NCBI RefSeq assembly: GCF_001484605.1
Contig: NZ_CP013747.1
Coordinates: 1 to 64,000 of the forward strand
Length of the DNA stretch: 64,000 nt
Source: Pseudarthrobacter sulfonivorans
GTDB taxonomy: Bacteria; Actinomycetota; Actinomycetes; Actinomycetales; Micrococcaceae
Reading direction: 5' to 3'
Shown here: positions 1-64,000 of the stretch, piece after piece
Layout: each line of letters begins with the position of its first letter
How positions within the stretch are numbered: position 1 is the first letter of the stretch
Notes under the pieces: model-generated
Database searches by the model: none
What the model saw: the letters and a program-made list of their open reading frames with translations, nothing else
What the model was told of the DNA's origin: nothing
Program-made: the position numbers and the translations under genes

Positions 1-171
1 AGGGATATTGCACCCCGCACGAGGCCCAGCAGGCGGGCATATGCGAGGCGATCCGCAGCTCGCGAATTAAGTATCGCCCTGGGTTCTTGACCCGGTGGCG
101 GTGGGCGTTTGCCGCTCCGATCGGCGTGTGTCATCATCTACTTGGGTCTGATTCTATTAATGTAGCGTTCA

Positions 172-1053
172 TTAATGTGGTGGTCGCCGATCGTCACAAG
201 CTTCGGAGATCAGAATTATGGCGGCGGCTACGGGGCCGATGCCCGGGATCTCATCCAGGCGCTCCGCCGCCACCGCGAAAGGGGCCAACTGCACCTCGAT
301 CTGTTCATCGACCGCGGCGATATCGGCGTCGATCCCGTCGATCCTGGCCAGCATCCGTGACAGCAGGAAGCGGTGGTGATCATCAAAGTGGCCCGTGAAC
401 GCTTCCTCGAGTTCGGTGATCTTCCTGCGCATGCTTGATCTCGCCAACTGCGCGAGCACTTTCGGGTTCTGTTCGCCGGCCATAAGCGCCGCCATCATCT
501 CCCGGCCGGAGACCCCGAAAATGTCCGAGGCCACGACGGAGAGTTTGATGCAGGCGTCCTCGAGGAGTTTTTCGACCCGGTTCTTCTCCGCCGTCCGCTT
601 CCCTACGAGATCGATCCGGTACCGGGTCAGGTCCCGCAGCCGCCGGATCGGGGCAGGCGGGACGAAACTGGGCCGCAGCATCTGCCGTTCGGCGACTTTG
701 CACAGCCACACGGAATCGAGCACGTCGGTTTTGGGACGTCCCGGCAGATGCCTGACGTCGCGCGCGTTGACCAGCCACGGTTGGAGCCCGTGCGCTTCGA
801 GGAGGTAGAACACGGGCTTCCAGTACTCGGACGTCGCCTCCATCACCACGCGCTCGATACCGAGATCGACCAGATGATTGGCCAACTCGGTCAACGAACG
901 GGTCATCGTTGAATGCGTAGACACCTCCTGCAACCGCTTCTTCGGGTTCCCCTCCGGAGGGACCCGGACACAACACACGAGTTCGGCTTTGCCGATATCC
1001 AGGGCCGCGACCCTGGCAATGATCTGTTCCTCATCCTGGGATTCGGACAGCAT
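172..1053 (-). pseudogene. IS110-family transposase, 3'-truncated
   Basis: This is the N-terminal 270-280 residues of an IS110-type DEDD transposase. The N-terminal RuvC-like part is present: ALDIGKAE near residue 19 gives the first Asp, VVMEATSEYW near residue 72 the Glu, and the KTDVLD box near residue 110 the last acidic residues. The helix-hairpin-helix start of the C-terminal transposase_20 domain (IPGIGPVAAAI) is also there, but the reading then runs into unrelated sequence (CDDRRPPH) and stops. About 100 C-terminal residues, including the catalytic serine region, are missing against the usual ~400. IS110 elements move without long terminal inverted repeats, so the ends cannot be placed. 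The element is dead unless complemented in trans. Confidence 0.85.
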
Positions 1054-1289
1054 GGCCTACTCATCTCCTCACGACGCACCCCGCTAATAGAAAAGCGGCC
1101 GCCCGTGGGGATCACCGGGAAAAATCGGAATCTAGTCCTCGTTCTCGGCAAACGAAACAGTGAAGGGCCCACAGCGATCCCCAGCTAGATCACGGCCTGA
1201 ATGAACCATAGAACCACGGCGTCGGCAGGCGACCACGGGAACATTTTCAGCCCGGAACGGGCGTCCCGCAAGGGACACAAAGGCTAGAT

Positions 1290-1510
1290 CGGACACGTGC
1301 TCCCCGCCGCCGGGGCCCTCGAGCCTGAACCAGGCGACGCGCATGCCGGCTTCGACGGCCTGTTGGCCGAGGGCTTCGAGGAAGAAGGTTTTCCCGGTGC
1401 CGGAGGGTCCGCATACGACGAGGTTTCCCCTCGGTTGATCCATTTGACTCCCCGCTCGTCACATAACTGCCAGATCCCGAAATCTCTCACAGGCAGGATA
1501 CGAACTAATC
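1290..1510 (-). pseudogene. IS21-type helper ATPase (IstB-like) remnant
   Basis: Two overlapping minus-strand frames together give a fragment of an IstB-like ATPase. One frame has LPVRDFGIWQLCDERGVKW followed by INRGE; the next frame continues with NLVVCGPSGTGKTFFLEALG, a clear Walker A loop, and AGMRVAWFRLE. A frameshift separates them near position 1440, and no Walker B or C-terminal part follows. IstB proteins are the AAA+ helpers of IS21 transposases. No IstA partner is visible. Together with the neighbouring IS110 piece this marks the left end of the window as transposon debris. Confidence 0.65.
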
Positions 1511-2026
1511 CCAGATCGTTCTGCTGTGAAGCTGGGCGGGGCTTGGGAATGACGTCGGACGCCGTTACAAAGGATCTGAAGAAGGACTGAAGCTTTCGTG
1601 AAGGCCGCTCGAGCTCCTCAGGCCGGGCTCGCTCTGTGAGCCTCAATTCACCTTCAGGCACCCCGGCTGTGCTCCGCCCGGTACTTCTTAAATAAGTTGC
1701 GCAAGGTCTCGGCACTGACCATCCGCTGGCAGTCGCTACGCCGTGTTGGCGGCGATACCGTGAATGTCTCGTACGGCCGTCACACGACCAGCCGCATTTC
1801 CAAGAGCAGGCCTCGCAAACGATTATTTGCAAGAAGACCCCTCATAGCTTCATGCAGAAAATCCAAAGAATGTGCGAAGGTCCCCACGCTAGATTTAGTT
1901 CATCAGCTCAATAAGCGCCGAAACCCGCACAGCAGTATCGATTATGGAGCTAGATAGGCAAAGCAATATAACAAGCAGTTGCTATAACAAATCTAAATCA
2001 TCATTCGCAAAGATAAGGCTAAAATA
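1511..2026. other. Intergenic region, no recognisable intact gene
   Basis: This stretch holds short minus-strand coding-like pieces (for example TLRNLFKKYRAEHS near 1690) that I cannot assign and that are cut by stops. They may be further transposon debris. The last 130 bases before 2027 are clearly more AT-rich than the surroundings, which fits a promoter for the secreted-protein gene that follows. Confidence 0.4.
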
Positions 2027-2515
2027 ATGCATATCCATCGTATACTTGCTAATCGCAAAACCAAACGATCCTCGGTCCTTGGCGCGGCTGCAGCTCTCGC
2101 AGTGGCGACAATCGTCCCTCTATCTTTGGCCACACCGGCTCAGGCCCTGACGAGGAATGGCTGCACAGTAACGCCGGAGAAGCCGCGATTTGTCGGATTT
2201 GACGTGCCAACGGGCAAGAAACTGATTGACTATCCGCTGACCGTGACATGCCCTAAGGGGGTAACAATCCGGATCATTCAAGATTTGTGGGAAGATGACC
2301 CGTTCTACAACGACCATAACGGGCGCTTTACTCACGATCGTTCATTCTTGATTGCAGGTGGAACTGTGACGGTTCACAATGTGCAGAAGCTAGTCGACAC
2401 AGAGAGTGGCGAGGAGGCAGTTTTCCACAGTATGTCATTTAAGGTGACGAGTGGAACCATTACGAGCGGCACGTCGGGCGGGCAAAACAGCGCCAACCTA
2501 TACATTTACGACTAA
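2027..2515 (+). CDS. Small secreted protein of unknown function
   Basis: A 162-residue protein with a typical Sec signal peptide: a basic N-region with NRKTKR, a hydrophobic stretch with LGAAAALAVATIVPLSLA, and an AQA-type cleavage site near residue 40. The mature part is about 120 residues with two cysteines (NGCTVTP and TVTCPKG) that could form one disulfide, and is rich in Thr, Val and Gly, suggesting a beta-sandwich. An AAGG ribosome-binding site lies about 10 bases before the ATG. I do not recognise the family. AT-rich upstream DNA and codon use unlike the later genes suggest recent acquisition. It stands alone between IS debris and the group II intron and is closed by a hairpin at 2549-2580. 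Confidence 0.75.
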   Translation: MHIHRILANRKTKRSSVLGAAAALAVATIVPLSLATPAQALTRNGCTVTPEKPRFVGFDVPTGKKLIDYPLTVTCPKGVTIRIIQDLWEDDPFYNDHNGRFTHDRSFLIAGGTVTVHNVQKLVDTESGEEAVFHSMSFKVTSGTITSGTSGGQNSANLYIYD

Positions 2516-2548
2516 GGCAGCGACCCCCGATTTTTCTGATGTGGAAAA

Positions 2549-2580
2549 CGGGAGCTGGGCTCGGGAGAGCCCAGCTCCCG
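2549..2580 (+). terminator. Strong hairpin after the secreted-protein gene
   Basis: A 13-bp perfect stem (CGGGAGCTGGGCT paired with its complement) encloses a 6-base loop. It lies 33 bases after the stop codon. There is no long T-tract, as is common in high-GC actinobacteria. The start of the group II intron lies about 36 bases further on. Confidence 0.7.
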
Positions 2581-2616
2581 TCACGTTGTACGCCCAGCAT
2601 CGGCATTTGCTTGGAG

Positions 2617-4490
2617 GTGTGAGTCCTCTGAAGGAGAAGGTGGTTTAACTTCTAGCCAATGGCAACTGCGTCATCGTGAGGTGAGGTGGGAAGGAAGCCG
2701 GAGGCAAATCCCTGCACCGAGGGACACGAACCGCATAGAAGGCATGTTGGTTGGGGTAAGCCAGCAACGGATGGTGAAGCCCGTTCCACCGAAACGGCCA
2801 ATGTGTAAATGCGGCGGCGGCAGGGTGAAAGTGAATGTTCTTATCTGGGGAGGTCTGTTCCAGTGCGTCATCCGAGTTATCGGGTGGAGCGGTGCGGCTC
2901 TAAGGGTCGTTCTGATGGGGCAGAAGTCAGCCGAGGCCATAGTACCGGCGGGAATCATGCGTGATTGTCGGGAAGGGCTGAACGCTGGGAATTGATGGTT
3001 TGAAGCGGTGCTTCTCGTGTGTTCCACAAGAATCGCAGCCAACCCACGGGAGTGGTGGGACAGAGAGTGAGGAGCGATCGGTGAATCCGGGATGGCCCCT
3101 GTCTGTGCGTAGTGAGGACCCGGCGGGTATCGGGGAGAACATCAGGGATGGTCAGGGTCTGTGGGAGGAAGTCTTTTCCCGGCAGAATCTGATGATCGCG
3201 TTGAAGCGTGTTGAACGTAACCGGGGTGCTGCCGGTGCTGACGGGCTGCGCACGGAGGAACTCCGTGCGTGGTGCTTAGGACACTGGACAGAAACGCGGG
3301 AGGCGTTGGACGCGGGTACTTATGCTCCGCTGCCGGTTCGTCAGGTGCTGATTCCCAAACCTGACGGCGGGGAACGGAAGCTGGGAGTGCCGTCCGTGTT
3401 GGATCGGCTGATCCAACAGGCGGTCGCGCAAGTCCTGTCCCCGGTCTTTGATCCGGGGTTCGTGCCGGTCTCGTATGGGTTCCGGCCGGGCAAAAGCGCC
3501 CATGATGCGGTGAAGGTTGCCCAAACGGTGATCGGTCAAGGGTATCGGTGGGTGGTTGAGGTTGATCTGGATGCGTTCTTTGACCGGGTGAACCACGACG
3601 TGCTGATGGCCAGGGTTGCGCGGAAAGTGAAAGACAAGCGGCTCTTGAAGCTGATTCGGCGCTATCTTGAAGCGGGGATCATGGCTGATGGGGTGCGGCA
3701 GCCGACGGTGGAGGGAACCCCGCAGAGGTCTCCTTTGTCGCCGTTGCTGTCGAACATCATGCTGGACGATTTTGATCAGGAATTCTGGGGTCGGGGGCAC
3801 CGCTTCGTGCGGTATGCCGACGACATCAGGGTCTTTGTGAAGTCCAAGAGGGCCGCGAAACGGGTGCTGGAACAGAACACGAAAGTGCTGGAAAAGGACC
3901 TGAAATTGAGGGTCAAGCGGGTGAAGTCCACGATCAATCCGGCAAACGTAGCTACATTGCTGGGTTTCGGGTTCTACTTCGTCAAGGGCGGGGTGAAGAT
4001 CCGGATCGCGCCGAAGGCGCTCAAGCGCATGAAGGACCGCATCAGGGAACTGACCTCGCGCAAATGGAGTATCTCCATGGCTGACCGCATCCAACAACTG
4101 AACCGCTACGTTCGCGGCTGGATGGGCTATTTCCGGCTGTCACAGACACCGAAGAAGTTCGCCTCCCTCGATAAATGGTTCAGGCGCAGGATGCGCCAAA
4201 TCCGGTGGAAGGAATGGAAACTCCCGCGAACACGGGTGGCAAATCTGCGGCGCCTTGGGATCAGGCCGGACCTGGCCTATCAATGGGGCAACAGCAGCCG
4301 AGCCTACTGGCGGGTCGCGAAGTCGCCCATTCTCCATAGGGCCCTGCCGGCCGAGTATTGGGCAGGGAACGGCCTCATTTTCTTTCGCGCTGCGTGGGAT
4401 CGTCTTCAAACGACCTAGCGAACCGCCGTATGCGAGGCCCGCACGTACGGTGGTGTGAGAGGTGGGTCGGGAAACCCGACCCACCTACTC
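2617..4490 (+). mobile_element. Group II intron with maturase
   Basis: The 5' end is placed at GTGTG (2617-2621), which fits the GUGYG start of group II introns. It is followed by about 460 bases of structured non-coding sequence, then the intron-encoded protein, then a domain V-like hairpin after the stop codon (about 4421-4455, with CCGTATGCGAGG and CGCACGTACGG pairing) and a domain VI-like stem (GGTGGGTCGGG paired with CCCGACCCACC, 4462-4487) with a candidate branch-point A in CTACTCGAT. The 3' end is estimated from this fold to within a few bases. Exons are intergenic. Insertion downstream of a terminator hairpin is known for some bacterial introns, though here the gap from the stem is larger than usual. 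Confidence 0.8.
3081..4418 (+). CDS. ltrA: Group II intron reverse transcriptase/maturase
   Basis: Intron-encoded protein of about 445 residues. Reverse transcriptase blocks are seen in order: RNRGAAGADG (RT0/1), VLIPKPDGGERKLGVPSVLD (RT2), YGFRPGKSAHDA, VVEVDLDAFFDRVNHD (RT3, first catalytic Asp), GTPQRSPLSPLLSN (RT4), RFVRYADD (RT5, YADD catalytic pair), GFGF and the maturase X domain with YVRGWMGYF. No HNH endonuclease follows. The frame is open further upstream from a TTG at 3000, but a GAGGAG site (3069-3074) six bases before GTG 3081 favours this start. Oddity: the conserved PQG of block 4 reads PQR, a single G-to-A change, which may weaken polymerase activity. Confidence 0.88.
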   Translation: MNPGWPLSVRSEDPAGIGENIRDGQGLWEEVFSRQNLMIALKRVERNRGAAGADGLRTEELRAWCLGHWTETREALDAGTYAPLPVRQVLIPKPDGGERKLGVPSVLDRLIQQAVAQVLSPVFDPGFVPVSYGFRPGKSAHDAVKVAQTVIGQGYRWVVEVDLDAFFDRVNHDVLMARVARKVKDKRLLKLIRRYLEAGIMADGVRQPTVEGTPQRSPLSPLLSNIMLDDFDQEFWGRGHRFVRYADDIRVFVKSKRAAKRVLEQNTKVLEKDLKLRVKRVKSTINPANVATLLGFGFYFVKGGVKIRIAPKALKRMKDRIRELTSRKWSISMADRIQQLNRYVRGWMGYFRLSQTPKKFASLDKWFRRRMRQIRWKEWKLPRTRVANLRRLGIRPDLAYQWGNSSRAYWRVAKSPILHRALPAEYWAGNGLIFFRAAWDRLQTT

Positions 4491-5153
4491 GATTTGTCCA
4501 AGGCTGTTGCCGCATTGGCTTGTTGCTGACATCGAGCCCGAGTCCGGCGGAGGCCCGTTCCACCAGGAGATTTACGCACCCGAATTGCATTAGTGCAAAG
4601 GTTTTTGCTGACTCGGGATCAAATAGATCCAGACCGGCCACCAGGCCCCGTCTCGGAATGTGCCGCTGTCAGAAACAAAGGGTCTTTTGAACCTCGGTGC
4701 CGCCGGCCAAGAACCAACCCCCCGCGCCATCAAACGAAAAATGTCGAACTGGCCCCTCAGGCGAATACCAAAAAGCCTAAGTAAACGGCATTGCTGGCTC
4801 CTAGACCTGACTTACCCAGGCAAACCATCTGATCCGCGCCCAACGTCAATCCCGAACATGCCACGCCTCCTTTTGCGCAGGAATCCCAACACCAAGCGAC
4901 CCTTCTGGTCCCCCATCATCGCTGGGCGGTCCCTGCACGCAACCCGCGCGCTACGCGCCGGACATTCCCCCGGACATTGTTCCTCGGCGCTCCTGCGTCG
5001 CTTATTCCCTCACAACAATCTCCTCCCCCTGCCCGGTTCCCCGGGTTGCCCTCCGGTCCCTCATACCCAGCGGTGATTCCTCTACCAGAAGGCCCCACCA
5101 AAGCAGAAGCCCAAACCAACAAAGGCCCTGCCCATCACTGAGGAGAGATCACC
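4491..5153. other. Intergenic region downstream of the intron, no recognised gene
   Basis: No intact gene is supported. A minus-strand piece just after the intron (4641 down to about 4495, containing LDLFDPESAKTFALMQFG) has a protein-like composition but no recognised family, and it is interrupted by the intron end; it could be part of a gene that the intron or an earlier event broke. The last 60 bases hold the leader of the DUF4192 gene with a GAGGAG-type site. Confidence 0.35.
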
Positions 5154-5960
5154 ATGGACACCCTGCACATCACCACACCGGCCGACCTCGTCAGCCTCAT
5201 CGGCCATAGCCTCGGCTACTGGCCCCACGAAAGCCTGGTCTGCATCTCACTCCAACAGAACAGGATGGGAGCCACCCTCAGGCTGGACCTGCCCACTACC
5301 CCCGGCCACGCCCACACTTACGCACGAAAGGTCGGCGGCTACCTCCGTACCCACCAGGACGCAACGGCGGCCGTCTTCGCGATCTTCACCAACACCCACC
5401 GCGACAATGACAGTGAGGCCCTCTTCGGCCCCCTCGTCGAAGCCCTCGCCCAACAGCTGGCACTGGCCGGAAATCCGATCCAGGCCGGCTGGAATATCGG
5501 ACCCACCGCCATGGCCGAATTCAGGATCCACCCCGTCTCCTACGGCCCAGACATCCCGCTCACCACGATCCAGTCGAGCGTGCTCAACGCCGAACTCATC
5601 TTCCGCGGCAGCCAAATCAAGGACAGCCTCGCCCTCCCCCACCCCACCGTCACGCGCGAGTTCACCGCCGACGTCGAAACTCACCTCAAAGCTGCCGCGG
5701 TCCAAAGCTCCGCCCAGCGGACAGCCGCAGCCCGCGGGTACTGGTCCAGTCTCCTCGACGACGGGGACGAGCCGACGGCGGCGCAGCTCGCCGAAGTGCT
5801 CAGCTACCTACAAATCCCCGAGCTTAGGGACAGGCTCATCGCCGACATGCCCGGCCTGAACCTTCCGATGGAACTCCTCCTGTTCGGCGAATCCAACACA
5901 GCACCAGACTGGGACCGGATCGACACCGCAGAAGGACTACTGCTGCAGCTAACGCTGTGA
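5154..5960 (+). CDS. DUF4192-family protein, probably C-terminally shortened
   Basis: The 268-residue product begins with the DUF4192 signature: ITTPADLVSLIGHSLGYWPHESLV, here seen as a conserved LGYWPHESLV core, then LRLDLP. DUF4192 proteins are cytoplasmic actinobacterial proteins of unknown role, usually 350 residues or more. This one ends at DTAEGLLLQLTL, where relatives go on with a further C-terminal segment, and the stop codon is the first base triplet next to repeat A. So the gene seems to have lost its 3' end when the repeat arrived. The start has an AGGAGAGAT site seven bases upstream. Whether the short protein still works is unknown. Confidence 0.8.
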   Translation: MDTLHITTPADLVSLIGHSLGYWPHESLVCISLQQNRMGATLRLDLPTTPGHAHTYARKVGGYLRTHQDATAAVFAIFTNTHRDNDSEALFGPLVEALAQQLALAGNPIQAGWNIGPTAMAEFRIHPVSYGPDIPLTTIQSSVLNAELIFRGSQIKDSLALPHPTVTREFTADVETHLKAAAVQSSAQRTAAARGYWSSLLDDGDEPTAAQLAEVLSYLQIPELRDRLIADMPGLNLPMELLLFGESNTAPDWDRIDTAEGLLLQLTL

Positions 5961-6412
5961 CGGGACTTGAAGTTGAGGCGTGCGTGTCCACACTTCTTCG
6001 AGGATTTGTCCACACGCTGAGTCTGAAATGCGACTGAGCTGCGACAACACTGCGCCTGTAGTCGGGCTACAGTCCCACACTCCATCGCTCCCAGTCACGC
6101 GCGCGCCGTTCCAGCCGGCGCTGCTGTCCACTTCGGCACCTTCGCCCCGGCCACGGCCGGCTTCCCCCGGTCTCCCCGCAGGTCATGTCAGAATCATCGA
6201 CGCAGAACATGGATACGTGTCATCAGAAATGGACAAGCAGCGGAAAGGACCAACGAGATGGCCAGGTGGGGCAGCCGATCAAACCGTCATGAGTCGAAGT
6301 CACCGATTTTCCTCCAGTCATGTCGCATGGAACGCCTAAACGCATGAAGTGATGTCAGCAGAACCTGCAGGAACGGACGGAAATGCGAGGACAACAACCG
6401 CCCCTGGACACG

Positions 6413-6431
6413 GTGTGGACACTGTCCACAC
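6413..6431. promoter_or_regulatory. Palindrome 1 of repeat A
   Basis: GTGTGGACA-C-TGTCCACAC is a perfect 9+1+9 palindrome. The equivalent in repeat B (34801-34819) keeps the shape with other bases, GTGTGCACA-A-TGTACACAC. Preservation of a dyad rather than of exact sequence suggests a protein-binding site. The arms also resemble actinobacterial DnaA boxes. Confidence 0.6.
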
Positions 6432-6747
6432 CCCTTTGGCAGGACAACCGGCCACATTACAGCTCGTCTAGGCCATCGAAAGGTGCGAAACGAACTGAAG
6501 AATCGTCAAGAAATCCCGCTCAAGTCACGCCATCAGCACGACCCCACGGCATGAATAAGTGACAGACCCACCTCGGCTGCACAGCAACCCAGAAAGGAGA
6601 CACAAATACCCACAGATCCGAGCAGGCGAAGGGCCCACTAGCCAGGGCACTGAGCCCGCCTCCCACATAATTTCATAGGTGAATGCGGCGCCAGGCACAA
6701 ACCGCGGCCAGTGTCAGAGGGGCCTGCGGAGGGGTAAATGTACACAC

Positions 6748-6772
6748 ATCAGAAGCAAAAAACGCCCCTGAT
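6748..6772 (-). other. Conserved hairpin next to the tRNA-like sequence in repeat A
   Basis: Read on the minus strand, ATCAGGGGC, a T-rich loop (GTTTTTT) and GCTTCTGAT form a 9-bp stem with G-U pairs. The matching hairpin in repeat B (35131-35156) pairs equally well although several bases differ. It lies just 3' of the tRNA-Leu end on the same strand, as the terminator of a tRNA gene would. Confidence 0.5.
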
Positions 6773-6782
6773 GTGGGAATAC

Positions 6783-6804
6783 GTGCCCGAGGTGGGACTC
6801 GAAC
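6783..6804 (-). other. tRNA-Leu 3'-end fragment in repeat A
   Basis: On the minus strand, GTTCGAGTCCCACCTCGGGC followed by AC matches the T-loop, the 3' half of the T-stem and the 3' acceptor strand of an actinobacterial tRNA-Leu. The 5' half of the T-stem does not pair (TGCAG stands where GTGGG would be), so this is not a tRNA gene. A block from T-loop to 3' end is the usual identity segment left by tRNA-targeting integrases. An identical block is at 35167-35188. Confidence 0.6.
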
Positions 6805-6896
6805 TGCATTCCGGCCCTTGTGAACACTGGGATCCCACGGAAACATGCGGAATCCGGCCCGATCCGACCCCGGTACGGCCCGATCCGAAGCCCACG

Positions 6897-6915
6897 GTGT
6901 GCACATTGTCCGCAG
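6897..6915. promoter_or_regulatory. Palindrome 2 of repeat A (degenerate)
   Basis: GTGTGCACA-T-TGTCCGCAG is a damaged copy of the dyad that is perfect in repeat B (35281-35299). It lies 484 bases after palindrome 1; the spacing in repeat B is 480. Confidence 0.5.
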
Positions 6916-6946
6916 GCCGAATTCGCCGTTGTGCGCATCCCGTAAC

Positions 6947-6984
6947 GACAACCGTGCTCCCCCTCTGAGGGAGCGCGGTTTGTC
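6947..6984. other. Large conserved hairpin in repeat A
   Basis: GACAACCGTGCTCCC pairs with GGGAGCGCGGTTTGTC, with one bulge and one G-U pair. The equivalent in repeat B (35327-35369) is a perfect 14-bp stem of different sequence. Both start about 30 bases after palindrome 2. Confidence 0.55.
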
Positions 6985-7195
6985 TTTGCGCTGGCACGAG
7001 TGGGACTGGCGCTGGCCAGAGTGGGACTGCCGACGGTTCCGCGCCGTCCCACATTCTGCGTGATGCCGCCTGCAAGGGACGGAGCACCCAATGACCGGCA
7101 GGACCATCCAACAAAGAAGAACTTCATGTGGCTACACCTCCTTCATCCATCTCATGTGCTTTTGCGCAGGAACACACGTGACTAGGCCAAAAACG

Positions 7196-7688
7196 GCTAC
7201 GCGGCCAGCGCGGATTCGCACCGGGGCCCGGTGTCAGCTGTAGCGGAGGCGCGCGGCACGCCGGTTCAAAGATCCCAGGTACGGGTGGTGCCCTCCTGAT
7301 TAGATGTGTTGGACCAACGAGAACGTGGCGACACGCGTGGCTGATTACCGAACTCCCAGGCCGCCGCTGGCCCACCCCCAACAATAGGTGCGTTATTGGC
7401 TCATCGAGATAGGTGCGGGAGCTGCAGCAAACGCTGTGCATGACCAGTCGGTCGACCTTGACGGACCATACGTGGCCGATCTCATTGCTCAACCCAATCG
7501 CAAGTTCATACGCGCCCTGTTTGCTCCCGCCGGGCGGACGGAAGAGGGCACGTCCATTAGTGGTGTCCCCGGCCCGGGTCGCATGCTTCACCCTCTCGAC
7601 ACCTGCCGTTGTCTGTCATGCCATCCCGGGCGCCTACGTTTGATCGCACCCGGCCACCGGGCACCCCTATCACGCATTTGGAGCAGAC
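7196..7688. other. Intergenic region, no recognised gene
   Basis: No intact gene is supported between repeat A and the secreted DUF6454-like gene. Short open frames on both strands near 7390-7600 have no recognisable motif. A GGAG site lies about eight bases before the ATG at 7689. Confidence 0.4.
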
Positions 7689-8636
7689 ATGAAGATGAAG
7701 CGCGCCCTGGCCATCGCAGCAGTCGCCGCGGCCACCCTGACAGCCGGAACCTCCGCTGTGGCCACCAACGGGCAAACTCCCAAGGGCCTCACGGCAGAAG
7801 CAGAGGCCTTCACCAAGGTGGACCGCAACACCCAGTGGGACCAGGTCCAGAAGCTCAAGCTGGACTTCCCGACCTTCCACCCGCAAGGCATGTCGTTGGT
7901 CGGCGATAAAATCTTCCTCAGCAGCGTCGAGATCCTCGAACCGACAGTGCGCTACCCCTCGCCCGTCGACGGTTACGACCGCACCACCGGCAAGGGCCGC
8001 GGCCACGTCTTTGTCATCGACCGGCAGGGAAAGCTGCTGAAAGATATCGTCCTTGGTGAGGACACCATTTACCACCCGGGCGGCACGGACTTCGACGGCG
8101 AGAAGGTCTGGGTTCCGGTGGCCGAGTACCGGCCCAACAGCAGGTCCATTGTCTACACAATTGATCCAGACACCTACGAGGTCGCGGAGCAGTTCCGTCA
8201 GGCGGACCACGTTGGCGGGGTCGTCGCCGACCGCAAGACCCACCGAATCAGCGGCGTCAGTTGGGGTTCCCGCAAGCTGTTCACCTGGAACAGTCAAGGC
8301 AGGCTCCTGGGGACGCAGGCCAACCCCAGCCACTTCATCGACTACCAGGACTGCGAGTACGCCGGCGCCGGGCACCAGCTCTGCTCGGGTGTTACCGGCC
8401 TCAAGACTGCCGACGGGAAGCCGTTCGAGCTCGGCGGCCTCGCGCTGACTGACATCACAGATGGAAGGATCGTCCACGAGGTCCCCTTCCAGAAGTTCTC
8501 CACCGCGGGCCACTCGGTGACCCGCAACCCGGTTGCCCTGGAATCTGACGGCGGCGTGCTGCGCCTGTTCGCGGCCCCCGACGACGGCGAAGAAGTCGCT
8601 GGAACCGAACTCTTCGTGTTCGAAGCCCGCCCCTAA
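7689..8636 (+). CDS. Secreted DUF6454-like protein
   Basis: A 315-residue protein with a signal peptide (MKMKRALAIAAVAAATLTAG, cleavage near ATA-NG around residue 27). The mature part is a run of beta-strand-type segments with repeated glycine-rich turns, for example FHPQGMSLVGDKIFLSSVE, HPGGTDFDGEKVWVPVAEY and GGVVADRKTHRISGVSWGS, which suggests a beta-propeller. I match it to the DUF6454 family of secreted actinobacterial proteins from memory, so that name is moderately sure. The role is unknown; propellers of this kind can be lactonases or binding proteins. A hairpin at 8704-8733 follows. A longer open frame antisense to it is a high-GC shadow. Confidence 0.75.
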   Translation: MKMKRALAIAAVAAATLTAGTSAVATNGQTPKGLTAEAEAFTKVDRNTQWDQVQKLKLDFPTFHPQGMSLVGDKIFLSSVEILEPTVRYPSPVDGYDRTTGKGRGHVFVIDRQGKLLKDIVLGEDTIYHPGGTDFDGEKVWVPVAEYRPNSRSIVYTIDPDTYEVAEQFRQADHVGGVVADRKTHRISGVSWGSRKLFTWNSQGRLLGTQANPSHFIDYQDCEYAGAGHQLCSGVTGLKTADGKPFELGGLALTDITDGRIVHEVPFQKFSTAGHSVTRNPVALESDGGVLRLFAAPDDGEEVAGTELFVFEARP

Positions 8637-8703
8637 GCAGGTAGGCGTCCGAGGCCACGTGAAGAAGGCGAGCCTCTGGCCCCTGTCTTCAACGCAGCCT
8701 GAG

Positions 8704-8733
8704 GGGTAGCAGTCGTGACGCCAAGTGCTACCC
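8704..8733 (+). terminator. Hairpin after the DUF6454-like gene
   Basis: GGGTAGCA and TGCTACCC form a perfect 8-bp stem about 70 bases after the stop codon. There is no T-tract. Confidence 0.5.
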
Positions 8734-8926
8734 GTCGGGGGCTTCCCCGTGAGCAAGGTCAGTGGACCGTGCACCATGCGCAACCCGAGACAGTTCGCAG
8801 CGATATCAGCCAGCGTGATTCCACTGTCTCCGGCTTATGGCCGCTGCGCCGGTGGCCAGCAAAGTCGCCGCCGGCGCTGACTCTCTGCTCCGTAACGAGT
8901 GACGTGCGGGGGAAGCAATCCAAATC

Positions 8927-10690
8927 TCAACGGACGACGACGCGCACGCGTGCCAGGTTCTCAACCCGCGCCCACAAAGATGCGGCGTCACCCTGACCCT
9001 GCGCGGTAATCCTTGCAGTCACGAAGTACGTGCCCGGTTCGGCGAAGCGGACCGTTCGGGTCCGATCGATACGGTCTGCCGGCTGAATGATGTCGACGTC
9101 GTCGAATTTGCCGTCACCGTCCAAGTCCCATTCGACGGACACGATTTCCCCGGCCCGCGCCGGGGATTCGGCCGTGAGTCGCAGCAGGACAGCATCGCCG
9201 GGGGCAACTTCAGCGCGGGATCGGGTGTGGGCGGTGAGCTTCGCGACCGGCTGAACGCCGCCACGCTCGGCCGCGGTGTCGGGGACGATGACTTGTCCGT
9301 CCACGATCTCGTGCGTTGTGGCTATTGCCGGTGCCTTACCGAGTTCGACCCATGCGGCGAGCTGGATGAGGGCTTCGTGCAGAGCCCCGATGTACGGGAC
9401 GGAGCGGGTGGGGTGTTCTTCTTCGGTTCCGCTGTCGCCGTGCAGACCGTGGTCGATGTACCAGAGGCGAAACCGGTCATCCACTCGGTCTCCGAGGTGT
9501 TCGCGGACCTTGGACGCATACCAGGAGGCCTGCCAAGGGAACGCCTCGCGGTCTAGGAGGCAGGCGACGACGATCATCTTGCCGTCGAACTTCCTGTCTG
9601 GAGGACGCCGGACGCGCCTTGCGTGAAAATCGGTCCTGCCAGAAAGGGCCGCTGCGGCAGAGCGGGCGTGCCGTCCGGGTTACGGTACTGATCCCACACG
9701 GTAAATTCGGCGGCAGGGACCTGGTGGCGGTGGTAGGTCTGGGCGGCGAGTGCGTTGCTGTTGTCGATCGTAACGGTATCGCCGAAGCGGACGGGCTCCA
9801 GGACCTGTGCAAGATCAGGGAAATCGACGAAGGCCAGATCGCCGGTGGTTTCGCGCAGGGAGATCCGGGAGCCTTCGGCCTCACCGGAAGTCACCACTAG
9901 CTCCGCGTTCTGCGTGTCGATCGGGGCCTTTCAGGACAGTCGTACGGCGATGAACCGTCGGGCGGCCTGCTCCGCTCCGCGGAAGGCCTGGTCAACGCCG
10001 CCGCGGGAAAGCACGCGCTCATCAGGCAGTTCCTCGTAGACGACTTCAGCCACCTGGGCGGTCCACTGCAGCCGGGACTGGTGGATCGAGGATCCTGGGT
10101 CGGCGCCGAGGTATCCCTCGGTGGTCCAGAAGTTGCTGAAGTAGTCTGCGTCCATCGCTGCGAGGCCTCCGTAGAGCGCGCTGAACGCGTGCGACCCCAT
10201 AGTGCGGTGGCCGAACCAGGAGCGTGGCGGGAAGCCCATCCTGGTCACCTCGGTGAGTGCGTCCCGTTCCTCAGGGGTCAGCGCCGGGAACGGGCAGCCG
10301 GTGCCGTCGGCGTCGTAGGCGTCATCGATGATGTCGAACTTCTCGCGAAGAACCCGCTGGGCGTGCATGCGGACGCTGAAGACGTTGGGCATTGCGACCG
10401 GGGTGGCGATCACATAGGGGACGAAGCCGTCCCAGACACCGGTGGTGTTTTCGGCCCCGCCGATGGTGCGAAAACCACCGCCGCTGCCGCTATAGGCGTA
10501 GCCGAAGGGGCGGTGGGCGCCGTAGACCCCTGCCGCGAGGATGCGGGAGTAGTCGGCCGCGGCAGCGTTGGCACGGAACCCGGAAATGGTGGGGTCAGCC
10601 GCTGGCGTCGCGAAGCCGGGACCTCCGCCGTTAGTTTCGACGAAGTAGGCGCCGCTTGAGAAGGCAAAACTGATCTTGTCTTCGCGGCCT
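8927..10690 (-). pseudogene. Broken hydrolase-like gene with PKD-like C-terminal domain
   Basis: Three consecutive minus-strand pieces make one protein of about 580 residues. Piece 1 (from about 10690) contains YAYSGSGGGFRTIGG, which looks like the nucleophile elbow of an alpha/beta hydrolase, and ends at a TGA (9931-9933); the frame then continues without a shift as KAPIDTQNAELVV. Piece 2 ends near 9574 and a one-base frameshift leads to KFDGKMIVVACLLDREAFPW in piece 3. The C-terminus (APGDAVLLRLTAESPARAGE, VEWDLDGDGKFDD, PGTYFVTARIT) is a PKD-like beta-sandwich. The N-terminus is cut off near a hairpin at 10716-10745. The substrate is unknown. With one nonsense codon, one frameshift and a lost N-terminus it is very likely dead. 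Confidence 0.7.
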
Positions 10691-10715
10691 ACTGCAATTG
10701 GCCTTTGACACAAAA

Positions 10716-10745
10716 TGCGGCAGACATCAAGCGATGCCTGCCGCA
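10716..10745 (-). terminator. Hairpin downstream of the MFS transporter gene
   Basis: TGCGGCAG and CTGCCGCA form an 8-bp perfect stem with a 14-base loop, 35 bases after the stop codon of the minus-strand transporter gene. It probably ends that transcript. Confidence 0.55.
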
Positions 10746-10779
10746 CTCTGCATTCCTTCGTTTTGGCAGGCGGCCTAGG

Positions 10780-12087
10780 TCAAGGACAGAGCCTTCGCGG
10801 AACTGCGAATACGACCGCCGCACCGATGACGGCAAAGATCGCGAACATGTAGAAGTTCAGCTGCCAACCGAGTGCCAGGCTGGCGACCGCGCCGCCGATG
10901 ATCGGGCCGCAAATTGCCCCGACCCTGCCGACGCCCAGCGACCAGCTCAGGGCTGTTGCACTGAGTGACTGGGGGTAGTGGGTTGCGCAGTAGCCGCCTA
11001 CCAGAATCTGCGTGCCTACCGAGCCAAGACCGGCGAAGGCGACGATCACCAGGAGCGCGGCAAGCGGCAACTGGAGGGTCAGCATGAGGATGGCCACGAA
11101 GGCCAACACGAAAGAGGCCGTGACAACCTTCTTGATCCCGATCCGGTCCGCGATGACAGAAGCGCTCACGGACCCGACGATGGCTCCGGCGTTCAAGACG
11201 AGGAGGAACGTCAGGGAATCCCCCAGGTTGAAGCCGGCCTGCCGCATGATCTGCGGCAGCCAGGTGTTCAGGCCATAAACGAGGAGCAGGCCGCAGAAGT
11301 TTGCCAAGGCAAAAAGAATGGTTGACAGGATGAACTTGCGGGAAAAGATCGTTCGGAGGCTGGATTTTTTGGCCGGACCTTCTGCCGCGTCCTGGGACGA
11401 AACGATGTCCGAATAGACCAGGCCATAGCGATCAGCTGTCTCCTTCGCTTCCGTGGTGCGGCCGCTGCGGGCGAGGTAGGCCACGGATTCGGGCAGCAGC
11501 TTCCACGCCACCGGCAGAAGGGTCACCAGCGGCAAGGCGCCGATAGCGTACAACCAACGGAATTCGATGTGCGGCAAGAGGTTGATCGCCAGAAGGGATG
11601 CCCCAACTCCGCCCACCGAATAGCCGCTGAACATGAGGGCGTTGGCAATTTGGCGACGCTCTTTGCGGGCGTATTCAACCGTCAAGGCGATACAGGTGGG
11701 AACAACGCCGCCAAGGCCGAGCCCTGTGAGAAAGCGCAGTGCACCGAATGCTTCGGCAGACGGCGCGAAGGCGGTGATCAGCATGCAGATCGAAAACACC
11801 GTGATGCTCGCCAGCATGATCCGGCGCCGGCCAAGCCTGTCGGTGAGTATCCCGACGGACATGGTCCCGAGCAGCATGCCGATGAGGGCAAGGCTGCCGA
11901 TGAGGCCTGCTTGGGCCGTTGTAAGTCCCCATTCCTGATACTTGAGGATGGAGGGAATGGTGGAGCCGTAAATGACGAGGTCATATCCGTCAAAAACGAT
12001 GGTGACAAAACAAAGAAGGAGGACCGTGCGCCCCTTCCAGGCCGGGGTGGCCTCGGTTCTTGTTGCCGTTGGCAGTGACTGCGCCAT
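10780..12087 (-). CDS. MFS aromatic-acid:H+ symporter (AAHS family)
   Basis: A 435-residue, 12-helix major facilitator of the PcaK/BenK/MhpT type. The AAHS signature is in the first helix (FDGYDLVIYGSTIP), followed by the loop 2-3 motif GILTDRLGRRR and, in the second half, VIADRIGIKK. These transporters import aromatic acids by proton symport across the cytoplasmic membrane. Its place next to the indole/anthranilate genes suggests uptake of anthranilate or a related indole product; this is inference. A copy of the 17-bp PaaX-type motif lies 67 bases before its start, so it probably belongs to the same regulon. The AraC gene lies upstream on the same strand, 131 bases away. Confidence 0.9.
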   Translation of the reverse strand: MAQSLPTATRTEATPAWKGRTVLLLCFVTIVFDGYDLVIYGSTIPSILKYQEWGLTTAQAGLIGSLALIGMLLGTMSVGILTDRLGRRRIMLASITVFSICMLITAFAPSAEAFGALRFLTGLGLGGVVPTCIALTVEYARKERRQIANALMFSGYSVGGVGASLLAINLLPHIEFRWLYAIGALPLVTLLPVAWKLLPESVAYLARSGRTTEAKETADRYGLVYSDIVSSQDAAEGPAKKSSLRTIFSRKFILSTILFALANFCGLLLVYGLNTWLPQIMRQAGFNLGDSLTFLLVLNAGAIVGSVSASVIADRIGIKKVVTASFVLAFVAILMLTLQLPLAALLVIVAFAGLGSVGTQILVGGYCATHYPQSLSATALSWSLGVGRVGAICGPIIGGAVASLALGWQLNFYMFAIFAVIGAAVVFAVPRRLCP

Positions 12088-12153
12088 GGATGCCTCTCGT
12101 TCTCACGATGCGGTATGTGGTGTGGATCACGCCAATGATGACACGGATTGTTT

Positions 12154-12170
12154 ACGACAGTAAATAGATC
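12154..12170 (+). promoter_or_regulatory. Candidate PaaX operator, site a
   Basis: ACGACAGTAAATAGATC, followed by NNCATA. It is one of four related 17-mers in the island (others at 22582-22598, 22897-22913, 24049-24065). It lies in the leader of the MFS gene. Confidence 0.5.
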
Positions 12171-12218
12171 TCCATACTTCTTTCGTAACGATCGTTTGGG
12201 ATACGTCATAAAAGGGGG

Positions 12219-13199
12219 CTATCGCCGAAGGCTTTCAGACGGCAGCTCGCCAAACGTGTCGAGGTAGAGAGCCGAGAATCGGCCCTGGTGCGAGAAACCG
12301 CAGCGCTCGGCGATCGAAATAATGGTCTCCTGCCCGGGCCCCGCCGCAAGGAGCATTTCCCGGGCCCGATCCAGCCGAACCCTCCTCAGCAGCTCCGACG
12401 GCGTTGCCCCTACTTCGGAGCGAAGGGCCAACTGGAGGGTGCGCACCGAAACTCCTAGATTCTCAGCTATGTCCGGCACTGCGAGCTCCTCGGAAGCGTG
12501 ACGTTCAAGGAGGTCACGGAACCGTCGGATCAATCGGCTCTCCGAATCCGGATTGAGTCCTTCTTCCTTCACGGTCGTGTTGTCCATTGCCATGAGCAGT
12601 CGCGACAGCATGGTGTCCACGAGGAGCCTTTGGACAAAGACGGGAGCGGCGCTTGAGGCCTGACTGATCATGTCGTCATGCAGTTCGACGACGGATCTCA
12701 GGAATGCCCGCCCCGCCGAACCGGTGAGGTCCATGGCGTAGCCGAGCTTCACGTCCCGCGACTTGTTCCCATAGAGCTGTTCGGCCACCGAAGCAAGCGC
12801 CAGGCGCCTCACATAAACAATCAAATGGGGGGTGCCAATATCCCACGTCATCGAAAAGGGGCGGTCGACCGGCGGAACCGTTGCCGTCCTGGGGCTGGAT
12901 TCGACCGCGGTTGAGCCCACGTCCATGTGCGCATGACCGGCGAGGGGGATCTGGACCAGGTGGAAGTTCTCCAAGCCCTGGGGATTAATGCGGACTTCCG
13001 CGCCGTAGTCGAGATACTCGATCCCGACGTCGCCCCGATGGAGGGACCGCAGTTTCATGTCCACAGACTTGGCACGGGCCTGCGGAACCAGATCATGGCC
13101 ACAGAACAACTCGGCAATCTTCTGGTGGGCATCATCGACATCCGTGGTGGCCACGGTGGGGCGGCCCCTCAAGACGTCGCGCGGGAGGATCCTCACCAT
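12219..13199 (-). CDS. AraC-family transcriptional regulator
   Basis: A 326-residue protein. The C-terminal ~100 residues are a double helix-turn-helix of AraC type: LAVPDIAENLGVSVRTLQLA, then ATPSELLRRVRLDRAREMLL, and ISIAERCGFSHQGRFSALY. The N-terminal ~200 residues look like the AraC_binding_2 (cupin-like) ligand domain of activators such as FeaR and XylS. Regulators of this type usually activate an adjacent catabolic operon in response to its substrate. It is divergent from the SDR/StyA operon starting at 13.3 kb, with a 14-bp palindrome (13300-13313) in the shared promoter region. Indole or an oxidised indole is the likely signal; this is inference. Confidence 0.9.
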   Translation of the reverse strand: MVRILPRDVLRGRPTVATTDVDDAHQKIAELFCGHDLVPQARAKSVDMKLRSLHRGDVGIEYLDYGAEVRINPQGLENFHLVQIPLAGHAHMDVGSTAVESSPRTATVPPVDRPFSMTWDIGTPHLIVYVRRLALASVAEQLYGNKSRDVKLGYAMDLTGSAGRAFLRSVVELHDDMISQASSAAPVFVQRLLVDTMLSRLLMAMDNTTVKEEGLNPDSESRLIRRFRDLLERHASEELAVPDIAENLGVSVRTLQLALRSEVGATPSELLRRVRLDRAREMLLAAGPGQETIISIAERCGFSHQGRFSALYLDTFGELPSESLRR

Positions 13200-13299
13200 C
13201 GCGCACCTGACTTCCCCGGTTTTCGTATTTCGGATGAGCCCTGCGCCAACTGGATATACCGGTTTTCAGGGTGTGAATAGAGTCACTTTTAGAACAAGT

Positions 13300-13313
13300 A
13301 TGACGCACGTCAT
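13300..13313. promoter_or_regulatory. 14-bp palindrome between AraC gene and SDR/StyA operon
   Basis: ATGACGCACGTCAT is a perfect inverted repeat (6-2-6). It lies about 100 bases from the araC-type start codon and 43 bases before the first small gene of the operon, a suitable place for an operator. Which protein binds is not known. Confidence 0.4.
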
Positions 13314-13355
13314 GGAAATGCAACAACGAAAACCCGTTGGAAGGGGTGAGCAGAG

Positions 13356-13442
13356 ATGAAGAACGTCAAGCTCGTACACGAACGGCGCATGGAATGGGAA
13401 CGGACTCACTCGAAGCCCGCACACAGGCCCGCCGCCAAGTAG
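13356..13442 (+). CDS. Candidate microprotein 1 (28 residues)
   Basis: ATG to TAG, 28 codons, with AAGGGG about nine bases upstream. The product is basic and contains WERTHSKPAHRP. The same pattern, WEQTHPEPAPRP, occurs in the second small gene at 14321-14464, and the DNA after both blocks is alike (TAGCCACTCCC in each), so the two genes are related by duplication. This copy precedes the SDR gene by 78 bases. I do not know the family. It could be a leader peptide or a small partner protein of the operon's enzymes; nothing in the sequence decides this. Confidence 0.5.
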   Translation: MKNVKLVHERRMEWERTHSKPAHRPAAK

Positions 13443-13520
13443 CCACTCCCTCGGGTATGACCAACGCCGTGCGCAGGAAACCCAACTAATCCCACAGATC
13501 CACCACGAAAGGTTTTGACC

Positions 13521-14315
13521 ATGTCAGGACTCAAAGGCAGGACCGCAATCGTCACCGGCGGCGTAACCAAGATCGGCCGCGGCGTAGTCGCGGCGCTGCA
13601 CGAGGCAGGTGCCGCCGTCGTCGTTGCCGACATCGATGCAGACGGAGGCGCCGAACTCCACACCCTGGGCGACGGCGTCAGCTTTTCGCACACGGACATC
13701 ACGGATGACTCGGCCGTCTCCCGCCTGATGGGTGACACCGCAGCATCGCACGGCGGCATCGATATCCTCGTGAACCTGGCCTGCACCTACAAAGACGACG
13801 GGGCGGCGTCCGACCGGAACGATTGGCTCGAAGCACTGAACGTCAACGTCGTGAGCGCAGTTATGGCAAGCAGGGCCGCGCGACCCTACCTGAAAGCGTC
13901 GCAGCGCGGAGCCATTATTAACTTCACCTCGATTTCCAGTTCCGTCGCCCAGACAGGGCGCTGGCTCTACCCCGCGGGCAAGGCCGCGCTCGTCCAGCTG
14001 ACCCGGAGCATGGCAATGGATTTCGCCGAAGACCGCATCCGTGTCAACTCGGTCAGCCCGGGATGGGTGTGGAGCAACATCATGGACTCGCTGACCAATG
14101 GGGACCTTGAAAAAACAGATGCCGTGGCGGCACCCTTCCACGTTCTGAAGAGGGTTGGACGGCCGGAAGAGATCGGAGCCGTCGTTGCCTTCCTCGCCAG
14201 CGACGCGGCCAGCTTTGTGACCGGCGCTGATTGGGCGGTCGACGGCGGGTACTCCGCCTTGGGGCCGGAACGCGCCGAGGAAACCATTCCCTTACTCGCC
14301 GCTGAAAAGAGGTGA
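13521..14315 (+). CDS. Short-chain dehydrogenase/reductase
   Basis: A 264-residue classical SDR. The NAD(P)-binding loop is TGGVTKIGRG (normal spacing, GIG altered to KIG). The usual NNAG is NLAC, the catalytic Ser is in FTSISSS, and the Tyr/Lys pair is YPAGK. The C-terminal ASFVTGADWAVDGGY is typical. Start at ATG 13521 with CGAAAGG eight bases upstream. As the first enzyme gene before the monooxygenases it could oxidise a cis-dihydrodiol or hydroxyindole, as proposed for the SDR of known indole (iif) clusters; that role is inference. The next gene starts five bases after the stop. Confidence 0.9.
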   Translation: MSGLKGRTAIVTGGVTKIGRGVVAALHEAGAAVVVADIDADGGAELHTLGDGVSFSHTDITDDSAVSRLMGDTAASHGGIDILVNLACTYKDDGAASDRNDWLEALNVNVVSAVMASRAARPYLKASQRGAIINFTSISSSVAQTGRWLYPAGKAALVQLTRSMAMDFAEDRIRVNSVSPGWVWSNIMDSLTNGDLEKTDAVAAPFHVLKRVGRPEEIGAVVAFLASDAASFVTGADWAVDGGYSALGPERAEETIPLLAAEKR

Positions 14316-14320
14316 CGATA

Positions 14321-14464
14321 ATGAACGACTTCAAAACCGTCCACACGGGCCTCCCCGGATGGGAACAAACCCACCCCGAACCCGCCCCAAGGCCGGGTCA
14401 AATAGCCACTCCCCCATTCATTCACGGATGCCGAGACAGTAGAAAGACAAGGGCAACAACATGA
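14321..14464 (+). CDS. Candidate microprotein 2 (47 residues), overlaps StyA1-like gene
   Basis: ATG 14321 has a strong GAGGTG site seven bases upstream. The 47-codon frame ends with TGA sharing ATGA with the start of the StyA1-like gene (14461), so the two are translationally coupled. The N-terminal part contains TVHTGLPGWEQTHPEP and APRPGQ, related to microprotein 1. The C-terminal part (FIHGCRDSRKTRATT) has no counterpart there: a two-base difference removes the TAG that ends copy 1 from the frame. Coupling to the oxygenase start argues that the gene is translated. Function unknown; it may act as a coupling leader or as a small subunit. Confidence 0.6.
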   Translation: MNDFKTVHTGLPGWEQTHPEPAPRPGQIATPPFIHGCRDSRKTRATT

Positions 14465-15702
14465 CACAACGCCACATCACCATCATCGGAGCGGGGCAAT
14501 CCGGCCTGCAACTGGGCATTGGTTTGCTCAAAGCAGGCTTCGCGGTGACCACAATATCCAACCGCACCGCCGAAGAAATCCACGAAGGCAAGGTCTCCTC
14601 CAGCCAGTGCATCTTCCACAACGCACTGGAACATGAGAGGGCGCTCGGCCTGGACTTCTGGCCCGAGGCTCCTACGGTGGATGGAATCTCCTTCACGATC
14701 CCGAACCCTGACGTCGCCGGGCAGAAGGCCATCAGCTGGGCGTCCCGCCTCGACAACCCGGCAATGTCCATTGACCAACGCGTCAAATTCCCCCGGTTCA
14801 TGGAGGAGTTTGTGGCCCAGGGAGGCGAGCTCGTGTTCGAGGACGCCGGCGTCGAGGAGCTCGAGCGCTACGCCCTGAACTCCGACCTGGTCATTGTGGC
14901 CGCCGGCAAGGGAGAAATTGCACAGCTCTTCACCCGCGACGCCGAGCGCAGCGCCTACGACGCACCCCAACGTGCCCTGGCCCTGACATACGTGAACGGA
15001 ATGGAACCCAGGGAGGAACATTCGGCCGTTTCCTTCAACCTGATTCCGGGGGTCGGCGAATACTTCGCTTTCCCCGCCCTCACCACAACCGGCCCCTGCG
15101 AGATCATGGTTTTTGAAGGCATCCCCGGCGGGCCCATGGACTGCTGGAAGGGCCTGACGCACGCGGAACACCTGGAAACGTCCAAGAGCATCCTGAAGCA
15201 GTACCTGCCGTGGGAGGCCAGCCGCGCCGCCGACGTCGAACTGACCGATCCGAACGGCTTCCTGCAAGGCCGCTTTGCCCCGACCGTTCGGCATCCCATT
15301 GCCACCCTGCCCAGCGGCCGGAACGTCCTGGGCCTTGCCGACGTCGTTGTCCTCAACGACCCCATCACCGGCCAGGGCTCCAACAACGCCAGCAAATGCG
15401 CGGCCTCGTACCTGCAGAGCATCAAGGACAACGGCGAAGCCTCCTTCGACGCCAAATTCATGCAGGACACTTTCGAAACCTATTGGAACTACGCCCGGCA
15501 CGTGGCCCATTGGACCAACGCCCTGCTGGCTCCCCCGCCGCCGCACGTTCTTGAACTCCTGGGAGCCGCCGGCCAGTCAGCCGAAATCGCCCACCGCTTC
15601 GCCAACGGTTTCAACAACCCGCCGGACTTCCAGGAATGGTTCATGTACCCCGATAAGGCAGCTGCGTACCTGGCAAGCGTGAAATCCGTGGCGGCGTCCT
15701 GA
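14461..15702 (+). CDS. styA1: StyA1-like flavin-dependent indole/styrene monooxygenase
   Basis: A 413-residue group E flavoprotein monooxygenase. The FAD Rossmann loop is IIGAGQSG at residues 8-15, the DLVIVAAGKGEI strand and QGSNNASKCA FAD-site loop are present, and the fold matches StyA along its length. Group E enzymes epoxidise styrene or indole with reduced FAD from a partner reductase. From memory of the published fingerprints, styrene enzymes have Asn-Val-His at StyA positions 46/48/50 and indole enzymes Ser-Gln-Met; here the segment is SSQCI (residues 47-51), the indole type with Ile for Met. There is no separate reductase gene, so reduced FAD must come from the next gene or elsewhere. 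Overlaps microprotein 2 by four bases. Confidence 0.88.
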   Translation: MTQRHITIIGAGQSGLQLGIGLLKAGFAVTTISNRTAEEIHEGKVSSSQCIFHNALEHERALGLDFWPEAPTVDGISFTIPNPDVAGQKAISWASRLDNPAMSIDQRVKFPRFMEEFVAQGGELVFEDAGVEELERYALNSDLVIVAAGKGEIAQLFTRDAERSAYDAPQRALALTYVNGMEPREEHSAVSFNLIPGVGEYFAFPALTTTGPCEIMVFEGIPGGPMDCWKGLTHAEHLETSKSILKQYLPWEASRAADVELTDPNGFLQGRFAPTVRHPIATLPSGRNVLGLADVVVLNDPITGQGSNNASKCAASYLQSIKDNGEASFDAKFMQDTFETYWNYARHVAHWTNALLAPPPPHVLELLGAAGQSAEIAHRFANGFNNPPDFQEWFMYPDKAAAYLASVKSVAAS

Positions 15703-15752
15703 GTGCCGCTCCATCTCCCCAGGCAGAGAACTCCTTCGAAGAAAGCCGTAAG

Positions 15753-17501
15753 ATGCGAAAGATTGCAATAATCGGAGCCGGTGAATCCGGCGCCCAACTG
15801 GCCTTGGGCCTGCAACGGGAGGGGTACGCCATTACCCTGTTCTCCGACCGGTCGGCGGCCCAGATCCGTACCGGCAAGGTCATGTCCAGCCAATGCATGT
15901 TTGCTACCGCGCTCGCCGCGGAAGCCGAGCTGAGTTCAGCTCTGACCCACCTCTATGACGATGCAGCTGTTCCGGGGATTAACTCCATACGGCTGCGTGT
16001 TGAGGGTGAACGCGCGGCCGACGCCATCGAGTGGGAAGCGCCCCTGGAGGGCACCGCACGTTCAGTTGACCAGCGGATCAAAAGTGCCGCCTGGATAGAA
16101 GCCTTCGTAGCCGGAGGCGGTGATTTCCGGATTGAGAAAGTCACCCCGCGCATGCTGGAGGAACTCTCGCGCGACTACGAACTCGTCATTGTCAGCACCG
16201 GCAAGGGAGAGATCGGCCAAATCTTCCCCAAAGACAGGTCCAAGTCGCCTTTCGACCGGCCCCAACGAGTCCTCGCACTGAACTACGTCTCGCTGGATGC
16301 GCCGGGCGGAGAGCAGGCCGGGCAGCCCATTGACAGCATTCGCATGTCCGCCGTGTCCGGCGTCGGGGAGTTCTTTACCTTTCCCGGGCTGACCGTATCC
16401 GGGCCATGCCAGATGATGGTCTTTGAAGGCGCCGTTGGCGGCCCGATGGACAGATGGGCCGACGTAGCAAGCCCGGACGAGCAGCTGAGCCGCTCGCTGG
16501 AAATTCTGGAAGAGCATTTTCCGCATGAGGCGAAAAACTTCGCCCACGCAAGACTCACCGATGACGGAGCCACCCTCCTTGGCCGGATCACCCCCACTGT
16601 CCGGTCCGCCGTGGGCGAGCTGGGCAACGGCAATCTCGTGTTCGGACTCGGAGACGCGGTGCTGCTCAATGATCCGCTGACCGGGCAGGGCTCCAACAAT
16701 GCGACGTTGGCTTCCCGCTACTATCTTGACTCCATCGTCCGCCGGGGGCAGCAGCCTTTCGACAAGCAGTGGATGGAACGTACCTTCGACGAGTTCTGGC
16801 GCGGTTGGGGACAGTGGGCTGTGGCATGGACCAACGACATGCTCAAACCCCGGAGGGAGCACCAGCGCTCAGTGCTGGCCGAAGCAGCGCAGCACCCGGC
16901 GCTGGCCGCCAGCATCGCGGGCGGCTTCGATGATCCGCGCACGTTCTACCCCTGGTGGTTCGATCCTGCTGCTGCTGCCGAGTTTGTGCAGGCCCAGAAA
17001 GACGAAGAATCAGCGGCCTTTGACCTGAAGGACTTCAGGGCCGCCCTGGGACAATTCGCGACCGGCGTCACTGTGGTCACCACGTTGGGTGTCGACGGAC
17101 GAAAGGTGGGCATGACCGCCAATTCCTTCACGTCCGTTTCGATGGAACCCCCGCTGGTTTTGTGGTGCCCCAGCAAACGGGCGCCAAGCCTTCCTGACTT
17201 CGAGGAATCCACGCATTTCGCCATCAACGTCCTCGCCAGCGACCAGCACGTGCTGTCACGGCAGTTCGCCACCCCGTCAACCGACAAGTTTGCCGGGGCG
17301 GAAACATCGGAGGGAATTGCCGGGATTCCGCTGCTGGACGGCGCAGTGGCCACCTTCCAGTGCCGGACGGTATCCCGCCACGACGCCGGTGACCATGTCA
17401 TCTACGTCGGCGAGATCGAGAAATACGAGAACACCGGCGGGGCTCCCCTGGTGTTCCATGCCGGCAAGTACCACGCAACGGCCAGCCATCCGGACTTCTG
17501 A
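15753..17501 (+). CDS. styA2B: StyA2B-like monooxygenase fused to a flavin reductase
   Basis: A 582-residue fusion. Residues 1-~415 are a second StyA-type oxygenase (IIGAGESG at 6-13, SSQCMF at 45-50 with the Ser-Gln-Met indole fingerprint, GQGSNNATLA near 310). Residues ~425-582 are a flavin reductase of the HpaC/StyB type: FRAALGQFATGVTVVTT, VGMTANSFTSVSMEPPLV and FHAGKYH. Such self-sufficient fusions are known in Rhodococcus opacus 1CP and relatives as StyA2B, where the fusion supplies reduced FAD to itself and to StyA1. The gene follows StyA1 by 50 bases, giving the same pair arrangement. Product is likely indole 2,3-epoxide leading on to oxindole or isatin-type compounds. Confidence 0.92.
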   Translation: MRKIAIIGAGESGAQLALGLQREGYAITLFSDRSAAQIRTGKVMSSQCMFATALAAEAELSSALTHLYDDAAVPGINSIRLRVEGERAADAIEWEAPLEGTARSVDQRIKSAAWIEAFVAGGGDFRIEKVTPRMLEELSRDYELVIVSTGKGEIGQIFPKDRSKSPFDRPQRVLALNYVSLDAPGGEQAGQPIDSIRMSAVSGVGEFFTFPGLTVSGPCQMMVFEGAVGGPMDRWADVASPDEQLSRSLEILEEHFPHEAKNFAHARLTDDGATLLGRITPTVRSAVGELGNGNLVFGLGDAVLLNDPLTGQGSNNATLASRYYLDSIVRRGQQPFDKQWMERTFDEFWRGWGQWAVAWTNDMLKPRREHQRSVLAEAAQHPALAASIAGGFDDPRTFYPWWFDPAAAAEFVQAQKDEESAAFDLKDFRAALGQFATGVTVVTTLGVDGRKVGMTANSFTSVSMEPPLVLWCPSKRAPSLPDFEESTHFAINVLASDQHVLSRQFATPSTDKFAGAETSEGIAGIPLLDGAVATFQCRTVSRHDAGDHVIYVGEIEKYENTGGAPLVFHAGKYHATASHPDF

Positions 17502-17517
17502 GAGGACGGAGCGCCCC

Positions 17518-19095
17518 ATGGACGATTCGACCGACATTGCGATTATTGGTTCAGGGATCAACTCCCTGGTGGCTGCTGCGGAGCTGGCGATGGCCGGGAA
17601 GCGCGTCTGCCTCATTGAACGGGCCGACAGGCTCGGCGGCTTCATCCATTCAGGAGAACGGACCTTGCCCGGCTTCATCCACGATTCCTTCTCCTCCTGG
17701 CACCCCTTGTTCGTTTCGGGAGGCGCTTACCAGGCGTTGGGAAGCGAGCTGCATGCCAGGGGTTTGGAATATTGCAACGCCGACGGCGCCGTGACAGCCA
17801 GCGTGGCTGCCGACCCGAGGACAGGCAGCCCCCGGGTCGTCGTTGCCCATCGCGATCCGGTGCACACGGCTTCGGCTTTGCAGGCACGCGGGGATGAAGG
17901 CGCGTACCTGGCGATGCTGGAGGACCTCGGCCGCAATGCCGGCACGATTTTCGGTGCGTTCGGCGCCGAACTGCGATCTTTCAGGGAAGTCGTGAAGATT
18001 GCCGCCGGCGCCCTGAGGCGTGGGAAAGTCAAGGGGACCGAGGCCTTCGTACGGGATTCCGTGATGAGCGGCCGCAACTACCTCCGCAGCCGGTTCGACG
18101 GATGGGAAGCCGATCAGCTGTGGTCCCCGTGGCTCCTTCATGCCGGCCTCGGTCCAGACCAGGCAACGGGCGGCGTTATGCTTCCGGTCATGGCCTTGAG
18201 CATGCATAGCTATGGCCTCCCGGTGGTGAAAGGCGGGGCATCGAACTTCGTTTCGGCTTTTGAGGCCCTCCTGCTGGATAACGGCGTGCGGATCATGCTG
18301 GGCACGGACGCTGAGGAAATACTCGTCGACTCCAAGGGGGCAACGGGTGTTAAAACCTCCCGCGGCCTCGTCAGCGCCCGGACTGTCCTGGCCAACGTGT
18401 CTCCCCAGGCCCTGTACTCCAGGCTGTTGCGCCTGCCACCGGCCGGGACGGCCGACGCGGCGGCGCGCTATCAGAACGGCCGCGGGGCGATGCAGATCCA
18501 TCTGGCCCTGGGCAGGCCGGTCCAATGGCTGGATCCCCGCCTGGATTCGGTGCCCCTGATTCACCTGAGCAACGGTTCCGACAGCACAGGAATTGCCTGC
18601 GCCCAAGCTGAGGCGGGCCTGCTGCCAACGGAACCCACCGTCGTCGTCGGTCAGCAGTGCGTCCTCGATCCGTCCAGGGCACCCGCGGGCAAAGCCACAC
18701 TGTGGCTGCAGTTGCAGGAAGTGCCGTTCGCACCGGCGGGCGACGCAGCAGGTGTGCTCAAGGTGGACGGTGGCTGGACCCGGGAGCTCAAAGAACAGTA
18801 CATGGAGCGTGTCCTGGCCAGGCTCGAACAGTTTGCACCGGGAACGCGGGATTCCGTTTTGGCCTGGGACATCCTGGCGCCGACCGATCTTGCCGCGGAG
18901 AATCCTAATGCCGTGAAGGGCGATCCCTATGGTGGATCTGCAGAACTCTTCCAGAACCTCCTCTGGCGCCCCTTCCCCGAGGCCGCCAACCACAGAACCC
19001 CGGTCAAGGGCCTGTGGCACATCGGCGCGTCCACCCACCCCGGCCCCGGACTGTCCGGCGGCTCGGGCCATTTGGTGGCCCAAAAACTGAAATGA
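17518..19095 (+). CDS. FAD-dependent oxidoreductase of the phytoene-desaturase type
   Basis: A 525-residue protein with an N-terminal dinucleotide-binding loop (IIGSGINSLVAAAELA near residue 9) and the following IERADRLGG acidic strand end, as in CrtI/amine-oxidase-like flavoproteins. The C-terminal FAD motif is GLWHIGASTHPGPGLSGGSG. Members isomerise or dehydrogenate many substrates, so the reaction cannot be read from the family. In this operon it could oxidise a hydroxyindoline or dioxindole intermediate to isatin. That is inference from position between the oxygenases and the isatin-hydrolase-like gene. Start ATG 17518, with GAGGACGGAG 8-16 bases upstream. Confidence 0.85.
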   Translation: MDDSTDIAIIGSGINSLVAAAELAMAGKRVCLIERADRLGGFIHSGERTLPGFIHDSFSSWHPLFVSGGAYQALGSELHARGLEYCNADGAVTASVAADPRTGSPRVVVAHRDPVHTASALQARGDEGAYLAMLEDLGRNAGTIFGAFGAELRSFREVVKIAAGALRRGKVKGTEAFVRDSVMSGRNYLRSRFDGWEADQLWSPWLLHAGLGPDQATGGVMLPVMALSMHSYGLPVVKGGASNFVSAFEALLLDNGVRIMLGTDAEEILVDSKGATGVKTSRGLVSARTVLANVSPQALYSRLLRLPPAGTADAAARYQNGRGAMQIHLALGRPVQWLDPRLDSVPLIHLSNGSDSTGIACAQAEAGLLPTEPTVVVGQQCVLDPSRAPAGKATLWLQLQEVPFAPAGDAAGVLKVDGGWTRELKEQYMERVLARLEQFAPGTRDSVLAWDILAPTDLAAENPNAVKGDPYGGSAELFQNLLWRPFPEAANHRTPVKGLWHIGASTHPGPGLSGGSGHLVAQKLK

Positions 19096-19123
19096 ATCCA
19101 CGCATCTACCCGACAGGAGAACA

Positions 19124-19918
19124 ATGTCTGTTCTAAACGGGCTCACCGCAGCCCTGTCAGCCGGCGTCATCGAAGTCGTCGACCTCACCACGCCGCTCAG
19201 CCGTGACACACCGATCCTGAACCTTCCGCAACCACTCGCCAACACGGTTGGACTCACGCTTACCCCGGTGAGCAACTTCGACGACGCCGGGCCCGCCTGG
19301 GCCTGGAACGACGTCACTGTGGGAGAGCACGCCGGCACCCACCTTGACGCCCCCGTCCACTGGATCACGGGACGGGACGGAAAATCCGTGGACCAGATCG
19401 AGCCGCATCGCCTGGTCGGGCCGGCGGTAGTGATCGACAAGACCGCCGAGGCCGCCCGGAACCCGGACTTCCTGCTGGAGCCGGAACATTTCGAGCAGTG
19501 GCAGCAGGACCATGGCCCGTTCCCGGCGAACTGCTGGGTGATCTTCCGGACCGGCTGGTCCGCCCGCGGCGGTAACGCTGCGGACTTCATGAACGCTGAC
19601 GACGCCGGTCCCCACACTCCCGGTGTCTCCGCGGCAGGTGCCAAATGGCTTGCCGGGAACGCCTCCATCAGCGGCTTCGGGGTGGAAACCGTCGGCATCG
19701 ACGCCGGGCAAGCCGCCACGCTCGACCCCATGTTCCCCGTGCATTCATTCCTTCTCGGCGCAGACAAATACGGGCTCACGTCGCTCCGGAACGTTGATCG
19801 CCTCCCCGTCACCGGCGCGACGCTGGTGGTTGCACCCCTGCCAATCGTGGGCGGAACCGGTAGCCCCAGCCGCGTGTACGCCTTGGTTGAGAACGCAGCA
19901 TCGGAGGAGGGCGCATGA
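19124..19918 (+). CDS. Cyclase-family metal hydrolase, isatin-hydrolase-like
   Basis: A 264-residue member of the cyclase/kynurenine-formamidase superfamily. The metal-binding signature is VGEHAGTHLDAPVHW (HxGTHxDxP) near residue 68. The family includes kynurenine formamidase and the Mn-dependent isatin hydrolase, which opens isatin to isatinate. Position right after indole-type oxygenases and before a benzoylformate-decarboxylase-like enzyme favours isatin as substrate. An alternative is a dioxindole ring-opening role such as that of IifA in Acinetobacter indole degradation, whose family I cannot recall with certainty. The stop overlaps the next start by four bases (ATGA). Confidence 0.85.
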   Translation: MSVLNGLTAALSAGVIEVVDLTTPLSRDTPILNLPQPLANTVGLTLTPVSNFDDAGPAWAWNDVTVGEHAGTHLDAPVHWITGRDGKSVDQIEPHRLVGPAVVIDKTAEAARNPDFLLEPEHFEQWQQDHGPFPANCWVIFRTGWSARGGNAADFMNADDAGPHTPGVSAAGAKWLAGNASISGFGVETVGIDAGQAATLDPMFPVHSFLLGADKYGLTSLRNVDRLPVTGATLVVAPLPIVGGTGSPSRVYALVENAASEEGA

Positions 19919-21591
19919 GCGAGGAAGTACGGGTCTCCACCCTGGTGGGCCAGACACTGGCGAAGCTTGGCGTCGGTCACGTTTTCGGTGTGGTGGGCAG
20001 CGGGAACTTCGACGTCACCAGCACCCTGATGAAGGCCGGAATTTCGTACACCGCGGCCCGCCATGAGGGCGGCGCAGCCACCATGGCCGACGCCTACTCC
20101 AGAATGTCCGGCAAGGTGGGCGTGGTGACCACGCACCAGGGCTGCGGACTGACCAACGCCATCACCGGCGTCGGAGAAGCTGCCAAGAGCCGCACGCCCA
20201 TGATCGTGCTGACTGCCGACACCCAGGCAGCAGCCATCCGGTCCAACTTCAAGATTGACCAGGACGCCCTGGCGCGCAGCGTCGGCGCGGTGGCCGAGCG
20301 GATCCACTCCCCTGAAACGGCCATCGCGGATACGGTCCGGGCCTTCCGTACTGCGGTGAACGAGCGCCGGACCGTGGTCCTCAGCCTGCCGCTGGACGTC
20401 CAAAGCGGAACCGCCGCAGACACGGTGAGTACCGTCGTCGTACCTGTTCCGGCCCCAATCCGTCCGAATGCCGGCGCCGTGAATCAGCTGGTGGAACTGA
20501 TCTCCCACGCGAAGCGACCGGTGTTTGTGGCTGGACGTGGAGGCAGGGGCGCCCGGGATTCCATCCTGGCCCTGGCACGGCACGCCGGGGCGCTCGTAGC
20601 TACCTCGGCCGTGGCAAACGGCCTGTTCAACGGCGATTCGCACAATGTGGGCATCTCCGGCGGCTTTTCCTCTCCATTGACTGCGGAGCTCATCACCTCA
20701 GCAGACCTCATCGTCGGATGGGGATGCACACTGAACATGTGGACCATGCGTCACGGCCGGCTGATCTCGCCCGGAACAAAAGTGGTCCAGATTGATGTCG
20801 AGGATTCCTCGTTGGGCGCCAACAGGCAGATCGCCCTGGGCGTGCTGGGTGATTCCTCCCTCACGGCTGACGATGTGCTGGAAGCCCTGCGCAGGATCCA
20901 ACCTGCCTCGGCGGAAAAATACCGCACCGAGCAGAATGCCCTGGCCATCAAACAGGGCGCACGGTGGAGGGACGTGGAAACACCCGACCTCGGCACTGCG
21001 ACATCGATCGACCCGCGGGTGATCAGCCGGGAACTGGACTCGATCCTTCCGGCAGAGCGGATCGTGGCAGTGGACTCGGGCAACTTCATGGGTTACCCCA
21101 GCCAGTATCTGGCGGTACCGGACGAGTTCGGCTTCTGCTTCACGCAGGCCTTCCAGGCCATAGGCCTTGGGCTCTACACGGCGATTGGAGCTGCCGTTGC
21201 GCGGCCTGACCGGCTACCGGTACTGGGCGCCGGCGATGGTGGGTTCCTGATGGGCATCAGTGAACTGGAGACGGCCGTCCGGCTCAAACTGCCGCTGGTC
21301 TGCATCGTCTATAACGACGCAGCATACGGCGCCGAGGTCCACCACTTCGCTGAGTCTCACAGTCAGCAGGAGCTGGCCAGCGTGTCGTTCCCGGACACGG
21401 ATATCGCGGCGATCGCCAGGGGATACGGGGCCGCCGGCGTCACTGTCCGGACGCTTGATGACCTGGAGCCAGTGCGGGAATGGGTCGCGGTCTTCCGCGA
21501 CGGCGGGCAGGACCGCCCCTTGGTGATCGATGCGAAGATCGCCTCGGACGGTGGCTCCTGGTGGCTGGCGGAGGCTTTCCAGGGACACTGA
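19915..21591 (+). CDS. ThDP-dependent decarboxylase-like enzyme, candidate isatinate decarboxylase
   Basis: A 558-residue protein of the acetolactate synthase/benzoylformate decarboxylase family. The N-terminal Pyr domain has the catalytic-type Glu in YTAARHEGGAATMADAY (near residue 50) and TTHQGCGLTNAITG; the C-terminal PP domain has the ThDP motif beginning GDGGFLMG and ending in YNDAAYG. Isatinate is 2-aminobenzoylformate, so a benzoylformate-decarboxylase-type enzyme would give 2-aminobenzaldehyde, one oxidation from anthranilate. No aldehyde dehydrogenase is in the operon. An oxidative decarboxylation directly to anthranilate is another possibility. The gene is coupled to the cyclase by ATGA overlap and is followed by a strong terminator. 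Confidence 0.85.
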   Translation: MSEEVRVSTLVGQTLAKLGVGHVFGVVGSGNFDVTSTLMKAGISYTAARHEGGAATMADAYSRMSGKVGVVTTHQGCGLTNAITGVGEAAKSRTPMIVLTADTQAAAIRSNFKIDQDALARSVGAVAERIHSPETAIADTVRAFRTAVNERRTVVLSLPLDVQSGTAADTVSTVVVPVPAPIRPNAGAVNQLVELISHAKRPVFVAGRGGRGARDSILALARHAGALVATSAVANGLFNGDSHNVGISGGFSSPLTAELITSADLIVGWGCTLNMWTMRHGRLISPGTKVVQIDVEDSSLGANRQIALGVLGDSSLTADDVLEALRRIQPASAEKYRTEQNALAIKQGARWRDVETPDLGTATSIDPRVISRELDSILPAERIVAVDSGNFMGYPSQYLAVPDEFGFCFTQAFQAIGLGLYTAIGAAVARPDRLPVLGAGDGGFLMGISELETAVRLKLPLVCIVYNDAAYGAEVHHFAESHSQQELASVSFPDTDIAAIARGYGAAGVTVRTLDDLEPVREWVAVFRDGGQDRPLVIDAKIASDGGSWWLAEAFQGH

Positions 21592-21618
21592 TCCCACCGG
21601 ATAGGGAGACCGGGACAC

Positions 21619-21660
21619 CTGCGAAGGGGCTGGGGCGTGACTTGCCCAGCCCCTTCGCAG
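21619..21660 (+). terminator. Terminator of the SDR/StyA operon
   Basis: A 16-bp perfect stem (CTGCGAAGGGGCTGGG with its complement) and a 10-base loop, 28 bases after the stop codon of the ThDP gene. It lies between convergent genes and could serve paaX too. Confidence 0.8.
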
Positions 21661-21662
21661 CG

Positions 21663-21711
21663 TTGCTTAATTTGATGCGACGTTCACAGCTTTGCTTAAT
21701 TTGATGCGACG
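21663..21711. repeat. 20-bp direct repeat at the paaX stop codon
   Basis: TTGCTTAATTTGATGCGACG occurs twice (21663-21682 and 21692-21711) with nine bases between. The inner copy contains the paaX stop codon and its last codons; the outer copy duplicates them downstream, giving a second in-register-looking stop segment. It looks like a short local duplication. Confidence 0.8.
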
Positions 21712-22556
21712 ACGGACATCGCGTAATGCTGGGCCTTCGGGCCCAGCAGCGCGTGCAGCTTGGTGAAGAGCTCCTGGGCGGCCAGTCCGTGCCAGTTGTC
21801 CGGCAGGTATTCTTCGGGGAGCCCGGGGTCCATATAGGGCAGCCGCCGCCACTGGGTGACCATGGGAACATAATCAGCGAAGGCCTGCTTCAGCAGTTCG
21901 GGCGACTCGGACTCTCCTTCATGCTTCTCCCACCGCTGGAGTACGGGTTGATGGCGTGCCAGGAATTCCGTATAAAGAGCCTCCAAAGAGGGCAGGTCCC
22001 ACCATTGACCCACCTTTTCGTCGATGTGGCCGCCGCTAAGATGCGTTGCTTTGAAGAGGTCGACGTACTCCATGAGCTGGGCCCGCCGAAGCTGATGCTC
22101 CACTTCGTCCGCAAGATTTCCGGGAGCAATCCACAGTCCCGGGGAGACCTGTCCGCAGCCCACGCGGGTCAGGATGGTTCGGAGCCGGTGCCTGAGGTGC
22201 CGTTGCGCCTCGGGGACGGAGAAGGACGCCAGGAGCCAGCCGTCGTCTTTTTGGGCACGGCGGGGAGCGAAAATCCGCTCGTCACCGGCGCTGAACACAT
22301 CCTCGAGTTCCGGTGAGAGCTTGTACGCCGCCGAGCCTCCACGTTTCAGGCTGACAAGGACTCCGCGCTTCTTGAGCCTCGACACCGAAGACCGCACGCC
22401 CGCTGATTCAACCCCCAGGTCCCCCAGGAGCTGGATGAGGTCCGCAACCGCAAACGTGCCGTCCTGGCTACGGGCATACAAGCCATACACGGTGACGATC
22501 AAGTGTTGATGGCGCGGCGTGGGAGAAACGTCGGGGACGGCATCGGCCTTTGCCAT
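21696..22556 (-). CDS. PaaX-family transcriptional repressor
   Basis: A 286-residue protein. The N-terminal winged helix (VADLIQLLGDLGVESAGVRS, SRLKKRGVLVSLKRGG) is followed by the PaaX effector domain (DDGWLLASFSVPEAQR, GLWIAPGNLADEV) and the C-terminal PaaX domain (LPYMDPGLPEEYLP). PaaX proteins repress phenylacetate genes and are released by phenylacetyl-CoA. Here the neighbours make aryl-CoA from 2-aminobenzoate, so 2-aminobenzoyl-CoA is the natural candidate effector. A copy of the 17-bp motif lies 26-42 bases before the start (autoregulation), and others stand before the thioesterase, the FAH operon and the MFS gene. Confidence 0.92.
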   Translation of the reverse strand: MAKADAVPDVSPTPRHQHLIVTVYGLYARSQDGTFAVADLIQLLGDLGVESAGVRSSVSRLKKRGVLVSLKRGGSAAYKLSPELEDVFSAGDERIFAPRRAQKDDGWLLASFSVPEAQRHLRHRLRTILTRVGCGQVSPGLWIAPGNLADEVEHQLRRAQLMEYVDLFKATHLSGGHIDEKVGQWWDLPSLEALYTEFLARHQPVLQRWEKHEGESESPELLKQAFADYVPMVTQWRRLPYMDPGLPEEYLPDNWHGLAAQELFTKLHALLGPKAQHYAMSVVASN

Positions 22557-22581
22557 TCAGCGCTACCTCTATTGGTTCGGA

Positions 22582-22598
22582 GATCGATTTACAGTCAT
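22582..22598 (-). promoter_or_regulatory. Candidate PaaX operator, site d
   Basis: On the minus strand ATGACTGTAAATCGATC, followed by TCC as in site a. It sits directly upstream of the paaX start. Confidence 0.5.
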
Positions 22599-22666
22599 AG
22601 GCTACATCCCCGACTGCCCGCGGACTCACGACAGTACGCGCCATGCCGCGGCGCGATGAAAGCGTG

Positions 22667-22807
22667 CTAGATGAAGTTCAGGCCGGCCCAGGGCGTCGCC
22701 ACCGGTGTCGTTCCTCCGAACACGGAACGGAACTCTTCATCGAGCAGGGCGCCCATGGACAGTTCCGGTGAGTTTTCCTTGGTCTCCTCAGAGCGTTTAC
22801 CAGACAT
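22667..22807 (-). CDS. Candidate microprotein 3 (46 residues)
   Basis: A 46-codon minus-strand frame with AGGAGA seven bases before the ATG. The N-terminal half is charged (MSGKRSEETKENSPEL), then MGALLDEEFRSVFGG, then a hydrophobic, Pro/Trp-containing end (TTPVATPWAGLNFI). It is 110 bases upstream of paaX on the same strand, so it may be the first gene of a paaX transcript. The FGG followed by a short hydrophobic tail resembles the leader/core layout of a processed peptide, but no maturation enzyme or exporter is nearby, so I do not claim this. I do not recognise the family. Confidence 0.5.
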   Translation of the reverse strand: MSGKRSEETKENSPELSMGALLDEEFRSVFGGTTPVATPWAGLNFI

Positions 22808-22896
22808 CTTTGTCTCCTAGTGAGGGCATGTGGAGCGGATCACCACTTGTGTCCGCCAAACCATGCATCGTGAGTCAATTTTATATCGCTACTGTG

Positions 22897-22913
22897 ACGT
22901 TCGTAAATAGATC
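22897..22913 (+). promoter_or_regulatory. Candidate PaaX operator, site b
   Basis: ACGTTCGTAAATAGATC, then AGCATAA. It shares GTAAATAGATC exactly with site a. It lies between microprotein 3 and the thioesterase gene, 85 bases before the latter. Confidence 0.5.
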
Positions 22914-22997
22914 AGCATAACCATTTATCTGGTGATGGTTACGAGCGTCAGGATTCTGATATATTCTGGGCATCCGGATCATTGAGAGGAGCCCACC

Positions 22998-23447
22998 GTG
23001 GACCGCCTGTCCCAAATGAATCCCCGCGCCAGCGTGGAACGCACTGTTGAATGGGTGGATACGGATGCCTCCGGCCACCAGCACAACTCGGCAGTGATGC
23101 GCTGGGTTGAGTCCGCCGAGGCAGAGCTCTTCCTGCGCACGCTCCAGCTGCCCGACTACTTCCCGAGCGTTCCCCGCATTCACCAGGAGATCCACTTCAA
23201 GGCCAAACTGTGGTTCGGACAGCGGATCACGGCGTCCGTAGGTATTTCCAAGCTCGGCAGGACGTCGATGACGTACGCCTTCGAGATTCAGGGCCATCCG
23301 CACGATGGCCTGGCCGGCGGCCTGGCCGCTTTCGGAACTGTCACCGTGGCCCACGTACCGCCGGGCTCAGCCAAAGCGCAGCCGTGGCCTGCCGCCGTCG
23401 TGGACGCAGTGACACCCCCGCAATCCGCGGGGACGGCCGGCCCGTAA
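22998..23447 (+). CDS. 4HBT-type acyl-CoA thioesterase
   Basis: A 149-residue single hotdog-fold protein. The catalytic region reads VEWVDTDASGHQHNSAVMRW, i.e. the conserved D-x-x-G-H-x-x-N helix of 4-hydroxybenzoyl-CoA thioesterase-like enzymes, here with Asp in DTDASGH. Starts at GTG 22998 with AGAGGAG seven bases upstream. It would release CoA from an aromatic or alicyclic acyl-CoA of the 2-aminobenzoyl-CoA branch, either as a productive step or to rescue CoA. It is a monocistronic gene under its own site b and ends at the hairpin 23456-23507. Confidence 0.85.
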   Translation: MDRLSQMNPRASVERTVEWVDTDASGHQHNSAVMRWVESAEAELFLRTLQLPDYFPSVPRIHQEIHFKAKLWFGQRITASVGISKLGRTSMTYAFEIQGHPHDGLAGGLAAFGTVTVAHVPPGSAKAQPWPAAVVDAVTPPQSAGTAGP

Positions 23448-23455
23448 CGCGAAGA

Positions 23456-23507
23456 AACCCCCGGCGACGCCTCCGCCCCCATCGGGCAGACACGGTCACC
23501 GGGGGTT
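23456..23507. terminator. Terminator between convergent thioesterase and RidA-like genes
   Basis: AACCCCCGG pairs with CCGGGGGTT around a 34-base loop, with further pairing of GAC and GTC inside. It ends nine bases after the thioesterase stop and could act for both strands. Confidence 0.6.
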
Positions 23508-23559
23508 CCCTTCCCCCAAACCAAACCTCCCGCCGTCGGGAGCCTGTACTCTGTGGACG

Positions 23560-23961
23560 CTACTGGCGGTCCTGGACCACGGCGATCCCCTGGATCTCGA
23601 TCATGGCTTCCTTCTGCCAGAGTCGGGTGACGCCGATTCCGGCCATGGCCGGATATTCCGAACCCGCCATTTCACGCCAAATCCGCCCGATCTCCCTGCC
23701 GTTCGCCATGTAGTCATCCACATCGGTCAGGTAGATGGTGACGCTCACCAGGTCCTCCGGCTGCCCGCCCGCCGCCCGCAGAGTGGTCAAAACGTTCGAA
23801 AACGCCTGCCTGAACTGCTCCACAATGCCCCCGGGAACAATCTCCATATCGCCGTTCAGTGCGGTCTGGCCGCCCAGGTACACCGCATTCCCGGCAAGGA
23901 TCCCATGGGCATAACCGGATGGCTCGGGCAGGGACTCGGGGTTGACTGTCTTCTTGCTCAT
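23560..23961 (-). CDS. RidA-family (YjgF/YER057c) protein without the catalytic Arg
   Basis: A 133-residue RidA-fold protein: YAHGILAGNAVYLGGQTALN, FSNVLTTLRAAGGQPEDLVS and VTIYLTDVDDY are the family blocks. True RidA deaminates reactive enamines/imines using an Arg in the P-A-R-(T/S) segment. Here the aligned segment is YPAMAGIGVTRL, with Met in place of that Arg, so it belongs to the Arg-lacking Rid subgroups often found in catabolic clusters. The ring reduction product of 2-aminobenzoyl-CoA is a 2-amino-cyclohexene, an enamine, which makes an imine/enamine-handling role plausible. It is divergent from the FAH operon with site c between them. Confidence 0.85.
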   Translation of the reverse strand: MSKKTVNPESLPEPSGYAHGILAGNAVYLGGQTALNGDMEIVPGGIVEQFRQAFSNVLTTLRAAGGQPEDLVSVTIYLTDVDDYMANGREIGRIWREMAGSEYPAMAGIGVTRLWQKEAMIEIQGIAVVQDRQ

Positions 23962-24048
23962 GATGCTCCTCGCGAAGTCGGCTCTTGATTCTGTTTGAAA
24001 AGGCCCCTTGTTAGGGTCCTTGGCGTCGTGCTACCTTGAGCATATGTG

Positions 24049-24065
24049 ACGACCGTAAAAAAGTC
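24049..24065 (+). promoter_or_regulatory. Candidate PaaX operator, site c
   Basis: ACGACCGTAAAAAAGTC, preceded by GTG as in site b and followed by GACATAT. It is the weakest of the four. It lies between the RidA-like gene and the FAH operon, 30 bases before the FAH start codon. Confidence 0.4.
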
Positions 24066-24095
24066 GACATATCAAAAACGAAGGGAATCACACGG

Positions 24096-25010
24096 ATGAA
24101 ACTGGCCACACTCCGCACCGGCGGAGACGCTACGACGGCGGCCCTCGGCTTCGGCGCCGATGCCTTCCTGCCGCTGCCCTACCCAAGTGTGGGTGCACTC
24201 CTGGCCGATCCCGCGTGGCGGGCCGTTGTCGAAGCAGCTGCCGCGGCGGCGACCGGCCCCGCCGGTTCACTGGCGGATGCCGCGACGATCGAGGCCCGCA
24301 ACGCCGAATTTGCCCCTCTGGTGCCCAACGCCGGGAAAGTCATCTGCTGCGGGTTGAACTATGGCGACCACATCCAGGAGATGGGCAGGAACCTGCCCGA
24401 CTACCCCACCCTCTTTGCCAAGCACGCGGACACGCTTACCGGTGCCCACGACACCATCGAAGTCCGGGGCAGCGTGAAAGTCGACTGGGAAGCTGAACTC
24501 GCCGTCGTCGTGGGCAGTCCCCTTTTCCGGGCGGATGAAGACCAGGCGCGACAGGCCATCGCCGGTTACACCGTGGCCAATGACCTTTCCATGCGCGACT
24601 GGCAGAACCGCACCCTGCAGTGGTTCCAGGGAAAGGCCTTCGACGCGACAACCCCGGTGGGACCCGTCCTGGTCACAGCTGACGACGTGAGCGGGGACTT
24701 CGAGGTCCGCGGATACGTCAACGGCGAGCTGGTGCAGTCAGGGAACACGGGAACGCTGGTCTTCGGCCCGGCCCGGCTCCTGTCCTACATTTCGCAGTTC
24801 ACCAAACTTCGCCCCGGGGACCTCGTCCTCACGGGCACGCCAGGGGGAGTCGGGATGGGCATGACCCCTCCCCGGTTCCTGCAGGACGGAGACGTCCTGA
24901 CCACCGAGATAGCAGGCATCGGACGGCTGGAAAACACAATCCGCATCCACACCAACGACGACGCAGCCGCCCCGCGCCCCGTCGTCGCCACCACAACCAC
25001 CAAGGAGTAA
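24096..25010 (+). CDS. Fumarylacetoacetate-hydrolase-family enzyme
   Basis: A 304-residue FAH-superfamily protein. The catalytic region is VICCGLNYGDHIQEMG, the metal-binding residues lie in VDWEAELAVVVG (Glu-x-Glu) and VANDLSMRDWQ (Asp), and the C-terminal block is LRPGDLVLTGTPGGVGMGM. Members hydrolyse C-C bonds of beta-diketones, hydrate dienoates or decarboxylate oxoacids. After ring reduction and deamination of 2-aminobenzoyl-CoA a 1,3-dicarbonyl would form, a fit for C-C cleavage; this is inference. ATG 24096 has a GAAGGGA site ten bases upstream. First gene of a five-gene operon to 30526. Confidence 0.9.
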   Translation: MKLATLRTGGDATTAALGFGADAFLPLPYPSVGALLADPAWRAVVEAAAAAATGPAGSLADAATIEARNAEFAPLVPNAGKVICCGLNYGDHIQEMGRNLPDYPTLFAKHADTLTGAHDTIEVRGSVKVDWEAELAVVVGSPLFRADEDQARQAIAGYTVANDLSMRDWQNRTLQWFQGKAFDATTPVGPVLVTADDVSGDFEVRGYVNGELVQSGNTGTLVFGPARLLSYISQFTKLRPGDLVLTGTPGGVGMGMTPPRFLQDGDVLTTEIAGIGRLENTIRIHTNDDAAAPRPVVATTTTKE

Positions 25011-25015
25011 AGACC

Positions 25016-25504
25016 ATGACCGAGCTGACTGAGACCACCCAGTACCGCACCGAGGGAGACAACTCCATCTACGCCGGCGCCGACGGCAAAGTTGTTCCCG
25101 TTGTCACCCGGGCCGGGCAGGAAGACACCAACACGGCACAGTCCGGCGACTGCATCCGCGTATCCGGCGTTTCCATCCAGCACACCCCAGCCACCAAGAT
25201 CTGGTTCGGACAGGTATCCAACACCCCGGGCTACCGCTCGCTCCCCCACCACCACGGCGAAGCCGAAACCGGCGGCTACGTCCTGCGCGGCCACGGCCGC
25301 ATCTACTACGGCGAAAACTACTCCGAATACAAGGACATGAAAGCCGGAGACTGGGTCTTCGTCCCCCCGTTCATGCCACACGTTGAAGCAAACATGTCCG
25401 TCACCGAAGAACTCGTCTGGCTCACCACCCGCACGCCGGAAAACATCGTGGTCAACCTCGAGGACGTTCCGGATGACACCCTCGCCGACTACCGGCGCGC
25501 ATAA
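25016..25504 (+). CDS. Cupin-domain protein
   Basis: A 162-residue single cupin. Motif 1 is seen as SLPHHHGEAETGGYVLRGHG, with the His pair and Glu that bind a metal, and motif 2 as GDWVFVPPFMPHVEANM with Pro and the last His. Small cupins in aromatic clusters act as dioxygenases, isomerases or uncharacterised helpers, so no reaction is assigned. It starts five bases after the FAH stop and ends four bases before tesB, so it is translated in the same operon. Confidence 0.85.
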   Translation: MTELTETTQYRTEGDNSIYAGADGKVVPVVTRAGQEDTNTAQSGDCIRVSGVSIQHTPATKIWFGQVSNTPGYRSLPHHHGEAETGGYVLRGHGRIYYGENYSEYKDMKAGDWVFVPPFMPHVEANMSVTEELVWLTTRTPENIVVNLEDVPDDTLADYRRA

Positions 25505-25508
25505 CGCC

Positions 25509-26426
25509 ATGAACATCCCCGCCTCCGCCCCCACGATTACCTCCGCAACGTTTCTGCGCGCCATCGAATTGACACAGGTCCCGGCCCTGGTCCACGACGA
25601 AGCGTATGAGGCTGTCACGCAGTACGTTCCCTGGCCCAAGGCCTATGGCGGAGACATGGTCGCCCAATCAGCTGCCGCAATGATGCGTTCAGTTGACGGG
25701 GACCGGTCCCTGCACTCCATGCACAGCTACTTCATGCGCCCGGTGGATGTGGGATCAACTGTCCGGTACGAAGTGGAACACCTCCGTGATGGCCGCGGCT
25801 ACTCCACCCGCAGCGTCCGCGGATACCAGAACGGCAAAACCGTCTTCGTAGCAATGGGTTCCTTCCAGGTTCCCGAAGACGGGGCCGACTACCAGCCCGT
25901 TACGCCCGGACAAGCCAGCGCCACTGAAATCGACCCGGAATCACTGCGCAGTGCCGCAGAAGTCCTTCAGGACGTCAATGGCCCTGCCGCCGAGTACTGG
26001 TCCACAGGACGCAGCTTCGACATGCGCCACGTCCCCGGCCCCGTTTACATTGAGGTGGAAGGCGGACGCGAGGCACACCAGGCCATCTGGGTGAAAGCCT
26101 TCGACGAACTGCCGTGCACCGGGGACCGGCAACTGGACGCCAACCTGCACCGCGTCGCCCTGGCCTACGTTTGCGACTACACCATCCTGGAGCCCCTCCT
26201 CAGGGCCCAGGGCCTGCACTGGTCCTCCCCCGGGCTCACGACGGCCAGCCTGGACCATTCCATGTGGTTCCACCGCGACGGCCGCGCAGATGAATGGGTG
26301 CTGTACGCACAAAAAGCAGTCTCCGGTCAAAGCAACAGAGGCATGGCCCTTGGCCACTTCTTCGACCGCGAAGGCCGCCTGCTCGCCACCGTCGCCCAAG
26401 AGGGCATGATCCGGCCTGGATCCTAA
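25509..26426 (+). CDS. tesB: Acyl-CoA thioesterase II (TesB type)
   Basis: A 305-residue double-hotdog protein. N-terminal hotdog: YVPWPKAYGGDMVAQSAAAM and HSYFMRPVDVGSTVRYEVE with RGYSTRSVRGYQNG; C-terminal hotdog: ALAYVCDYTILEPL, SLDHSMWFHRD and GRLLATVAQEGMIR. The TesB Asp-Thr/Ser-Gln type triad maps to the C-terminal domain. Such enzymes hydrolyse a broad range of acyl-CoA. This is the second thioesterase of the cluster. Start ATG 25509, four bases after the cupin stop. Confidence 0.9.
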   Translation: MNIPASAPTITSATFLRAIELTQVPALVHDEAYEAVTQYVPWPKAYGGDMVAQSAAAMMRSVDGDRSLHSMHSYFMRPVDVGSTVRYEVEHLRDGRGYSTRSVRGYQNGKTVFVAMGSFQVPEDGADYQPVTPGQASATEIDPESLRSAAEVLQDVNGPAAEYWSTGRSFDMRHVPGPVYIEVEGGREAHQAIWVKAFDELPCTGDRQLDANLHRVALAYVCDYTILEPLLRAQGLHWSSPGLTTASLDHSMWFHRDGRADEWVLYAQKAVSGQSNRGMALGHFFDREGRLLATVAQEGMIRPGS

Positions 26427-26463
26427 TCCGACATCAGAATTACGAATCATAGAAGGAGTGGCC

Positions 26464-28116
26464 ATGAGTACATCGGCCCATGTGGACACATTTACGCGGG
26501 ACCACCTACCACCGGCAACGACGTGGCCGGCCCTTGAGTTCACCCTCCCGGAACTCCAGTACCCCGAACAGCTGAATGCAGCGGCCGTGCTGATCGATGA
26601 CACCGTTGCCCACTACGGTGCCGACCGGCCGGCGCTCCGCACGCCCGACGACGAGGTCTGGACTTACGGCGAACTGCAGCTTCGGGCCAATCAGGCGGCC
26701 CAAGTGCTCACCGAGGATTTCGGCGTGGTTCCGGGCAACCGCGTGATGCTCCGGGGACCCAACAACCCGTGGATTGTCGCAGCCTGGCTGGGCGTGCTCA
26801 AAGCAGGTGCCGTCGTCGTCACCACCATGCCGATGCTGCGGGCCGCCGAGATCCAGACACTGATCCAGCTGACCAAGCCTGTCGTGGCGATCTCCGACCA
26901 CCGTTTCCTGGACGACCTAGCCGCCGCTGCGGGCGCCGGCGTTGCCGTCATCGCCTATGGAGGCACGGGCACCGGAGATTTCGCCGCCCGCTGCTCCGAA
27001 AAGAGCGGAAACTTCACCACCATTGCAACGGCAGCAGACGACGTCGCGATACTGGGGCCCACCTCCGGCACCACCGGCGCCCCCAAGATCACCATGCATT
27101 TCCACCGGGACATCCTGGCGATCGCCGACACCTTTGGCCGCCACATCCTCCAGCCCACAGCCGAGGACGTCTTCGCGGGCTCGCCGCCGGTCGCATTCAC
27201 CTTCGGGCTCGGCGGCCTGGTCATCTTTCCCCTCCGTTTTGGGGCCTCCGCGCTCCTTACTGAGCGCGCAGCGCCCGTCGAACTGGCAGAGAACGCGGCT
27301 GCGGCCGGTGCATCGATCCTCTTCACGGCACCCACTGCCTACAGGGCAATCCTCAAGGCCGGGCGCGGTGACCTGCTCAGCCGGCTGAGGGTCGCTGTCT
27401 CTGCGGGCGAACACCTGCCCAAGGAAACCTGGCAGGCTGTCTACGATGCCACCGGGGTCCGGTTGGTCAACGGCATCGGAGCCACGGAAATGCTCCACGT
27501 GTTCATCTCGGCAACCGGCGATGACAGCCGGCCCGGCGCAACGGGCAAGGCCGTCCCCGGATTCCGGGCGACCATTCTCGACGAGGACGGCTCCGAATTG
27601 GGCCCGAACCAGCCCGGCAGGCTTGCCGTCCTGGGACCCACCGGCTGCCGCTACCTCGATGACGAACGCCAATCCCGGTACGTCGCCCACGGATGGAACA
27701 TCACCGGCGACACCTTCACCAGGGACGAGGACGGCTACTTCGTCTACCAGTCCCGCTCCGATGACATGATCGTTTCCTCCGGCTACAACATTGGCGCCCC
27801 GGAGGTGGAAGCCGCCATCAATCAGCACCCCGACGTCCTGGAGAGTGCCGTCGTCGGGCGGCCGGACCCGGAGCGCGGAACCGTAGTCTGTGCCTTCATC
27901 GTCCTTCGCGAAGACGTCGACGGCGACGAGGCCAAGCGCAAGGAAATCCAGGACTTCGTCAAGCAAACGATCGCCCCGTACAAGTATCCGCGCGATGTCC
28001 GGTTTGTTGCTGAACTGCCGCGCAACCCCAGCGGGAAGCTGCAGCACTTCAAGCTGCGGCAAATCCTCGAAAACAACAACGACCAGCTGGCCCACGCGGC
28101 AGCACCCCAGGCCTAG
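26464..28116 (+). CDS. abmG: 2-aminobenzoate-CoA ligase (AMP-forming)
   Basis: A 550-residue ANL-superfamily ligase of the benzoate-CoA ligase type. The P-loop is GPTSGTTGAPKITMHFH, the A5 motif NGIGATEMLHVFIS, the A7 region GDTFTRDEDGYFVYQSRSDD and the C-terminal lysine is in NPSGKLQHFKL. The GIGATEMLHVF and MHFHRD segments are the forms seen in benzoate/2-aminobenzoate ligases. The gene directly precedes the 2-aminobenzoyl-CoA monooxygenase/reductase, as in Azoarcus evansii, which makes anthranilate the best substrate. The frame is open from a GTG at 26458, but the AAGGAG site places the start at ATG 26464. Confidence 0.9.
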   Translation: MSTSAHVDTFTRDHLPPATTWPALEFTLPELQYPEQLNAAAVLIDDTVAHYGADRPALRTPDDEVWTYGELQLRANQAAQVLTEDFGVVPGNRVMLRGPNNPWIVAAWLGVLKAGAVVVTTMPMLRAAEIQTLIQLTKPVVAISDHRFLDDLAAAAGAGVAVIAYGGTGTGDFAARCSEKSGNFTTIATAADDVAILGPTSGTTGAPKITMHFHRDILAIADTFGRHILQPTAEDVFAGSPPVAFTFGLGGLVIFPLRFGASALLTERAAPVELAENAAAAGASILFTAPTAYRAILKAGRGDLLSRLRVAVSAGEHLPKETWQAVYDATGVRLVNGIGATEMLHVFISATGDDSRPGATGKAVPGFRATILDEDGSELGPNQPGRLAVLGPTGCRYLDDERQSRYVAHGWNITGDTFTRDEDGYFVYQSRSDDMIVSSGYNIGAPEVEAAINQHPDVLESAVVGRPDPERGTVVCAFIVLREDVDGDEAKRKEIQDFVKQTIAPYKYPRDVRFVAELPRNPSGKLQHFKLRQILENNNDQLAHAAAPQA

Positions 28117-28129
28117 AAGGGACCGATCC

Positions 28130-30526
28130 ATGAAGATCGCAATCGTCGGAGGCGGCCCCGGAGGCCTGTACTTCGCAGCACTGATGAAGCAGCTCGACCC
28201 GTCACACAACATCACACTCTGGGAACGCAACGCCGCCACGGACACCTTTGGTTTCGGCGTCGTGTTCTCCGATGAAACCCTAGGCGGCATCGGCAACGCC
28301 GATCCCGTGGTTGCCGAATACATGAGCCGCCGCTTCGCCCGCTGGTCGGACATCGACATCCACTTCCGCGGAGAGGCCGTGACCGTGGGCGGCCAGGGGT
28401 TCGCTGCCATGAGCCGCAAGGAACTGCTGGAACTGCTGCAGCGCCGCTGCATCGAACTCAACGTCGACGTGCGGTTCAGCACCGTTGCTCCGCCGATCGA
28501 GGAACTCGAGGCCGGCTACGATCTTGTGCTGGCCGCGGATGGCGTCAACTCGCAGATCCGGGCCAAGTACGCCGACTCCTTCCAGCCCGACCTGGACCCC
28601 CGCACCAACAAGTTCATGTGGCTCGGGACGGACCAGGTGTTCGAGGCCTTCAAGTTCTTCGTGAAGGAAACCGAGTGGGGCGTCATGCAGATCCACGGCT
28701 ACCCGTACTCGGATGAGGGTTCAACGTTCATCGTGGAAATGCACGAGGACGTCTGGCACGCGGCGGGCTTCGACGAGACCGCCAACGAGGCCTTCCCCCC
28801 AGGGGTCTCGGACGAAAAGGCGATCGCCAAGGTCCGCTCGATTTTCGCCGAGGAACTGGACGGCTACGAGGTGCTGTCCAACAACTCCAAGTGGATCAAC
28901 TTCACCACTGTCCGCAACGAGAGCTGGCGCCACAACAATGTGGTGTTGCTCGGCGACGCCGCCCACACCGCTCACTTCTCCATCGGTTCCGGCACCAAGC
29001 TCGCCATGGAGGACTCGCTGGCCCTGGCCGCCTGCCTGCACGAGCACCCGGATGTTGAGTCGGCATTGGTGGCCTACGAGGCCGAGCGCCGGCCCGTGGT
29101 CGCTTCCACGCAGCGTGCAGCGCAGGCTTCGCTGGAGTGGTTCGAGCGCATCGGCCAGTACAAGGACCAGGATCCCACGCAGTTCGCCTTCAACCTGCTC
29201 ACCCGCAGCCGCCGCATCACGCAGGAAAACCTGCGCCTCCGCGACCCCGGGTTCGCCGACGCCGTGGACCGCGACTTCGCCGCATCCCAGGGCCTCGCCG
29301 AGGTTGCACCGGCCATGTTCCAGCCGTACCGCATCGGCGGGCTGGAGCTGAAGAACCGCATTGTGGTCTCTCCGATGGACATGTACTCAGCCGTGGACGG
29401 CATCCCCGGCGACTTCCACAAGGTCCACCTCGGATCCAAGGCACTCGGCGGTGCCGGCCTGGTCATGACCGAAATGGTCTGTGTTTCTGAAGCCGGCCGC
29501 ATCACCCCCGGCTGCAGCGGGCTATACACGGACGGCCAGCGCGATAGCTGGAAGGAGATCGTGGACTTCGTTCACAGCCGTTCAACCGCCAAGATCGGCG
29601 CCCAACTGGGCCACTCGGGCCGCAAGGGCTCCACCAAGCTCATGTGGGAAGGCATGGACCAGCCACTCGAGTCCGGCAACTGGTCCACGGTGGGCCCTTC
29701 GGCTCTGCCGTACGGTCCTGACAACCAGACCCCCGCTGAGCTGGACCGGGCGGGCATGGACGCCATCAAGGCTGAGTTCGTCGCCTCGACCCTCCGCGCC
29801 GGGCAGGCAGGTTTCGACCTCCTCGAAATCCACGCCGCCCATGGCTACCTGCTGTCTTCCTTCCTTTCGCCGGTCTCCAACAAGCGGACCGACGAATACA
29901 GCGGCAGCCTGGAGAACCGGCTGCGGTTCCCGCTGGAAGTGTTCGACGCCGTCCGCGCGGCGTGGCCTGCCAGCAAGCCTGTGACGGTACGCATCTCCGC
30001 CACAGACTGGATCGAGGGCGGCAACACCTCCGACGATTCGGTCGAAATTGCCCGGGCCTTCGTCGCCCACGGTGCTGCCGGCCTGGACATCTCCACTGGC
30101 CAGATTGCCAAGGAAGAAAAGCCGGCCTTCGGCCGCAGCTACCAGACGCCGTTCGCCGACCGTATCCGCCAGGAAGTTGCCGCGCCGGCAGGCGTGGCCG
30201 TGATCGCCGTCGGCGCCATCTCCACGTACGACGACGTCAATTCCGTCCTGCTTGCGGGCCGGGCCGACCTCGTGGCACTGGGCCGTACGCACCTGTACGA
30301 CCCGCAGTGGACACTGCATGCGGCCGCCGAACAGGAATACCACGGCCCCGGCGCCCAGTGGATTCCCCAGTTCAGGGCGGGTCGCCGCAAGCCACCGAGC
30401 TCCCGCACCGATGCCGTGCGGCCCCGTCTGTCCCTCCTGCGGGAGCCGGACGCCGAGGCAACACCGGCGCACCTCCGCTGGACACCCGACACCTTGGCCA
30501 AGGAACCCTCCCTGCTTCCGCAGTAG
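28130..30526 (+). CDS. abmA: 2-aminobenzoyl-CoA monooxygenase/reductase
   Basis: A 798-residue two-domain flavoenzyme. Residues 1-~395 are a class A flavin monooxygenase: IVGGGPGGLYFAALMKQL at the N-terminus, LVLAADGVNSQIR, and VVLLGDAAHTAHFSIGSG. Residues ~398-760 are an Old-Yellow-Enzyme/dienoyl-CoA-reductase-like barrel: FQPYRIGGLELKNRIVVSPM, QLGHSGRKG, EIHAAHGYLLSSFLSP and RTDEYSGSLENR. This fusion is the hallmark of the enzyme that hydroxylates and then reduces the ring of 2-aminobenzoyl-CoA, giving a non-aromatic 2-amino-5-oxocyclohexene-carboxyl-CoA. The start is ATG 28130, 14 bases after the ligase. It ends the operon, closed by the hairpin 30539-30581. Confidence 0.94.
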   Translation: MKIAIVGGGPGGLYFAALMKQLDPSHNITLWERNAATDTFGFGVVFSDETLGGIGNADPVVAEYMSRRFARWSDIDIHFRGEAVTVGGQGFAAMSRKELLELLQRRCIELNVDVRFSTVAPPIEELEAGYDLVLAADGVNSQIRAKYADSFQPDLDPRTNKFMWLGTDQVFEAFKFFVKETEWGVMQIHGYPYSDEGSTFIVEMHEDVWHAAGFDETANEAFPPGVSDEKAIAKVRSIFAEELDGYEVLSNNSKWINFTTVRNESWRHNNVVLLGDAAHTAHFSIGSGTKLAMEDSLALAACLHEHPDVESALVAYEAERRPVVASTQRAAQASLEWFERIGQYKDQDPTQFAFNLLTRSRRITQENLRLRDPGFADAVDRDFAASQGLAEVAPAMFQPYRIGGLELKNRIVVSPMDMYSAVDGIPGDFHKVHLGSKALGGAGLVMTEMVCVSEAGRITPGCSGLYTDGQRDSWKEIVDFVHSRSTAKIGAQLGHSGRKGSTKLMWEGMDQPLESGNWSTVGPSALPYGPDNQTPAELDRAGMDAIKAEFVASTLRAGQAGFDLLEIHAAHGYLLSSFLSPVSNKRTDEYSGSLENRLRFPLEVFDAVRAAWPASKPVTVRISATDWIEGGNTSDDSVEIARAFVAHGAAGLDISTGQIAKEEKPAFGRSYQTPFADRIRQEVAAPAGVAVIAVGAISTYDDVNSVLLAGRADLVALGRTHLYDPQWTLHAAAEQEYHGPGAQWIPQFRAGRRKPPSSRTDAVRPRLSLLREPDAEATPAHLRWTPDTLAKEPSLLPQ

Positions 30527-30538
30527 GTAGCACGTCAA

Positions 30539-30581
30539 AGTCCTGTGGGTCTGCCCCGAGAAGGGGCAGGCCCACAGGACT
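30539..30581 (+). terminator. Terminator between abmA and pntA
   Basis: A stem of about 18 bp (AGTCCTGTGGG then CTGCCCC, with matching complement and one mismatch) closes a 5-base loop 13 bases after the abmA stop. It separates the catabolic operon from pntA. Confidence 0.8.
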
Positions 30582-30628
30582 GTGAGGGCGGGACCGGGAA
30601 TTCCATAAAGACTGCACGAGGAGAAGAT

Positions 30629-32188
30629 TTGAAACGCATTGGCATCGTGGCCGAGTTAGGCCAGGAGACCAGGGTGGCAGCGACGCCGCCCACCGTCAGG
30701 GAACTGATGGAGTTAGGCTACGAGGTCGTGGTGGAGAAGGGCGCCGGGGAGCCAGCGTCCTTCCCTGATGACGCCTATGCCGCGGCGGGTGCACTGGTTG
30801 TCGGTGCGGACGAGGCATGGGGCGCCGAAGTGGTGCTGAGGGTGAACCCGCCCACTGAAGAAGAGATCGACCGCCTCGCCGACGGCGCAACTTTGATCGG
30901 GATGCTGAGCCCGGCTCTGCGGCCGGATCTTGTAGAGGCGCTGGCGGAACGGCCGATTACGGCGTTGGCGTTGGATGCGGTGCCGCGGATTTCGCGGGCG
31001 CAGTCGATGGACGTCCTGAGCTCCATGGCGAACATCGCCGGGTACCGGGCAGTCATTGAGGCGGCGCACGAGTTCGGCCGGTTTTTCACGGGACAGGTGA
31101 CCGCTGCTGGCAAAGTACCCCCGGCAAAGGTCCTGATCGCGGGGGCCGGTGTCGCCGGTCTGGCGGCGATCGGTGCGGCGTCCAGCCTGGGCGCCATTGT
31201 GCGGGCAACGGATCCGCGGCCGGAGGTCGCCGATCAGGTGAAGTCGATCGGCGGGACCTACCTCAAGGTTGAGGTCGAGGAAGAGATGAAGTCCTCCGAC
31301 GGGTATGCGAAGGCCACGTCCGAGGCGTATAACGCCCGTGCTGCGGAGATTTACACCGAGCAGGCGGCTGATGTGGACATCATCATCACCACGGCCCTGA
31401 TCCCGGGCCGGCCGGCGCCGAAGCTGCTCACAGCCGAGGACGTGGCCGGCATGAAGCCGGGCAGCGTGATCGTTGACATGGCCGCCGGGCAGGGCGGCAA
31501 CGTGGAAGGCTCCGTCGCCGGGGAACGCATAGTCACCGACAACGGCGTGGTCATCCTGGGCTACACCGACCTGCCGGGCCGGCTGCCTGCCCAGGCCTCC
31601 CAGCTATACGGGACGAACATGCTGAACCTGCTCAAGCTCCTAACCCCGGAGAAGGACGGGGTCCTGCGGATCGATTTCGACGACGTCGTCCAGCGGTCGG
31701 TGACCGTGGTGCGCGAGGGTGAGAAGACCTGGCCGCCGCCCCCGGTCCAGGTCTCCGCCGCGCCGGTGGTGAAGGCCGACGCCGGGACGGCCGCCGAGAG
31801 TACGGCACCGAAGAAGAAGGCCGGCCTCAGCCCGGCCGGCAAAGTGGGTCTCTTTGCCGCGGGCATCGCGGTGCTGTTCCTGGTTAACGCGGTTGCCCCT
31901 GCGCCGCTGCCGCAGCACTTCACGGTGCTGATGCTTTCGATCGTGGTCGGGTTCTATGTCATCGGGAAAGTCCACCACGCCCTGCACACCCCGCTGATGT
32001 CCGTCACCAACGCGATCTCCGGGATCATCGTCGTCGGCGCGCTGCTGCAGGTCACCTCCGACAACCCCGTCATGCAGGTCCTCGCCGCCGTCGCGGTCCT
32101 GCTGGCCAGTATTAACATTCTCGGTGGCTTCGCCGTCACCCGGCGGATGCTGGCGATGTTCTCCCGCGGTGAGAAGGCACGTTCATGA
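30629..32188 (+). CDS. pntA: NAD(P) transhydrogenase subunit alpha
   Basis: A 519-residue membrane protein. Residues 1-~370 form the NAD(H)-binding domain I ([54 protein letters not shown]), then a Pro/Ala/Lys-rich linker, then four transmembrane helices ([17 protein letters not shown] onwards). It is the proton-translocating transhydrogenase that makes NADPH from NADH using the membrane potential. Start TTG 30629 with GAGGAGA seven bases upstream. The NADPH is relevant to the flavin monooxygenases next door. pntB follows with overlapping reading. Confidence 0.95.
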
Positions 32189-32235
32189 GCGCCGTCACCG
32201 AAGCAGCAGCAGGAATTCTATCGAGGAGTTTTACC

Positions 32236-33660
32236 GTGTCTGACACCGTCTCCGGTCCGTTGACCGCCGACTCCATTGCGGGGGCGGCCTATATCGTCGC
32301 GGCCCTGCTGTTTATCCTCAGCCTTGCCGGGTTGAGCAAGCACGAGAAGGCCCGCGCCGGGGTCATCTATGGAATCACGGGCATGGTCATCGCCCTGGCG
32401 GCGACCATCTGGCTGACCCTCCAGGATGCCTGGGGTACCGGCCACGGCCTGACCGGGCTGGTGCTGCTCCTGGCCGCGGTCCTGGTCGGCGGCGCCATCG
32501 GGCTCTGGCGCGCGCGGGTCGTGGAAATGACCGGCATGCCCGAACTGATCGCTTTGCTGCACAGCTTCGTTGGCCTCGCCGCGGTGCTGGTCGGCTGGAA
32601 CGGGCATTTAGAGGCCCCTGACCTGTCCGCGGATCTGACAGCCATCCACCATGCCGAGGTGTTCATCGGGGTGTTCATCGGCGCGGTGACCTTCACGGGC
32701 TCGATCGTGGCGTTCCTGAAGCTCTCGGCCCGGATGAAGTCCTCACCGCTGATGCTGCCCGGCAAGAACGCCATCAACCTCGGCGCCCTAGCAGCGTTCA
32801 TCGCCCTGACCGTCTGGTACGTCAACGACTCCCAGCTCTGGCTCCTCATCGTGGTCACCCTCCTTGCCCTCGGGCTGGGCTGGCACCTGGTGGCCTCGAT
32901 CGGCGGCGGCGACATGCCCGTCGTCGTGTCCATGCTCAACAGCTACTCCGGCTGGGCCGCCGCCGCCGCGGGCTTCCTGCTCAACAATGATCTCCTGATC
33001 ATCACCGGCGCCCTCGTCGGCTCCTCGGGTGCCTACCTGTCCTACATCATGTGCAAGGCCATGAACCGGTCCTTCATCTCCGTGATTGCCGGCGGCTTCG
33101 GCATTGCGGCCCCCGCCGCGGCCGATGCCGAGTACGGTGAGCACCGCGAAATCACGGCCCAGGCAACCGCGGAGATGCTGACCAACGCCTCCAGCGTGGT
33201 CATTACACCCGGCTACGGTATGGCCGTCGCCCAGGCGCAGTACCCCGTCGCCGAACTCGCCCACCAGCTGCGCGAACGCGGCGTAGACGTCAGGTTCGGG
33301 ATCCACCCGGTCGCAGGGCGTCTGCCCGGGCACATGAACGTGCTCCTCGCCGAAGCCAAAGTCCCCTACGACATCGTCCTGGAAATGGACGAAATCAACG
33401 ACGACCTCGGCGACACCTCAGTCGTCCTCGTCATCGGAGCCAACGACACCGTCAACCCCTCCGCCGCCGAAGACCCGGGAAGCCCCATCGCCAGCATGCC
33501 CGTCCTCAGGGTCTGGGAAGCCGAAAACGTCATCGTGTTCAAACGCTCCATGGCCGCCGGCTACGCCGGCGTCCAAAACCCCCTGTTCTACCGGGAGAAC
33601 TCCCAGATGCTCTTCGGCGACGCCAAACAACGCGTCGAAGACATCCTCCGCGCCTTCTAA
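32236..33660 (+). CDS. pntB: NAD(P) transhydrogenase subunit beta
   Basis: A 474-residue subunit with eight to nine N-terminal membrane helices ([20 protein letters not shown] onwards) and the C-terminal NADP(H)-binding domain III ([68 protein letters not shown]). The frame is also open from an ATG at 32185 that overlaps the pntA stop, but GAGGAG eight bases before GTG 32236 and the length of known PntB (about 462-475) favour this start. The two start sites could both be used. Confidence 0.94.
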
Positions 33661-33755
33661 CGGAAGGCCACCTGCTGTTTTCGGTCAGCCTCGTCCCAGA
33701 CCGGCAAGCACATCAACCCGCAGCTAGAACCGCGCCACTACGAAGGGCAATTGCG

Positions 33756-34379
33756 ATGACCAGAATGTTGATTATTGGACCCCCCGGTTCCGGAAAAGGA
33801 ACGCAAGCGGAACGTATTTCCGAGCGCCTCGGCGTCGTGGCGATTTCCACCGGCGATATCTTCCGCGCCAACGTGAAGGGTGAGACGCCGCTGGGCGTCG
33901 AGGCCAAGAAGTACATGGATGCCGGGGACTTCGTTCCGGACAGCATGACGAACAGGATGGTGCGGGACCGCCTCAGCGCGAGCGACGTCGAAAGCGGCTT
34001 CCTGCTGGACGGTTACCCGCGCACCACTGCACAGGTGGATTATCTCGACGGGATTATGGCCGAAGGCGGCCAGAGCCTCGACGTCGTGCTCCAGCTGACC
34101 GCTGACGACCAGGAACTCGTTGCACGACTTCTGGGCCGTGCTAGGGAAACGGGACGGAGCGACGACAACGAAGCCGTCATCCGCCACCGGCTCGACCTGC
34201 ACCACGAGCAGACGGAGGCAGTTGTGGCCAAGTATGCCGAACGCGGCATACTGACCCAAGTGGACGGCATCGGCGGCGTCGACGAGGTCACCGACCGCGT
34301 CATGCAGGCCATCAAGGCAGCCGGATTCGGATCGAAGTCGCCCGAATTGCTATTGCGGCAAATCTGCGCCGCAACGTGA
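33756..34379 (+). CDS. adk: Adenylate kinase with an altered C-terminus
   Basis: A 207-residue nucleoside monophosphate kinase: GPPGSGKGTQ (P-loop), ISTGDIFRANV, GFLLDGYPRT, and a short LID (LLGRARETGRSDDNEAVIRHR) without zinc cysteines, as in other actinobacterial Adk. It interconverts ATP, ADP and AMP. Normal actinobacterial Adk is about 190 residues and lies in the ribosomal spc operon. This copy stands beside pntAB and has an extra tail (GFGSKSPELLLRQICAAT) that ends exactly where repeat B begins, so the 3' end may have been rewritten by the repeat. It is probably a second adk; AMP released by the acyl-CoA ligase would be a reason to keep it, by inference. Confidence 0.9.
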   Translation: MTRMLIIGPPGSGKGTQAERISERLGVVAISTGDIFRANVKGETPLGVEAKKYMDAGDFVPDSMTNRMVRDRLSASDVESGFLLDGYPRTTAQVDYLDGIMAEGGQSLDVVLQLTADDQELVARLLGRARETGRSDDNEAVIRHRLDLHHEQTEAVVAKYAERGILTQVDGIGGVDEVTDRVMQAIKAAGFGSKSPELLLRQICAAT

Positions 34380-34800
34380 CTGAAGAGGATGAGCGCACAT
34401 GTCCAATTCACATGAAATTTATGCACACACTGAGCCTGGAGCGCCCCTGACCTGCGCATACACCGTGTTTATTGGTGGGCTCCGGTCCCACACACCTCGC
34501 TCTGAGCCACTGGCCCGCAGGCCCTTCAATCCGGCGCGACGCCGGGCGGCCGCAGTCGGTTTCCCCCGCAAGTCATGTCAAAAACCACGCCCGGAACATG
34601 AAGAGATGTCATCGGAAACGGGCGAGGAGCGGAAACGAAAAGCGACAGGGCTACCCAGGCAGGCTACGAATCTAAACACGACGATGGACGCCGACTTTCC
34701 CGCGAGGGTCATGTCGCCCTGACCGCCTGGACGCATGAACTGGAATCAACAGTGTGCAGGAAGGGGATAAGTCGCAGCCGCACAGCCGCCCGTTTTCAGA

Positions 34801-34819
34801 GTGTGCACAATGTACACAC
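34801..34819. promoter_or_regulatory. Palindrome 1 of repeat B
   Basis: GTGTGCACA-A-TGTACACAC, one mismatch from a perfect 9+1+9 dyad; equivalent to 6413-6431. Read on the minus strand it contains TTGTGCACA, a DnaA-box-like sequence. Confidence 0.55.
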
Positions 34820-35130
34820 CCCCTTTGGCCGGACAAAGGCCACGTTCCCGCTCCCCCAGGCAACCGAACGAAGCGAGACTCAGCGAGAAAGACTCAGGAA
34901 ACGTCGTCCAGGTCATGTCATCAACACAGCGGCGGTACATGAATAGGTGAAAGACCTACCACTGTCAGCAGAAGCCAGGAAGGAGACATAAATACCCCCA
35001 GATCCCAGCTGGCGGGGGGCCCACCAGCCAGGGCCCTGACCCGTCACCCACACAATGTCATAGGCGCGCACGGCGCCAGGCACACTGCGCAGCCGGCCTC
35101 AGGGGGGCCAAGGAGGGTAAATGTACGCAC

Positions 35131-35156
35131 ATCAGAAGCAATAAAACGCCTCTGAC
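35131..35156 (-). other. Conserved hairpin next to the tRNA-like sequence in repeat B
   Basis: On the minus strand GTCAGAGGC and GCTTCTGAT form a 9-bp stem with G-U pairs around a T-rich loop. The differences from the copy at 6748-6772 keep the pairing. Confidence 0.5.
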
Positions 35157-35166
35157 GTGGGAAAAC

Positions 35167-35188
35167 GTGCCCGAGGTGGGACTCGAAC
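35167..35188 (-). other. tRNA-Leu 3'-end fragment in repeat B
   Basis: The same 22 bases as at 6783-6804. Here the minus-strand segment is also preceded, 30 bases earlier, by GTGCCC that could pair with the GGGCAC end, so a short acceptor-like stem is possible. It is not a complete tRNA. Confidence 0.6.
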
Positions 35189-35280
35189 TGCATTCCAGCC
35201 CTTGCAAACACTGGGCACCCGCGGAAACATGCGGAATCCGGCCCGATCCGACCTAGGTACGACCCAGTCCGACGGCAAAA

Positions 35281-35299
35281 GTGTGCACAATGTGCACAC
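35281..35299. promoter_or_regulatory. Palindrome 2 of repeat B
   Basis: GTGTGCACA-A-TGTGCACAC, a perfect 9+1+9 dyad, 480 bases after palindrome 1. Confidence 0.65.
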
Positions 35300-35326
35300 C
35301 TCCAAAATCGCTTTTCTGCGCCTTCC

Positions 35327-35369
35327 AAACGTCAACCGCGCCCCCAATACGGGAACGCGGTTGACGTTT
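35327..35369. other. Large conserved hairpin in repeat B
   Basis: AAACGTCAACCGCG pairs perfectly with CGCGGTTGACGTTT around a 15-base loop; equivalent of 6947-6984 with different sequence but the same shape and place. Confidence 0.6.
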
Positions 35370-35544
35370 GCGCTTGCGCGAGTTTGGACTGCCTACGGAA
35401 CCAGTCTTAGGTTGTAGGTGACGCCACCTGCCAGAGCCCGAACACTCAGGCGCACGTAGGCCGGCCCACGCAACAATGTAGACGGTCATGGCTGTGACAC
35501 CTCCTTCTCCCATCTCATGATCTCCTCGGCAGACATGCACATGA

Positions 35545-36096
35545 CTATGCCACGAAGCCGCAAGCGGCTTTCCGATAGGCGCAGTTCTGGATCAATGTAC
35601 CGCCAAAGTGGATGTTGTTGGCCTTGCTGCCGGTGCCGGTGTTGCCGGTAAGGTCCGCGCCGGCTGCAACCGGGAGTCCAAGACGTAAAAAGGGCTCGGT
35701 CGTACCGGGGATGCCGCTGACCGTGTTGTTCTTGACCTGGATCGGAACCGCGTCAGTGGCAGTGTTCTCGGACCGGACGAGTATCTGACCTAAGAGCCTG
35801 AGGGTATTTCCTTTGATCGGGCATTCGTACAGCCGGAAGTAGCACCCGTCCGACCGGAATGCCGAGACGCCGGAGGTGATATCCGTCAGTACCGAATCGA
35901 CCAGATGGAACTTCGCCGGATTCCATGCTGCCCAGATGGTGAGATAGCCGTGCCAAGTTCCCTGAAGAACAGGGCGCTGGACGAACTTTGGTACCAGCCA
36001 CCAGGCCCACAGCCATTTATCGAACAATGCGAAGAGTGCAAATACCACCAAGGGAACGGCACTTACAAAGCGGCTCCATAGGGCTAGTAACTGCAA
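35545..36096 (-). CDS. Membrane-anchored protein of unknown function
   Basis: A 183-residue protein. An N-terminal membrane segment (SAVPLVVFALFALFDKWLWA) is followed by VPKFVQRPVLQGTWHGYLT and then a beta-rich part (SDGCYFRLYECPIKGNTLRL). The remote likeness of 'two-turn membrane anchor, RPxLxGTWxGYL, beta-barrel' to Cap15-type effectors is noted only as an idea; no cyclase partner is nearby. The last ~10 residues and the stop codon come from the edge of repeat B, so the C-terminus is likely altered. It may be a real small membrane protein or a damaged one. Confidence 0.5.
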   Translation of the reverse strand: MQLLALWSRFVSAVPLVVFALFALFDKWLWAWWLVPKFVQRPVLQGTWHGYLTIWAAWNPAKFHLVDSVLTDITSGVSAFRSDGCYFRLYECPIKGNTLRLLGQILVRSENTATDAVPIQVKNNTVSGIPGTTEPFLRLGLPVAAGADLTGNTGTGSKANNIHFGGTLIQNCAYRKAACGFVA

Positions 36097-36339
36097 TCCA
36101 TTGATGAGGTTAACCGCAGAGGCTTTCGCGACTGGCTCTGAATGGCTGCTGCCGGGGCGGGATTCACCGCGGATTCTTAGCTTGCACTGAGCTTAGGACC
36201 GGCTGGAGAAGTGACGGGAGTCTCCGTCCCGCTATGTGGAACGCGAAACTATGTCCCGCCAATAGGGCCCGCGTAGGGTGGTTGGAAGTAGCGCTGATCG
36301 AGTACGCCCGCGTCAAGAAAATGTCATCCCGGGTCAAGA

Positions 36340-37569
36340 TTAGTTTCGGACGCTCTGATGGTGAGGCGTGAGGCTGCCATGGAGGATTACGGACGCCGCT
36401 CCCAATGCAGCCACATCCGGACCGGTCCCGCCGAGCTCTACGGTGACAGTGTGTACTCCACGCGTGAACGAAGCGTTATCGGTGAGTTTTCTGAGCTGCT
36501 TCGCGTACCGTTTGCCCTCGGCTGCGAAACCCGGACCAGTGAGCTGGATCCAATCGAGGTCGAGTACATTGGCCAGTCCGAGCAATACTGAGGAAACCCG
36601 GTCAACTGACCGAGTAATCAGCGCTTCAGCCTGAGGCATGCCCTTACTGAGGCCTTCTAGTACGTTCTTGTAGATTACTGCTTCGTTCGGTTCGTCGCGG
36701 ACGCCAAACAACGCGGCCAGCTTTGGGTCCGCTTGTACTTGGCGCACGATCCCCCGAGGAGTCCCTACAGTCTCGAGACATCCGCTCGCCCCGCACCAGC
36801 ACTCCACACCGTCGGGCTCAACGACAACGTGGCCGAGCTCACCGGCATTGTCGGAGGCGCCGCGGAACACGGCTCCGTTGATCACGATGCCGGCGCCTAT
36901 TCCCTGGGCCATGTACACCGTCATGAAGTCGCGTGCAGCCGTGGTGCCCCTGGACCAGAAGGTGCCTAGCGCCACGCAATTCGCATCGTTTTCGACGACG
37001 ACCGGGATACGGCACTGCAGTTCAAGCTCGGCGGCAGTGTCGAATTGTTCCCAATTCTTAGCAATTGTCGGGTCGGCACCCCAGCCCAGCGGCCCTCGAC
37101 GGCGCCCACTTGAAGCTACCCCTACACCCATGATCGATGACGGTTGAAGCCCGCGTTTTTCGAGTAAGTGGCGTATGGCCTCAGCAACACGAGCGACGAC
37201 ATTTGGTGGAGGTTCGACACCCATCCCTGGGATATCGACGCGCTCTATCAGCGTCCCGCTGAGGCCGCAAAGCACTATGACGATCGTCGGGACATCGAGG
37301 GCCACACCGACGGCGTACAGGACCCCGGTGTTTAGTTTGAGCAGGGTGGGGCGCTTGCCGCCGGTCGACCTGCCTTGGCCCGCTTGGATGACAATTCCCT
37401 CAGCAAGGAGCTCCTTCACGATCTTCGAGATCGTCACCTCGGTTAGGGAAGACTTTTGCGCGAGTTCCACCCTCGAGATGCTTTCGCTGGAGCGAATAAG
37501 GTCAAGCACAGCGCTGCGCGTCTCAGCGTAGGACCGGCCCTTGAGTCGACGCGGAGTGATCTCGTTCAT
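36340..37569 (-). CDS. ROK-family transcriptional regulator
   Basis: About 409 residues. N-terminal MarR-like winged helix (ISRVELAQKSSLTEVTISKI, LAEGIVIQAGQGRSTGGKRP) and a C-terminal ROK sugar-kinase fold with VVENDANCVALG, GIGAGIVINGAVFRGASDNA and the zinc-binding GHVVVEPDGVECWCGASGC. ROK repressors such as NagC, Mlc and XylR bind a sugar and leave their operators. Divergent from the ABC operon at 37903. Start taken at ATG 37569 (MNEITPRRL) since the ten residues before it are atypical. The repeated 25-bp element at 37779-37803 and 48325-48349 is its candidate operator. Confidence 0.92.
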   Translation of the reverse strand: MNEITPRRLKGRSYAETRSAVLDLIRSSESISRVELAQKSSLTEVTISKIVKELLAEGIVIQAGQGRSTGGKRPTLLKLNTGVLYAVGVALDVPTIVIVLCGLSGTLIERVDIPGMGVEPPPNVVARVAEAIRHLLEKRGLQPSSIMGVGVASSGRRRGPLGWGADPTIAKNWEQFDTAAELELQCRIPVVVENDANCVALGTFWSRGTTAARDFMTVYMAQGIGAGIVINGAVFRGASDNAGELGHVVVEPDGVECWCGASGCLETVGTPRGIVRQVQADPKLAALFGVRDEPNEAVIYKNVLEGLSKGMPQAEALITRSVDRVSSVLLGLANVLDLDWIQLTGPGFAAEGKRYAKQLRKLTDNASFTRGVHTVTVELGGTGPDVAALGAASVILHGSLTPHHQSVRN

Positions 37570-37778
37570 GATGCCATGCAATTTACACCACTCGAACAAC
37601 CCCCGCTTAACGGCGTCCCTGACGTACGACGCCGCGGGCTTCGCACACGAGGTTCCTCAAAAACCCGCTCCTCGGGCCAACTCACGGCGAACATCCAAAA
37701 ACTCTCAATTGTAGCGTCTCCTGTCTGACCCTGAGGGCGATTCGGCCGTGGTGGCGGACTTCAAAACAACCTCGTCGA

Positions 37779-37803
37779 ACTTTCTTAACCAACTATTGCA
37801 AAG
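37779..37803 (+). promoter_or_regulatory. Candidate ROK operator, site 1
   Basis: ACTTTCTTAAC, four bases, TATTGC, A, AAG. It matches 21 of 25 positions of the element at 48325-48349 (minus strand). Its right part overlaps the proposed -35 box, as expected for a repressor site. Confidence 0.5.
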
Positions 37804-37824
37804 TAGTGACTTTCATCATACTCT
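37796..37824 (+). promoter_or_regulatory. Candidate promoter of the sugar ABC operon
   Basis: TTGCAA (37796-37801), 17-base spacer, TACTCT (37819-37824), which fits a SigA-type promoter. Transcription would begin near 37831, 70 bases before the GTG start. Confidence 0.4.
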
Positions 37825-37902
37825 TTTGAAAGCGCCGCTGACGGCGTTGCCCCGGCGGGAATTCCCTGGACACAAGAGGGCTCAAGAATTGGAGGAACAA
37901 AG

Positions 37903-39285
37903 GTGTTTCAAGCAAAGCGACGGCTGATCCGTTCGGCGTTAGTAACAACGGGCTTCTTAGCCGCCGGCGCACTCGCGCTGAGCGGATGCTCAGCCTCGGC
38001 GCCATCCAACGACGGCGGATCGGCGACCGAGGGGACCATCCAGTGGTGGAGCTGGACGCCTGACAATGATTTGGCCCAAAGGGAAATTGCCGAGTTCAAC
38101 AAGGAGTTCCCCAACATCAAGGTCACCTTCAAGAAGGTGCCCAATGCCGACTACACCGGTGTACTTCGTCCTGCCCTAGCGTCCAACGACGGTCCCGATG
38201 TCTTCACGGTTGCGGCGAGCGGGGCTGTGGGCCCGGTGAATGTTTTCGCCCCGTATGCGCAGGACCTTACGCCGGCGATAGCTGAGAAGCTTGGGAGCGA
38301 CTGGAAGTCGCAGATCGCGCCGACCATGGCGGACGCCTTTACTGTTCAGGGCAAGCTCGCCGGTCTCCCGTGGGCCAAGCAGGGCGCCGGGAAGATGTGG
38401 ATCAACAAGGATCTTTTTGACAAGTACGGGCTTTCGGCGCCGACCACGTTGCAGGAGTGGGTCAAGGTATGTGAGACATTCCGGGCCAACGGTCATGGTT
38501 GCTTCAAGGAGGGAGTTGGTGGCAGCGGTTTCGACGTTGACACGCTGCACTCGATCGCGAACAGCGTGGAGCCCGGCGTTTTCACAGCTGCTGCTCGCGG
38601 TGAAAAGAAATGGACAGACCCTGCCATGGTCAAGGCCTGGGAGATCTTCAAGCAGCTCTCGGAGAATGGCATTCTCGACGAAGGCGCGGTGGGCGTGCAG
38701 CAGTATCCAGACGTTAACAACGCCTTCCTTACCGGCAAGGTTCCCATGGTTCAGATGGGCTACTGGTATTCGCAGTACGCCACCGTCAACAGCCTCACCG
38801 CTGCGCTCTCGGGCGCAGGTGTTCCTGCGGAAACCCCGAAAATCACGATTGTTCCGGTGCCGTTCCCGGACGTCGCCGGCAAGGGTAACCCCAGCACGGT
38901 CTTCAGTGATCCCGATGCCGCCCAAGCTGTAAACACCAAGTCCAAGTCCCGCAGTGCCGCAACAACCTTCGCCCTGTGGCTTGGTGGTAGCAAAGCGGGC
39001 CAGCAGGTCGTGGCGAACAACGTCGACTCAATTCCTACACTCAAAGGCGTAGAAGCAGCTTGGGACTCCGTCCAGCTAGTCAATCCCGAGGTCCAGACTC
39101 CACTGCTCCGGGAGTTCGCGAAGGAAACCGCGGAATCGACTGAACCGCGCCAACAGAGCCTGGCGGCTGTTCATATCCAAGCCGTTATAGATGCCAACCA
39201 GGCATTGCTCACCGGGCAGCGCAGTCCCAGCCAAGTCGCAGAAGATGTTCAAAGTGTGGCCGACGCAAACCCAGTGAGCAAGTGA
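37903..39285 (+). CDS. Sugar ABC transporter substrate-binding lipoprotein
   Basis: A 460-residue family 1 extracellular solute-binding protein. The signal peptide ends in a lipobox (ALALSGCSA, Cys about residue 29). Domain features include IQWWSWTPDNDLAQREIAEF, DGPDVFTVAASGAVGP, and LAGLPWAKQGAGKMWINKDL, typical of carbohydrate-binding members. It captures a sugar outside the cell and delivers it to the two permeases that follow. Start GTG 37903 with TTGGAGGAAC upstream. No ATPase gene is in the operon; such CUT1 systems share an MsiK-type ATPase encoded elsewhere. Confidence 0.93.
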   Translation: MFQAKRRLIRSALVTTGFLAAGALALSGCSASAPSNDGGSATEGTIQWWSWTPDNDLAQREIAEFNKEFPNIKVTFKKVPNADYTGVLRPALASNDGPDVFTVAASGAVGPVNVFAPYAQDLTPAIAEKLGSDWKSQIAPTMADAFTVQGKLAGLPWAKQGAGKMWINKDLFDKYGLSAPTTLQEWVKVCETFRANGHGCFKEGVGGSGFDVDTLHSIANSVEPGVFTAAARGEKKWTDPAMVKAWEIFKQLSENGILDEGAVGVQQYPDVNNAFLTGKVPMVQMGYWYSQYATVNSLTAALSGAGVPAETPKITIVPVPFPDVAGKGNPSTVFSDPDAAQAVNTKSKSRSAATTFALWLGGSKAGQQVVANNVDSIPTLKGVEAAWDSVQLVNPEVQTPLLREFAKETAESTEPRQQSLAAVHIQAVIDANQALLTGQRSPSQVAEDVQSVADANPVSK

Positions 39286-39288
39286 CCC

Positions 39289-40278
39289 ATGGGCAAAAAT
39301 AGCACCACGCTAACCGCCGTGGAACACCCACCACACGACGGACATGCAGGCGGTCACGCCAATAGGGCTGGACGTCCAGGCCTCGGAGCCTCCGGCCGGG
39401 GAAAGCGGGTCGATCGCAGATTCGGATTCCCATGGATCTTACCGGCGATGGTGGTCTCGGTAGGCGTCCTTTACTACTGCATCGGTTACACCGGCTACAT
39501 CTCCACATTGAGCTGGGACGGCGCCAGTCCTCAACCGATTCCGATCGGAACCCAGAACTACACACGCCTCTTCGAGGACCCGGTGTTCTGGAAGTCGATC
39601 GCGCACACAGGTATCTTCTTCGTAGTTACCTTCGCAGTCCAGGTCGGGCTTGGGATGTTTTTCGCCATCCTCCTGCATTCGAAAGTGCAGCTGGGCGTCC
39701 TCTACAAGGTCCTGATCTTCATCCCTGTGGTCCTGGCCCCTGCCACCATGGCGCCCGTTTTCCGACAGATATACGCCCCCGAAGGGCAATTGAACCAACT
39801 GATCCAGGCCTTTGGCCCGCGTGACTTTGACTACGCATGGCTGGCCGACCAAAACACCGCACTAATGGTCGTAATGTCCGTTGCGATCTGGCAGTCCACC
39901 GGCGTCGTGTTCGTGCTGTACTACGCAGCGATGAGCCAGATTGAGCCCGACGTCATGGAGGCGGCCCGACTGGACGGAGCAGGGAACCTGCGCATCATCC
40001 GGTCCATCATCTGGCCCGGCGTCCGAGGGACTACATTGGCAATCGCGATCCTCACAGCGATAGGTTCGCTCAAGACTTTCGACTGGCCCTTCCTCGTCAC
40101 CCAGGGCGGGCCTGCATATGGCACCGAGTTCCTCGGGACGCAAATCTACCGCGTCAGCGTGGCCCTTTCACAGGTCGGCTATGGCGCCGCTCTCTCGATC
40201 GTTCTCCTGGTCCTGGCACTTAGCGTTGCCATCGTCCTGAACATCGCCGGCAAGGATAAGGAGGCCTCCCGTGTTTGA
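39289..40278 (+). CDS. Sugar ABC permease 1 (MalF type)
   Basis: A 329-residue permease with six membrane helices after a polar N-terminal extension of about 45 residues. The EAA loop that contacts the ATPase is VMEAARLDGAGNLRIIRSII, and the C-terminal part has LKTFDWPFLVTQGGPAYGTE, as in MalF/UgpA-type CUT1 permeases. It starts three bases after the binding-protein stop and overlaps the next permease by eight bases. Confidence 0.92.
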   Translation: MGKNSTTLTAVEHPPHDGHAGGHANRAGRPGLGASGRGKRVDRRFGFPWILPAMVVSVGVLYYCIGYTGYISTLSWDGASPQPIPIGTQNYTRLFEDPVFWKSIAHTGIFFVVTFAVQVGLGMFFAILLHSKVQLGVLYKVLIFIPVVLAPATMAPVFRQIYAPEGQLNQLIQAFGPRDFDYAWLADQNTALMVVMSVAIWQSTGVVFVLYYAAMSQIEPDVMEAARLDGAGNLRIIRSIIWPGVRGTTLAIAILTAIGSLKTFDWPFLVTQGGPAYGTEFLGTQIYRVSVALSQVGYGAALSIVLLVLALSVAIVLNIAGKDKEASRV

Positions 40279-41059
40279 GGTCCGCACTTGGTACACCAGA
40301 GGAGCTCTCCAGCTCGTGTTGACGCTGATGGTGGTGCCCTTCGCATTCCCACTCATTGCCATGGTCCAGGGGTCCCTGGCCGGAAGCGGCTGGGGAAACT
40401 ACGCAACAGTCCTCTCACTCGGGCTGCTGCCACGGTTCTTCATCAACAGCATTCTGGTCTCCGTGGCTGTCCTCGCACTGGTGCTGGTATGCACGCTCAC
40501 CGCGGCGTTCGGTTTCTCAAAACTTCACATCCGTGGCAAGGAACTCTTTTTCTGGATGCTTCTGGGCGCCCTAACCCTGCCCGAAGTAGTGCTGCTAGCC
40601 CCGCTGTTTGCAACAGTGACTGCCGCTGGCGCCTACAACTCGCTATGGGCGGTGATCGTTCCTGCTGCGGCCCTGCAGATTCCATTCTCCGTGCTTCTGG
40701 CCCGCAACTTCGTAGACGGCATCCCTAACGAACTGATTGAGGCGGCCAGGGTTGACGGAGCAAATACCTGGCAGGCTTTCCGCCACATCATCATGCCGCT
40801 GACACGCCCGATCGTGGCAGCCATCGTGGTGTTGGTATTCATCAGCTCCTGGAACGGATACCTTCTCCCGCTGCTGTTCCTGCAGACTCCCGAACAGCAG
40901 ACCATCACGCTCGTCCCGCAATACTTCGTCGGGCAATTCAACAACGACCAAACCAAGGTCCTCGCAGCCGCGGTCCTCACCGCATTGCCAGTACTGATCG
41001 CCTACATCAGCCTCCAAAAGTTCTTCGAACGTGGCCTCGCCGCCGGTGCTTTGAAGTAG
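40271..41059 (+). CDS. Sugar ABC permease 2 (MalG type)
   Basis: A 262-residue permease with six helices. The EAA loop is PNELIEAARVDGANTWQAFR, followed by the typical IIMPLTRP. Starts at GTG 40271 inside the end of permease 1, so translation is coupled. It completes the CUT1 importer with 37903 and 39289. Confidence 0.92.
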   Translation: MFEVRTWYTRGALQLVLTLMVVPFAFPLIAMVQGSLAGSGWGNYATVLSLGLLPRFFINSILVSVAVLALVLVCTLTAAFGFSKLHIRGKELFFWMLLGALTLPEVVLLAPLFATVTAAGAYNSLWAVIVPAAALQIPFSVLLARNFVDGIPNELIEAARVDGANTWQAFRHIIMPLTRPIVAAIVVLVFISSWNGYLLPLLFLQTPEQQTITLVPQYFVGQFNNDQTKVLAAAVLTALPVLIAYISLQKFFERGLAAGALK

Positions 41060-41083
41060 CCAGAAACCACGAAAGAGTCCACC

Positions 41084-41443
41084 ATGCCTCACGCACGAAT
41101 CGATATGCACCGCGCCCTCCAGCCGAAGATGGCTGACATCAGCGCTGCCATCCTCCGCGGGATGGTCACCGGCTTTGAGATGCCCGAAGACGACCTGTTC
41201 CAGATTTTCCGGCTCCACGAGCCAGGCGAGCTCGTCTACTCACCCACGTTCCCCAACCAGCAACGCGATGACATCATCTTCATCGAACTCGTCGCCCAGA
41301 ACGTCTACAACGACGAGCAGAAACAACGGACCATGGCCGCGATCGTGGACGAAGTCTCAGCCCTCGGGATCAAACGGGACAACCTGCTCCTGGTACACGT
41401 CGAGGTACACGGCGCCGCCTGGTACGCGCCGGAACCTGTCTAA
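41084..41443 (+). CDS. Tautomerase-family protein
   Basis: A 119-residue tautomerase_2-type protein. After removal of Met the N-terminal proline (MPHARIDMHR) would be the catalytic base of this superfamily, and the beta-alpha-beta repeats fit (VAQNVYNDEQKQRTMAAIVD). These enzymes tautomerise keto-enol substrates. In a sugar-oxidation cluster a 3-keto-sugar enol is a reasonable but unproven substrate. Confidence 0.85.
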   Translation: MPHARIDMHRALQPKMADISAAILRGMVTGFEMPEDDLFQIFRLHEPGELVYSPTFPNQQRDDIIFIELVAQNVYNDEQKQRTMAAIVDEVSALGIKRDNLLLVHVEVHGAAWYAPEPV

Positions 41444-41481
41444 CCATAACTACTTCCACACCTCCTAAGGAGAACTACCGC

Positions 41482-42360
41482 ATGTCTTTCGCTCCACAAC
41501 TCGCTGACGGTCAGCGATCCCAGATACTCATCGGCGGTCCAGCCCAGGCCCAACCAACCTTGCTGTTCGAGACCAATAGACTCCAGATCGAAGCACCGAA
41601 CTGGTCACTCGACGGCAAGACCCTCTACCTGAACGGAAACGGCCTTCTCTGGGCACTGGATGTCGCAACTCCGGAGTCAGGGCTTCGGCAGATCGATTAC
41701 GACGCACTTCCCGAACTTAACAACGACCACGTTCTGGACCCCGACGGAGAACACATTTTCCTATCGGCAAATGACGGACACATCTATCGCGCTGCCCTGA
41801 CCGGGGGCGCAGCCGAGCGGGTCACGCCCGACGACGGCATGTGGCACTTTCTCCATGGAGTCTCGCCCGACGGCAAACGCCTTGCCTACGTTGAACTCAA
41901 GGAATTTGGAGACCCCGGCCAGCTTGCCGTTTTGCCCGTATCGGGCGGAGAAGTAAAACGCCCGGACACCGGGAACGCACACCTCGACGGACCTGAATGG
42001 TCATCCGACGGACAGTGGATCTACTACAACACAGAGGCGTTCACGACCGCGCCAGGGCACGCTCAGCTCGCGCGAATCCACGACACCAGCGGCGCAGTCG
42101 AGCGACTCGTCACCAGCGGGACTGTGGACTGGTTCCCCCACCTGTCCGCCGACAATGGCTCAGCCGCATATATCTCCTTCCCGCCCGGAACCCTGGGTCA
42201 CCCGGGGAACCTCGACGTCGAAGTCATAGTCGTCTCCCCCGAGGACTGGTCAACTCCGATCCAACGCTATCCGGTGTTCGGCGGACAGGGCACGATCAAC
42301 GTCAACAGCTGGTCACCCGATGGCACGCGCTTCGCCTTCGTCGCCTACCCGATTGCCTGA
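41482..42360 (+). CDS. TolB-like beta-propeller protein
   Basis: A 292-residue cytoplasmic-looking protein without signal peptide, built of repeated WSLDGK/SPDGKR/WSSDGQ/WSPDGTR blades (PD40 repeats), as in TolB and oligogalacturonate lyase-type propellers. Relatives in sugar clusters are annotated only as biopolymer-transporter-like. An oligosaccharide lyase or isomerase-type role is possible because propellers of this layout include oligogalacturonide lyase. AGGAG precedes the start by eight bases. Confidence 0.8.
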   Translation: MSFAPQLADGQRSQILIGGPAQAQPTLLFETNRLQIEAPNWSLDGKTLYLNGNGLLWALDVATPESGLRQIDYDALPELNNDHVLDPDGEHIFLSANDGHIYRAALTGGAAERVTPDDGMWHFLHGVSPDGKRLAYVELKEFGDPGQLAVLPVSGGEVKRPDTGNAHLDGPEWSSDGQWIYYNTEAFTTAPGHAQLARIHDTSGAVERLVTSGTVDWFPHLSADNGSAAYISFPPGTLGHPGNLDVEVIVVSPEDWSTPIQRYPVFGGQGTINVNSWSPDGTRFAFVAYPIA

Positions 42361-42361
42361 G

Positions 42362-43330
42362 ATGGAAATGACCTTCAAGCAGCAGGCGAATTGGCTTAGG
42401 ACCCTCGGCTCCACCGGCCTAACAGTTTCCGCCGTCGCCGCCGGCGGAGGCCCCATAGGCAGCATGCCGGAAATGTTCGGGTACGACGTGCCCACCGAAC
42501 AGGCAGTGGACCTTGTGACAAAACTGCTTCGCAGCCCGGTGCGCGTCATTGACACCTCAAACGGATACTCGAGCGGCGACAGCGAACGAAGAATAGGACA
42601 GGGCATCGCCCGCGCGGGCGGCCTGCCCGCCGACTACCTCATCTCCACTAAGACGGATGCAAAGGACGGCGACTACTCTGGCAAGCGCGTCCGTCAGTCG
42701 ATTAAGGAGAGCATGGAGCGTCTCGGCATCGACAAGCTGCCTCTCGTATACCTCCACGATCCGGAGTACGCCCTCGACCAAGGGCTTGACGCTCCCGGAG
42801 GTGCGGTGGAAGTACTTGTCGAGCTCCAGCGCGAAGGCGTCATCGGAGCACTGGGCGTGGCCGGTGGTGACGTAAAGGTAATGCACCAGTTCCTGGACCT
42901 GGGCGTGTTCGACGTACTCCTCAACCACAACCGCTGGACCCTAGTCGACCGCAGCGCCGGTGCACTGTTCGACCGGGCTTCCGCGGCAGGGATGGGCGTC
43001 GTTAACGCCGCCTACCTCGGTGGAGGACTGCTGGCCAACCCACACGGCCAACGCATGTACGGCTACCGCCCTGCGTCTGACGCGACGATCAACGCCGCCG
43101 TCGCCCTCGAAGGGTTGTGCCGCCAGTGGGGAACCGACCTCGCCACTGCCGCGCTGCAATTCTCGTTGCGCGATCCTCGCATTCACATGTCAGTAGTCGG
43201 GATCAGCAAACCGCAGCGCATCGACCCGCTTCTCGTATCTGCCAATACGGAACTCCCCGAAGAGTTCTGGGCCGCAGCCGAAAAACTGACACCCGACGCC
43301 TCCAACTGGCTCGACCAGGTCGATCCATGA
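42362..43330 (+). CDS. Aldo/keto reductase
   Basis: A 322-residue aldo/keto reductase barrel. Catalytic-type residues: RVIDTSNGYSSGDSE (Asp and Tyr), LISTKTDA (Lys) and VYLHDPEY (His). The NADPH-binding region near the C-terminus is SVVGISKPQRID. It starts one base after the TolB-like gene. An ATG six bases further on (42368) is another possible start. It resembles D-threo-aldose 1-dehydrogenase/L-fucose dehydrogenase-type members, so a sugar substrate is likely. Confidence 0.88.
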   Translation: MEMTFKQQANWLRTLGSTGLTVSAVAAGGGPIGSMPEMFGYDVPTEQAVDLVTKLLRSPVRVIDTSNGYSSGDSERRIGQGIARAGGLPADYLISTKTDAKDGDYSGKRVRQSIKESMERLGIDKLPLVYLHDPEYALDQGLDAPGGAVEVLVELQREGVIGALGVAGGDVKVMHQFLDLGVFDVLLNHNRWTLVDRSAGALFDRASAAGMGVVNAAYLGGGLLANPHGQRMYGYRPASDATINAAVALEGLCRQWGTDLATAALQFSLRDPRIHMSVVGISKPQRIDPLLVSANTELPEEFWAAAEKLTPDASNWLDQVDP

Positions 43331-43809
43331 TCGAGCCGACGAAACCCGATCTACGAATGATGCTCGAAGAAATCCGAGGCCAGGTTGCTGACCGGACGCT
43401 CGAACGCTTCGACCATGAGGACGCAAGGAGGATCGGATCAGCGGCCGCTGCCGTGGCAGAACGTGATCACTTGCCCATCGTGGTCGCAGTGTCCCGGGGA
43501 ACGCAGCGCGTATTCCACGCCGCGTTCGCCGGGACCACCGCCGAGCACGACGACTGGGTGCGCCGAAAGATCAATACCGCCCTCCGCCATGAAATTCCGA
43601 GTCTCGAATTCGTCCTTCGGCAAGAGCTCTCCGGCCAAACTCCCGACTGGCTCGACCAACGTAAATTCGCGATTGCCGGCGGAGCCGTGCCGATCATCGT
43701 CGCCGGAATCACGGTAGGCGCCATAGCGGTCTCCGGCCTGGTGGGATCCATTCGAGAGGACCACGACCTCGCCATGGATGCACTACGGGTAGCCGCCAAG
43801 CGACGCTGA
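43327..43809 (+). CDS. UPF0303/HbpS-like protein
   Basis: A 160-residue protein with the UPF0303 pattern: DARRIGSAAAAVAERDHLPI, WVRRKINTALRH, FAIAGGAVPIIVAGITVGAI and AVSGL. This fold is shared with HbpS/GlcG (DUF336). The biochemical role is unknown in bacteria. The start shares ATGA with the stop of the aldo/keto reductase, showing translation in the same operon. Confidence 0.85.
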   Translation: MIEPTKPDLRMMLEEIRGQVADRTLERFDHEDARRIGSAAAAVAERDHLPIVVAVSRGTQRVFHAAFAGTTAEHDDWVRRKINTALRHEIPSLEFVLRQELSGQTPDWLDQRKFAIAGGAVPIIVAGITVGAIAVSGLVGSIREDHDLAMDALRVAAKRR

Positions 43810-43895
43810 GCCGTGACATTCACGAAACGTGCGCACAGTCACCTAGGACGAACCAGTCCGATTCAATCTGTATTCAAACGCCACTTGAGGACACA

Positions 43896-44633
43896 ATGTC
43901 TTATTCCATCCAGCTGTACACGCTCTGGAACGCCATCCAGGACGACCTGCCCGGCACCATACGCAAAGTCGCGGAAATCGGCTTCACGCAGGTTGAACCA
44001 TACAACTTCGTGGCTACCGCCACGGAACTCGGCGCCGCGCTGAAAGAGAACGGCCTCACCGCCCCGTCCGGCCATGCACCCCTGCTCAGCCAGGACCAGG
44101 ACGAGATCTTCGCCGCTGCCAAGGAATTGGGCATCAGCACCGTCATCGACCCTTACCTTCCCGCCGAGCACTGGCAATCCGCCAGGGACATCCAGGCCAC
44201 AGCCTCGAGCCTCAACGCCGCAGCCAAGAAGGGCGCCGAATACGGCATCCGTGTCGGCTACCACAACCATGCGTGGGAACTCGAGTCCATTATCGAGGGT
44301 CGCACCGCACTGGAATACTTCGCCGACCTCCTCGACCCCGAACTGGTTCTGGAAGTCGACACCTACTGGGTCGCTGTCGGCGGCCAGGACCCGGTCGCGG
44401 TGCTGGAGCGCCTCGGCGACCGGGTCAAGTTCATCCACATCAAAGACGGACCCCTTACTGCGGACACCAAGAAGCAGCAACCTGCTGGGCAGGGCCAGAT
44501 CGCCGTATGGGATGTCATCGGCGCAGCTAAGGCCTTGGAGGTCGGCGTCGTTGAGTTTGACGACTATTCCGGCGATATTTTCGACGGCATCACCGAGTCG
44601 CTCGCCTTCCTTACGGCCGGCAGGGTCGCGTGA
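43896..44633 (+). CDS. Sugar phosphate isomerase/epimerase-family protein 1
   Basis: A 245-residue xylose-isomerase-like TIM barrel. Metal-ligand regions: FTQVEPYNF, VGYHNHAWELE, LVLEVDTYWV and KFIHIKDG. Family members include 3-keto-glycoside lyases/hydratases and 3-keto-sugar epimerases rather than sugar phosphate enzymes. Overlaps the next gene by four bases (GTGA). Together with 44630 and 45792 it makes a module like levoglucosan degradation or other 3-keto-sugar pathways, where one barrel eliminates and one hydrates. Confidence 0.88.
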   Translation: MSYSIQLYTLWNAIQDDLPGTIRKVAEIGFTQVEPYNFVATATELGAALKENGLTAPSGHAPLLSQDQDEIFAAAKELGISTVIDPYLPAEHWQSARDIQATASSLNAAAKKGAEYGIRVGYHNHAWELESIIEGRTALEYFADLLDPELVLEVDTYWVAVGGQDPVAVLERLGDRVKFIHIKDGPLTADTKKQQPAGQGQIAVWDVIGAAKALEVGVVEFDDYSGDIFDGITESLAFLTAGRVA

Positions 44634-45790
44634 GCCTGCCCGCTTCCTTGGGCGTCGCGATGATCGGCTATGCGTTTATGGGCAAGGCCCATTCCAACGC
44701 CTGGCGCAATGTGGCCAGCTTTTTCGATGTCCCGGTTTTTGAACAGAAGGTTCTGGTGGGCCGGGACCCCGCCGGAGTGGAGGAAGCTGCCGCGAAGTAC
44801 GGCTGGGCCGAGACTGCGACGGACTGGCGCACAGTCCTGGACCGCGATGACATCGACATCGTGGACATCTGCGCCCCGGGCTGGATGCACGCCGAGATCG
44901 CCATCGCTGCGCTCGCGGCAGGCAAGCATGTCCTGGTGGAGAAGCCACTCGCCAACACGCTTGCCGAAGCCGAGGCCATGACGGCGGCCGCCCAGGCAGC
45001 CCGGGCCAGGGGCGTGCAGTCGATGATCGGCTTCAATTACCGGCGGGTCCCCGCGTTGGCCCTGGCGAGGGAACTCATCGCGGAAGGCCGGCTGGGAACT
45101 GTCCGGCAGGTCCGGGCCGCCTATTTGCAGGACTGGCTGGCGGATGAAACGGCGCCCATGAGCTGGCGGCTGAACAAGGAAACCGCCGGTTCCGGGGCGC
45201 TCGGGGACATTGCCTCGCATGCCATCGACCAGGTCGTGTTCCTGCTCGGGGACCGGGTCACCGAGGTTTCCGGCCGCCTGCACACCTTCACCACGCGCCG
45301 CCCCGGGGCGGCGGGCATGGAGGACGTAACGGTCGACGACGCCGCCTGGGCCACACTGTCCCTCGCCTCCGGAGCAGTCGCCTCAGTTGACGTTTCGCGG
45401 GTCGCTACCGGCCAGAAGAACTCGCTGAAGCTGGAGATCTATGGGGATAAGGGCGCCATCCGGTTCGACCTGGAAAACCTCAACGAACTTCACTTCCTCG
45501 ATGCCACCGCACCCGCCCGCGAGCAGGGGTTCCGCCGGATCCTGGTCGGCGAGCCCGGGCACCCGTATCTTAAAGCCTGGTGGCCGCAAGGGCACATCAT
45601 CGGCTGGGAACACACCTTTACCCACGAAATCCGCGACCTCCTCACCGCCATCGGCACCGGAACCCCGCCGTCGCCGTCGTTCGAGGACGGCCTCGAGGTG
45701 CAGCGGATCCTGAACGCCATCGAAGAGTCCGCCGCAGCGAAAAGCTCCACCATCCCGCTGGCCCGCACCACCGCTTCTGAAGGAGCCTGA
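44630..45790 (+). CDS. Gfo/Idh/MocA dehydrogenase, levoglucosan-dehydrogenase-like
   Basis: A 386-residue NAD(P)-dependent sugar dehydrogenase. N-terminal GYAFMGKAHSNAWRNV Rossmann start, catalytic-region Lys in HVLVEKPLANTL, and the GFNYRRVPALALARELI, AYLQDWLADE, SWRLNKETAGSGALGDIASH segments. These closely follow the Pseudarthrobacter levoglucosan dehydrogenase, as I recall it. It would oxidise C3 of a pyranose or anhydrosugar. Start GTG 44630. Confidence 0.9.
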   Translation: MSLPASLGVAMIGYAFMGKAHSNAWRNVASFFDVPVFEQKVLVGRDPAGVEEAAAKYGWAETATDWRTVLDRDDIDIVDICAPGWMHAEIAIAALAAGKHVLVEKPLANTLAEAEAMTAAAQAARARGVQSMIGFNYRRVPALALARELIAEGRLGTVRQVRAAYLQDWLADETAPMSWRLNKETAGSGALGDIASHAIDQVVFLLGDRVTEVSGRLHTFTTRRPGAAGMEDVTVDDAAWATLSLASGAVASVDVSRVATGQKNSLKLEIYGDKGAIRFDLENLNELHFLDATAPAREQGFRRILVGEPGHPYLKAWWPQGHIIGWEHTFTHEIRDLLTAIGTGTPPSPSFEDGLEVQRILNAIEESAAAKSSTIPLARTTASEGA

Positions 45791-45791
45791 C

Positions 45792-46793
45792 ATGCCCCGC
45801 CCTTACACCCTGTTCACCGGCCAGTGGGCCGACCTCCCGTTCGAGGAAGTCGCACGTATGGCCTCCGGCTGGGGCTACGACGGCCTGGAAATCGCCGTCT
45901 CCGGGGACCACCTGGATGCCTGGCGCTGGGACGAACCCGGGTACGTCGAGTCCAAACTCGCCGTCCTGGAGAAGTACAACCTGAAGGTCTGGGCCATCTC
46001 CAACCACCTGAAGGGCCAGGCCGTGTGCGATGACCCCATCGACTTCCGGCACCAGGCGATCGTGGGCGCGAAGGTCTGGGGCGACGGGGACCCCGAGGGC
46101 GTCCGCCAACGCGCCGCCGAGGAAATGAAGCACACCGCCCGGCTCGCCAAAGCCCTGGGCGTGGAGACCGTCGTCGGGTTCACCGGCTCCTCCATCTGGC
46201 AGTACGTGGCCATGTTCCCGCCCGTCCCCGCCTCCGTGATCGAGGCCGGCTACCAGGACTTCGCGGACCGCTGGAACCCCATCCTGGACGTCTTCGATGA
46301 GTGCGGGGTCCGGTTCGCCCACGAAGTCCACCCCTCCGAAATCGCCTACGACTACTGGACCACCGTCCGCGCCCTCGAAGCGATCGGACACCGCGAAGCG
46401 TTCGGCCTGAACTGGGACCCGTCCCACTTCATGTGGCAGGGCATCGACCCCGTCTCGTTCATTTGGGACTTCAAGGACCGGATCTACCACGTGGACTGCA
46501 AGGACACCAAGCTCCGCCCCACCGGCCGGAACACCGTCATGGGCTCCCACCTGCCCTGGGGCGACCCCCGCCGGGGCTGGGACTTCGTCTCCGCCGGCCG
46601 CGGCGACGTCCCCTGGGAATCGTCCTTCCGCGCCCTCACCGCGATCGGCTACACCGGCCCCATCTCGGTCGAATGGGAAGACGCCGGCATGGACCGCCTC
46701 CACGGCGCCCCCGAAGCCCTCGCAGCCCTGAAAAAGTTCGACTTCCCCGCCTCGAACACCTCCTTCGACGCCGCCTTCAGCACGAACCCCTAG
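45792..46793 (+). CDS. Sugar phosphate isomerase/epimerase-family protein 2
   Basis: A 333-residue TIM barrel, larger than copy 1. Blocks: WGYDGLEIAVSGDHLDAW, VVGFTGSSIWQ, CGVRFAHEVHPSEIAYDY, GLNWDPSHFMWQGID, IYHVDCKDTKL and GPISVEWEDAGMD supply the metal-binding Glu, Asp, His and Glu. It starts one base after the Gfo/Idh stop. In levoglucosan and 3-keto-glycoside pathways a pair of such proteins carries out elimination and hydration; which does which cannot be read here. Confidence 0.9.
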   Translation: MPRPYTLFTGQWADLPFEEVARMASGWGYDGLEIAVSGDHLDAWRWDEPGYVESKLAVLEKYNLKVWAISNHLKGQAVCDDPIDFRHQAIVGAKVWGDGDPEGVRQRAAEEMKHTARLAKALGVETVVGFTGSSIWQYVAMFPPVPASVIEAGYQDFADRWNPILDVFDECGVRFAHEVHPSEIAYDYWTTVRALEAIGHREAFGLNWDPSHFMWQGIDPVSFIWDFKDRIYHVDCKDTKLRPTGRNTVMGSHLPWGDPRRGWDFVSAGRGDVPWESSFRALTAIGYTGPISVEWEDAGMDRLHGAPEALAALKKFDFPASNTSFDAAFSTNP

Positions 46794-46874
46794 AAAGCCC
46801 CTCCGCTAATCTGCAGAGCAACAGAATTCCGACGTCGGGACTCGCCCGTCGGCCCGATCAATGGACCTTTCGCA

Positions 46875-47042
46875 TTGCAAAACATAAGGTCCACGGAACA
46901 GGCATTTGACCGTCGGGTCGCTATCGTTACGGGCGCTGCGCGCGGGATCGGTCAGTCCGTAGCCCAGTGCTTGGCGCTCTGCGGTGCCAGCGTCGTCGGG
47001 ATCCTGAATTTGTGTTCTAGCTTGTTGCCATTCATAGGCTAG
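46875..47042 (+). pseudogene. SDR N-terminal remnant
   Basis: A 55-codon frame contains [20 protein letters not shown] followed by LCGASVVGI, the first beta-alpha-beta of a short-chain dehydrogenase with its TGxxxGIG loop. It runs into unrelated sequence and stops. The rest of the gene (about 200 residues) is absent. Confidence 0.6.
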
Positions 47043-47101
47043 GGCCGAGCGCAGGATATGCACCGGCGGTCTTGCACATGCGGCCCGGGAGCAACCAGGC
47101 T

Positions 47102-48139
47102 TCATGAGGGAGCCCCGGCGGCGATCTGACGCCGGGCCTCGTCGATCGTGGCCATTATCGAAATCATTTCGTTGTGCGGGTGCAGCGGCGACTCGGTCCG
47201 CCCTTCCGCCACGTAGGAGGCGAACGCCGTCGCCTGGTATCCCAGGCCCTCGTGCAATGTCTTAAATGTCTCATCACGCCATGTCACGCTTTCCTCAGAG
47301 CCAAACGAACCAATCGTGAGAGTCACAGCCGAAGGTCCGCAGAACGGGCTTGCCAGCTCGATCCGCCCGGCCGTTCCCATAATCGACGCAACAACGGGCG
47401 TGGAGGTGACGAGCGAAGTCGACGCAAGTGCCGTCGCTCCGCTCGCCGAGGTCAACAGAAGGTCGGCACGTGCATCCACCCCGTTCGGCCCGAGCTCGCC
47501 GGAGGCGCAGATGGAGGTTGGCGAGCCGAGGATCGACGAAGCAAATGAAATTGGGTAGATGCCGGCGTCAAGGAGCGCCCCTCCCCCGAGCTCGGCGTTC
47601 CACAGGCGGTGGCTGGCGTCGAAGGGCATTATGAACCCGAAATCCGCGCGGACCAGCTTTACTTCGCCAATTGCCCCGGCGGCCAGAAGTTGTCGGACGA
47701 TGTCGGATTGGGGCAAGTATCGCGTCCACATTGCCTCCATCACAAGCACACCAGCAGCATGCCCGGCGCGAGTGATGGCGTGCGTCTCGTTCGCCGTCAT
47801 CGCGACAGGCTTCTCGATCAGCACATGTTTTCCGGCCTGGATGGCCTCAAGAGCCAAGTCATGGTGCATCGGGTGCGGAGTTGCGATATAGACAACGTCA
47901 ACGGTGGGGTCTGCGATTAGCGCAGACGGGCTTATGTGTACCTTCGGAATGCCGTGCTCCGCAGCAAACACATGGGTTTTCGCGGCGTCACGGGCAGCAA
48001 CCGCGACCGCCCGCTGCCCCGTGTGGGCATGAAGTGCGTTTACAAAGCGTGCAGCGATCCCCGTTCCCAGTACGCCCCAGCGGAGGGAAGGGACGGAGTC
48101 CGCGAGGATAGTCCTGGGAACCGGCAAAGTAATCGACAC
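47102..48139 (-). CDS. Gfo/Idh/MocA family oxidoreductase 2
   Basis: A 345-residue protein: RWGVLGTGIAARFVNALHAH, DVVYIATPHPMHHDLAL, GKHVLIEKPVAMTANE, EAMWTRYLPQ and GGGALLDAGIYPISFASSI. This is the Gfo/Idh subgroup of trans-1,2-dihydrobenzene-1,2-diol/D-xylose dehydrogenase-like enzymes. It could be the final 3-keto-sugar reductase of the module, as in levoglucosan pathways. The frame is open for 31 codons upstream, but GAGAAGG before GTG 48139 fits the start. A copy of the ROK-type element lies 186 bases upstream. Confidence 0.88.
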   Translation of the reverse strand: MSITLPVPRTILADSVPSLRWGVLGTGIAARFVNALHAHTGQRAVAVAARDAAKTHVFAAEHGIPKVHISPSALIADPTVDVVYIATPHPMHHDLALEAIQAGKHVLIEKPVAMTANETHAITRAGHAAGVLVMEAMWTRYLPQSDIVRQLLAAGAIGEVKLVRADFGFIMPFDASHRLWNAELGGGALLDAGIYPISFASSILGSPTSICASGELGPNGVDARADLLLTSASGATALASTSLVTSTPVVASIMGTAGRIELASPFCGPSAVTLTIGSFGSEESVTWRDETFKTLHEGLGYQATAFASYVAEGRTESPLHPHNEMISIMATIDEARRQIAAGAPS

Positions 48140-48324
48140 TTGAAACCTTCTCGATGGGTGGAGGAGATGCTGGAACTGCGAGCTCGTGGCCGGGGTGAGC
48201 GACAACCACGGCGGCACGGTTGCGGGCCTCACGATGTGGCGCCGACGGTCCTCAGCGCTTCATGGCAATGTCGTGTCCTCCCGGATGAATAGCGGCATCT
48301 CCAGAAGGATATGAAAAATCACCA

Positions 48325-48349
48325 CTTAGCAATATATAGTTAAGAAAGT
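48325..48349 (-). promoter_or_regulatory. Candidate ROK operator, site 2
   Basis: On the minus strand ACTTTCTTAAC, TATA, TATTGC, T, AAG; 21 of 25 positions match 37779-37803. The rest of 48140-48574 has no recognised gene. Confidence 0.5.
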
Positions 48350-48574
48350 CCCGGACTGACGGTCAATTACGATCCGGCTGGCCATGAGCTTCGGGCTTTG
48401 CATCCACAAAGTGATCCCGACGCAACGGCACCGAGTAGGGCGCCGATCATTGAGTGTCAACGGATGACTGCACCGTGCAGATCCCGACCCTGGTGGCAGG
48501 AGGGGCGGTCTCGGCGGGCCTGCACCATTGTCGCCTCCAGCACGTGCCGGTCGCGGAGGGCGACGGCGTTGAGT

Positions 48575-49609
<1,035 letters not shown>

Positions 49610-49813
49610 TCAAGTTCCATAAGTGTTCCGGACGAAGATCTATGCTGCACGGTTGGACGGCGTCACGGCCATCTTCTCCATCCCGCTTCGGATCCCCGAC
49701 TCTACCGACAGCCGAGAGGGAACCTTCCCTCCGGCCCGCTGGACACATGCCCAATTCTCCTTGTGCGCCTTTACTAGCGTCGACCGCACGGTGAAGCTCT
49801 GATTGCATCGTCC

Positions 49814-50749
49814 TCACAGTCCGTACCGGCGGATTCTCTCGTAAAGCGTTCCGCGCGAGATTCGTAGTCGCTCTGCGGCGTCCGATTTGTTCCCAAAGCA
49901 CTCACGCAGCACAGACGCAATAACCTCCCGCTCTGCCCGTTCAAGCTGTCCTAGTGCCGGCGGAATTACTACCCTCGGAGCGGCTGAACCCCTTGCGACC
50001 GAACGTGCAAGGCCTGCGAGATCAAGTCTGCTCAGTACTAACGAGCAACCCTCCGTAGTCTGCGGCGGCATCACAGGGACAATTTGCGCTCGAATGCCCA
50101 TCGGTAGGACGAATTCCCTAGTAAACGGTCCGGCCTCCTCGACAAAGCTCCACAACTGCTCTCGGTCAAGTGATAATCCGCCAAGACCGTCTTCGGCGAT
50201 CATCGTGCGGCGGTCCAGGGTAATGACGGCCGCTCCTGTACCCGCCTTGACCCGCAAGTGGGCATCGAGGAGCCGCTGGTGGCGGGCGCACGAGAGACGC
50301 GTCAGGGAGTCCTCTATCCCACTCAGCATCATATTGAGTGCAACCTTTAGATGCGGGCTAGGTTCGCCAGCAAGTGACGTGACATTTACGGCGCCAAGCA
50401 ACTTTCGAGTGATGGGATGCAGGACTGGACTCGCCGCACAAACAAGCTTGTGCATGCGCTCATCCAGGTGGTCAGTTCCATGGACGACTGCGGGGGCACG
50501 TGTCGCAAGCGCGACGCCCACTCCATTCTTGCCCGCAGAACGCTGGGCCAAGTCGGCACCCTCGCTGACATCTGCCCGCGCAAGATGCCGGCGGAGGCTC
50601 GGTGCCGCCGCCCAGTCGTAAGTCACCTTTCCATTGGCGTCCGTGATGGCGAGCCAAGTCGTTGTCCCTTCGAGGGCCGCTTCCGTTGAGGTGAGCGCTC
50701 TTCGCGCGACGCTGAAGAGAGTCGCTTGCTCCTCAATGGAATTCGACAT
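49814..50749 (-). CDS. GAF-Fis regulator (AcoR-like, without AAA+ domain)
   Basis: About 311 residues. The N-terminal part is GAF-like with GKNGVGVALATRAPAVVHGTDH and LHPITRKLLGAVNVTSLA, as in AcoR-type activators. The C-terminus is a Fis-type HTH: LERAEREVIASVLRECFGNK then SDAAERLRISRGTLYERIRR. The sigma-54-contacting AAA+ domain is missing, normal for actinobacteria. Start taken at ATG 50749 behind GAAGGAA. It lies downstream of the butanediol-dehydrogenase-like gene on the same strand and probably controls the alcohol/ketone genes. Confidence 0.85.
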   Translation of the reverse strand: MSNSIEEQATLFSVARRALTSTEAALEGTTTWLAITDANGKVTYDWAAAPSLRRHLARADVSEGADLAQRSAGKNGVGVALATRAPAVVHGTDHLDERMHKLVCAASPVLHPITRKLLGAVNVTSLAGEPSPHLKVALNMMLSGIEDSLTRLSCARHQRLLDAHLRVKAGTGAAVITLDRRTMIAEDGLGGLSLDREQLWSFVEEAGPFTREFVLPMGIRAQIVPVMPPQTTEGCSLVLSRLDLAGLARSVARGSAAPRVVIPPALGQLERAEREVIASVLRECFGNKSDAAERLRISRGTLYERIRRYGL

Positions 50750-50937
50750 CTTGGTGTTCCTTCGCGTCATTGCGTTGATGGATCATCCCGCTCGGCGGGC
50801 TGTTGCAGGTGCACGGAATCGATCTGTTCCGGTCGATTTAGTTCGAATCGGAGTCCTGTTAGTCGGGCTTTCCAGCGGAACCATGGCCCTAAGTTGAAGT
50901 CCTCTGCACTGAGAAGCAGGGTAAGGCCGCGACTGGC

Positions 50938-51034
50938 GAGTCCTGCGCCTTTACGGCGCAGGACTCGTTAGGACTCATCGGAATTCCGGGGACAGCCGAA
51001 GGCTGGACTTGCATATGCAAAGCCAGCCTTCGGC
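50938..51034 (-). terminator. Two tandem hairpins downstream of the alcohol dehydrogenase gene
   Basis: GAGTCCTGCGCC-TTTAC-GGCGCAGGACTC (50938-50966, 12-bp perfect stem) and GCCGAAGGCTGG with CCAGCCTTCGGC (50995-51034, 12 bp, palindromic loop). They lie in the 318-base gap between the two minus-strand genes. Confidence 0.7.
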
Positions 51035-51067
51035 GCAGTCAGCCACGCTACAAGCGATCTGGGGAGA

Positions 51068-52117
51068 CTACGTTGTGGGGTCCACCAGCAGCTTCATTTT
51101 TTGGCCGGCACGGAGCTGTTCGAATCCCTTTTCGACCACGCCGCTGAGGGGAACGTCCTCCACCCATCCGGTGGTATTGTAGTGGCCTTTTGCCATGAGG
51201 TCGATGACTGCGGAGTAGTCGGCTGCGGTGTAGCAGATGGTGCCTTGGATGCGTCGTTCGCGGAGCACGAGGTTGATGAGGGGTGTGGGGAGGGGTTTTT
51301 CGTAGATTGCGACGCTGATCAGGGGGCGGCGTTCGCCGAGGCATTCGAGGGCTGATTGGACTGCGGGGGCTACGCCGGCGGCGTCGAATGCGGCGTCGAC
51401 TCCGTTGCCGTTGGTCCGGTCGGCGATGAGGGCGGTCACGTCCTGTTTGGTCGGGTCCAGGGTGCGTGCGCCGAGTGCCTCGATGGACCTGCGGCGGGTC
51501 TCGGATGGTTCAACCACGTCGATTTCGGTCAGGCCCATCCCACGCAGCGCGAACCAGAGGCCGATGCCGATGGGTCCTGCGCCGTAGATTAAGGCCCTGC
51601 TTTGATCGTTGACTTCACCGAGCGTGGCCGCGTGGTAGGCGACGGACATCGGTTCGACCAATGCTCCCATCTCCAGCGAGACGTTATCGGGGAGTTTATG
51701 GACCTGGTTGCTGGGCACGACCGTGTATTCCGCCATCCCGCCGTCGGCCATGAGGCCGTGGAAGCCGATCACATTGCATAGATTGTAGTGGCCGGTCCTG
51801 CACGGTCGGCACTCACCACAGCGATATATGGGCTCGATGGTGACGCGGTCGCCCTCGCGAATATCCGTGACGTTTGGGCCGATCTCGGTGACTACACCAG
51901 AGAATTCATGGCCCAGCGTCAGGGGCATGCATTGTCCTGTGAGCGGGTGAGGGTCCGTGGGCGGTATGAAGATCGGCCCGTCGTAGTATTCGTGGAGGTC
52001 GGTGCCGCAGATTCCGTTGCGGCTGACTTTGATCTTCACCTGGCCTTCGCCTGGGGTTGGTTCCGGTACGTCTTCGATTTCAAGTTTGTTTTTGCCGTAA
52101 TAGACTGCTGCGCGCAT
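51068..52117 (-). CDS. Zinc alcohol dehydrogenase, 2,3-butanediol-dehydrogenase-like
   Basis: A 349-residue medium-chain dehydrogenase. Catalytic zinc ligands are in NGICGTDLHEYY (Cys) and LGHEFSG (His-Glu), structural zinc cysteines in YRCGECRPCRTGHYNLC, and the NAD loop is YGAGPIGIGLW. This is the pattern of (R,R)-butanediol dehydrogenases. It would oxidise butanediol/acetoin or another secondary alcohol to a ketone, which would feed the Baeyer-Villiger enzyme upstream. ATG 52117 with AGGAGACTCC upstream. Confidence 0.9.
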   Translation of the reverse strand: MRAAVYYGKNKLEIEDVPEPTPGEGQVKIKVSRNGICGTDLHEYYDGPIFIPPTDPHPLTGQCMPLTLGHEFSGVVTEIGPNVTDIREGDRVTIEPIYRCGECRPCRTGHYNLCNVIGFHGLMADGGMAEYTVVPSNQVHKLPDNVSLEMGALVEPMSVAYHAATLGEVNDQSRALIYGAGPIGIGLWFALRGMGLTEIDVVEPSETRRRSIEALGARTLDPTKQDVTALIADRTNGNGVDAAFDAAGVAPAVQSALECLGERRPLISVAIYEKPLPTPLINLVLRERRIQGTICYTAADYSAVIDLMAKGHYNTTGWVEDVPLSGVVEKGFEQLRAGQKMKLLVDPTT

Positions 52118-52143
52118 GGAGTCTCCTAGTGTTGTGTCGGGTC

Positions 52144-52245
52144 TCAGATGATGCGGATGAGTTTCTTGTTCGCGAACTCGTTTAGTCCGAATTTGGCGAG
52201 TTCGCGGCCTATTCGCCCTACGGGCTCGGCAGCGCGGTCTTCACC
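52144..52245 (-). pseudogene. Aldehyde dehydrogenase C-terminal remnant
   Basis: The last ~30 codons of an aldehyde dehydrogenase remain: GRELAKFGLNEFANKKLIRI is the usual SSADH/ALDH-type end. Upstream of this the homology stops; the bulk of the gene (over 450 residues) is absent. Confidence 0.55.
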
Positions 52246-52269
52246 GACCACGAGCAGCCGGCCGCCTGC

Positions 52270-52310
52270 GGCCCGGGAAGGATGGCTTGGCGGGCTGTCC
52301 TTCCCGGGCC
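52270..52310 (-). terminator. Terminator after the Baeyer-Villiger monooxygenase gene
   Basis: GGCCCGGGAAGGA pairs with TCCTTCCCGGGCC (13 bp) around a 15-base loop, 19 bases after the stop codon on the minus strand. Confidence 0.75.
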
Positions 52311-52328
52311 CGGCGGTGGTGGTGCTGA

Positions 52329-53959
52329 TCAGGCCGGGGTCAGGATGTCGGCGTCGGTTGCGAAGTTCGGGTACTTGTTGGAGGCCTCGTCGGCGAGGAT
52401 GGACCGGTACTGCTTGATGCCACCGAGGTAGAACATGACCGTGCGCTTCTTTCCGGGGATGTTGGCGCCAAAGATCCACGAGGCAGCCTGTGGGAAGAGT
52501 GTCTGGTGGGCGATATCCGAGCACGTCTCCGTCCAGTCGGACTCAGTTTCGGATTTGGCCTCGATCCAGCCCGTGCCGGAGGTCAGGACGTGGCTGATGG
52601 TTTCGCTGATCCACTCGACCTGCGTTTCGATTGAGGGCGGAAGGTTGGTGAACGGCCCGTTCGGGCCCAGGATCATGAACATATTGGGGAAGCCGCTGGT
52701 TGCCATGCCGAGATAGCTGGTTGGCCCGTCAGCCCAGTGCTCTTTCAAGGTTTCGCCATCGCGGCCGCGGATATTGACGCGGACATAGTTGCCGTCCACG
52801 GCGTCGAACCCGGTCGCGCAGATGAGCACGTCCAGTTCATGCAGGGTGCCGTCGGCGGTGACGATGCCCTGTTCGGTCACCGACTCGATCGGGTTTTCCT
52901 TGACGTTCACGAGGGAGACGTTTGGACGGTTAAACGTCTCGTAGAAGCCCGAATCGCACAACGGCCTGCGAGCGTACAGATCGGTCGGTGTCAGTTTCCG
53001 GCGCGTTTCGGGGTCCGTGACGATCTCGGCGATCTTGCGACGGATGAACTTCGCAGCCTCTTCGTTGGCGTCCTGGTCCGTGGCGATATCCGAGAAAGTC
53101 TCGAACATAAAGCGGAATCCCCCGCCTTCCTCCCAGGTCCGCTGGTAGATCCGTTCGCGTTCCTGGGGGAAACGCTGAACGTTGGAACGGCGCTCTCCTC
53201 GAAACCCATGGCCACCGAGGAGTTCTTGACCTGTTCCCAGTTCGCCTCAAAGTTCTCCCGATGGGCACGGTGTTCCTGCGCCGTAAGCTGGCGGTTGCCT
53301 GCCGGCACGCTGTACTGCGGTGTGCGCTGGAAGGAGGTCAGATGGGCCGCTACCGGGGCTGTGGCGGTGATCACCTGATTACCGGTTGAACCGTTGCCGA
53401 TAACACCCACCCGCTTGCCCGCGAGGTCCAGGTCTTCCGGCCAGGCACCCGTGTGGACCAGCCGGCCCGCGAAGGTCTCCATGCCGGGGAACTTCGGAAG
53501 ATTGGTGGCCGAGAGCAGGCCGAGGCCCGTGACCAGAAAGCGGGACTGGAACGTGACTCCGCGGTCGGTCCGCACGGTCCAGGTGCCGGAGGCCTCGTCG
53601 AACTCAGCCTCAGTCATGCCAGTTTCAAGCCGGACGTGCTCCCGCAGGTCGTAGCGGTCCACGACGCCATTCAGGTACGCCAGGATCTCGGCCTGGGGCA
53701 CGTACTTCGTGTTCCACGGAGTCTGTTCGTAGAGGTCGCGATCGAAAGAGTACTGGTAAACAAAACTCTCAGAATCCGAAAGCGCGCCCGGATACTTGTT
53801 CCAGAACCACGTTCCCCCAACACCCCCGGCCCGGTCAATCGCTACGGCGTCGAGACCGAGCTCGTTGCGCAGCTTATGCAGCATGTAGATACCACCGAAG
53901 CCTGCTCCAACAACGAGCGCATCGAGCTGATAGGTCTTCCCCGGGACGGCGTTGTCCAT
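52329..53959 (-). pseudogene. Baeyer-Villiger (flavin-containing) monooxygenase, single frameshift
   Basis: Two frames together give a full-length type I BVMO of about 543 residues. The N-terminal frame has LVVGAGFGGIYMLHKL, VGGTWFWNKYPGALSD, the BVMO fingerprint FAGRLVHTGAWP and VIGNGSTGNQVI. At about 53165-53172 a run of five C (minus strand) replaces the six needed, so TFSVSPQERERI becomes TFSVSPRNANGS. The second frame then supplies the rest (LVNVKENPIESV, LICATGFDAVDGNY, MFMILGPNGPF). The enzyme would turn a ketone into an ester or lactone with NADPH and O2. As a homopolymer indel it could also be a sequencing error or phase-variable. Confidence 0.85.
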
Positions 53960-54132
53960 GATGTCTTCCTCCGACTAGTAGAGCACTGTGAGATAATTCA
54001 CTTTGTAAACACCAGTCTGTAGTGGCAGAACCACGACCCGGTGTCCCAATTTGGAACACTTCGATCCACCCGAAAAGTCGCGATTCATACTCATTCGGCA
54101 ATAAACCCGACGGCCTTCGGACGGCATACGAC

Positions 54133-55875
54133 ATGGCAAAGGGGCAGTATGTCCGACCGGTGCGCGAAGCTCGCGAGCAGTTGATTCGCGTTGGCCTAAG
54201 TGGAAAGTACGGGTCCAGCGCCGCCGTCCCGGATGTAATGTCCGAAGCTGGCGCCGATCGATCGGCAGCGCAGCAAAAAGCTCCGTCACGTCTCAGCGTT
54301 ATCAGGACGTCGACACAGACTCGCTGCTGTGTCGGGCTGCAGTGCCCGTCCTCGACCGGTGGCAGCACCAACTGGCAGACACCGGCACAACGCTCTTCCT
54401 GAGCGATCGCGGCGGCAGCATCGTGGCCCGGCGAACCAGTGACAACAGTGAGCGACGCCGACTCGACAGCGTGCACGCAGCAGAGGGCTTCGACTACTCC
54501 GAGGACGCCATCGGCACCAATGGACTCGGGACTTCTATGGTGGAAAAGCGTCCCATATTCGTTAAGGGCAGCCAGCACTACAATGACGCATTGGCCGCTT
54601 TGGCGTGTGCGGCCGCCCCGGTCTATACGCCGGCAGGCTTGGTCGTGGGCTCAGTCTCACTTGGAGGGCCTGTCGAGGCTGCAAGCCCAATCATGCTCTC
54701 GCTCACGCGGGAGATCAGCCAACAGATCGAAGAGAGGCTTCGCACCTCCTCCAGGCCCCAAGACCTTGCACTTGCGATGTCTTTCATGCGCTTCACCAGC
54801 TCACAGCGACCCACAGTGGTGATGGACAAAGAGTCCATCCTTGCCAACACGCCGGGCCTGCCTTACGTCAACGTCGCATCACACGTCATGCTCTGGGAAC
54901 TGATCAACTCCCACAACTGGTCCTCCAACAGCACGCTTCGCCGTCATTTGGAGGAGACTTTCATTGAGATCACGGCAAGGAGGGTCGTGGATGGGCCGCG
55001 CGAACACTTCGTGGTTCACTTCTCCAATTTTGGCGAAACTCCAGACCACGATTCTGGAGTGGCGGTGCCCTCTAAGACGACCATTACCACGCTAGGGCGG
55101 GATAACACCGCCCCAGCAGTTGTCGTCGTTGACGGACCGCGTGGTTCTGGACGGGCGACTGTAGCCGGACGGCTGCGCACCACGCGAGAACGTGTGGCAC
55201 GTCTTGAAGTGTTTGTCGTATCCTCAGCGGCGGCTCCGCCGTGGACGACCGTGGAGGGCCTCTTAGCCGGCGGCACGGACGTCCTGATCCGGCGCGTGGA
55301 GGAGCTAGCCGAGAACGAGATCCCCAGTCTCGCCGGCGTCGTGGAGCGGCAACGGAAGGCGCGTGCAGCTGGGCAACGTGCCAGCAGCCTGTTGCTGACC
55401 TCCTGGCGCGACCGAGCTGCGCCGATGTCCAGGCGTTTATCGATGCCGCCGGACCAGCGGAGCATACTGAGTGCTTGGCTCAGCGCCCGGAAAGGATTCC
55501 CGGTCTGGTGAAGGTCCTCCTGAACGTCGTTGATCCGGAAGCGCGTCACACCATTTCGCCGGCTGCTCTGCAGTCGATGGTCCAGTGGAACTGGCCCGGC
55601 AATATCAGCGAACTCGCTGACACCGTGGCAGGCCTCGTACGTGAGGCAAAGGATCAGTCATCGAACGACGACACTTGCCGAAGCATCTACAGCAGTCACC
55701 GCCACGACGCCACATGAGCATGATGGAGACGGCAAAGCGCGGGGCCATCATCAGGGCGCTCGACGCAGCCGGAGGCAACAAATCCGAAGCCGCAGCGCTG
55801 CTGGGTATGGGGAGGACGACCCTGTATCGGCGGCTGCGCCAACTTGGCCTTGATACGGGCGAAGGTTCGATCTGA
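54133..55875 (+). pseudogene. AcoR-type GAF/AAA/Fis activator with three frameshifts
   Basis: Divergent from the BVMO gene. Four pieces in shifting frames make one AcoR-like regulator: an N-terminal piece (REAREQLIRVGLSGKYGS), then SWRRS after a shift near 54245 leading into a GAF domain (VLDRWQHQLADTGTTLFLSD, EDAIGTNGLGTSMVEKRPIF), a degenerate AAA-like part with a second shift near 55425 (after DRAAP, DVQAFIDAAG onward), WNWPGNISELADTV, a third shift near 55675, and the Fis HTH (ALDAAGGNKSEAAALLGMGR). The sites are not homopolymers, so this is real decay. Its partner 49814-50749 remains intact. Confidence 0.75.
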
Positions 55876-55899
55876 TTTTCAAGGCCGCGCTTCGCCGAT

Positions 55900-56570
55900 G
55901 TCACGGCCCGCGTCGGGCCATCGAGGCTGATGACTTCGTCCACTACGGCCTGTAGGGCCGGACTTGTGTCGTCCCGACGCCACCCTGCCCTCAGGTGGAT
56001 ATCGGCGGTGGAGTCATTAGGAGGGACGAACACCACATGTGGATCCTTCGCCTTACGCGCGACAGACGCCAGTGTCAGATGGCATCCAACTTCGGCGCTG
56101 ACCATTTCCAACGCCATCTGCGCGTCCGGGGCCGCCCTACGATGTCGGCAACAAGGCCGTTGGCATAGGCCAGCCCTCGAGGCCACTCAGGCATGACTGC
56201 GCCTTCGGAGAGGGTTAGCGAGATGAGGCCTCGCCAGCAAGCCTGGCAAGCTGGGCCACTAGTTGGTCAGTAGAAACGCCGGCGAAGCATTCCGCACGAG
56301 TCCAAGCGTCGTCGTCGGCGATCGGACCGCGACTTCGGCTCCGCGCAAAGGCACGAGCAACTCTGTAACAGGGGCATTCAACGCCTGTCCAGTGGAAGTG
56401 TCAGCGCGGAACGGGTATTGCGGTCCAGCAGGCGAGTCCCAAGTTCGGCCGCAAGTTGTTTTATCGTCCGGCGGCGGGGCGGACGGGCGACGGGGAACCG
56501 TTCGGCGGCCCGCCCGAAAATGAAGTTCCTGGGCAACTGTTAGGAATGCATGCAGTTGTCCGGCGCCCAT
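55900..56570 (-). pseudogene. Degenerate LysR-family regulator
   Basis: The N-terminal helix start MGAGQLHAFLTVAQELHF (from 56570) is a LysR beginning, then the frame is scrambled (several shifts), NAPVTELLVPLRGAEVAV lies in the middle, and the C-terminal effector region is clear in another frame: EMVSAEVGCHLTLASVARKA and VVFVPPNDS. At least three frame changes are needed to join them. It is a dead gene lying between the broken activator and the SDR. Confidence 0.65.
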
Positions 56571-56871
56571 GAGGAAATCTTCGTGCGCCGGACAGAACTG
56601 TGCAGAATTTGGACACTCCAATCAATTGCGGGTAATCCACAGGCAGGATGAGGATGTGCCGCAACCGCGGGACATCCCTGCAGCTCACCGACGAGCTTGT
56701 GGGCAGTTACGGAACGATCCCGGGAGACGGACGGCACGGAGTTGACCAGAAGTGTTGAATAAGGCTCGAAGGCTTCGCCTCTGGCCGCAGCACGGGGCAG
56801 CTCCACGGAGAGGCCCGGTCGATCTCTGCGCCTCTTGATCAAATGCTCCCACTAGAGCTGAAGGAGACAAC

Positions 56872-57660
56872 ATGTCAGGACGTGTAGAGGGACGCAGCAT
56901 CCTTATCACAGGTGCAGGGAGCGGTATGGGCCGGGTCATCGCCATCGCGCTTGCAAAAGAAGGGGCGAACATAACTCTCTTCGATCTAAACTTTGCAGCG
57001 GCCAACGCTGTGAAGGACGAAATCACCCTTGCGGGCGGTAGCGCCGTTGCTGCTTCGGGTAATGTCGTCGACCGAGCCGACGTCGCCATGGCAGTCCAGA
57101 CCAGTGTCGATTCCTTCGGTCAACTCGACTGCATGTTTGCCATTGCGGGCATAATAAAGCCGACACACTTCCTGGAGACCACCGAAGAGAACTTCCGAAG
57201 CACCCTGGACGTGAACGGCCTGGGAACTCTTATCTGCCAGCAAGAGGCTGCTAAGCAGATGATCAAACAGGGCAAGGGTGGCAAGCTCATAGTCACATCG
57301 TCCATCGCGGGCCGGCAAGGTTACCCGAATTTCGCATCTTACTGCGCTAGCAAGTTCGCGGTGACCGCTTTGAACCAGTCGGCTGCCCATGCATTGGCGA
57401 AGCACAAAATCACGTCCAATGCCTTTGCGCCCGGCGTTGTGGACACCCCGCTATGGAAGAAGCTCGACCTGGACCTCATGGACATGGGAGATACATCCCG
57501 TCCTGGCGAAGCATTCGAGTCCTTTTCCGGAGCGAACCTGATCGGCCGCAAAGGCGTTGCGGAGGACGTGGTTGGCACGGCCCTCTACCTCGCATCTTCG
57601 GACTCCGACTATATGACTGGCCAGACCATCATGATCGATGGCGGTATGGTACTCGTCTAA
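56872..57660 (+). CDS. Short-chain dehydrogenase, acetoin-reductase-like
   Basis: A 262-residue classical SDR: ITGAGSGMGRVIAIALAKEG (cofactor loop), IAGIIKP in place of NNAG, VTSSIAGRQG (Ser) and YCASK (Tyr/Lys), with TGQTIMIDGGMVLV at the C-terminus. Resembles acetoin/diacetyl reductases and 3-hydroxy acid dehydrogenases. GAAGGAG is eight bases upstream. It is the only intact gene of this sub-region on the plus strand and could work with the butanediol-type dehydrogenase; that link is inference. Confidence 0.9.
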   Translation: MSGRVEGRSILITGAGSGMGRVIAIALAKEGANITLFDLNFAAANAVKDEITLAGGSAVAASGNVVDRADVAMAVQTSVDSFGQLDCMFAIAGIIKPTHFLETTEENFRSTLDVNGLGTLICQQEAAKQMIKQGKGGKLIVTSSIAGRQGYPNFASYCASKFAVTALNQSAAHALAKHKITSNAFAPGVVDTPLWKKLDLDLMDMGDTSRPGEAFESFSGANLIGRKGVAEDVVGTALYLASSDSDYMTGQTIMIDGGMVLV

Positions 57661-58254
57661 CGTCACCAATATGCTTGGATGCTTCGAAGGGGCCAGCGCC
57701 GCACGAGGAGATCGAACTTCTCGATCGGCGCTGTCCCGTTCTAGGGCAGAGCACCTTCGGTGAGCTCATGTGCCTCCGCGGAAGGCTCATGGTTTATGGG
57801 TTCGGCGACCATTCTTAGCAACCTCGACGAAGCGCAGTCCGGACTCACGAGACGTTTGCTTTCTAGCGTGGATGAGTAGTCCAGCCAAGCCTTCCACGAT
57901 ACTCAGCGCCCCGGAACTAAGCGCGGCCTTCCTGGATTTTCAGCGACGACCCCTGGCAAGGTGTTTTGGACTCGGCACCGCATCCACTTCCGATGGACCT
58001 GCTCTGCGCCCACACCGTCTACGGAACCAGCTCGAGGCATCAGCGCTCAAGCTGCTTGACTGAAAATTGGCGTACCACGGCTTTGGTACTCAGCCGCCGA
58101 TACTCCCGCGAGGCAGTCACGGATCCTGACAATGTCCGGGGAGCGCCGCGTCCAAAGCTCCTTTCCACGACATGGCCGGCACCAGGCTGCGACAGATGGC
58201 AGGAACCACCGCTGCATCCAGGCTTCCGCGCCCGTTTAGGGCCCGATAGACGGT
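57661..58254. other. Intergenic region, no recognised gene
   Basis: No intact gene is supported. A minus-strand piece around 57830-57930 (LSIVEGLAGLLIHARKQTSR) looks protein-like but is isolated and unassigned. Confidence 0.35.
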
Positions 58255-58640
58255 TCAGGCGCGAGGCGCACGTCCGGTTGTCCGGAACAGCGGAGCGTGT
58301 CGTTTGCTAATTTGGCGGGGCGCCGGCTTTGTTCTGGGTGCCTGCAGGAAACCCCGCAGCTCCAGGTCGCGGGCGACTCTCCCCGATTCACCGACGGCCC
58401 TTTTCTGCCGCTTGGCACGGCGTGGACGGTCGTTGCCAGAAGGCTTTTTGAACCTTGCAGCGGATCTCCCTGCTCGCAGTCCACGGACTCCTCCCGAGCT
58501 CCGCGGCAATTGCACTGGATACGGGCGGCGGGCACGTATCAGGTCCGCTATCTTAATCCGTTCCGACTCGGAGAGAGACTGGGCGGAGATCAGCGCACGC
58601 CGTTGCCGAGAAACCGACGGGGCGCCCGGGACTTCCCGGG
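58255..58640 (-). pseudogene. IS30-type transposase remnant
   Basis: A minus-strand frame reads SLSESERIKIADLIRAR, the usual N-terminus of the IS30 HTH region, then frame-scrambled sequence, then RRAKRQKRAV, DLELRGFLQ and APRQISKRH, which follow the order of the IS30 linker (PRPKxxKL, PELRxFVQ, WSPEQI). The catalytic DDE core is absent. The rest of the gap to 59022 is without a recognised gene. Confidence 0.5.
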
Positions 58641-59022
58641 TCCTTTCATCTCTGCCAAAATTGCAACTCCCAATGCGCACAGTTGTTGTAGCGACCACTG
58701 GTGCCACGCCCCCGAAGCGCTCACGCCGTTCCCACTCGGACATCTTGCCTGGCGTCGTTTAGGCCAATACGGCGGTGGTGCCGTTTGACCCGTCACAGGG
58801 CTTACCCGGGCCGGGGTCGCAAACACTCCCCCACGCAGACCACGGTTTTGACGCTTCACGCATCTATCGCTGTGCCTTCCAAGGAAGGCTCCCGATCTTC
58901 CAGATTTCTCTGGGACCAGGTCCTCGGTCGACCACGCCGGTGGATTTCCCGGGGCGCTCCGCGCGCAAGACAGGAGCGCCCCGGCAACCATGCTGTCCCT
59001 TTTTGGGTGAGAAGGTTCTCTC

Positions 59023-60003
59023 TCAGGTGACGGCTAGGTGAGGCTGGCGCCGCCTCACAGAGGCGTTGTGGGCGACCACTTTAGCGATGGCGAACTCCAA
59101 AAGGATCACCACCAGCAACAGGACACCCGTGAAGAGCTCGGTGACGAAGGCCTTGACACCGATCGACGACATCCCCGCGGCGAGGACGGCAGTGATCACG
59201 ATGCCGAACGCGACGTTTATCATGCCTCCGCGCCCACCGGTGAGGCTGACTCCGCCAATGAGGACTGCGGCCAGCGCTAGAAGCAGCATGTTGGCCAGTC
59301 CATCCGGCGTTGCAGACCCGCCGCGGAAGGACGATAGCGCGCCTGCCAAGGCGCCGCAGCCGCCCGAAATGGCAAACGCGAGCACCAAACGCGATTTGAG
59401 CTTGACCCCCGACGCGACAGCCTCCTGACGGGCTCCGCCGATCGAAGATACCTCACGGCCCCATCGTGTCCGCGCCAGGAAGATGCCAAGAACGGCGAGC
59501 ACCACGATGGTTGTCAGGGACAGGGGCGTGAAGACCCAGATCCGGACCATGAGTGCGTCGCTCAGGTTGTAGTCGGTGAGGGTGACCGGGACGCCGCCGG
59601 TCGCCAACCAGGTTGCGCCACGGAGCAGGATCAGCGTTCCGACAGTGAACACAAGCGAACTGATTCCCAGTCGAGCAATCACCCAACCTTGGAGCGAGCC
59701 GAGCAGCACACCCACGACTGTCGCGATGAGAATGCTCGCGATCAGGCCAAGGCCACCGAGCTGTACCGCAATAGCCCCTGCAAAGGCGGCCATCGACGCA
59801 ACTGAGAGGTCGAACTCCCCCGCGATCATTGTGAACGCCAGCCCGGCCGCGATGACACCCAGGGGGATGAGCCGTTCAAGCGACGAGAAGAGCGCAGCCT
59901 CGCCACGGAAGCTGGGTGAGACCACCGCCATGATGCCGACAACCAGGATGAGAACGAGGATTTGGAGCGCGTACTTGAAGGAGAACTCCTTGGCTGCATT
60001 CAT
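59023..60003 (-). CDS. Ribose-type ABC permease 2
   Basis: A 326-residue permease with 8-10 helices of the RbsC (BPD_transp_2) type: FTMIAGEFDLSVASMAAFAG, GWVIARLGISSLVFTVGT, and AVLIGGVSLTGGRGGMINVA, the segment that contacts the ATPase. It shares the stop/start region with permease 1 (overlap of four bases). One half of the heteromeric channel of the importer at 59-63.8 kb. Confidence 0.92.
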   Translation of the reverse strand: MNAAKEFSFKYALQILVLILVVGIMAVVSPSFRGEAALFSSLERLIPLGVIAAGLAFTMIAGEFDLSVASMAAFAGAIAVQLGGLGLIASILIATVVGVLLGSLQGWVIARLGISSLVFTVGTLILLRGATWLATGGVPVTLTDYNLSDALMVRIWVFTPLSLTTIVVLAVLGIFLARTRWGREVSSIGGARQEAVASGVKLKSRLVLAFAISGGCGALAGALSSFRGGSATPDGLANMLLLALAAVLIGGVSLTGGRGGMINVAFGIVITAVLAAGMSSIGVKAFVTELFTGVLLLVVILLEFAIAKVVAHNASVRRRQPHLAVT

Positions 60004-60992
60004 CGAGTACTGACCTTTCTAAGAACATGAAGAACTACGACGAGTACGACGACGATGCCGCCGACAAGGAACACGCGCCAGCCGGCGTCGAGACCATGCA
60101 GGAGCATGATGTTTCCCAGGGCCACAATGAGCAGCGCACCGAGCGCAGACCGGGTGGGTGATCCTTCACCGCCGGATACTGCCGTGCCCCCAACCAGAAC
60201 CGCCGCGATGACGTCCATGGTGAGTCCGGCAAGGTCATTCGCCTGCATCTGATGCAGTTGTGAGGCATTCAGTGCTCCGGCGACTCCGAGCCCCACCCCA
60301 AACGAGATGAAAGCCCAGATGGTAGTCGCTTGTGGAGAAATGCCGCTGTTCCTCGCTGTGGCGCGGTTGGCGCCGAGCAAGTGGATGTTGCGGCCGATAA
60401 GTGTGTGTTCGGTGAGGAACCAGGCAACGGCCGTGAAGAGCACGAAAATGTAGACAGGCAGCGGGATTTCCAGGAAGGTCCAGGTTGCCAGCCACGCCAC
60501 GTCAACGCTGCCCGCAGTGACCACCGCACCTTTGGTGGTGATGGCCACCAGACCATAGATAACCGAACCCACGGCGAGGGTGGTGATAACGGGGTTGAGA
60601 CCCGCTCCAACGATGAGGCCCTGCATGACCCCGAGTGCGACCGAGAGCAGGACGGCGGCGCCGAGCCCCGCGAGCGCCGATCCGGTCAATCCTGAAACTG
60701 CGAGGAAGATGATCCCGGCGAGCACCGTGGACGATGCAATGCCTAACGAGAAGAAGTTGCCGGAAATCGTGATAGCGGTCATCGAGACAGCGATGATCCC
60801 GACGATTGAGGTGTTGATGAGAATGGCTCGGACGTTCGCAAACGTTGCGAAGTCGGGCGTGCTGAGTGCCGACACAACAAACACTGCCACCAGAAGAAGC
60901 GGGAGCGTGTAGTTGTTGATGAAGCGCACCAAGCTGCCCCGGTGTGATGGCGCTGTGAAATTGGCGGCAATGGTTGCTGCTGTACTAGTCAT
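60000..60992 (-). CDS. Ribose-type ABC permease 1
   Basis: A 330-residue RbsC-type permease: AITISGNFFSLGIASSTVLA, GAGLNPVITTLAVGSVIYGL and AAVLVGGTAVSGGEGSPTRS. It overlaps the ATPase gene stop by eight bases. Expression is coupled with both neighbours. Confidence 0.92.
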   Translation of the reverse strand: MTSTAATIAANFTAPSHRGSLVRFINNYTLPLLLVAVFVVSALSTPDFATFANVRAILINTSIVGIIAVSMTAITISGNFFSLGIASSTVLAGIIFLAVSGLTGSALAGLGAAVLLSVALGVMQGLIVGAGLNPVITTLAVGSVIYGLVAITTKGAVVTAGSVDVAWLATWTFLEIPLPVYIFVLFTAVAWFLTEHTLIGRNIHLLGANRATARNSGISPQATTIWAFISFGVGLGVAGALNASQLHQMQANDLAGLTMDVIAAVLVGGTAVSGGEGSPTRSALGALLIVALGNIMLLHGLDAGWRVFLVGGIVVVLVVVLHVLRKVSTR

Positions 60993-62496
60993 GATTCACT
61001 TCCTCACGATGCATTACTTCGCGAACGAGGGCGGATTCGGTCCACTCTTCGGCTGGGCGGATTGATGTTTGTTCGCCGCGGAAATAGGTGGCGATTGTGT
61101 CAGAGAGACCCAGAACCTCGTTGGTGTCCGAGGAGCTGACTATTACGCCTACCCCGGAGTCGCTGAGTCGTCGAAGCTGCGCGTAGATGTCGGCGCGCGC
61201 GCCGATATCCACGCCGCGGGTAGGCTCCTCAACGAGGAGGACCCGCGGGTTGATTCCCAGCCATTTGCCGAGGGCCACCTTCTGCTGGTTCCCACCGGAA
61301 AGCGTTCCAACGTTCGAGTTCATGCGCTTGAGGTCGATAGCGAAATGACCTGCATAGCGATTCGTCTCGTCGACCTCCGCCCGTGCGCTTACAAACCCTA
61401 CTGCGGACAACCGGTGCAGCCAGGGCGACGATAGGTTCCGGCGGATCGGAACTCTTGCAAAGATCCCGTCCTTCTTGCGATCAGCGGAGCAGTACGCGAC
61501 GCCCGCGGAGATGCCGTTCTGCCGCCCGCGAGTGTTGAGTGCCTGGCCGTCGACGATTATTTCACCGGACACAATTTCGCCGACGCCGGCAAATGCCTCC
61601 ATCAGCTCAGATGTTCCAGAGCCAAGCTGCCCCGTTAGCCCCAGGATCTCTCCCCTTCGGAGAGTCAAATTGATCTCCGATCGGAGCTCGGGAATCCGGA
61701 GTCCGCGTGCCTCCATCACAACTTCACCCACTGCGGCGGCCTTTCCGGGATAGAGGTGGCCCAGTTCCCTGCCGATCATCTTGGCGACAATCGTCTCGAC
61801 GTCGAGCTCTTTGACCTCGAGAGGGGCCTCGCTCATGCCGTTACGGAAAACGGTGACGCGGTCAGCAATCTCGAAAACCTCACCCAGCCTGTGGGTGACA
61901 TATACAACGCTCCGCCCCTCCGACGCAAGACGTTTGACGGCACCAAGCACTCGGACGATCTCCGCATCCGAGAGGGCGGCGGTCGGCTCGTCGAAGATGA
62001 TGACCTTGGCATCCCTGGCAAGCACGCGCGCAATCTCAAGAAGTTGCATCTCAGCAACTGAGAGTTCCTCAACCGGCGTAGACGGGTTCAGGCCCGCCAG
62101 CCCGACGCGCTCAAGAACCGCCACGGCGTTGTCATTCAGCTTGCGGGGGCTCCACCACCAGGGCGCGGCTAGCTGACCGAGCACGAGGTTCTGTGCCACG
62201 GTCATCGTTCCGACCGTGCTGAACTCCTGCTGGACGACGGCGATTCCCGCGGCTTGTGACAGCGAGACGCTTGAGATGTTTGCTGGCGTTCCGTCGATCT
62301 CGATGGAACCCTTGTCGGGTGAGACGAGGCCTGAGATGACCTTGACGATCGTGCTCTTGCCTGCGCCGTTCTCGCCCAACAGGGCCATGACCTCGCCGGC
62401 TCGGAGCTCGAAGTGCACGTCCGACAGGGCGTTCACTGCTCCGTAAGACTTGAAGATGCCGCTCGCCTTAAGGCGGAGGGGAGTGCTTCCAGTCAT
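60985..62496 (-). CDS. Sugar ABC transporter ATP-binding protein (two ABC domains)
   Basis: A 503-residue RbsA/MglA-type protein with two fused ABC domains. First domain: GENGAGKSTIVKVISG (Walker A near 40), LSVAEMQLLEIARVLA (signature) and VIIFDEPTAAL (Walker B). Second domain: degenerate Walker A (LTGQLGSGTSELMEAF), LSGGNQQKVALGKWLG and VLLVEEPTRGVD. It powers the two permeases. Start ATG 62496. Confidence 0.94.
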   Translation of the reverse strand: MTGSTPLRLKASGIFKSYGAVNALSDVHFELRAGEVMALLGENGAGKSTIVKVISGLVSPDKGSIEIDGTPANISSVSLSQAAGIAVVQQEFSTVGTMTVAQNLVLGQLAAPWWWSPRKLNDNAVAVLERVGLAGLNPSTPVEELSVAEMQLLEIARVLARDAKVIIFDEPTAALSDAEIVRVLGAVKRLASEGRSVVYVTHRLGEVFEIADRVTVFRNGMSEAPLEVKELDVETIVAKMIGRELGHLYPGKAAAVGEVVMEARGLRIPELRSEINLTLRRGEILGLTGQLGSGTSELMEAFAGVGEIVSGEIIVDGQALNTRGRQNGISAGVAYCSADRKKDGIFARVPIRRNLSSPWLHRLSAVGFVSARAEVDETNRYAGHFAIDLKRMNSNVGTLSGGNQQKVALGKWLGINPRVLLVEEPTRGVDIGARADIYAQLRRLSDSGVGVIVSSSDTNEVLGLSDTIATYFRGEQTSIRPAEEWTESALVREVMHREEVNHD

Positions 62497-62549
62497 TGGT
62501 TTCTCCTCGGTTTACATGGGTGGTGCATAAATGCACACACCGGATAGGT

Positions 62550-62596
62550 GCGGAGCCTCGGATAGCTCCGTTTGAGGGAGGTATCCGAGGCTCCGC
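62550..62596 (-). terminator. Hairpin between binding-protein and ATPase genes
   Basis: GCGGAGCCTCGGATA pairs with TATCCGAGGCTCCGC (15 bp) around a 17-base loop in the 129-base gap. Such hairpins lower downstream expression and protect the upstream mRNA, so that the binding protein is made in excess. Confidence 0.75.
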
Positions 62597-62625
62597 GGTT
62601 GGAAACGGACTCCAGTTGTGAGGTC

Positions 62626-63780
62626 CTATTTGCCCATCAATTTGTCGAACGAGAGGCCCCAGATGTCGAAGGAGGCGTTGTTTTCGGCTGTCACCTGGGG
62701 GTTCATCATGTACGTGGCCGTATGCGGGGCCTCGACCTTGAGTTCGGGCTTGTTCGACGAGGATTCAATGGTGACTTCGCCGGGCTGCACCTGACCTGTG
62801 GCGATGTACTGGGCAGCGGTCCGAACGACGAGTGCGCCCTCGATCACGGGAGACTGCAGGGTAGCCGACCAGATCTTGCCGCTGCGCAGGTTCGTCATGT
62901 CGCCGGAAGAGGTTCCGGTGATCAGGATGACGTCCTTTCCCGGCTTCAGCCCGTTTTGCTCCAGCGCCTGCACGACACCATTGGCTACGTCATTGCTGTG
63001 TGCATACACGATGTCGATGCCCTGTCCAAGGAAGCGCGGAATGACCTGGCTGGCTGCTTTGAAACCGCCCTGAGCGTCAACGGTCGGGGTGGGTTCGACG
63101 GCGAGCACATTGAACGCGCCGGGCGTGGCTTCCGCGAAGGCTTTCTCTCGGTCGTCACCAGCGGCGTACCCGGCAGTGAACCGGATCTCTACCACGTTAG
63201 GCTTGCCATCGGGCCCGTGAAATTTGACCGCTTCAGCCTTGAGCTTCTCGACGGCGGCAAGAGCGTTTAGTGCGGCTTCCTTGCCGATGCCCGTGTCCGA
63301 GACCCCCGCGTATGCTTTCACGTATTTGGACGCCTCGGGGGTGACCAGGTTGTTGAACTGGATGACCGGTGCCTGCGCAGAAAGCAGGCGAATTGAGTTC
63401 GTTGCGGCCGCGGCGCCGGCCGGCCACATCAAGACTGCGGCCGCACGCTCACCGGTGGCGAGCCACTCCTGGACCTGCTGATCCTGCTCAGTTTGGTCCC
63501 AGTTATTCTCCACAATGTTGACGGTGTAATTGAGGGACTTTGCTTCGTCCTTGATTGACTGGGAGGCAGCCGCCAGATAAACGTTCGAGGTCGAAGGCAT
63601 GAAAACCTTCAAAAGAGCGCCACCGCCATCTATGCTTCCAGTGCCGGCAGCTTGGGTGCCGACGTTGGCGCCCGGAGAAGGATTGCCGTTAGTGCCGCAA
63701 GCGGCAGTAGTGGTAATTAGACCGGCAGCCAAAACCGCGGCAGCGATTTTTCTCCATGTAGCCAGATACGGATGATGCAT
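62626..63780 (-). CDS. Sugar ABC substrate-binding lipoprotein (periplasmic-binding type 4)
   Basis: A 384-residue binding protein. Signal peptide with lipobox TTTAACG (Cys near residue 29), then a RbsB/XylF-type two-lobed fold: LLKVFMPSTSNVYLAAASQS, YVKAYAGVSDTGIG, IPRFLGQGIDIVYAHSNDVA and GKDVILITGTSSGD. Ligand unknown; the aromatic/sugar-alcohol type cannot be told apart. First gene of the importer operon. The remaining 220 bases of the window hold its leader (AGGAG site) and nothing else recognised. Confidence 0.92.
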   Translation of the reverse strand: MHHPYLATWRKIAAAVLAAGLITTTAACGTNGNPSPGANVGTQAAGTGSIDGGGALLKVFMPSTSNVYLAAASQSIKDEAKSLNYTVNIVENNWDQTEQDQQVQEWLATGERAAAVLMWPAGAAAATNSIRLLSAQAPVIQFNNLVTPEASKYVKAYAGVSDTGIGKEAALNALAAVEKLKAEAVKFHGPDGKPNVVEIRFTAGYAAGDDREKAFAEATPGAFNVLAVEPTPTVDAQGGFKAASQVIPRFLGQGIDIVYAHSNDVANGVVQALEQNGLKPGKDVILITGTSSGDMTNLRSGKIWSATLQSPVIEGALVVRTAAQYIATGQVQPGEVTIESSSNKPELKVEAPHTATYMMNPQVTAENNASFDIWGLSFDKLMGK

Positions 63781-64000
63781 TTTCTATGCTCCTTTGAATA
63801 GAGTGGGTTCGGGCTCGAAATGCAGGAGAGGTATCAAGAGTTTTGTGTTGTGGGCAACGCCAGTTCATTTCACGTCCATCAGAGCCTCATTGGGCAAGTG
63901 GGCGTGTTCCTGACCTGTTCCCAGGACTTGCCCGAGTTATTGGATTCTTGCTTAGAAACCGGCGCGACCCGCTCCGTGTACAGAACTTGAACACGTTACG

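Follow-up and report, generated by a model that had tools for sequence, protein, structure and literature searches.

The first 64,000 nucleotides of contig NZ_CP013747.1 of Pseudarthrobacter sulfonivorans (forward strand, positions 1 to 64,000; hereafter the window, to which all coordinates refer) carry in this soil bacterium an island that, judging from its sequence, probably encodes the catabolism of indole via isatin into anthraniloyl-CoA metabolism. Pfam and NCBIfam scans and PDB sequence searches resolved two modules. The upper module (13521-21591) contains, in this order, the genes of a short-chain dehydrogenase (SDR), IndA1, IndA2B, an FAD oxidoreductase, an isatin-hydrolase-like cyclase and a ThDP enzyme. 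The lower module (22998-30526) comprises the 4HBT, Rid, FAH, cupin, TesB, anthranilate-CoA ligase and 2-aminobenzoyl-CoA monooxygenase/reductase (ACMR) genes. These features and their neighbors are as follows.

10780..12087, minus strand, MFS transporter resembling aromatic acid/H+ symporters (NCBIfam 2A0115, 305 bits, cut-off 418.55)
12219..13199, minus strand, AraC-family regulator, transcribed divergently from the upper operon (Pfam, synteny)
13356..13442, plus strand, conserved 28-residue micro-ORF 5' of the SDR gene, without a Pfam match
13521..14315, plus strand, SDR dehydrogenase, ATG at 13521
14321..14464, plus strand, 47-residue micro-ORF with an N-terminus similar to the 28-residue peptide, without a Pfam match
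14461..15702, plus strand, IndA1, indole-type group E flavoprotein monooxygenase (Pfam, PDB)
15753..17501, plus strand, IndA2B, monooxygenase fused to a flavin reductase (Pfam, NCBIfam)
17518..19095, plus strand, FAD oxidoreductase of the CrtI/CrtO/amine-oxidase superfamily (Pfam, NCBIfam, PDB)
19124..19918, plus strand, isatin-hydrolase-like cyclase, PF04199 (Pfam, PDB, motifs)
19915..21591, plus strand, ThDP enzyme, overlapping the cyclase gene by 4 bases
21696..22556, minus strand, PaaX-family regulator (NCBIfam PaaX, 146 bits, below the cut-off of 264.55)
22667..22807, minus strand, conserved 46-residue micro-ORF between PaaX and the lower module (pAL1 counterpart ARUE_RS24355)
22998..23447, plus strand, 4HBT thioesterase (Pfam, pAL1 match)
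23560..23961, minus strand, Rid-family imine/enamine deaminase (Pfam, pAL1 match)
24036..25010, plus strand, FAH-family hydrolase (Pfam, pAL1 match)
25016..25504, plus strand, cupin, 94% identical to the pAL1 cupin
25509..26426, plus strand, TesB-type acyl-CoA thioesterase (Pfam, pAL1 match)
26458..28116, plus strand, 2-aminobenzoate (anthranilate)-CoA ligase, 81% identical to the pAL1 ligase
28130..30526, plus strand, ACMR, 84% identical to that of pAL1
30545..33660, plus strand, PntA and PntB transhydrogenase, 18 bases 3' of ACMR
33756..34379, plus strand, adenylate kinase paralogue (Pfam, NCBIfam); a 65% identical homologue adjoins the pAL1 module

Every family named in an earlier, sequence-only reading of this DNA was recovered in place. 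The genes are indeed adjacent, but what had been described as a single island is split in two by the minus-strand PaaX gene. Likewise, the gene order fits the chemistry, except that the SDR gene precedes the two oxygenase genes instead of following them, and the gene list, correct as far as it went, had left out AraC, PaaX, 4HBT, Rid, FAH, cupin and TesB.

The best PDB match of IndA1 was 7z4x with 576 bits, compared with 136 bits for the styrene monooxygenase 3ihm. We take 7z4x to be an indole monooxygenase; the entry itself describes a putative dehydrogenase/oxygenase subunit. With 7z4x counted as indole type, the PDB bit scores place this StyA-like protein nearer to the indole than to the styrene enzymes. 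Both predicted group E oxygenases are present, and the second, IndA2B, has a feature absent from the original claim: Smoa_sbd (150-260) and Flavin_Reduct (433-576) domains lie in a single protein. Such a monooxygenase pair with a reductase fusion resembles IndA1/IndA2B of Rhodococcus opacus 1CP (PMC13101518, PMC6165268), a system reported to take part in indole degradation and not to be induced by styrene (PMC13101518); the passages describing it mention neither an isatin hydrolase nor a ThDP enzyme as partner (PMC13101518, PMC6165268). By analogy with characterized relatives in other bacteria, IndA1/IndA2B would epoxidize indole to indole-2,3-oxide/dihydrodiol and the SDR, in an IifB-like role that we infer, would yield 3-hydroxyindolin-2-one (dioxindole). 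The FAD oxidoreductase is proposed, from its position, to oxidize dioxindole to isatin. No gene for IifA, the cofactor-independent oxygenase that forms anthranilate, appeared among the upper operon's Pfam matches. A genome search with PF16155, which we presume to be linked to IifA, gave no match, but neither did the control genomes, so that this result does not imply the absence of IifA.

The cyclase would hydrolyze isatin to isatinate. Its four best PDB matches, with E-values between 3.7e-78 and 3.2e-69, are all isatin hydrolases, as had been anticipated, and the next cyclase follows at 3.2e-32; its sole NCBIfam match was to arylformamidase (31.5 bits, cut-off 223). The metal motif reported for isatin hydrolases, HxG[T/A]HxDxPxH (PMC6117287), is present, as it is in all 98 matches that could be aligned from 104 loci. 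In the aromatic pocket motif, WXW/FXW, the cyclase has WAW, and W-x-W occurs in 56 of the 98. The published signature is GLQC or GLAS, whereas this protein carries GLTS, in which the serine of GLAS is kept; GLQC was found in one of the 98 matches. Because of this variant signature we call the protein isatin-hydrolase-like.

The ThDP enzyme had been thought to resemble benzoylformate decarboxylase. This assignment was rejected, as the protein scored 152 bits against PRK07092, the model of that family, whose cut-off is 493. The sulfoacetaldehyde acetyltransferase model gave 242 bits, and all the models listed were below their cut-offs. Benzoylformate decarboxylase was not among the best 50 of either of two structural match lists, which is uninformative by itself. 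An FAD site of the PoxB type is at most possible: the enzyme has GFSS in common with a PoxB segment that we assume to be FAD-binding, but PoxB and enzymes without FAD score nearly alike.

Of 583 confirmed ThDP loci, the best 80 were named, a selection that is therefore biased towards close relatives. In 75 of these, no more than 400 bases separate the cyclase and ThDP genes (with the cyclase on the opposite strand in 5), and the remaining 5 hold ACMR and the ligase. In a sample across the phylum, the cyclase was present at 21 of 26 ThDP loci other than our own; widening 20 distant loci of these 26 revealed both ligase and ACMR at 6 and the ligase at 1 more. On a Deinococcus plasmid the gene order is ACMR-SDR-MarR-ECH-ACAD-ligase-cyclase-ThDP-Rid. 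Family, position and co-distribution make the ThDP enzyme a good candidate for the isatinate-to-anthranilate step and support isatin and isatinate as likely intermediates, as the earlier reading had suggested. Some homologues accompany ACMR without a cyclase, and hence not all of them need act on isatinate.

At this step the enzyme would remove the alpha-keto carboxyl group, and oxidation directly to anthranilate appears likelier than release of free 2-aminobenzaldehyde. An aldehyde dehydrogenase match was found at 3 of the 80 best named loci. Within the genus, 20 stretches taken from 15 genomes yielded 1 match, and 20 distant stretches yielded none; the Deinococcus operon has none annotated, yet pLRE138 of R. 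erythropolis carries one some 7 kb away from the cyclase-ThDP pair. As hardly any locus has a linked aldehyde dehydrogenase and the scores argue against benzoylformate decarboxylase, the ThDP enzyme may make anthranilate directly. The conversion of 2-aminobenzaldehyde to anthranilate, listed previously as the missing step, does lack a linked gene here, but it may not be missing at all, considering how rarely the relatives have one.

There is a considerable chance, somewhat below even, that the enzyme is instead a plain decarboxylase producing 2-aminobenzaldehyde for an unlinked dehydrogenase, which would alter the route at this step only. The genome offers 34 PF00171 matches (33 above the cut-off) for this purpose, and the nearest structural and sequence relatives of the ThDP enzyme include non-oxidative enzymes. 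Against it stand the scarcity of linked aldehyde dehydrogenases and the expectation that a compound as reactive as 2-aminobenzaldehyde would have a dedicated partner. Returning to direct oxidation, we tentatively put forward a broader idea, which we hold with less than even confidence: the ThDP protein may be the founder of an unrecognized family of isatinate-oxidizing decarboxylases (isatinate to anthranilate) that works with a separate cyclase branch bearing GLTS, GITS, GLTQ etc. instead of GLQC/GLAS, the pair forming a portable two-gene cassette of Actinomycetota and Deinococcota that joins indole- or auxin-type upper pathways to anthraniloyl-CoA lower pathways.

It is unlikely that the substrate of the upper module is a different indolic compound (skatole, indole-3-acetate or a substituted indole) and that isatin, or a similar keto-lactam, is reached only in part. 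Styrene, indole and skatole are all reported substrates of group E enzymes (PMC13101512), an FMO-like enzyme takes the oxygenase position in two related loci (L245 and L270), and the cyclase pocket motif varies among relatives (WAW, WYW, WKH, WRH). However, IndA1 is closest to the indole-type enzyme, the skatole enzymes are described as at most 40% identical to reported styrene and indole oxygenases (PMC13101512), and the gene order suits unsubstituted indole with no extra steps. The iad breakdown of indole-3-acetate via isatin in Bradyrhizobium and Variovorax differs in starting from auxin and in using other oxygenases; according to a 2025 preprint, the genes for each step from auxin via isatin were unidentified before that work (PMC12633357).

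The genes of the lower module are 65-94% identical to those on pAL1 of Arthrobacter Rue61a, the cupin being the highest at 94%. The pAL1-type set is complete (PaaX, Rid, FAH, cupin, TesB, ligase, ACMR and 4HBT), pAL1 likewise has an adenylate kinase homologue next to the module, and PaaX is 79% and 70% identical to the two PaaX proteins of pAL1. On pAL1, unlike here, the module follows quinaldine degradation, includes a second PaaX and has 4HBT at its opposite side, whereas the island has PntAB in addition. Anthranilate-CoA ligase activity was reported for Rue61a (PMC3534580), and we matched the locus tag of the pAL1 ligase to it by gene order. The activity of this close homologue supports the island ligase acting on anthranilate to give anthraniloyl-CoA, and the adenylate kinase would recycle the AMP. 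The step between the ligase and Rid is supported by the Rue61a compounds, namely anthraniloyl-CoA and CoA esters of C7H7NO3 and C7H8O4 (PMC3534580). Rid would then hydrolyze an enamine to cyclohexanedione-carboxyl-CoA, and FAH, cupin and the thioesterases would complete the opening of the ring. These last two steps, like those from dioxindole to anthranilate, are deduced from family, position and co-distribution. Since Rue61a is reported to convert 5-hydroxyanthranilate only cometabolically and to grow on neither this compound nor gentisate (PMC3534580), guesses about ring opening are limited.

The same observation makes a gentisate-like lower route, in which a thioesterase frees 5-hydroxyanthranilate for cleavage by cupin and FAH, improbable, as the pAL1 genes of Rue61a form the same set. 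Such a route would be expected to use enzymes of these kinds (thioesterases, cupin and FAH). ACMR exceeded the cut-off of PRK08255 (1219 versus 1078 bits), and its NCBI family name is salicylyl-CoA 5-hydroxylase; yet it retains the reductase domain, with FAD_binding_3 and Oxidored_FMN in one protein, i.e. a fusion of an FAD hydroxylase and an old yellow enzyme. In the genome as a whole, the anthranilate 1,2-dioxygenase model TIGR03228 had two matches, both below the cut-off of 672; a ring-hydroxylating oxygenase reached 421 bits and may provide a catechol branch.

The clusters of Azoarcus evansii reportedly carry beta-oxidation-type genes. Pfam detected no genes of this type in the lower module, whereas the operon on the Deinococcus plasmid includes genes for both an enoyl-CoA hydratase and an acyl-CoA dehydrogenase. 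A ligase and a fused monooxygenase/reductase are shared with the aerobic 2-aminobenzoyl-CoA pathway of Azoarcus evansii (PMC3534580).

The joining of the two halves was compared across the genus, counting ACMR as present when its best E-value was 0 and leaving out weaker single-domain matches. ACMR occurred in all 60 genomes with the cyclase versus 20 of 146 without it, genomes being treated as independent and uncorrected for kinship. Of 50 genomes counted for IndA1, two (G133 and G158) have fragments of it only. In 24 of the 60, including our own, the two genes are at most 20 kb apart, in several orientations; in the other 36 they are farther apart or on separate contigs. Hence, the combination is present in this actinobacterium as claimed, but is not unique to the strain. 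This co-occurrence, together with the conservation of the upper operon as a block in relatives, indicates a link of cyclase and ACMR beyond chance and supports an upper pathway of the indole type whose product enters an anthranilate-CoA pathway. That the modules are independent neighbors, the lower one taking anthranilate from any source, is highly improbable: the 20 genomes with ACMR alone, the 36 without proximity on one contig and the quinaldine context of pAL1 agree with it, but ACMR accompanies every cyclase, close by in 24 genomes and in varied orientations, and a separate yet always-present downstream module would still be part of the route.

The lower half was already known in an actinobacterium: its use has been reported for Arthrobacter Rue61a (PMC3534580). 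The overall indole route has also been reported from Cupriavidus sp. SHE, which has an ind/iif cluster plus a 2-aminobenzoyl-CoA cluster (PMC6221969). The island shares with the iif cluster of Acinetobacter sp. O153 a group E indole monooxygenase, a flavin reductase and an SDR, all at the start, and anthranilate as the presumed product (PMC6221969, PMC12538310). Compared with strain SHE, whose upper genes are of the iif/ind type, the actinobacterium has the FAD oxidoreductase, the isatin-hydrolase-like cyclase and the ThDP enzyme instead. We recognized no published description of this gene set in the open-licence literature. A review asked whether aerobic indole degradation truly passes through isatin and stated that no iif-cluster gene handles it (PMC6221969); the three enzymes provide concrete candidates for the isatin steps, and the island would offer, at one locus, a route by which indole, a signal molecule as well as an odorous pollutant, could be removed. 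Against a route via isatin, Arthrobacter sp. SPG was reported to yield other indole products (PMC4274814), and isatin was regarded as a dead end in Acinetobacter O153 (PMC6221969).

Outside the genus, IndA1 homologues are often without their island partners. The 20 neighborhoods fetched (from 65 IndA1 genomes other than our own; about 8 kb on each side unless the contig ended) contained no match to the cyclase or the FAD oxidoreductase, 2 ThDP matches of no more than 26-29% identity, an AraC homologue in 6 (33-38%) and a reductase match in 5.

An Rfam scan of 10000-36000 gave no match. The best NCBIfam model of the AraC-family regulator was AndR, with 141 bits, below its cut-off of 350. The MFS gene, which adjoins the AraC gene in five related loci too (L176, L180, L183, L196 and L269), probably belongs to the island, and so, probably, does the adenylate kinase gene. 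PntAB is also a probable member; it lies directly 3' of ACMR in genome G136 (locus L024) as well, and is absent from this position in most other relatives compared.

Reading frames in the window, which is the beginning (bases 1-64000) of a 5.04-Mb contig in a genome of 5.06 Mb, were picked by codon-position GC and then scanned with Pfam and NCBIfam. These scans found every gene family that the sequence-only reading had named in its island leading from indole through anthranilate to the CoA ester, but the gene order it gave was slightly wrong and the intervening genes were missing from its list. From left to right, the genes encode an MFS transporter and AraC (both on the minus strand), SDR, IndA1, IndA2B, the FAD oxidoreductase, the isatin-hydrolase-like cyclase and the ThDP enzyme, followed by PaaX (minus), 4HBT, Rid (minus), FAH, cupin, TesB, the CoA ligase, 2-aminobenzoyl-CoA monooxygenase/reductase (ACMR), PntA, PntB and adenylate kinase. 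The cyclase gene and the ThDP gene share a 4-base overlap. Close to the window start, a group II intron reverse transcriptase/maturase occupies positions 3000-4418 (plus strand). The genes that follow the island (36340-46793: a ROK regulator, a solute-binding protein, permease genes and a GFO/IDH/MocA oxidoreductase) seem to form a carbohydrate operon unrelated to it.

The lower half of the pathway is already known: Arthrobacter sp. Rue61a carries on its plasmid pAL1 the genes for PaaX, Rid, FAH, cupin, TesB, ligase, ACMR, another PaaX and a hotdog protein, with 65-94% identity to the window, and this strain has a ThDP protein with 85% identity to the window's enzyme. An adenylate kinase paralogue also lies by the anthranilate-CoA module in both (window 33756-34379; pAL1 stretch L281:7428-7991; 65% identity), and the annotation table shows no gene at the pAL1 position. 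According to the parts of the Rue61a study cited here (PMC3534580), two anthranilate-CoA ligases were active in E. coli extracts, and anthranilate-grown cells contained anthraniloyl-CoA together with the CoA esters of two compounds, C7H7NO3 and C7H8O4. The second of these esters may be cyclohexanedione-carboxyl-CoA, the compound that loss of the amino group would yield. The same parts of that study report no growth of Rue61a on 5-hydroxyanthranilate or gentisate, and mention StyA1/StyA2B-like genes of this strain in the context of styrene, without a tie to indole (PMC3534580).

The link between the two halves shows in the distribution of ACMR, which was counted as present at a best E of 0. It occurs in 80 of the 206 genus genomes: in 60/60 of those with the cyclase versus 20/146 of those without, in a count that treats genomes regardless of their relatedness. 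In 24 of the 60 cyclase-bearing genomes, no more than 20 kb separates the cyclase from ACMR, and more than one orientation occurs (locus L176 versus L184, L187 and L193). Hence, the joined cluster is not unique to the window's strain. Beyond the genus, too, the cyclase-ThDP pair is found together with anthranilate-CoA genes. Six of 20 widened distant loci contain both ligase and ACMR (L127, L130, L134, L137, L139 and L143), and one further locus of the 20, L135, has the ligase without ACMR. A plasmid of Deinococcus psychrotolerans (L277:845-11069) bears, on one strand, the run ACMR-SDR-MarR-enoyl-CoA hydratase-acyl-CoA dehydrogenase-ligase-cyclase-ThDP-Rid, that is, an Azoarcus-like set, including the hydratase and the dehydrogenase, with the cyclase-ThDP pair.

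Among the best 80 of 583 named ThDP loci, the close relatives of the window's own locus belong to Arthrobacter, Paenarthrobacter and Pseudarthrobacter. The cyclase is no more than 400 bases from the ThDP gene in 75 of these 80 loci, five of the 75 having it on the opposite strand. The five loci without a cyclase (L210, L212, L213, L215 and L230) all contain ACMR and the ligase; there, a ThDP homologue (69-74%) lies directly beside the anthranilate-CoA module and an MFS transporter. In the phylum sample, the cyclase is present at 21 of 26 non-own ThDP loci, some of the remaining ones ending at contig ends. Plasmid homologues outside Actinomycetota and Deinococcota show a looser arrangement: in Agrobacterium pusense, a GLQC-type cyclase is encoded on the opposite strand, some 4 kb away from the ThDP gene, and in Bosea vaviloviae no cyclase is annotated near the ThDP homologue.

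The upper block is also conserved as a unit. Relatives G008, G023, G033 and G034 have AraC-SDR-IndA1-IndA2B-FAD oxidoreductase-cyclase-ThDP as a single block, and the lower module is absent from the 40 kb fetched around it in each. The cyclase is present in 60/206 genus genomes and an IndA1 match in 50/206 (two of them fragments only), with 49 of these 50 also having the cyclase. This association is no general property of IndA1. Homologues with 48-65% identity occur in 65 of 393 other genomes of the class, and none of 20 control neighbourhoods taken from these 65 (L314-L333) had a cyclase or FAD oxidoreductase match near IndA1, so the role of IndA1 homologues at these loci outside the genus may differ. 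An AraC homologue (33-38% identity) is nearby in 6/20. At two Rhodococcus-type loci, an FMO-like flavin monooxygenase (PF00743) replaces IndA between SDR and the FAD oxidoreductase (L245:5168-7507; L270:4747-6354), which suggests a core of SDR-FAD oxidoreductase-cyclase-ThDP with an exchangeable first oxygenase. In Arthrobacter sp. ISL-65 (L196, L179), the FAD oxidoreductase match falls into two segments that lie in different reading frames, which may reflect either a disrupted gene or a sequence error.

The step named as missing in the sequence-only reading was 2-aminobenzaldehyde to anthranilate. If the ThDP enzyme released this aldehyde, a dedicated aldehyde dehydrogenase (ALDH) would be expected more often than is seen. 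ALDH matches occur in 3 of the best 80 of 583 ThDP loci, in 0/20 distant stretches and in 1/20 stretches drawn from 15 genus genomes. The nearest one listed in the window's own genome is at 67.3 kb, beyond the window, and that of Rhodococcus erythropolis pLRE138 is about 7 kb downstream, amid other genes. In an alignment, the motif GFSS is in register between the ThDP enzyme and E. coli PoxB, where we take this segment to be FAD-binding; its third and fourth residues vary within the ThDP family. On balance, we lean slightly towards direct oxidation of isatinate to anthranilate by the ThDP enzyme over aldehyde release.

The main idea of the earlier reading is sound and the observation real. The combined route is only partly new: the cited part of a review (PMC6221969) links both isatin and the 2-aminobenzoyl-CoA route with a single strain, Cupriavidus sp. 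SHE. It describes isatin, isatic acid and anthranilate as formed from indole, the 2-aminobenzoyl-CoA gene cluster as vital to anthranilate degradation and the iif/ind cluster as the upper part. It also lists Arthrobacter strain B1 as a producer of isatin and anthranilic acid, and poses as a question whether isatin is a real intermediate (PMC6221969). What is new here is a gene set that could take isatin to anthranilate, and its setting. Judged by its genes, the joined cluster brings known parts together in a new way and includes one candidate for converting isatinate to anthranilate.

Across 98 aligned cyclase matches, the metal motif is invariant. For the pocket motif, 56 of them have WxW and most of the others WKH or WRH, so the substrates of some relatives may be different.

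Three micro-ORFs accompany the island:

13356-13442, plus strand, 28 aa, on one side of the SDR gene
14321-14464, plus strand, 47 aa, on the other side of the SDR gene
22667-22807, minus strand, 46 aa, between PaaX and the lower module, C-terminal half conserved

The first two have no Pfam match and are alike over 25 residues, with V-H in the first half and W-E-x-T-H in the second. The 28-aa micro-ORF was matched in 20 of 53 stretches searched (E <1e-4), some of which share one genome, and the second place was also matched in ten of those 20. The 46-aa micro-ORF was matched in 14/53 stretches, including pAL1 (ARUE_RS24355).
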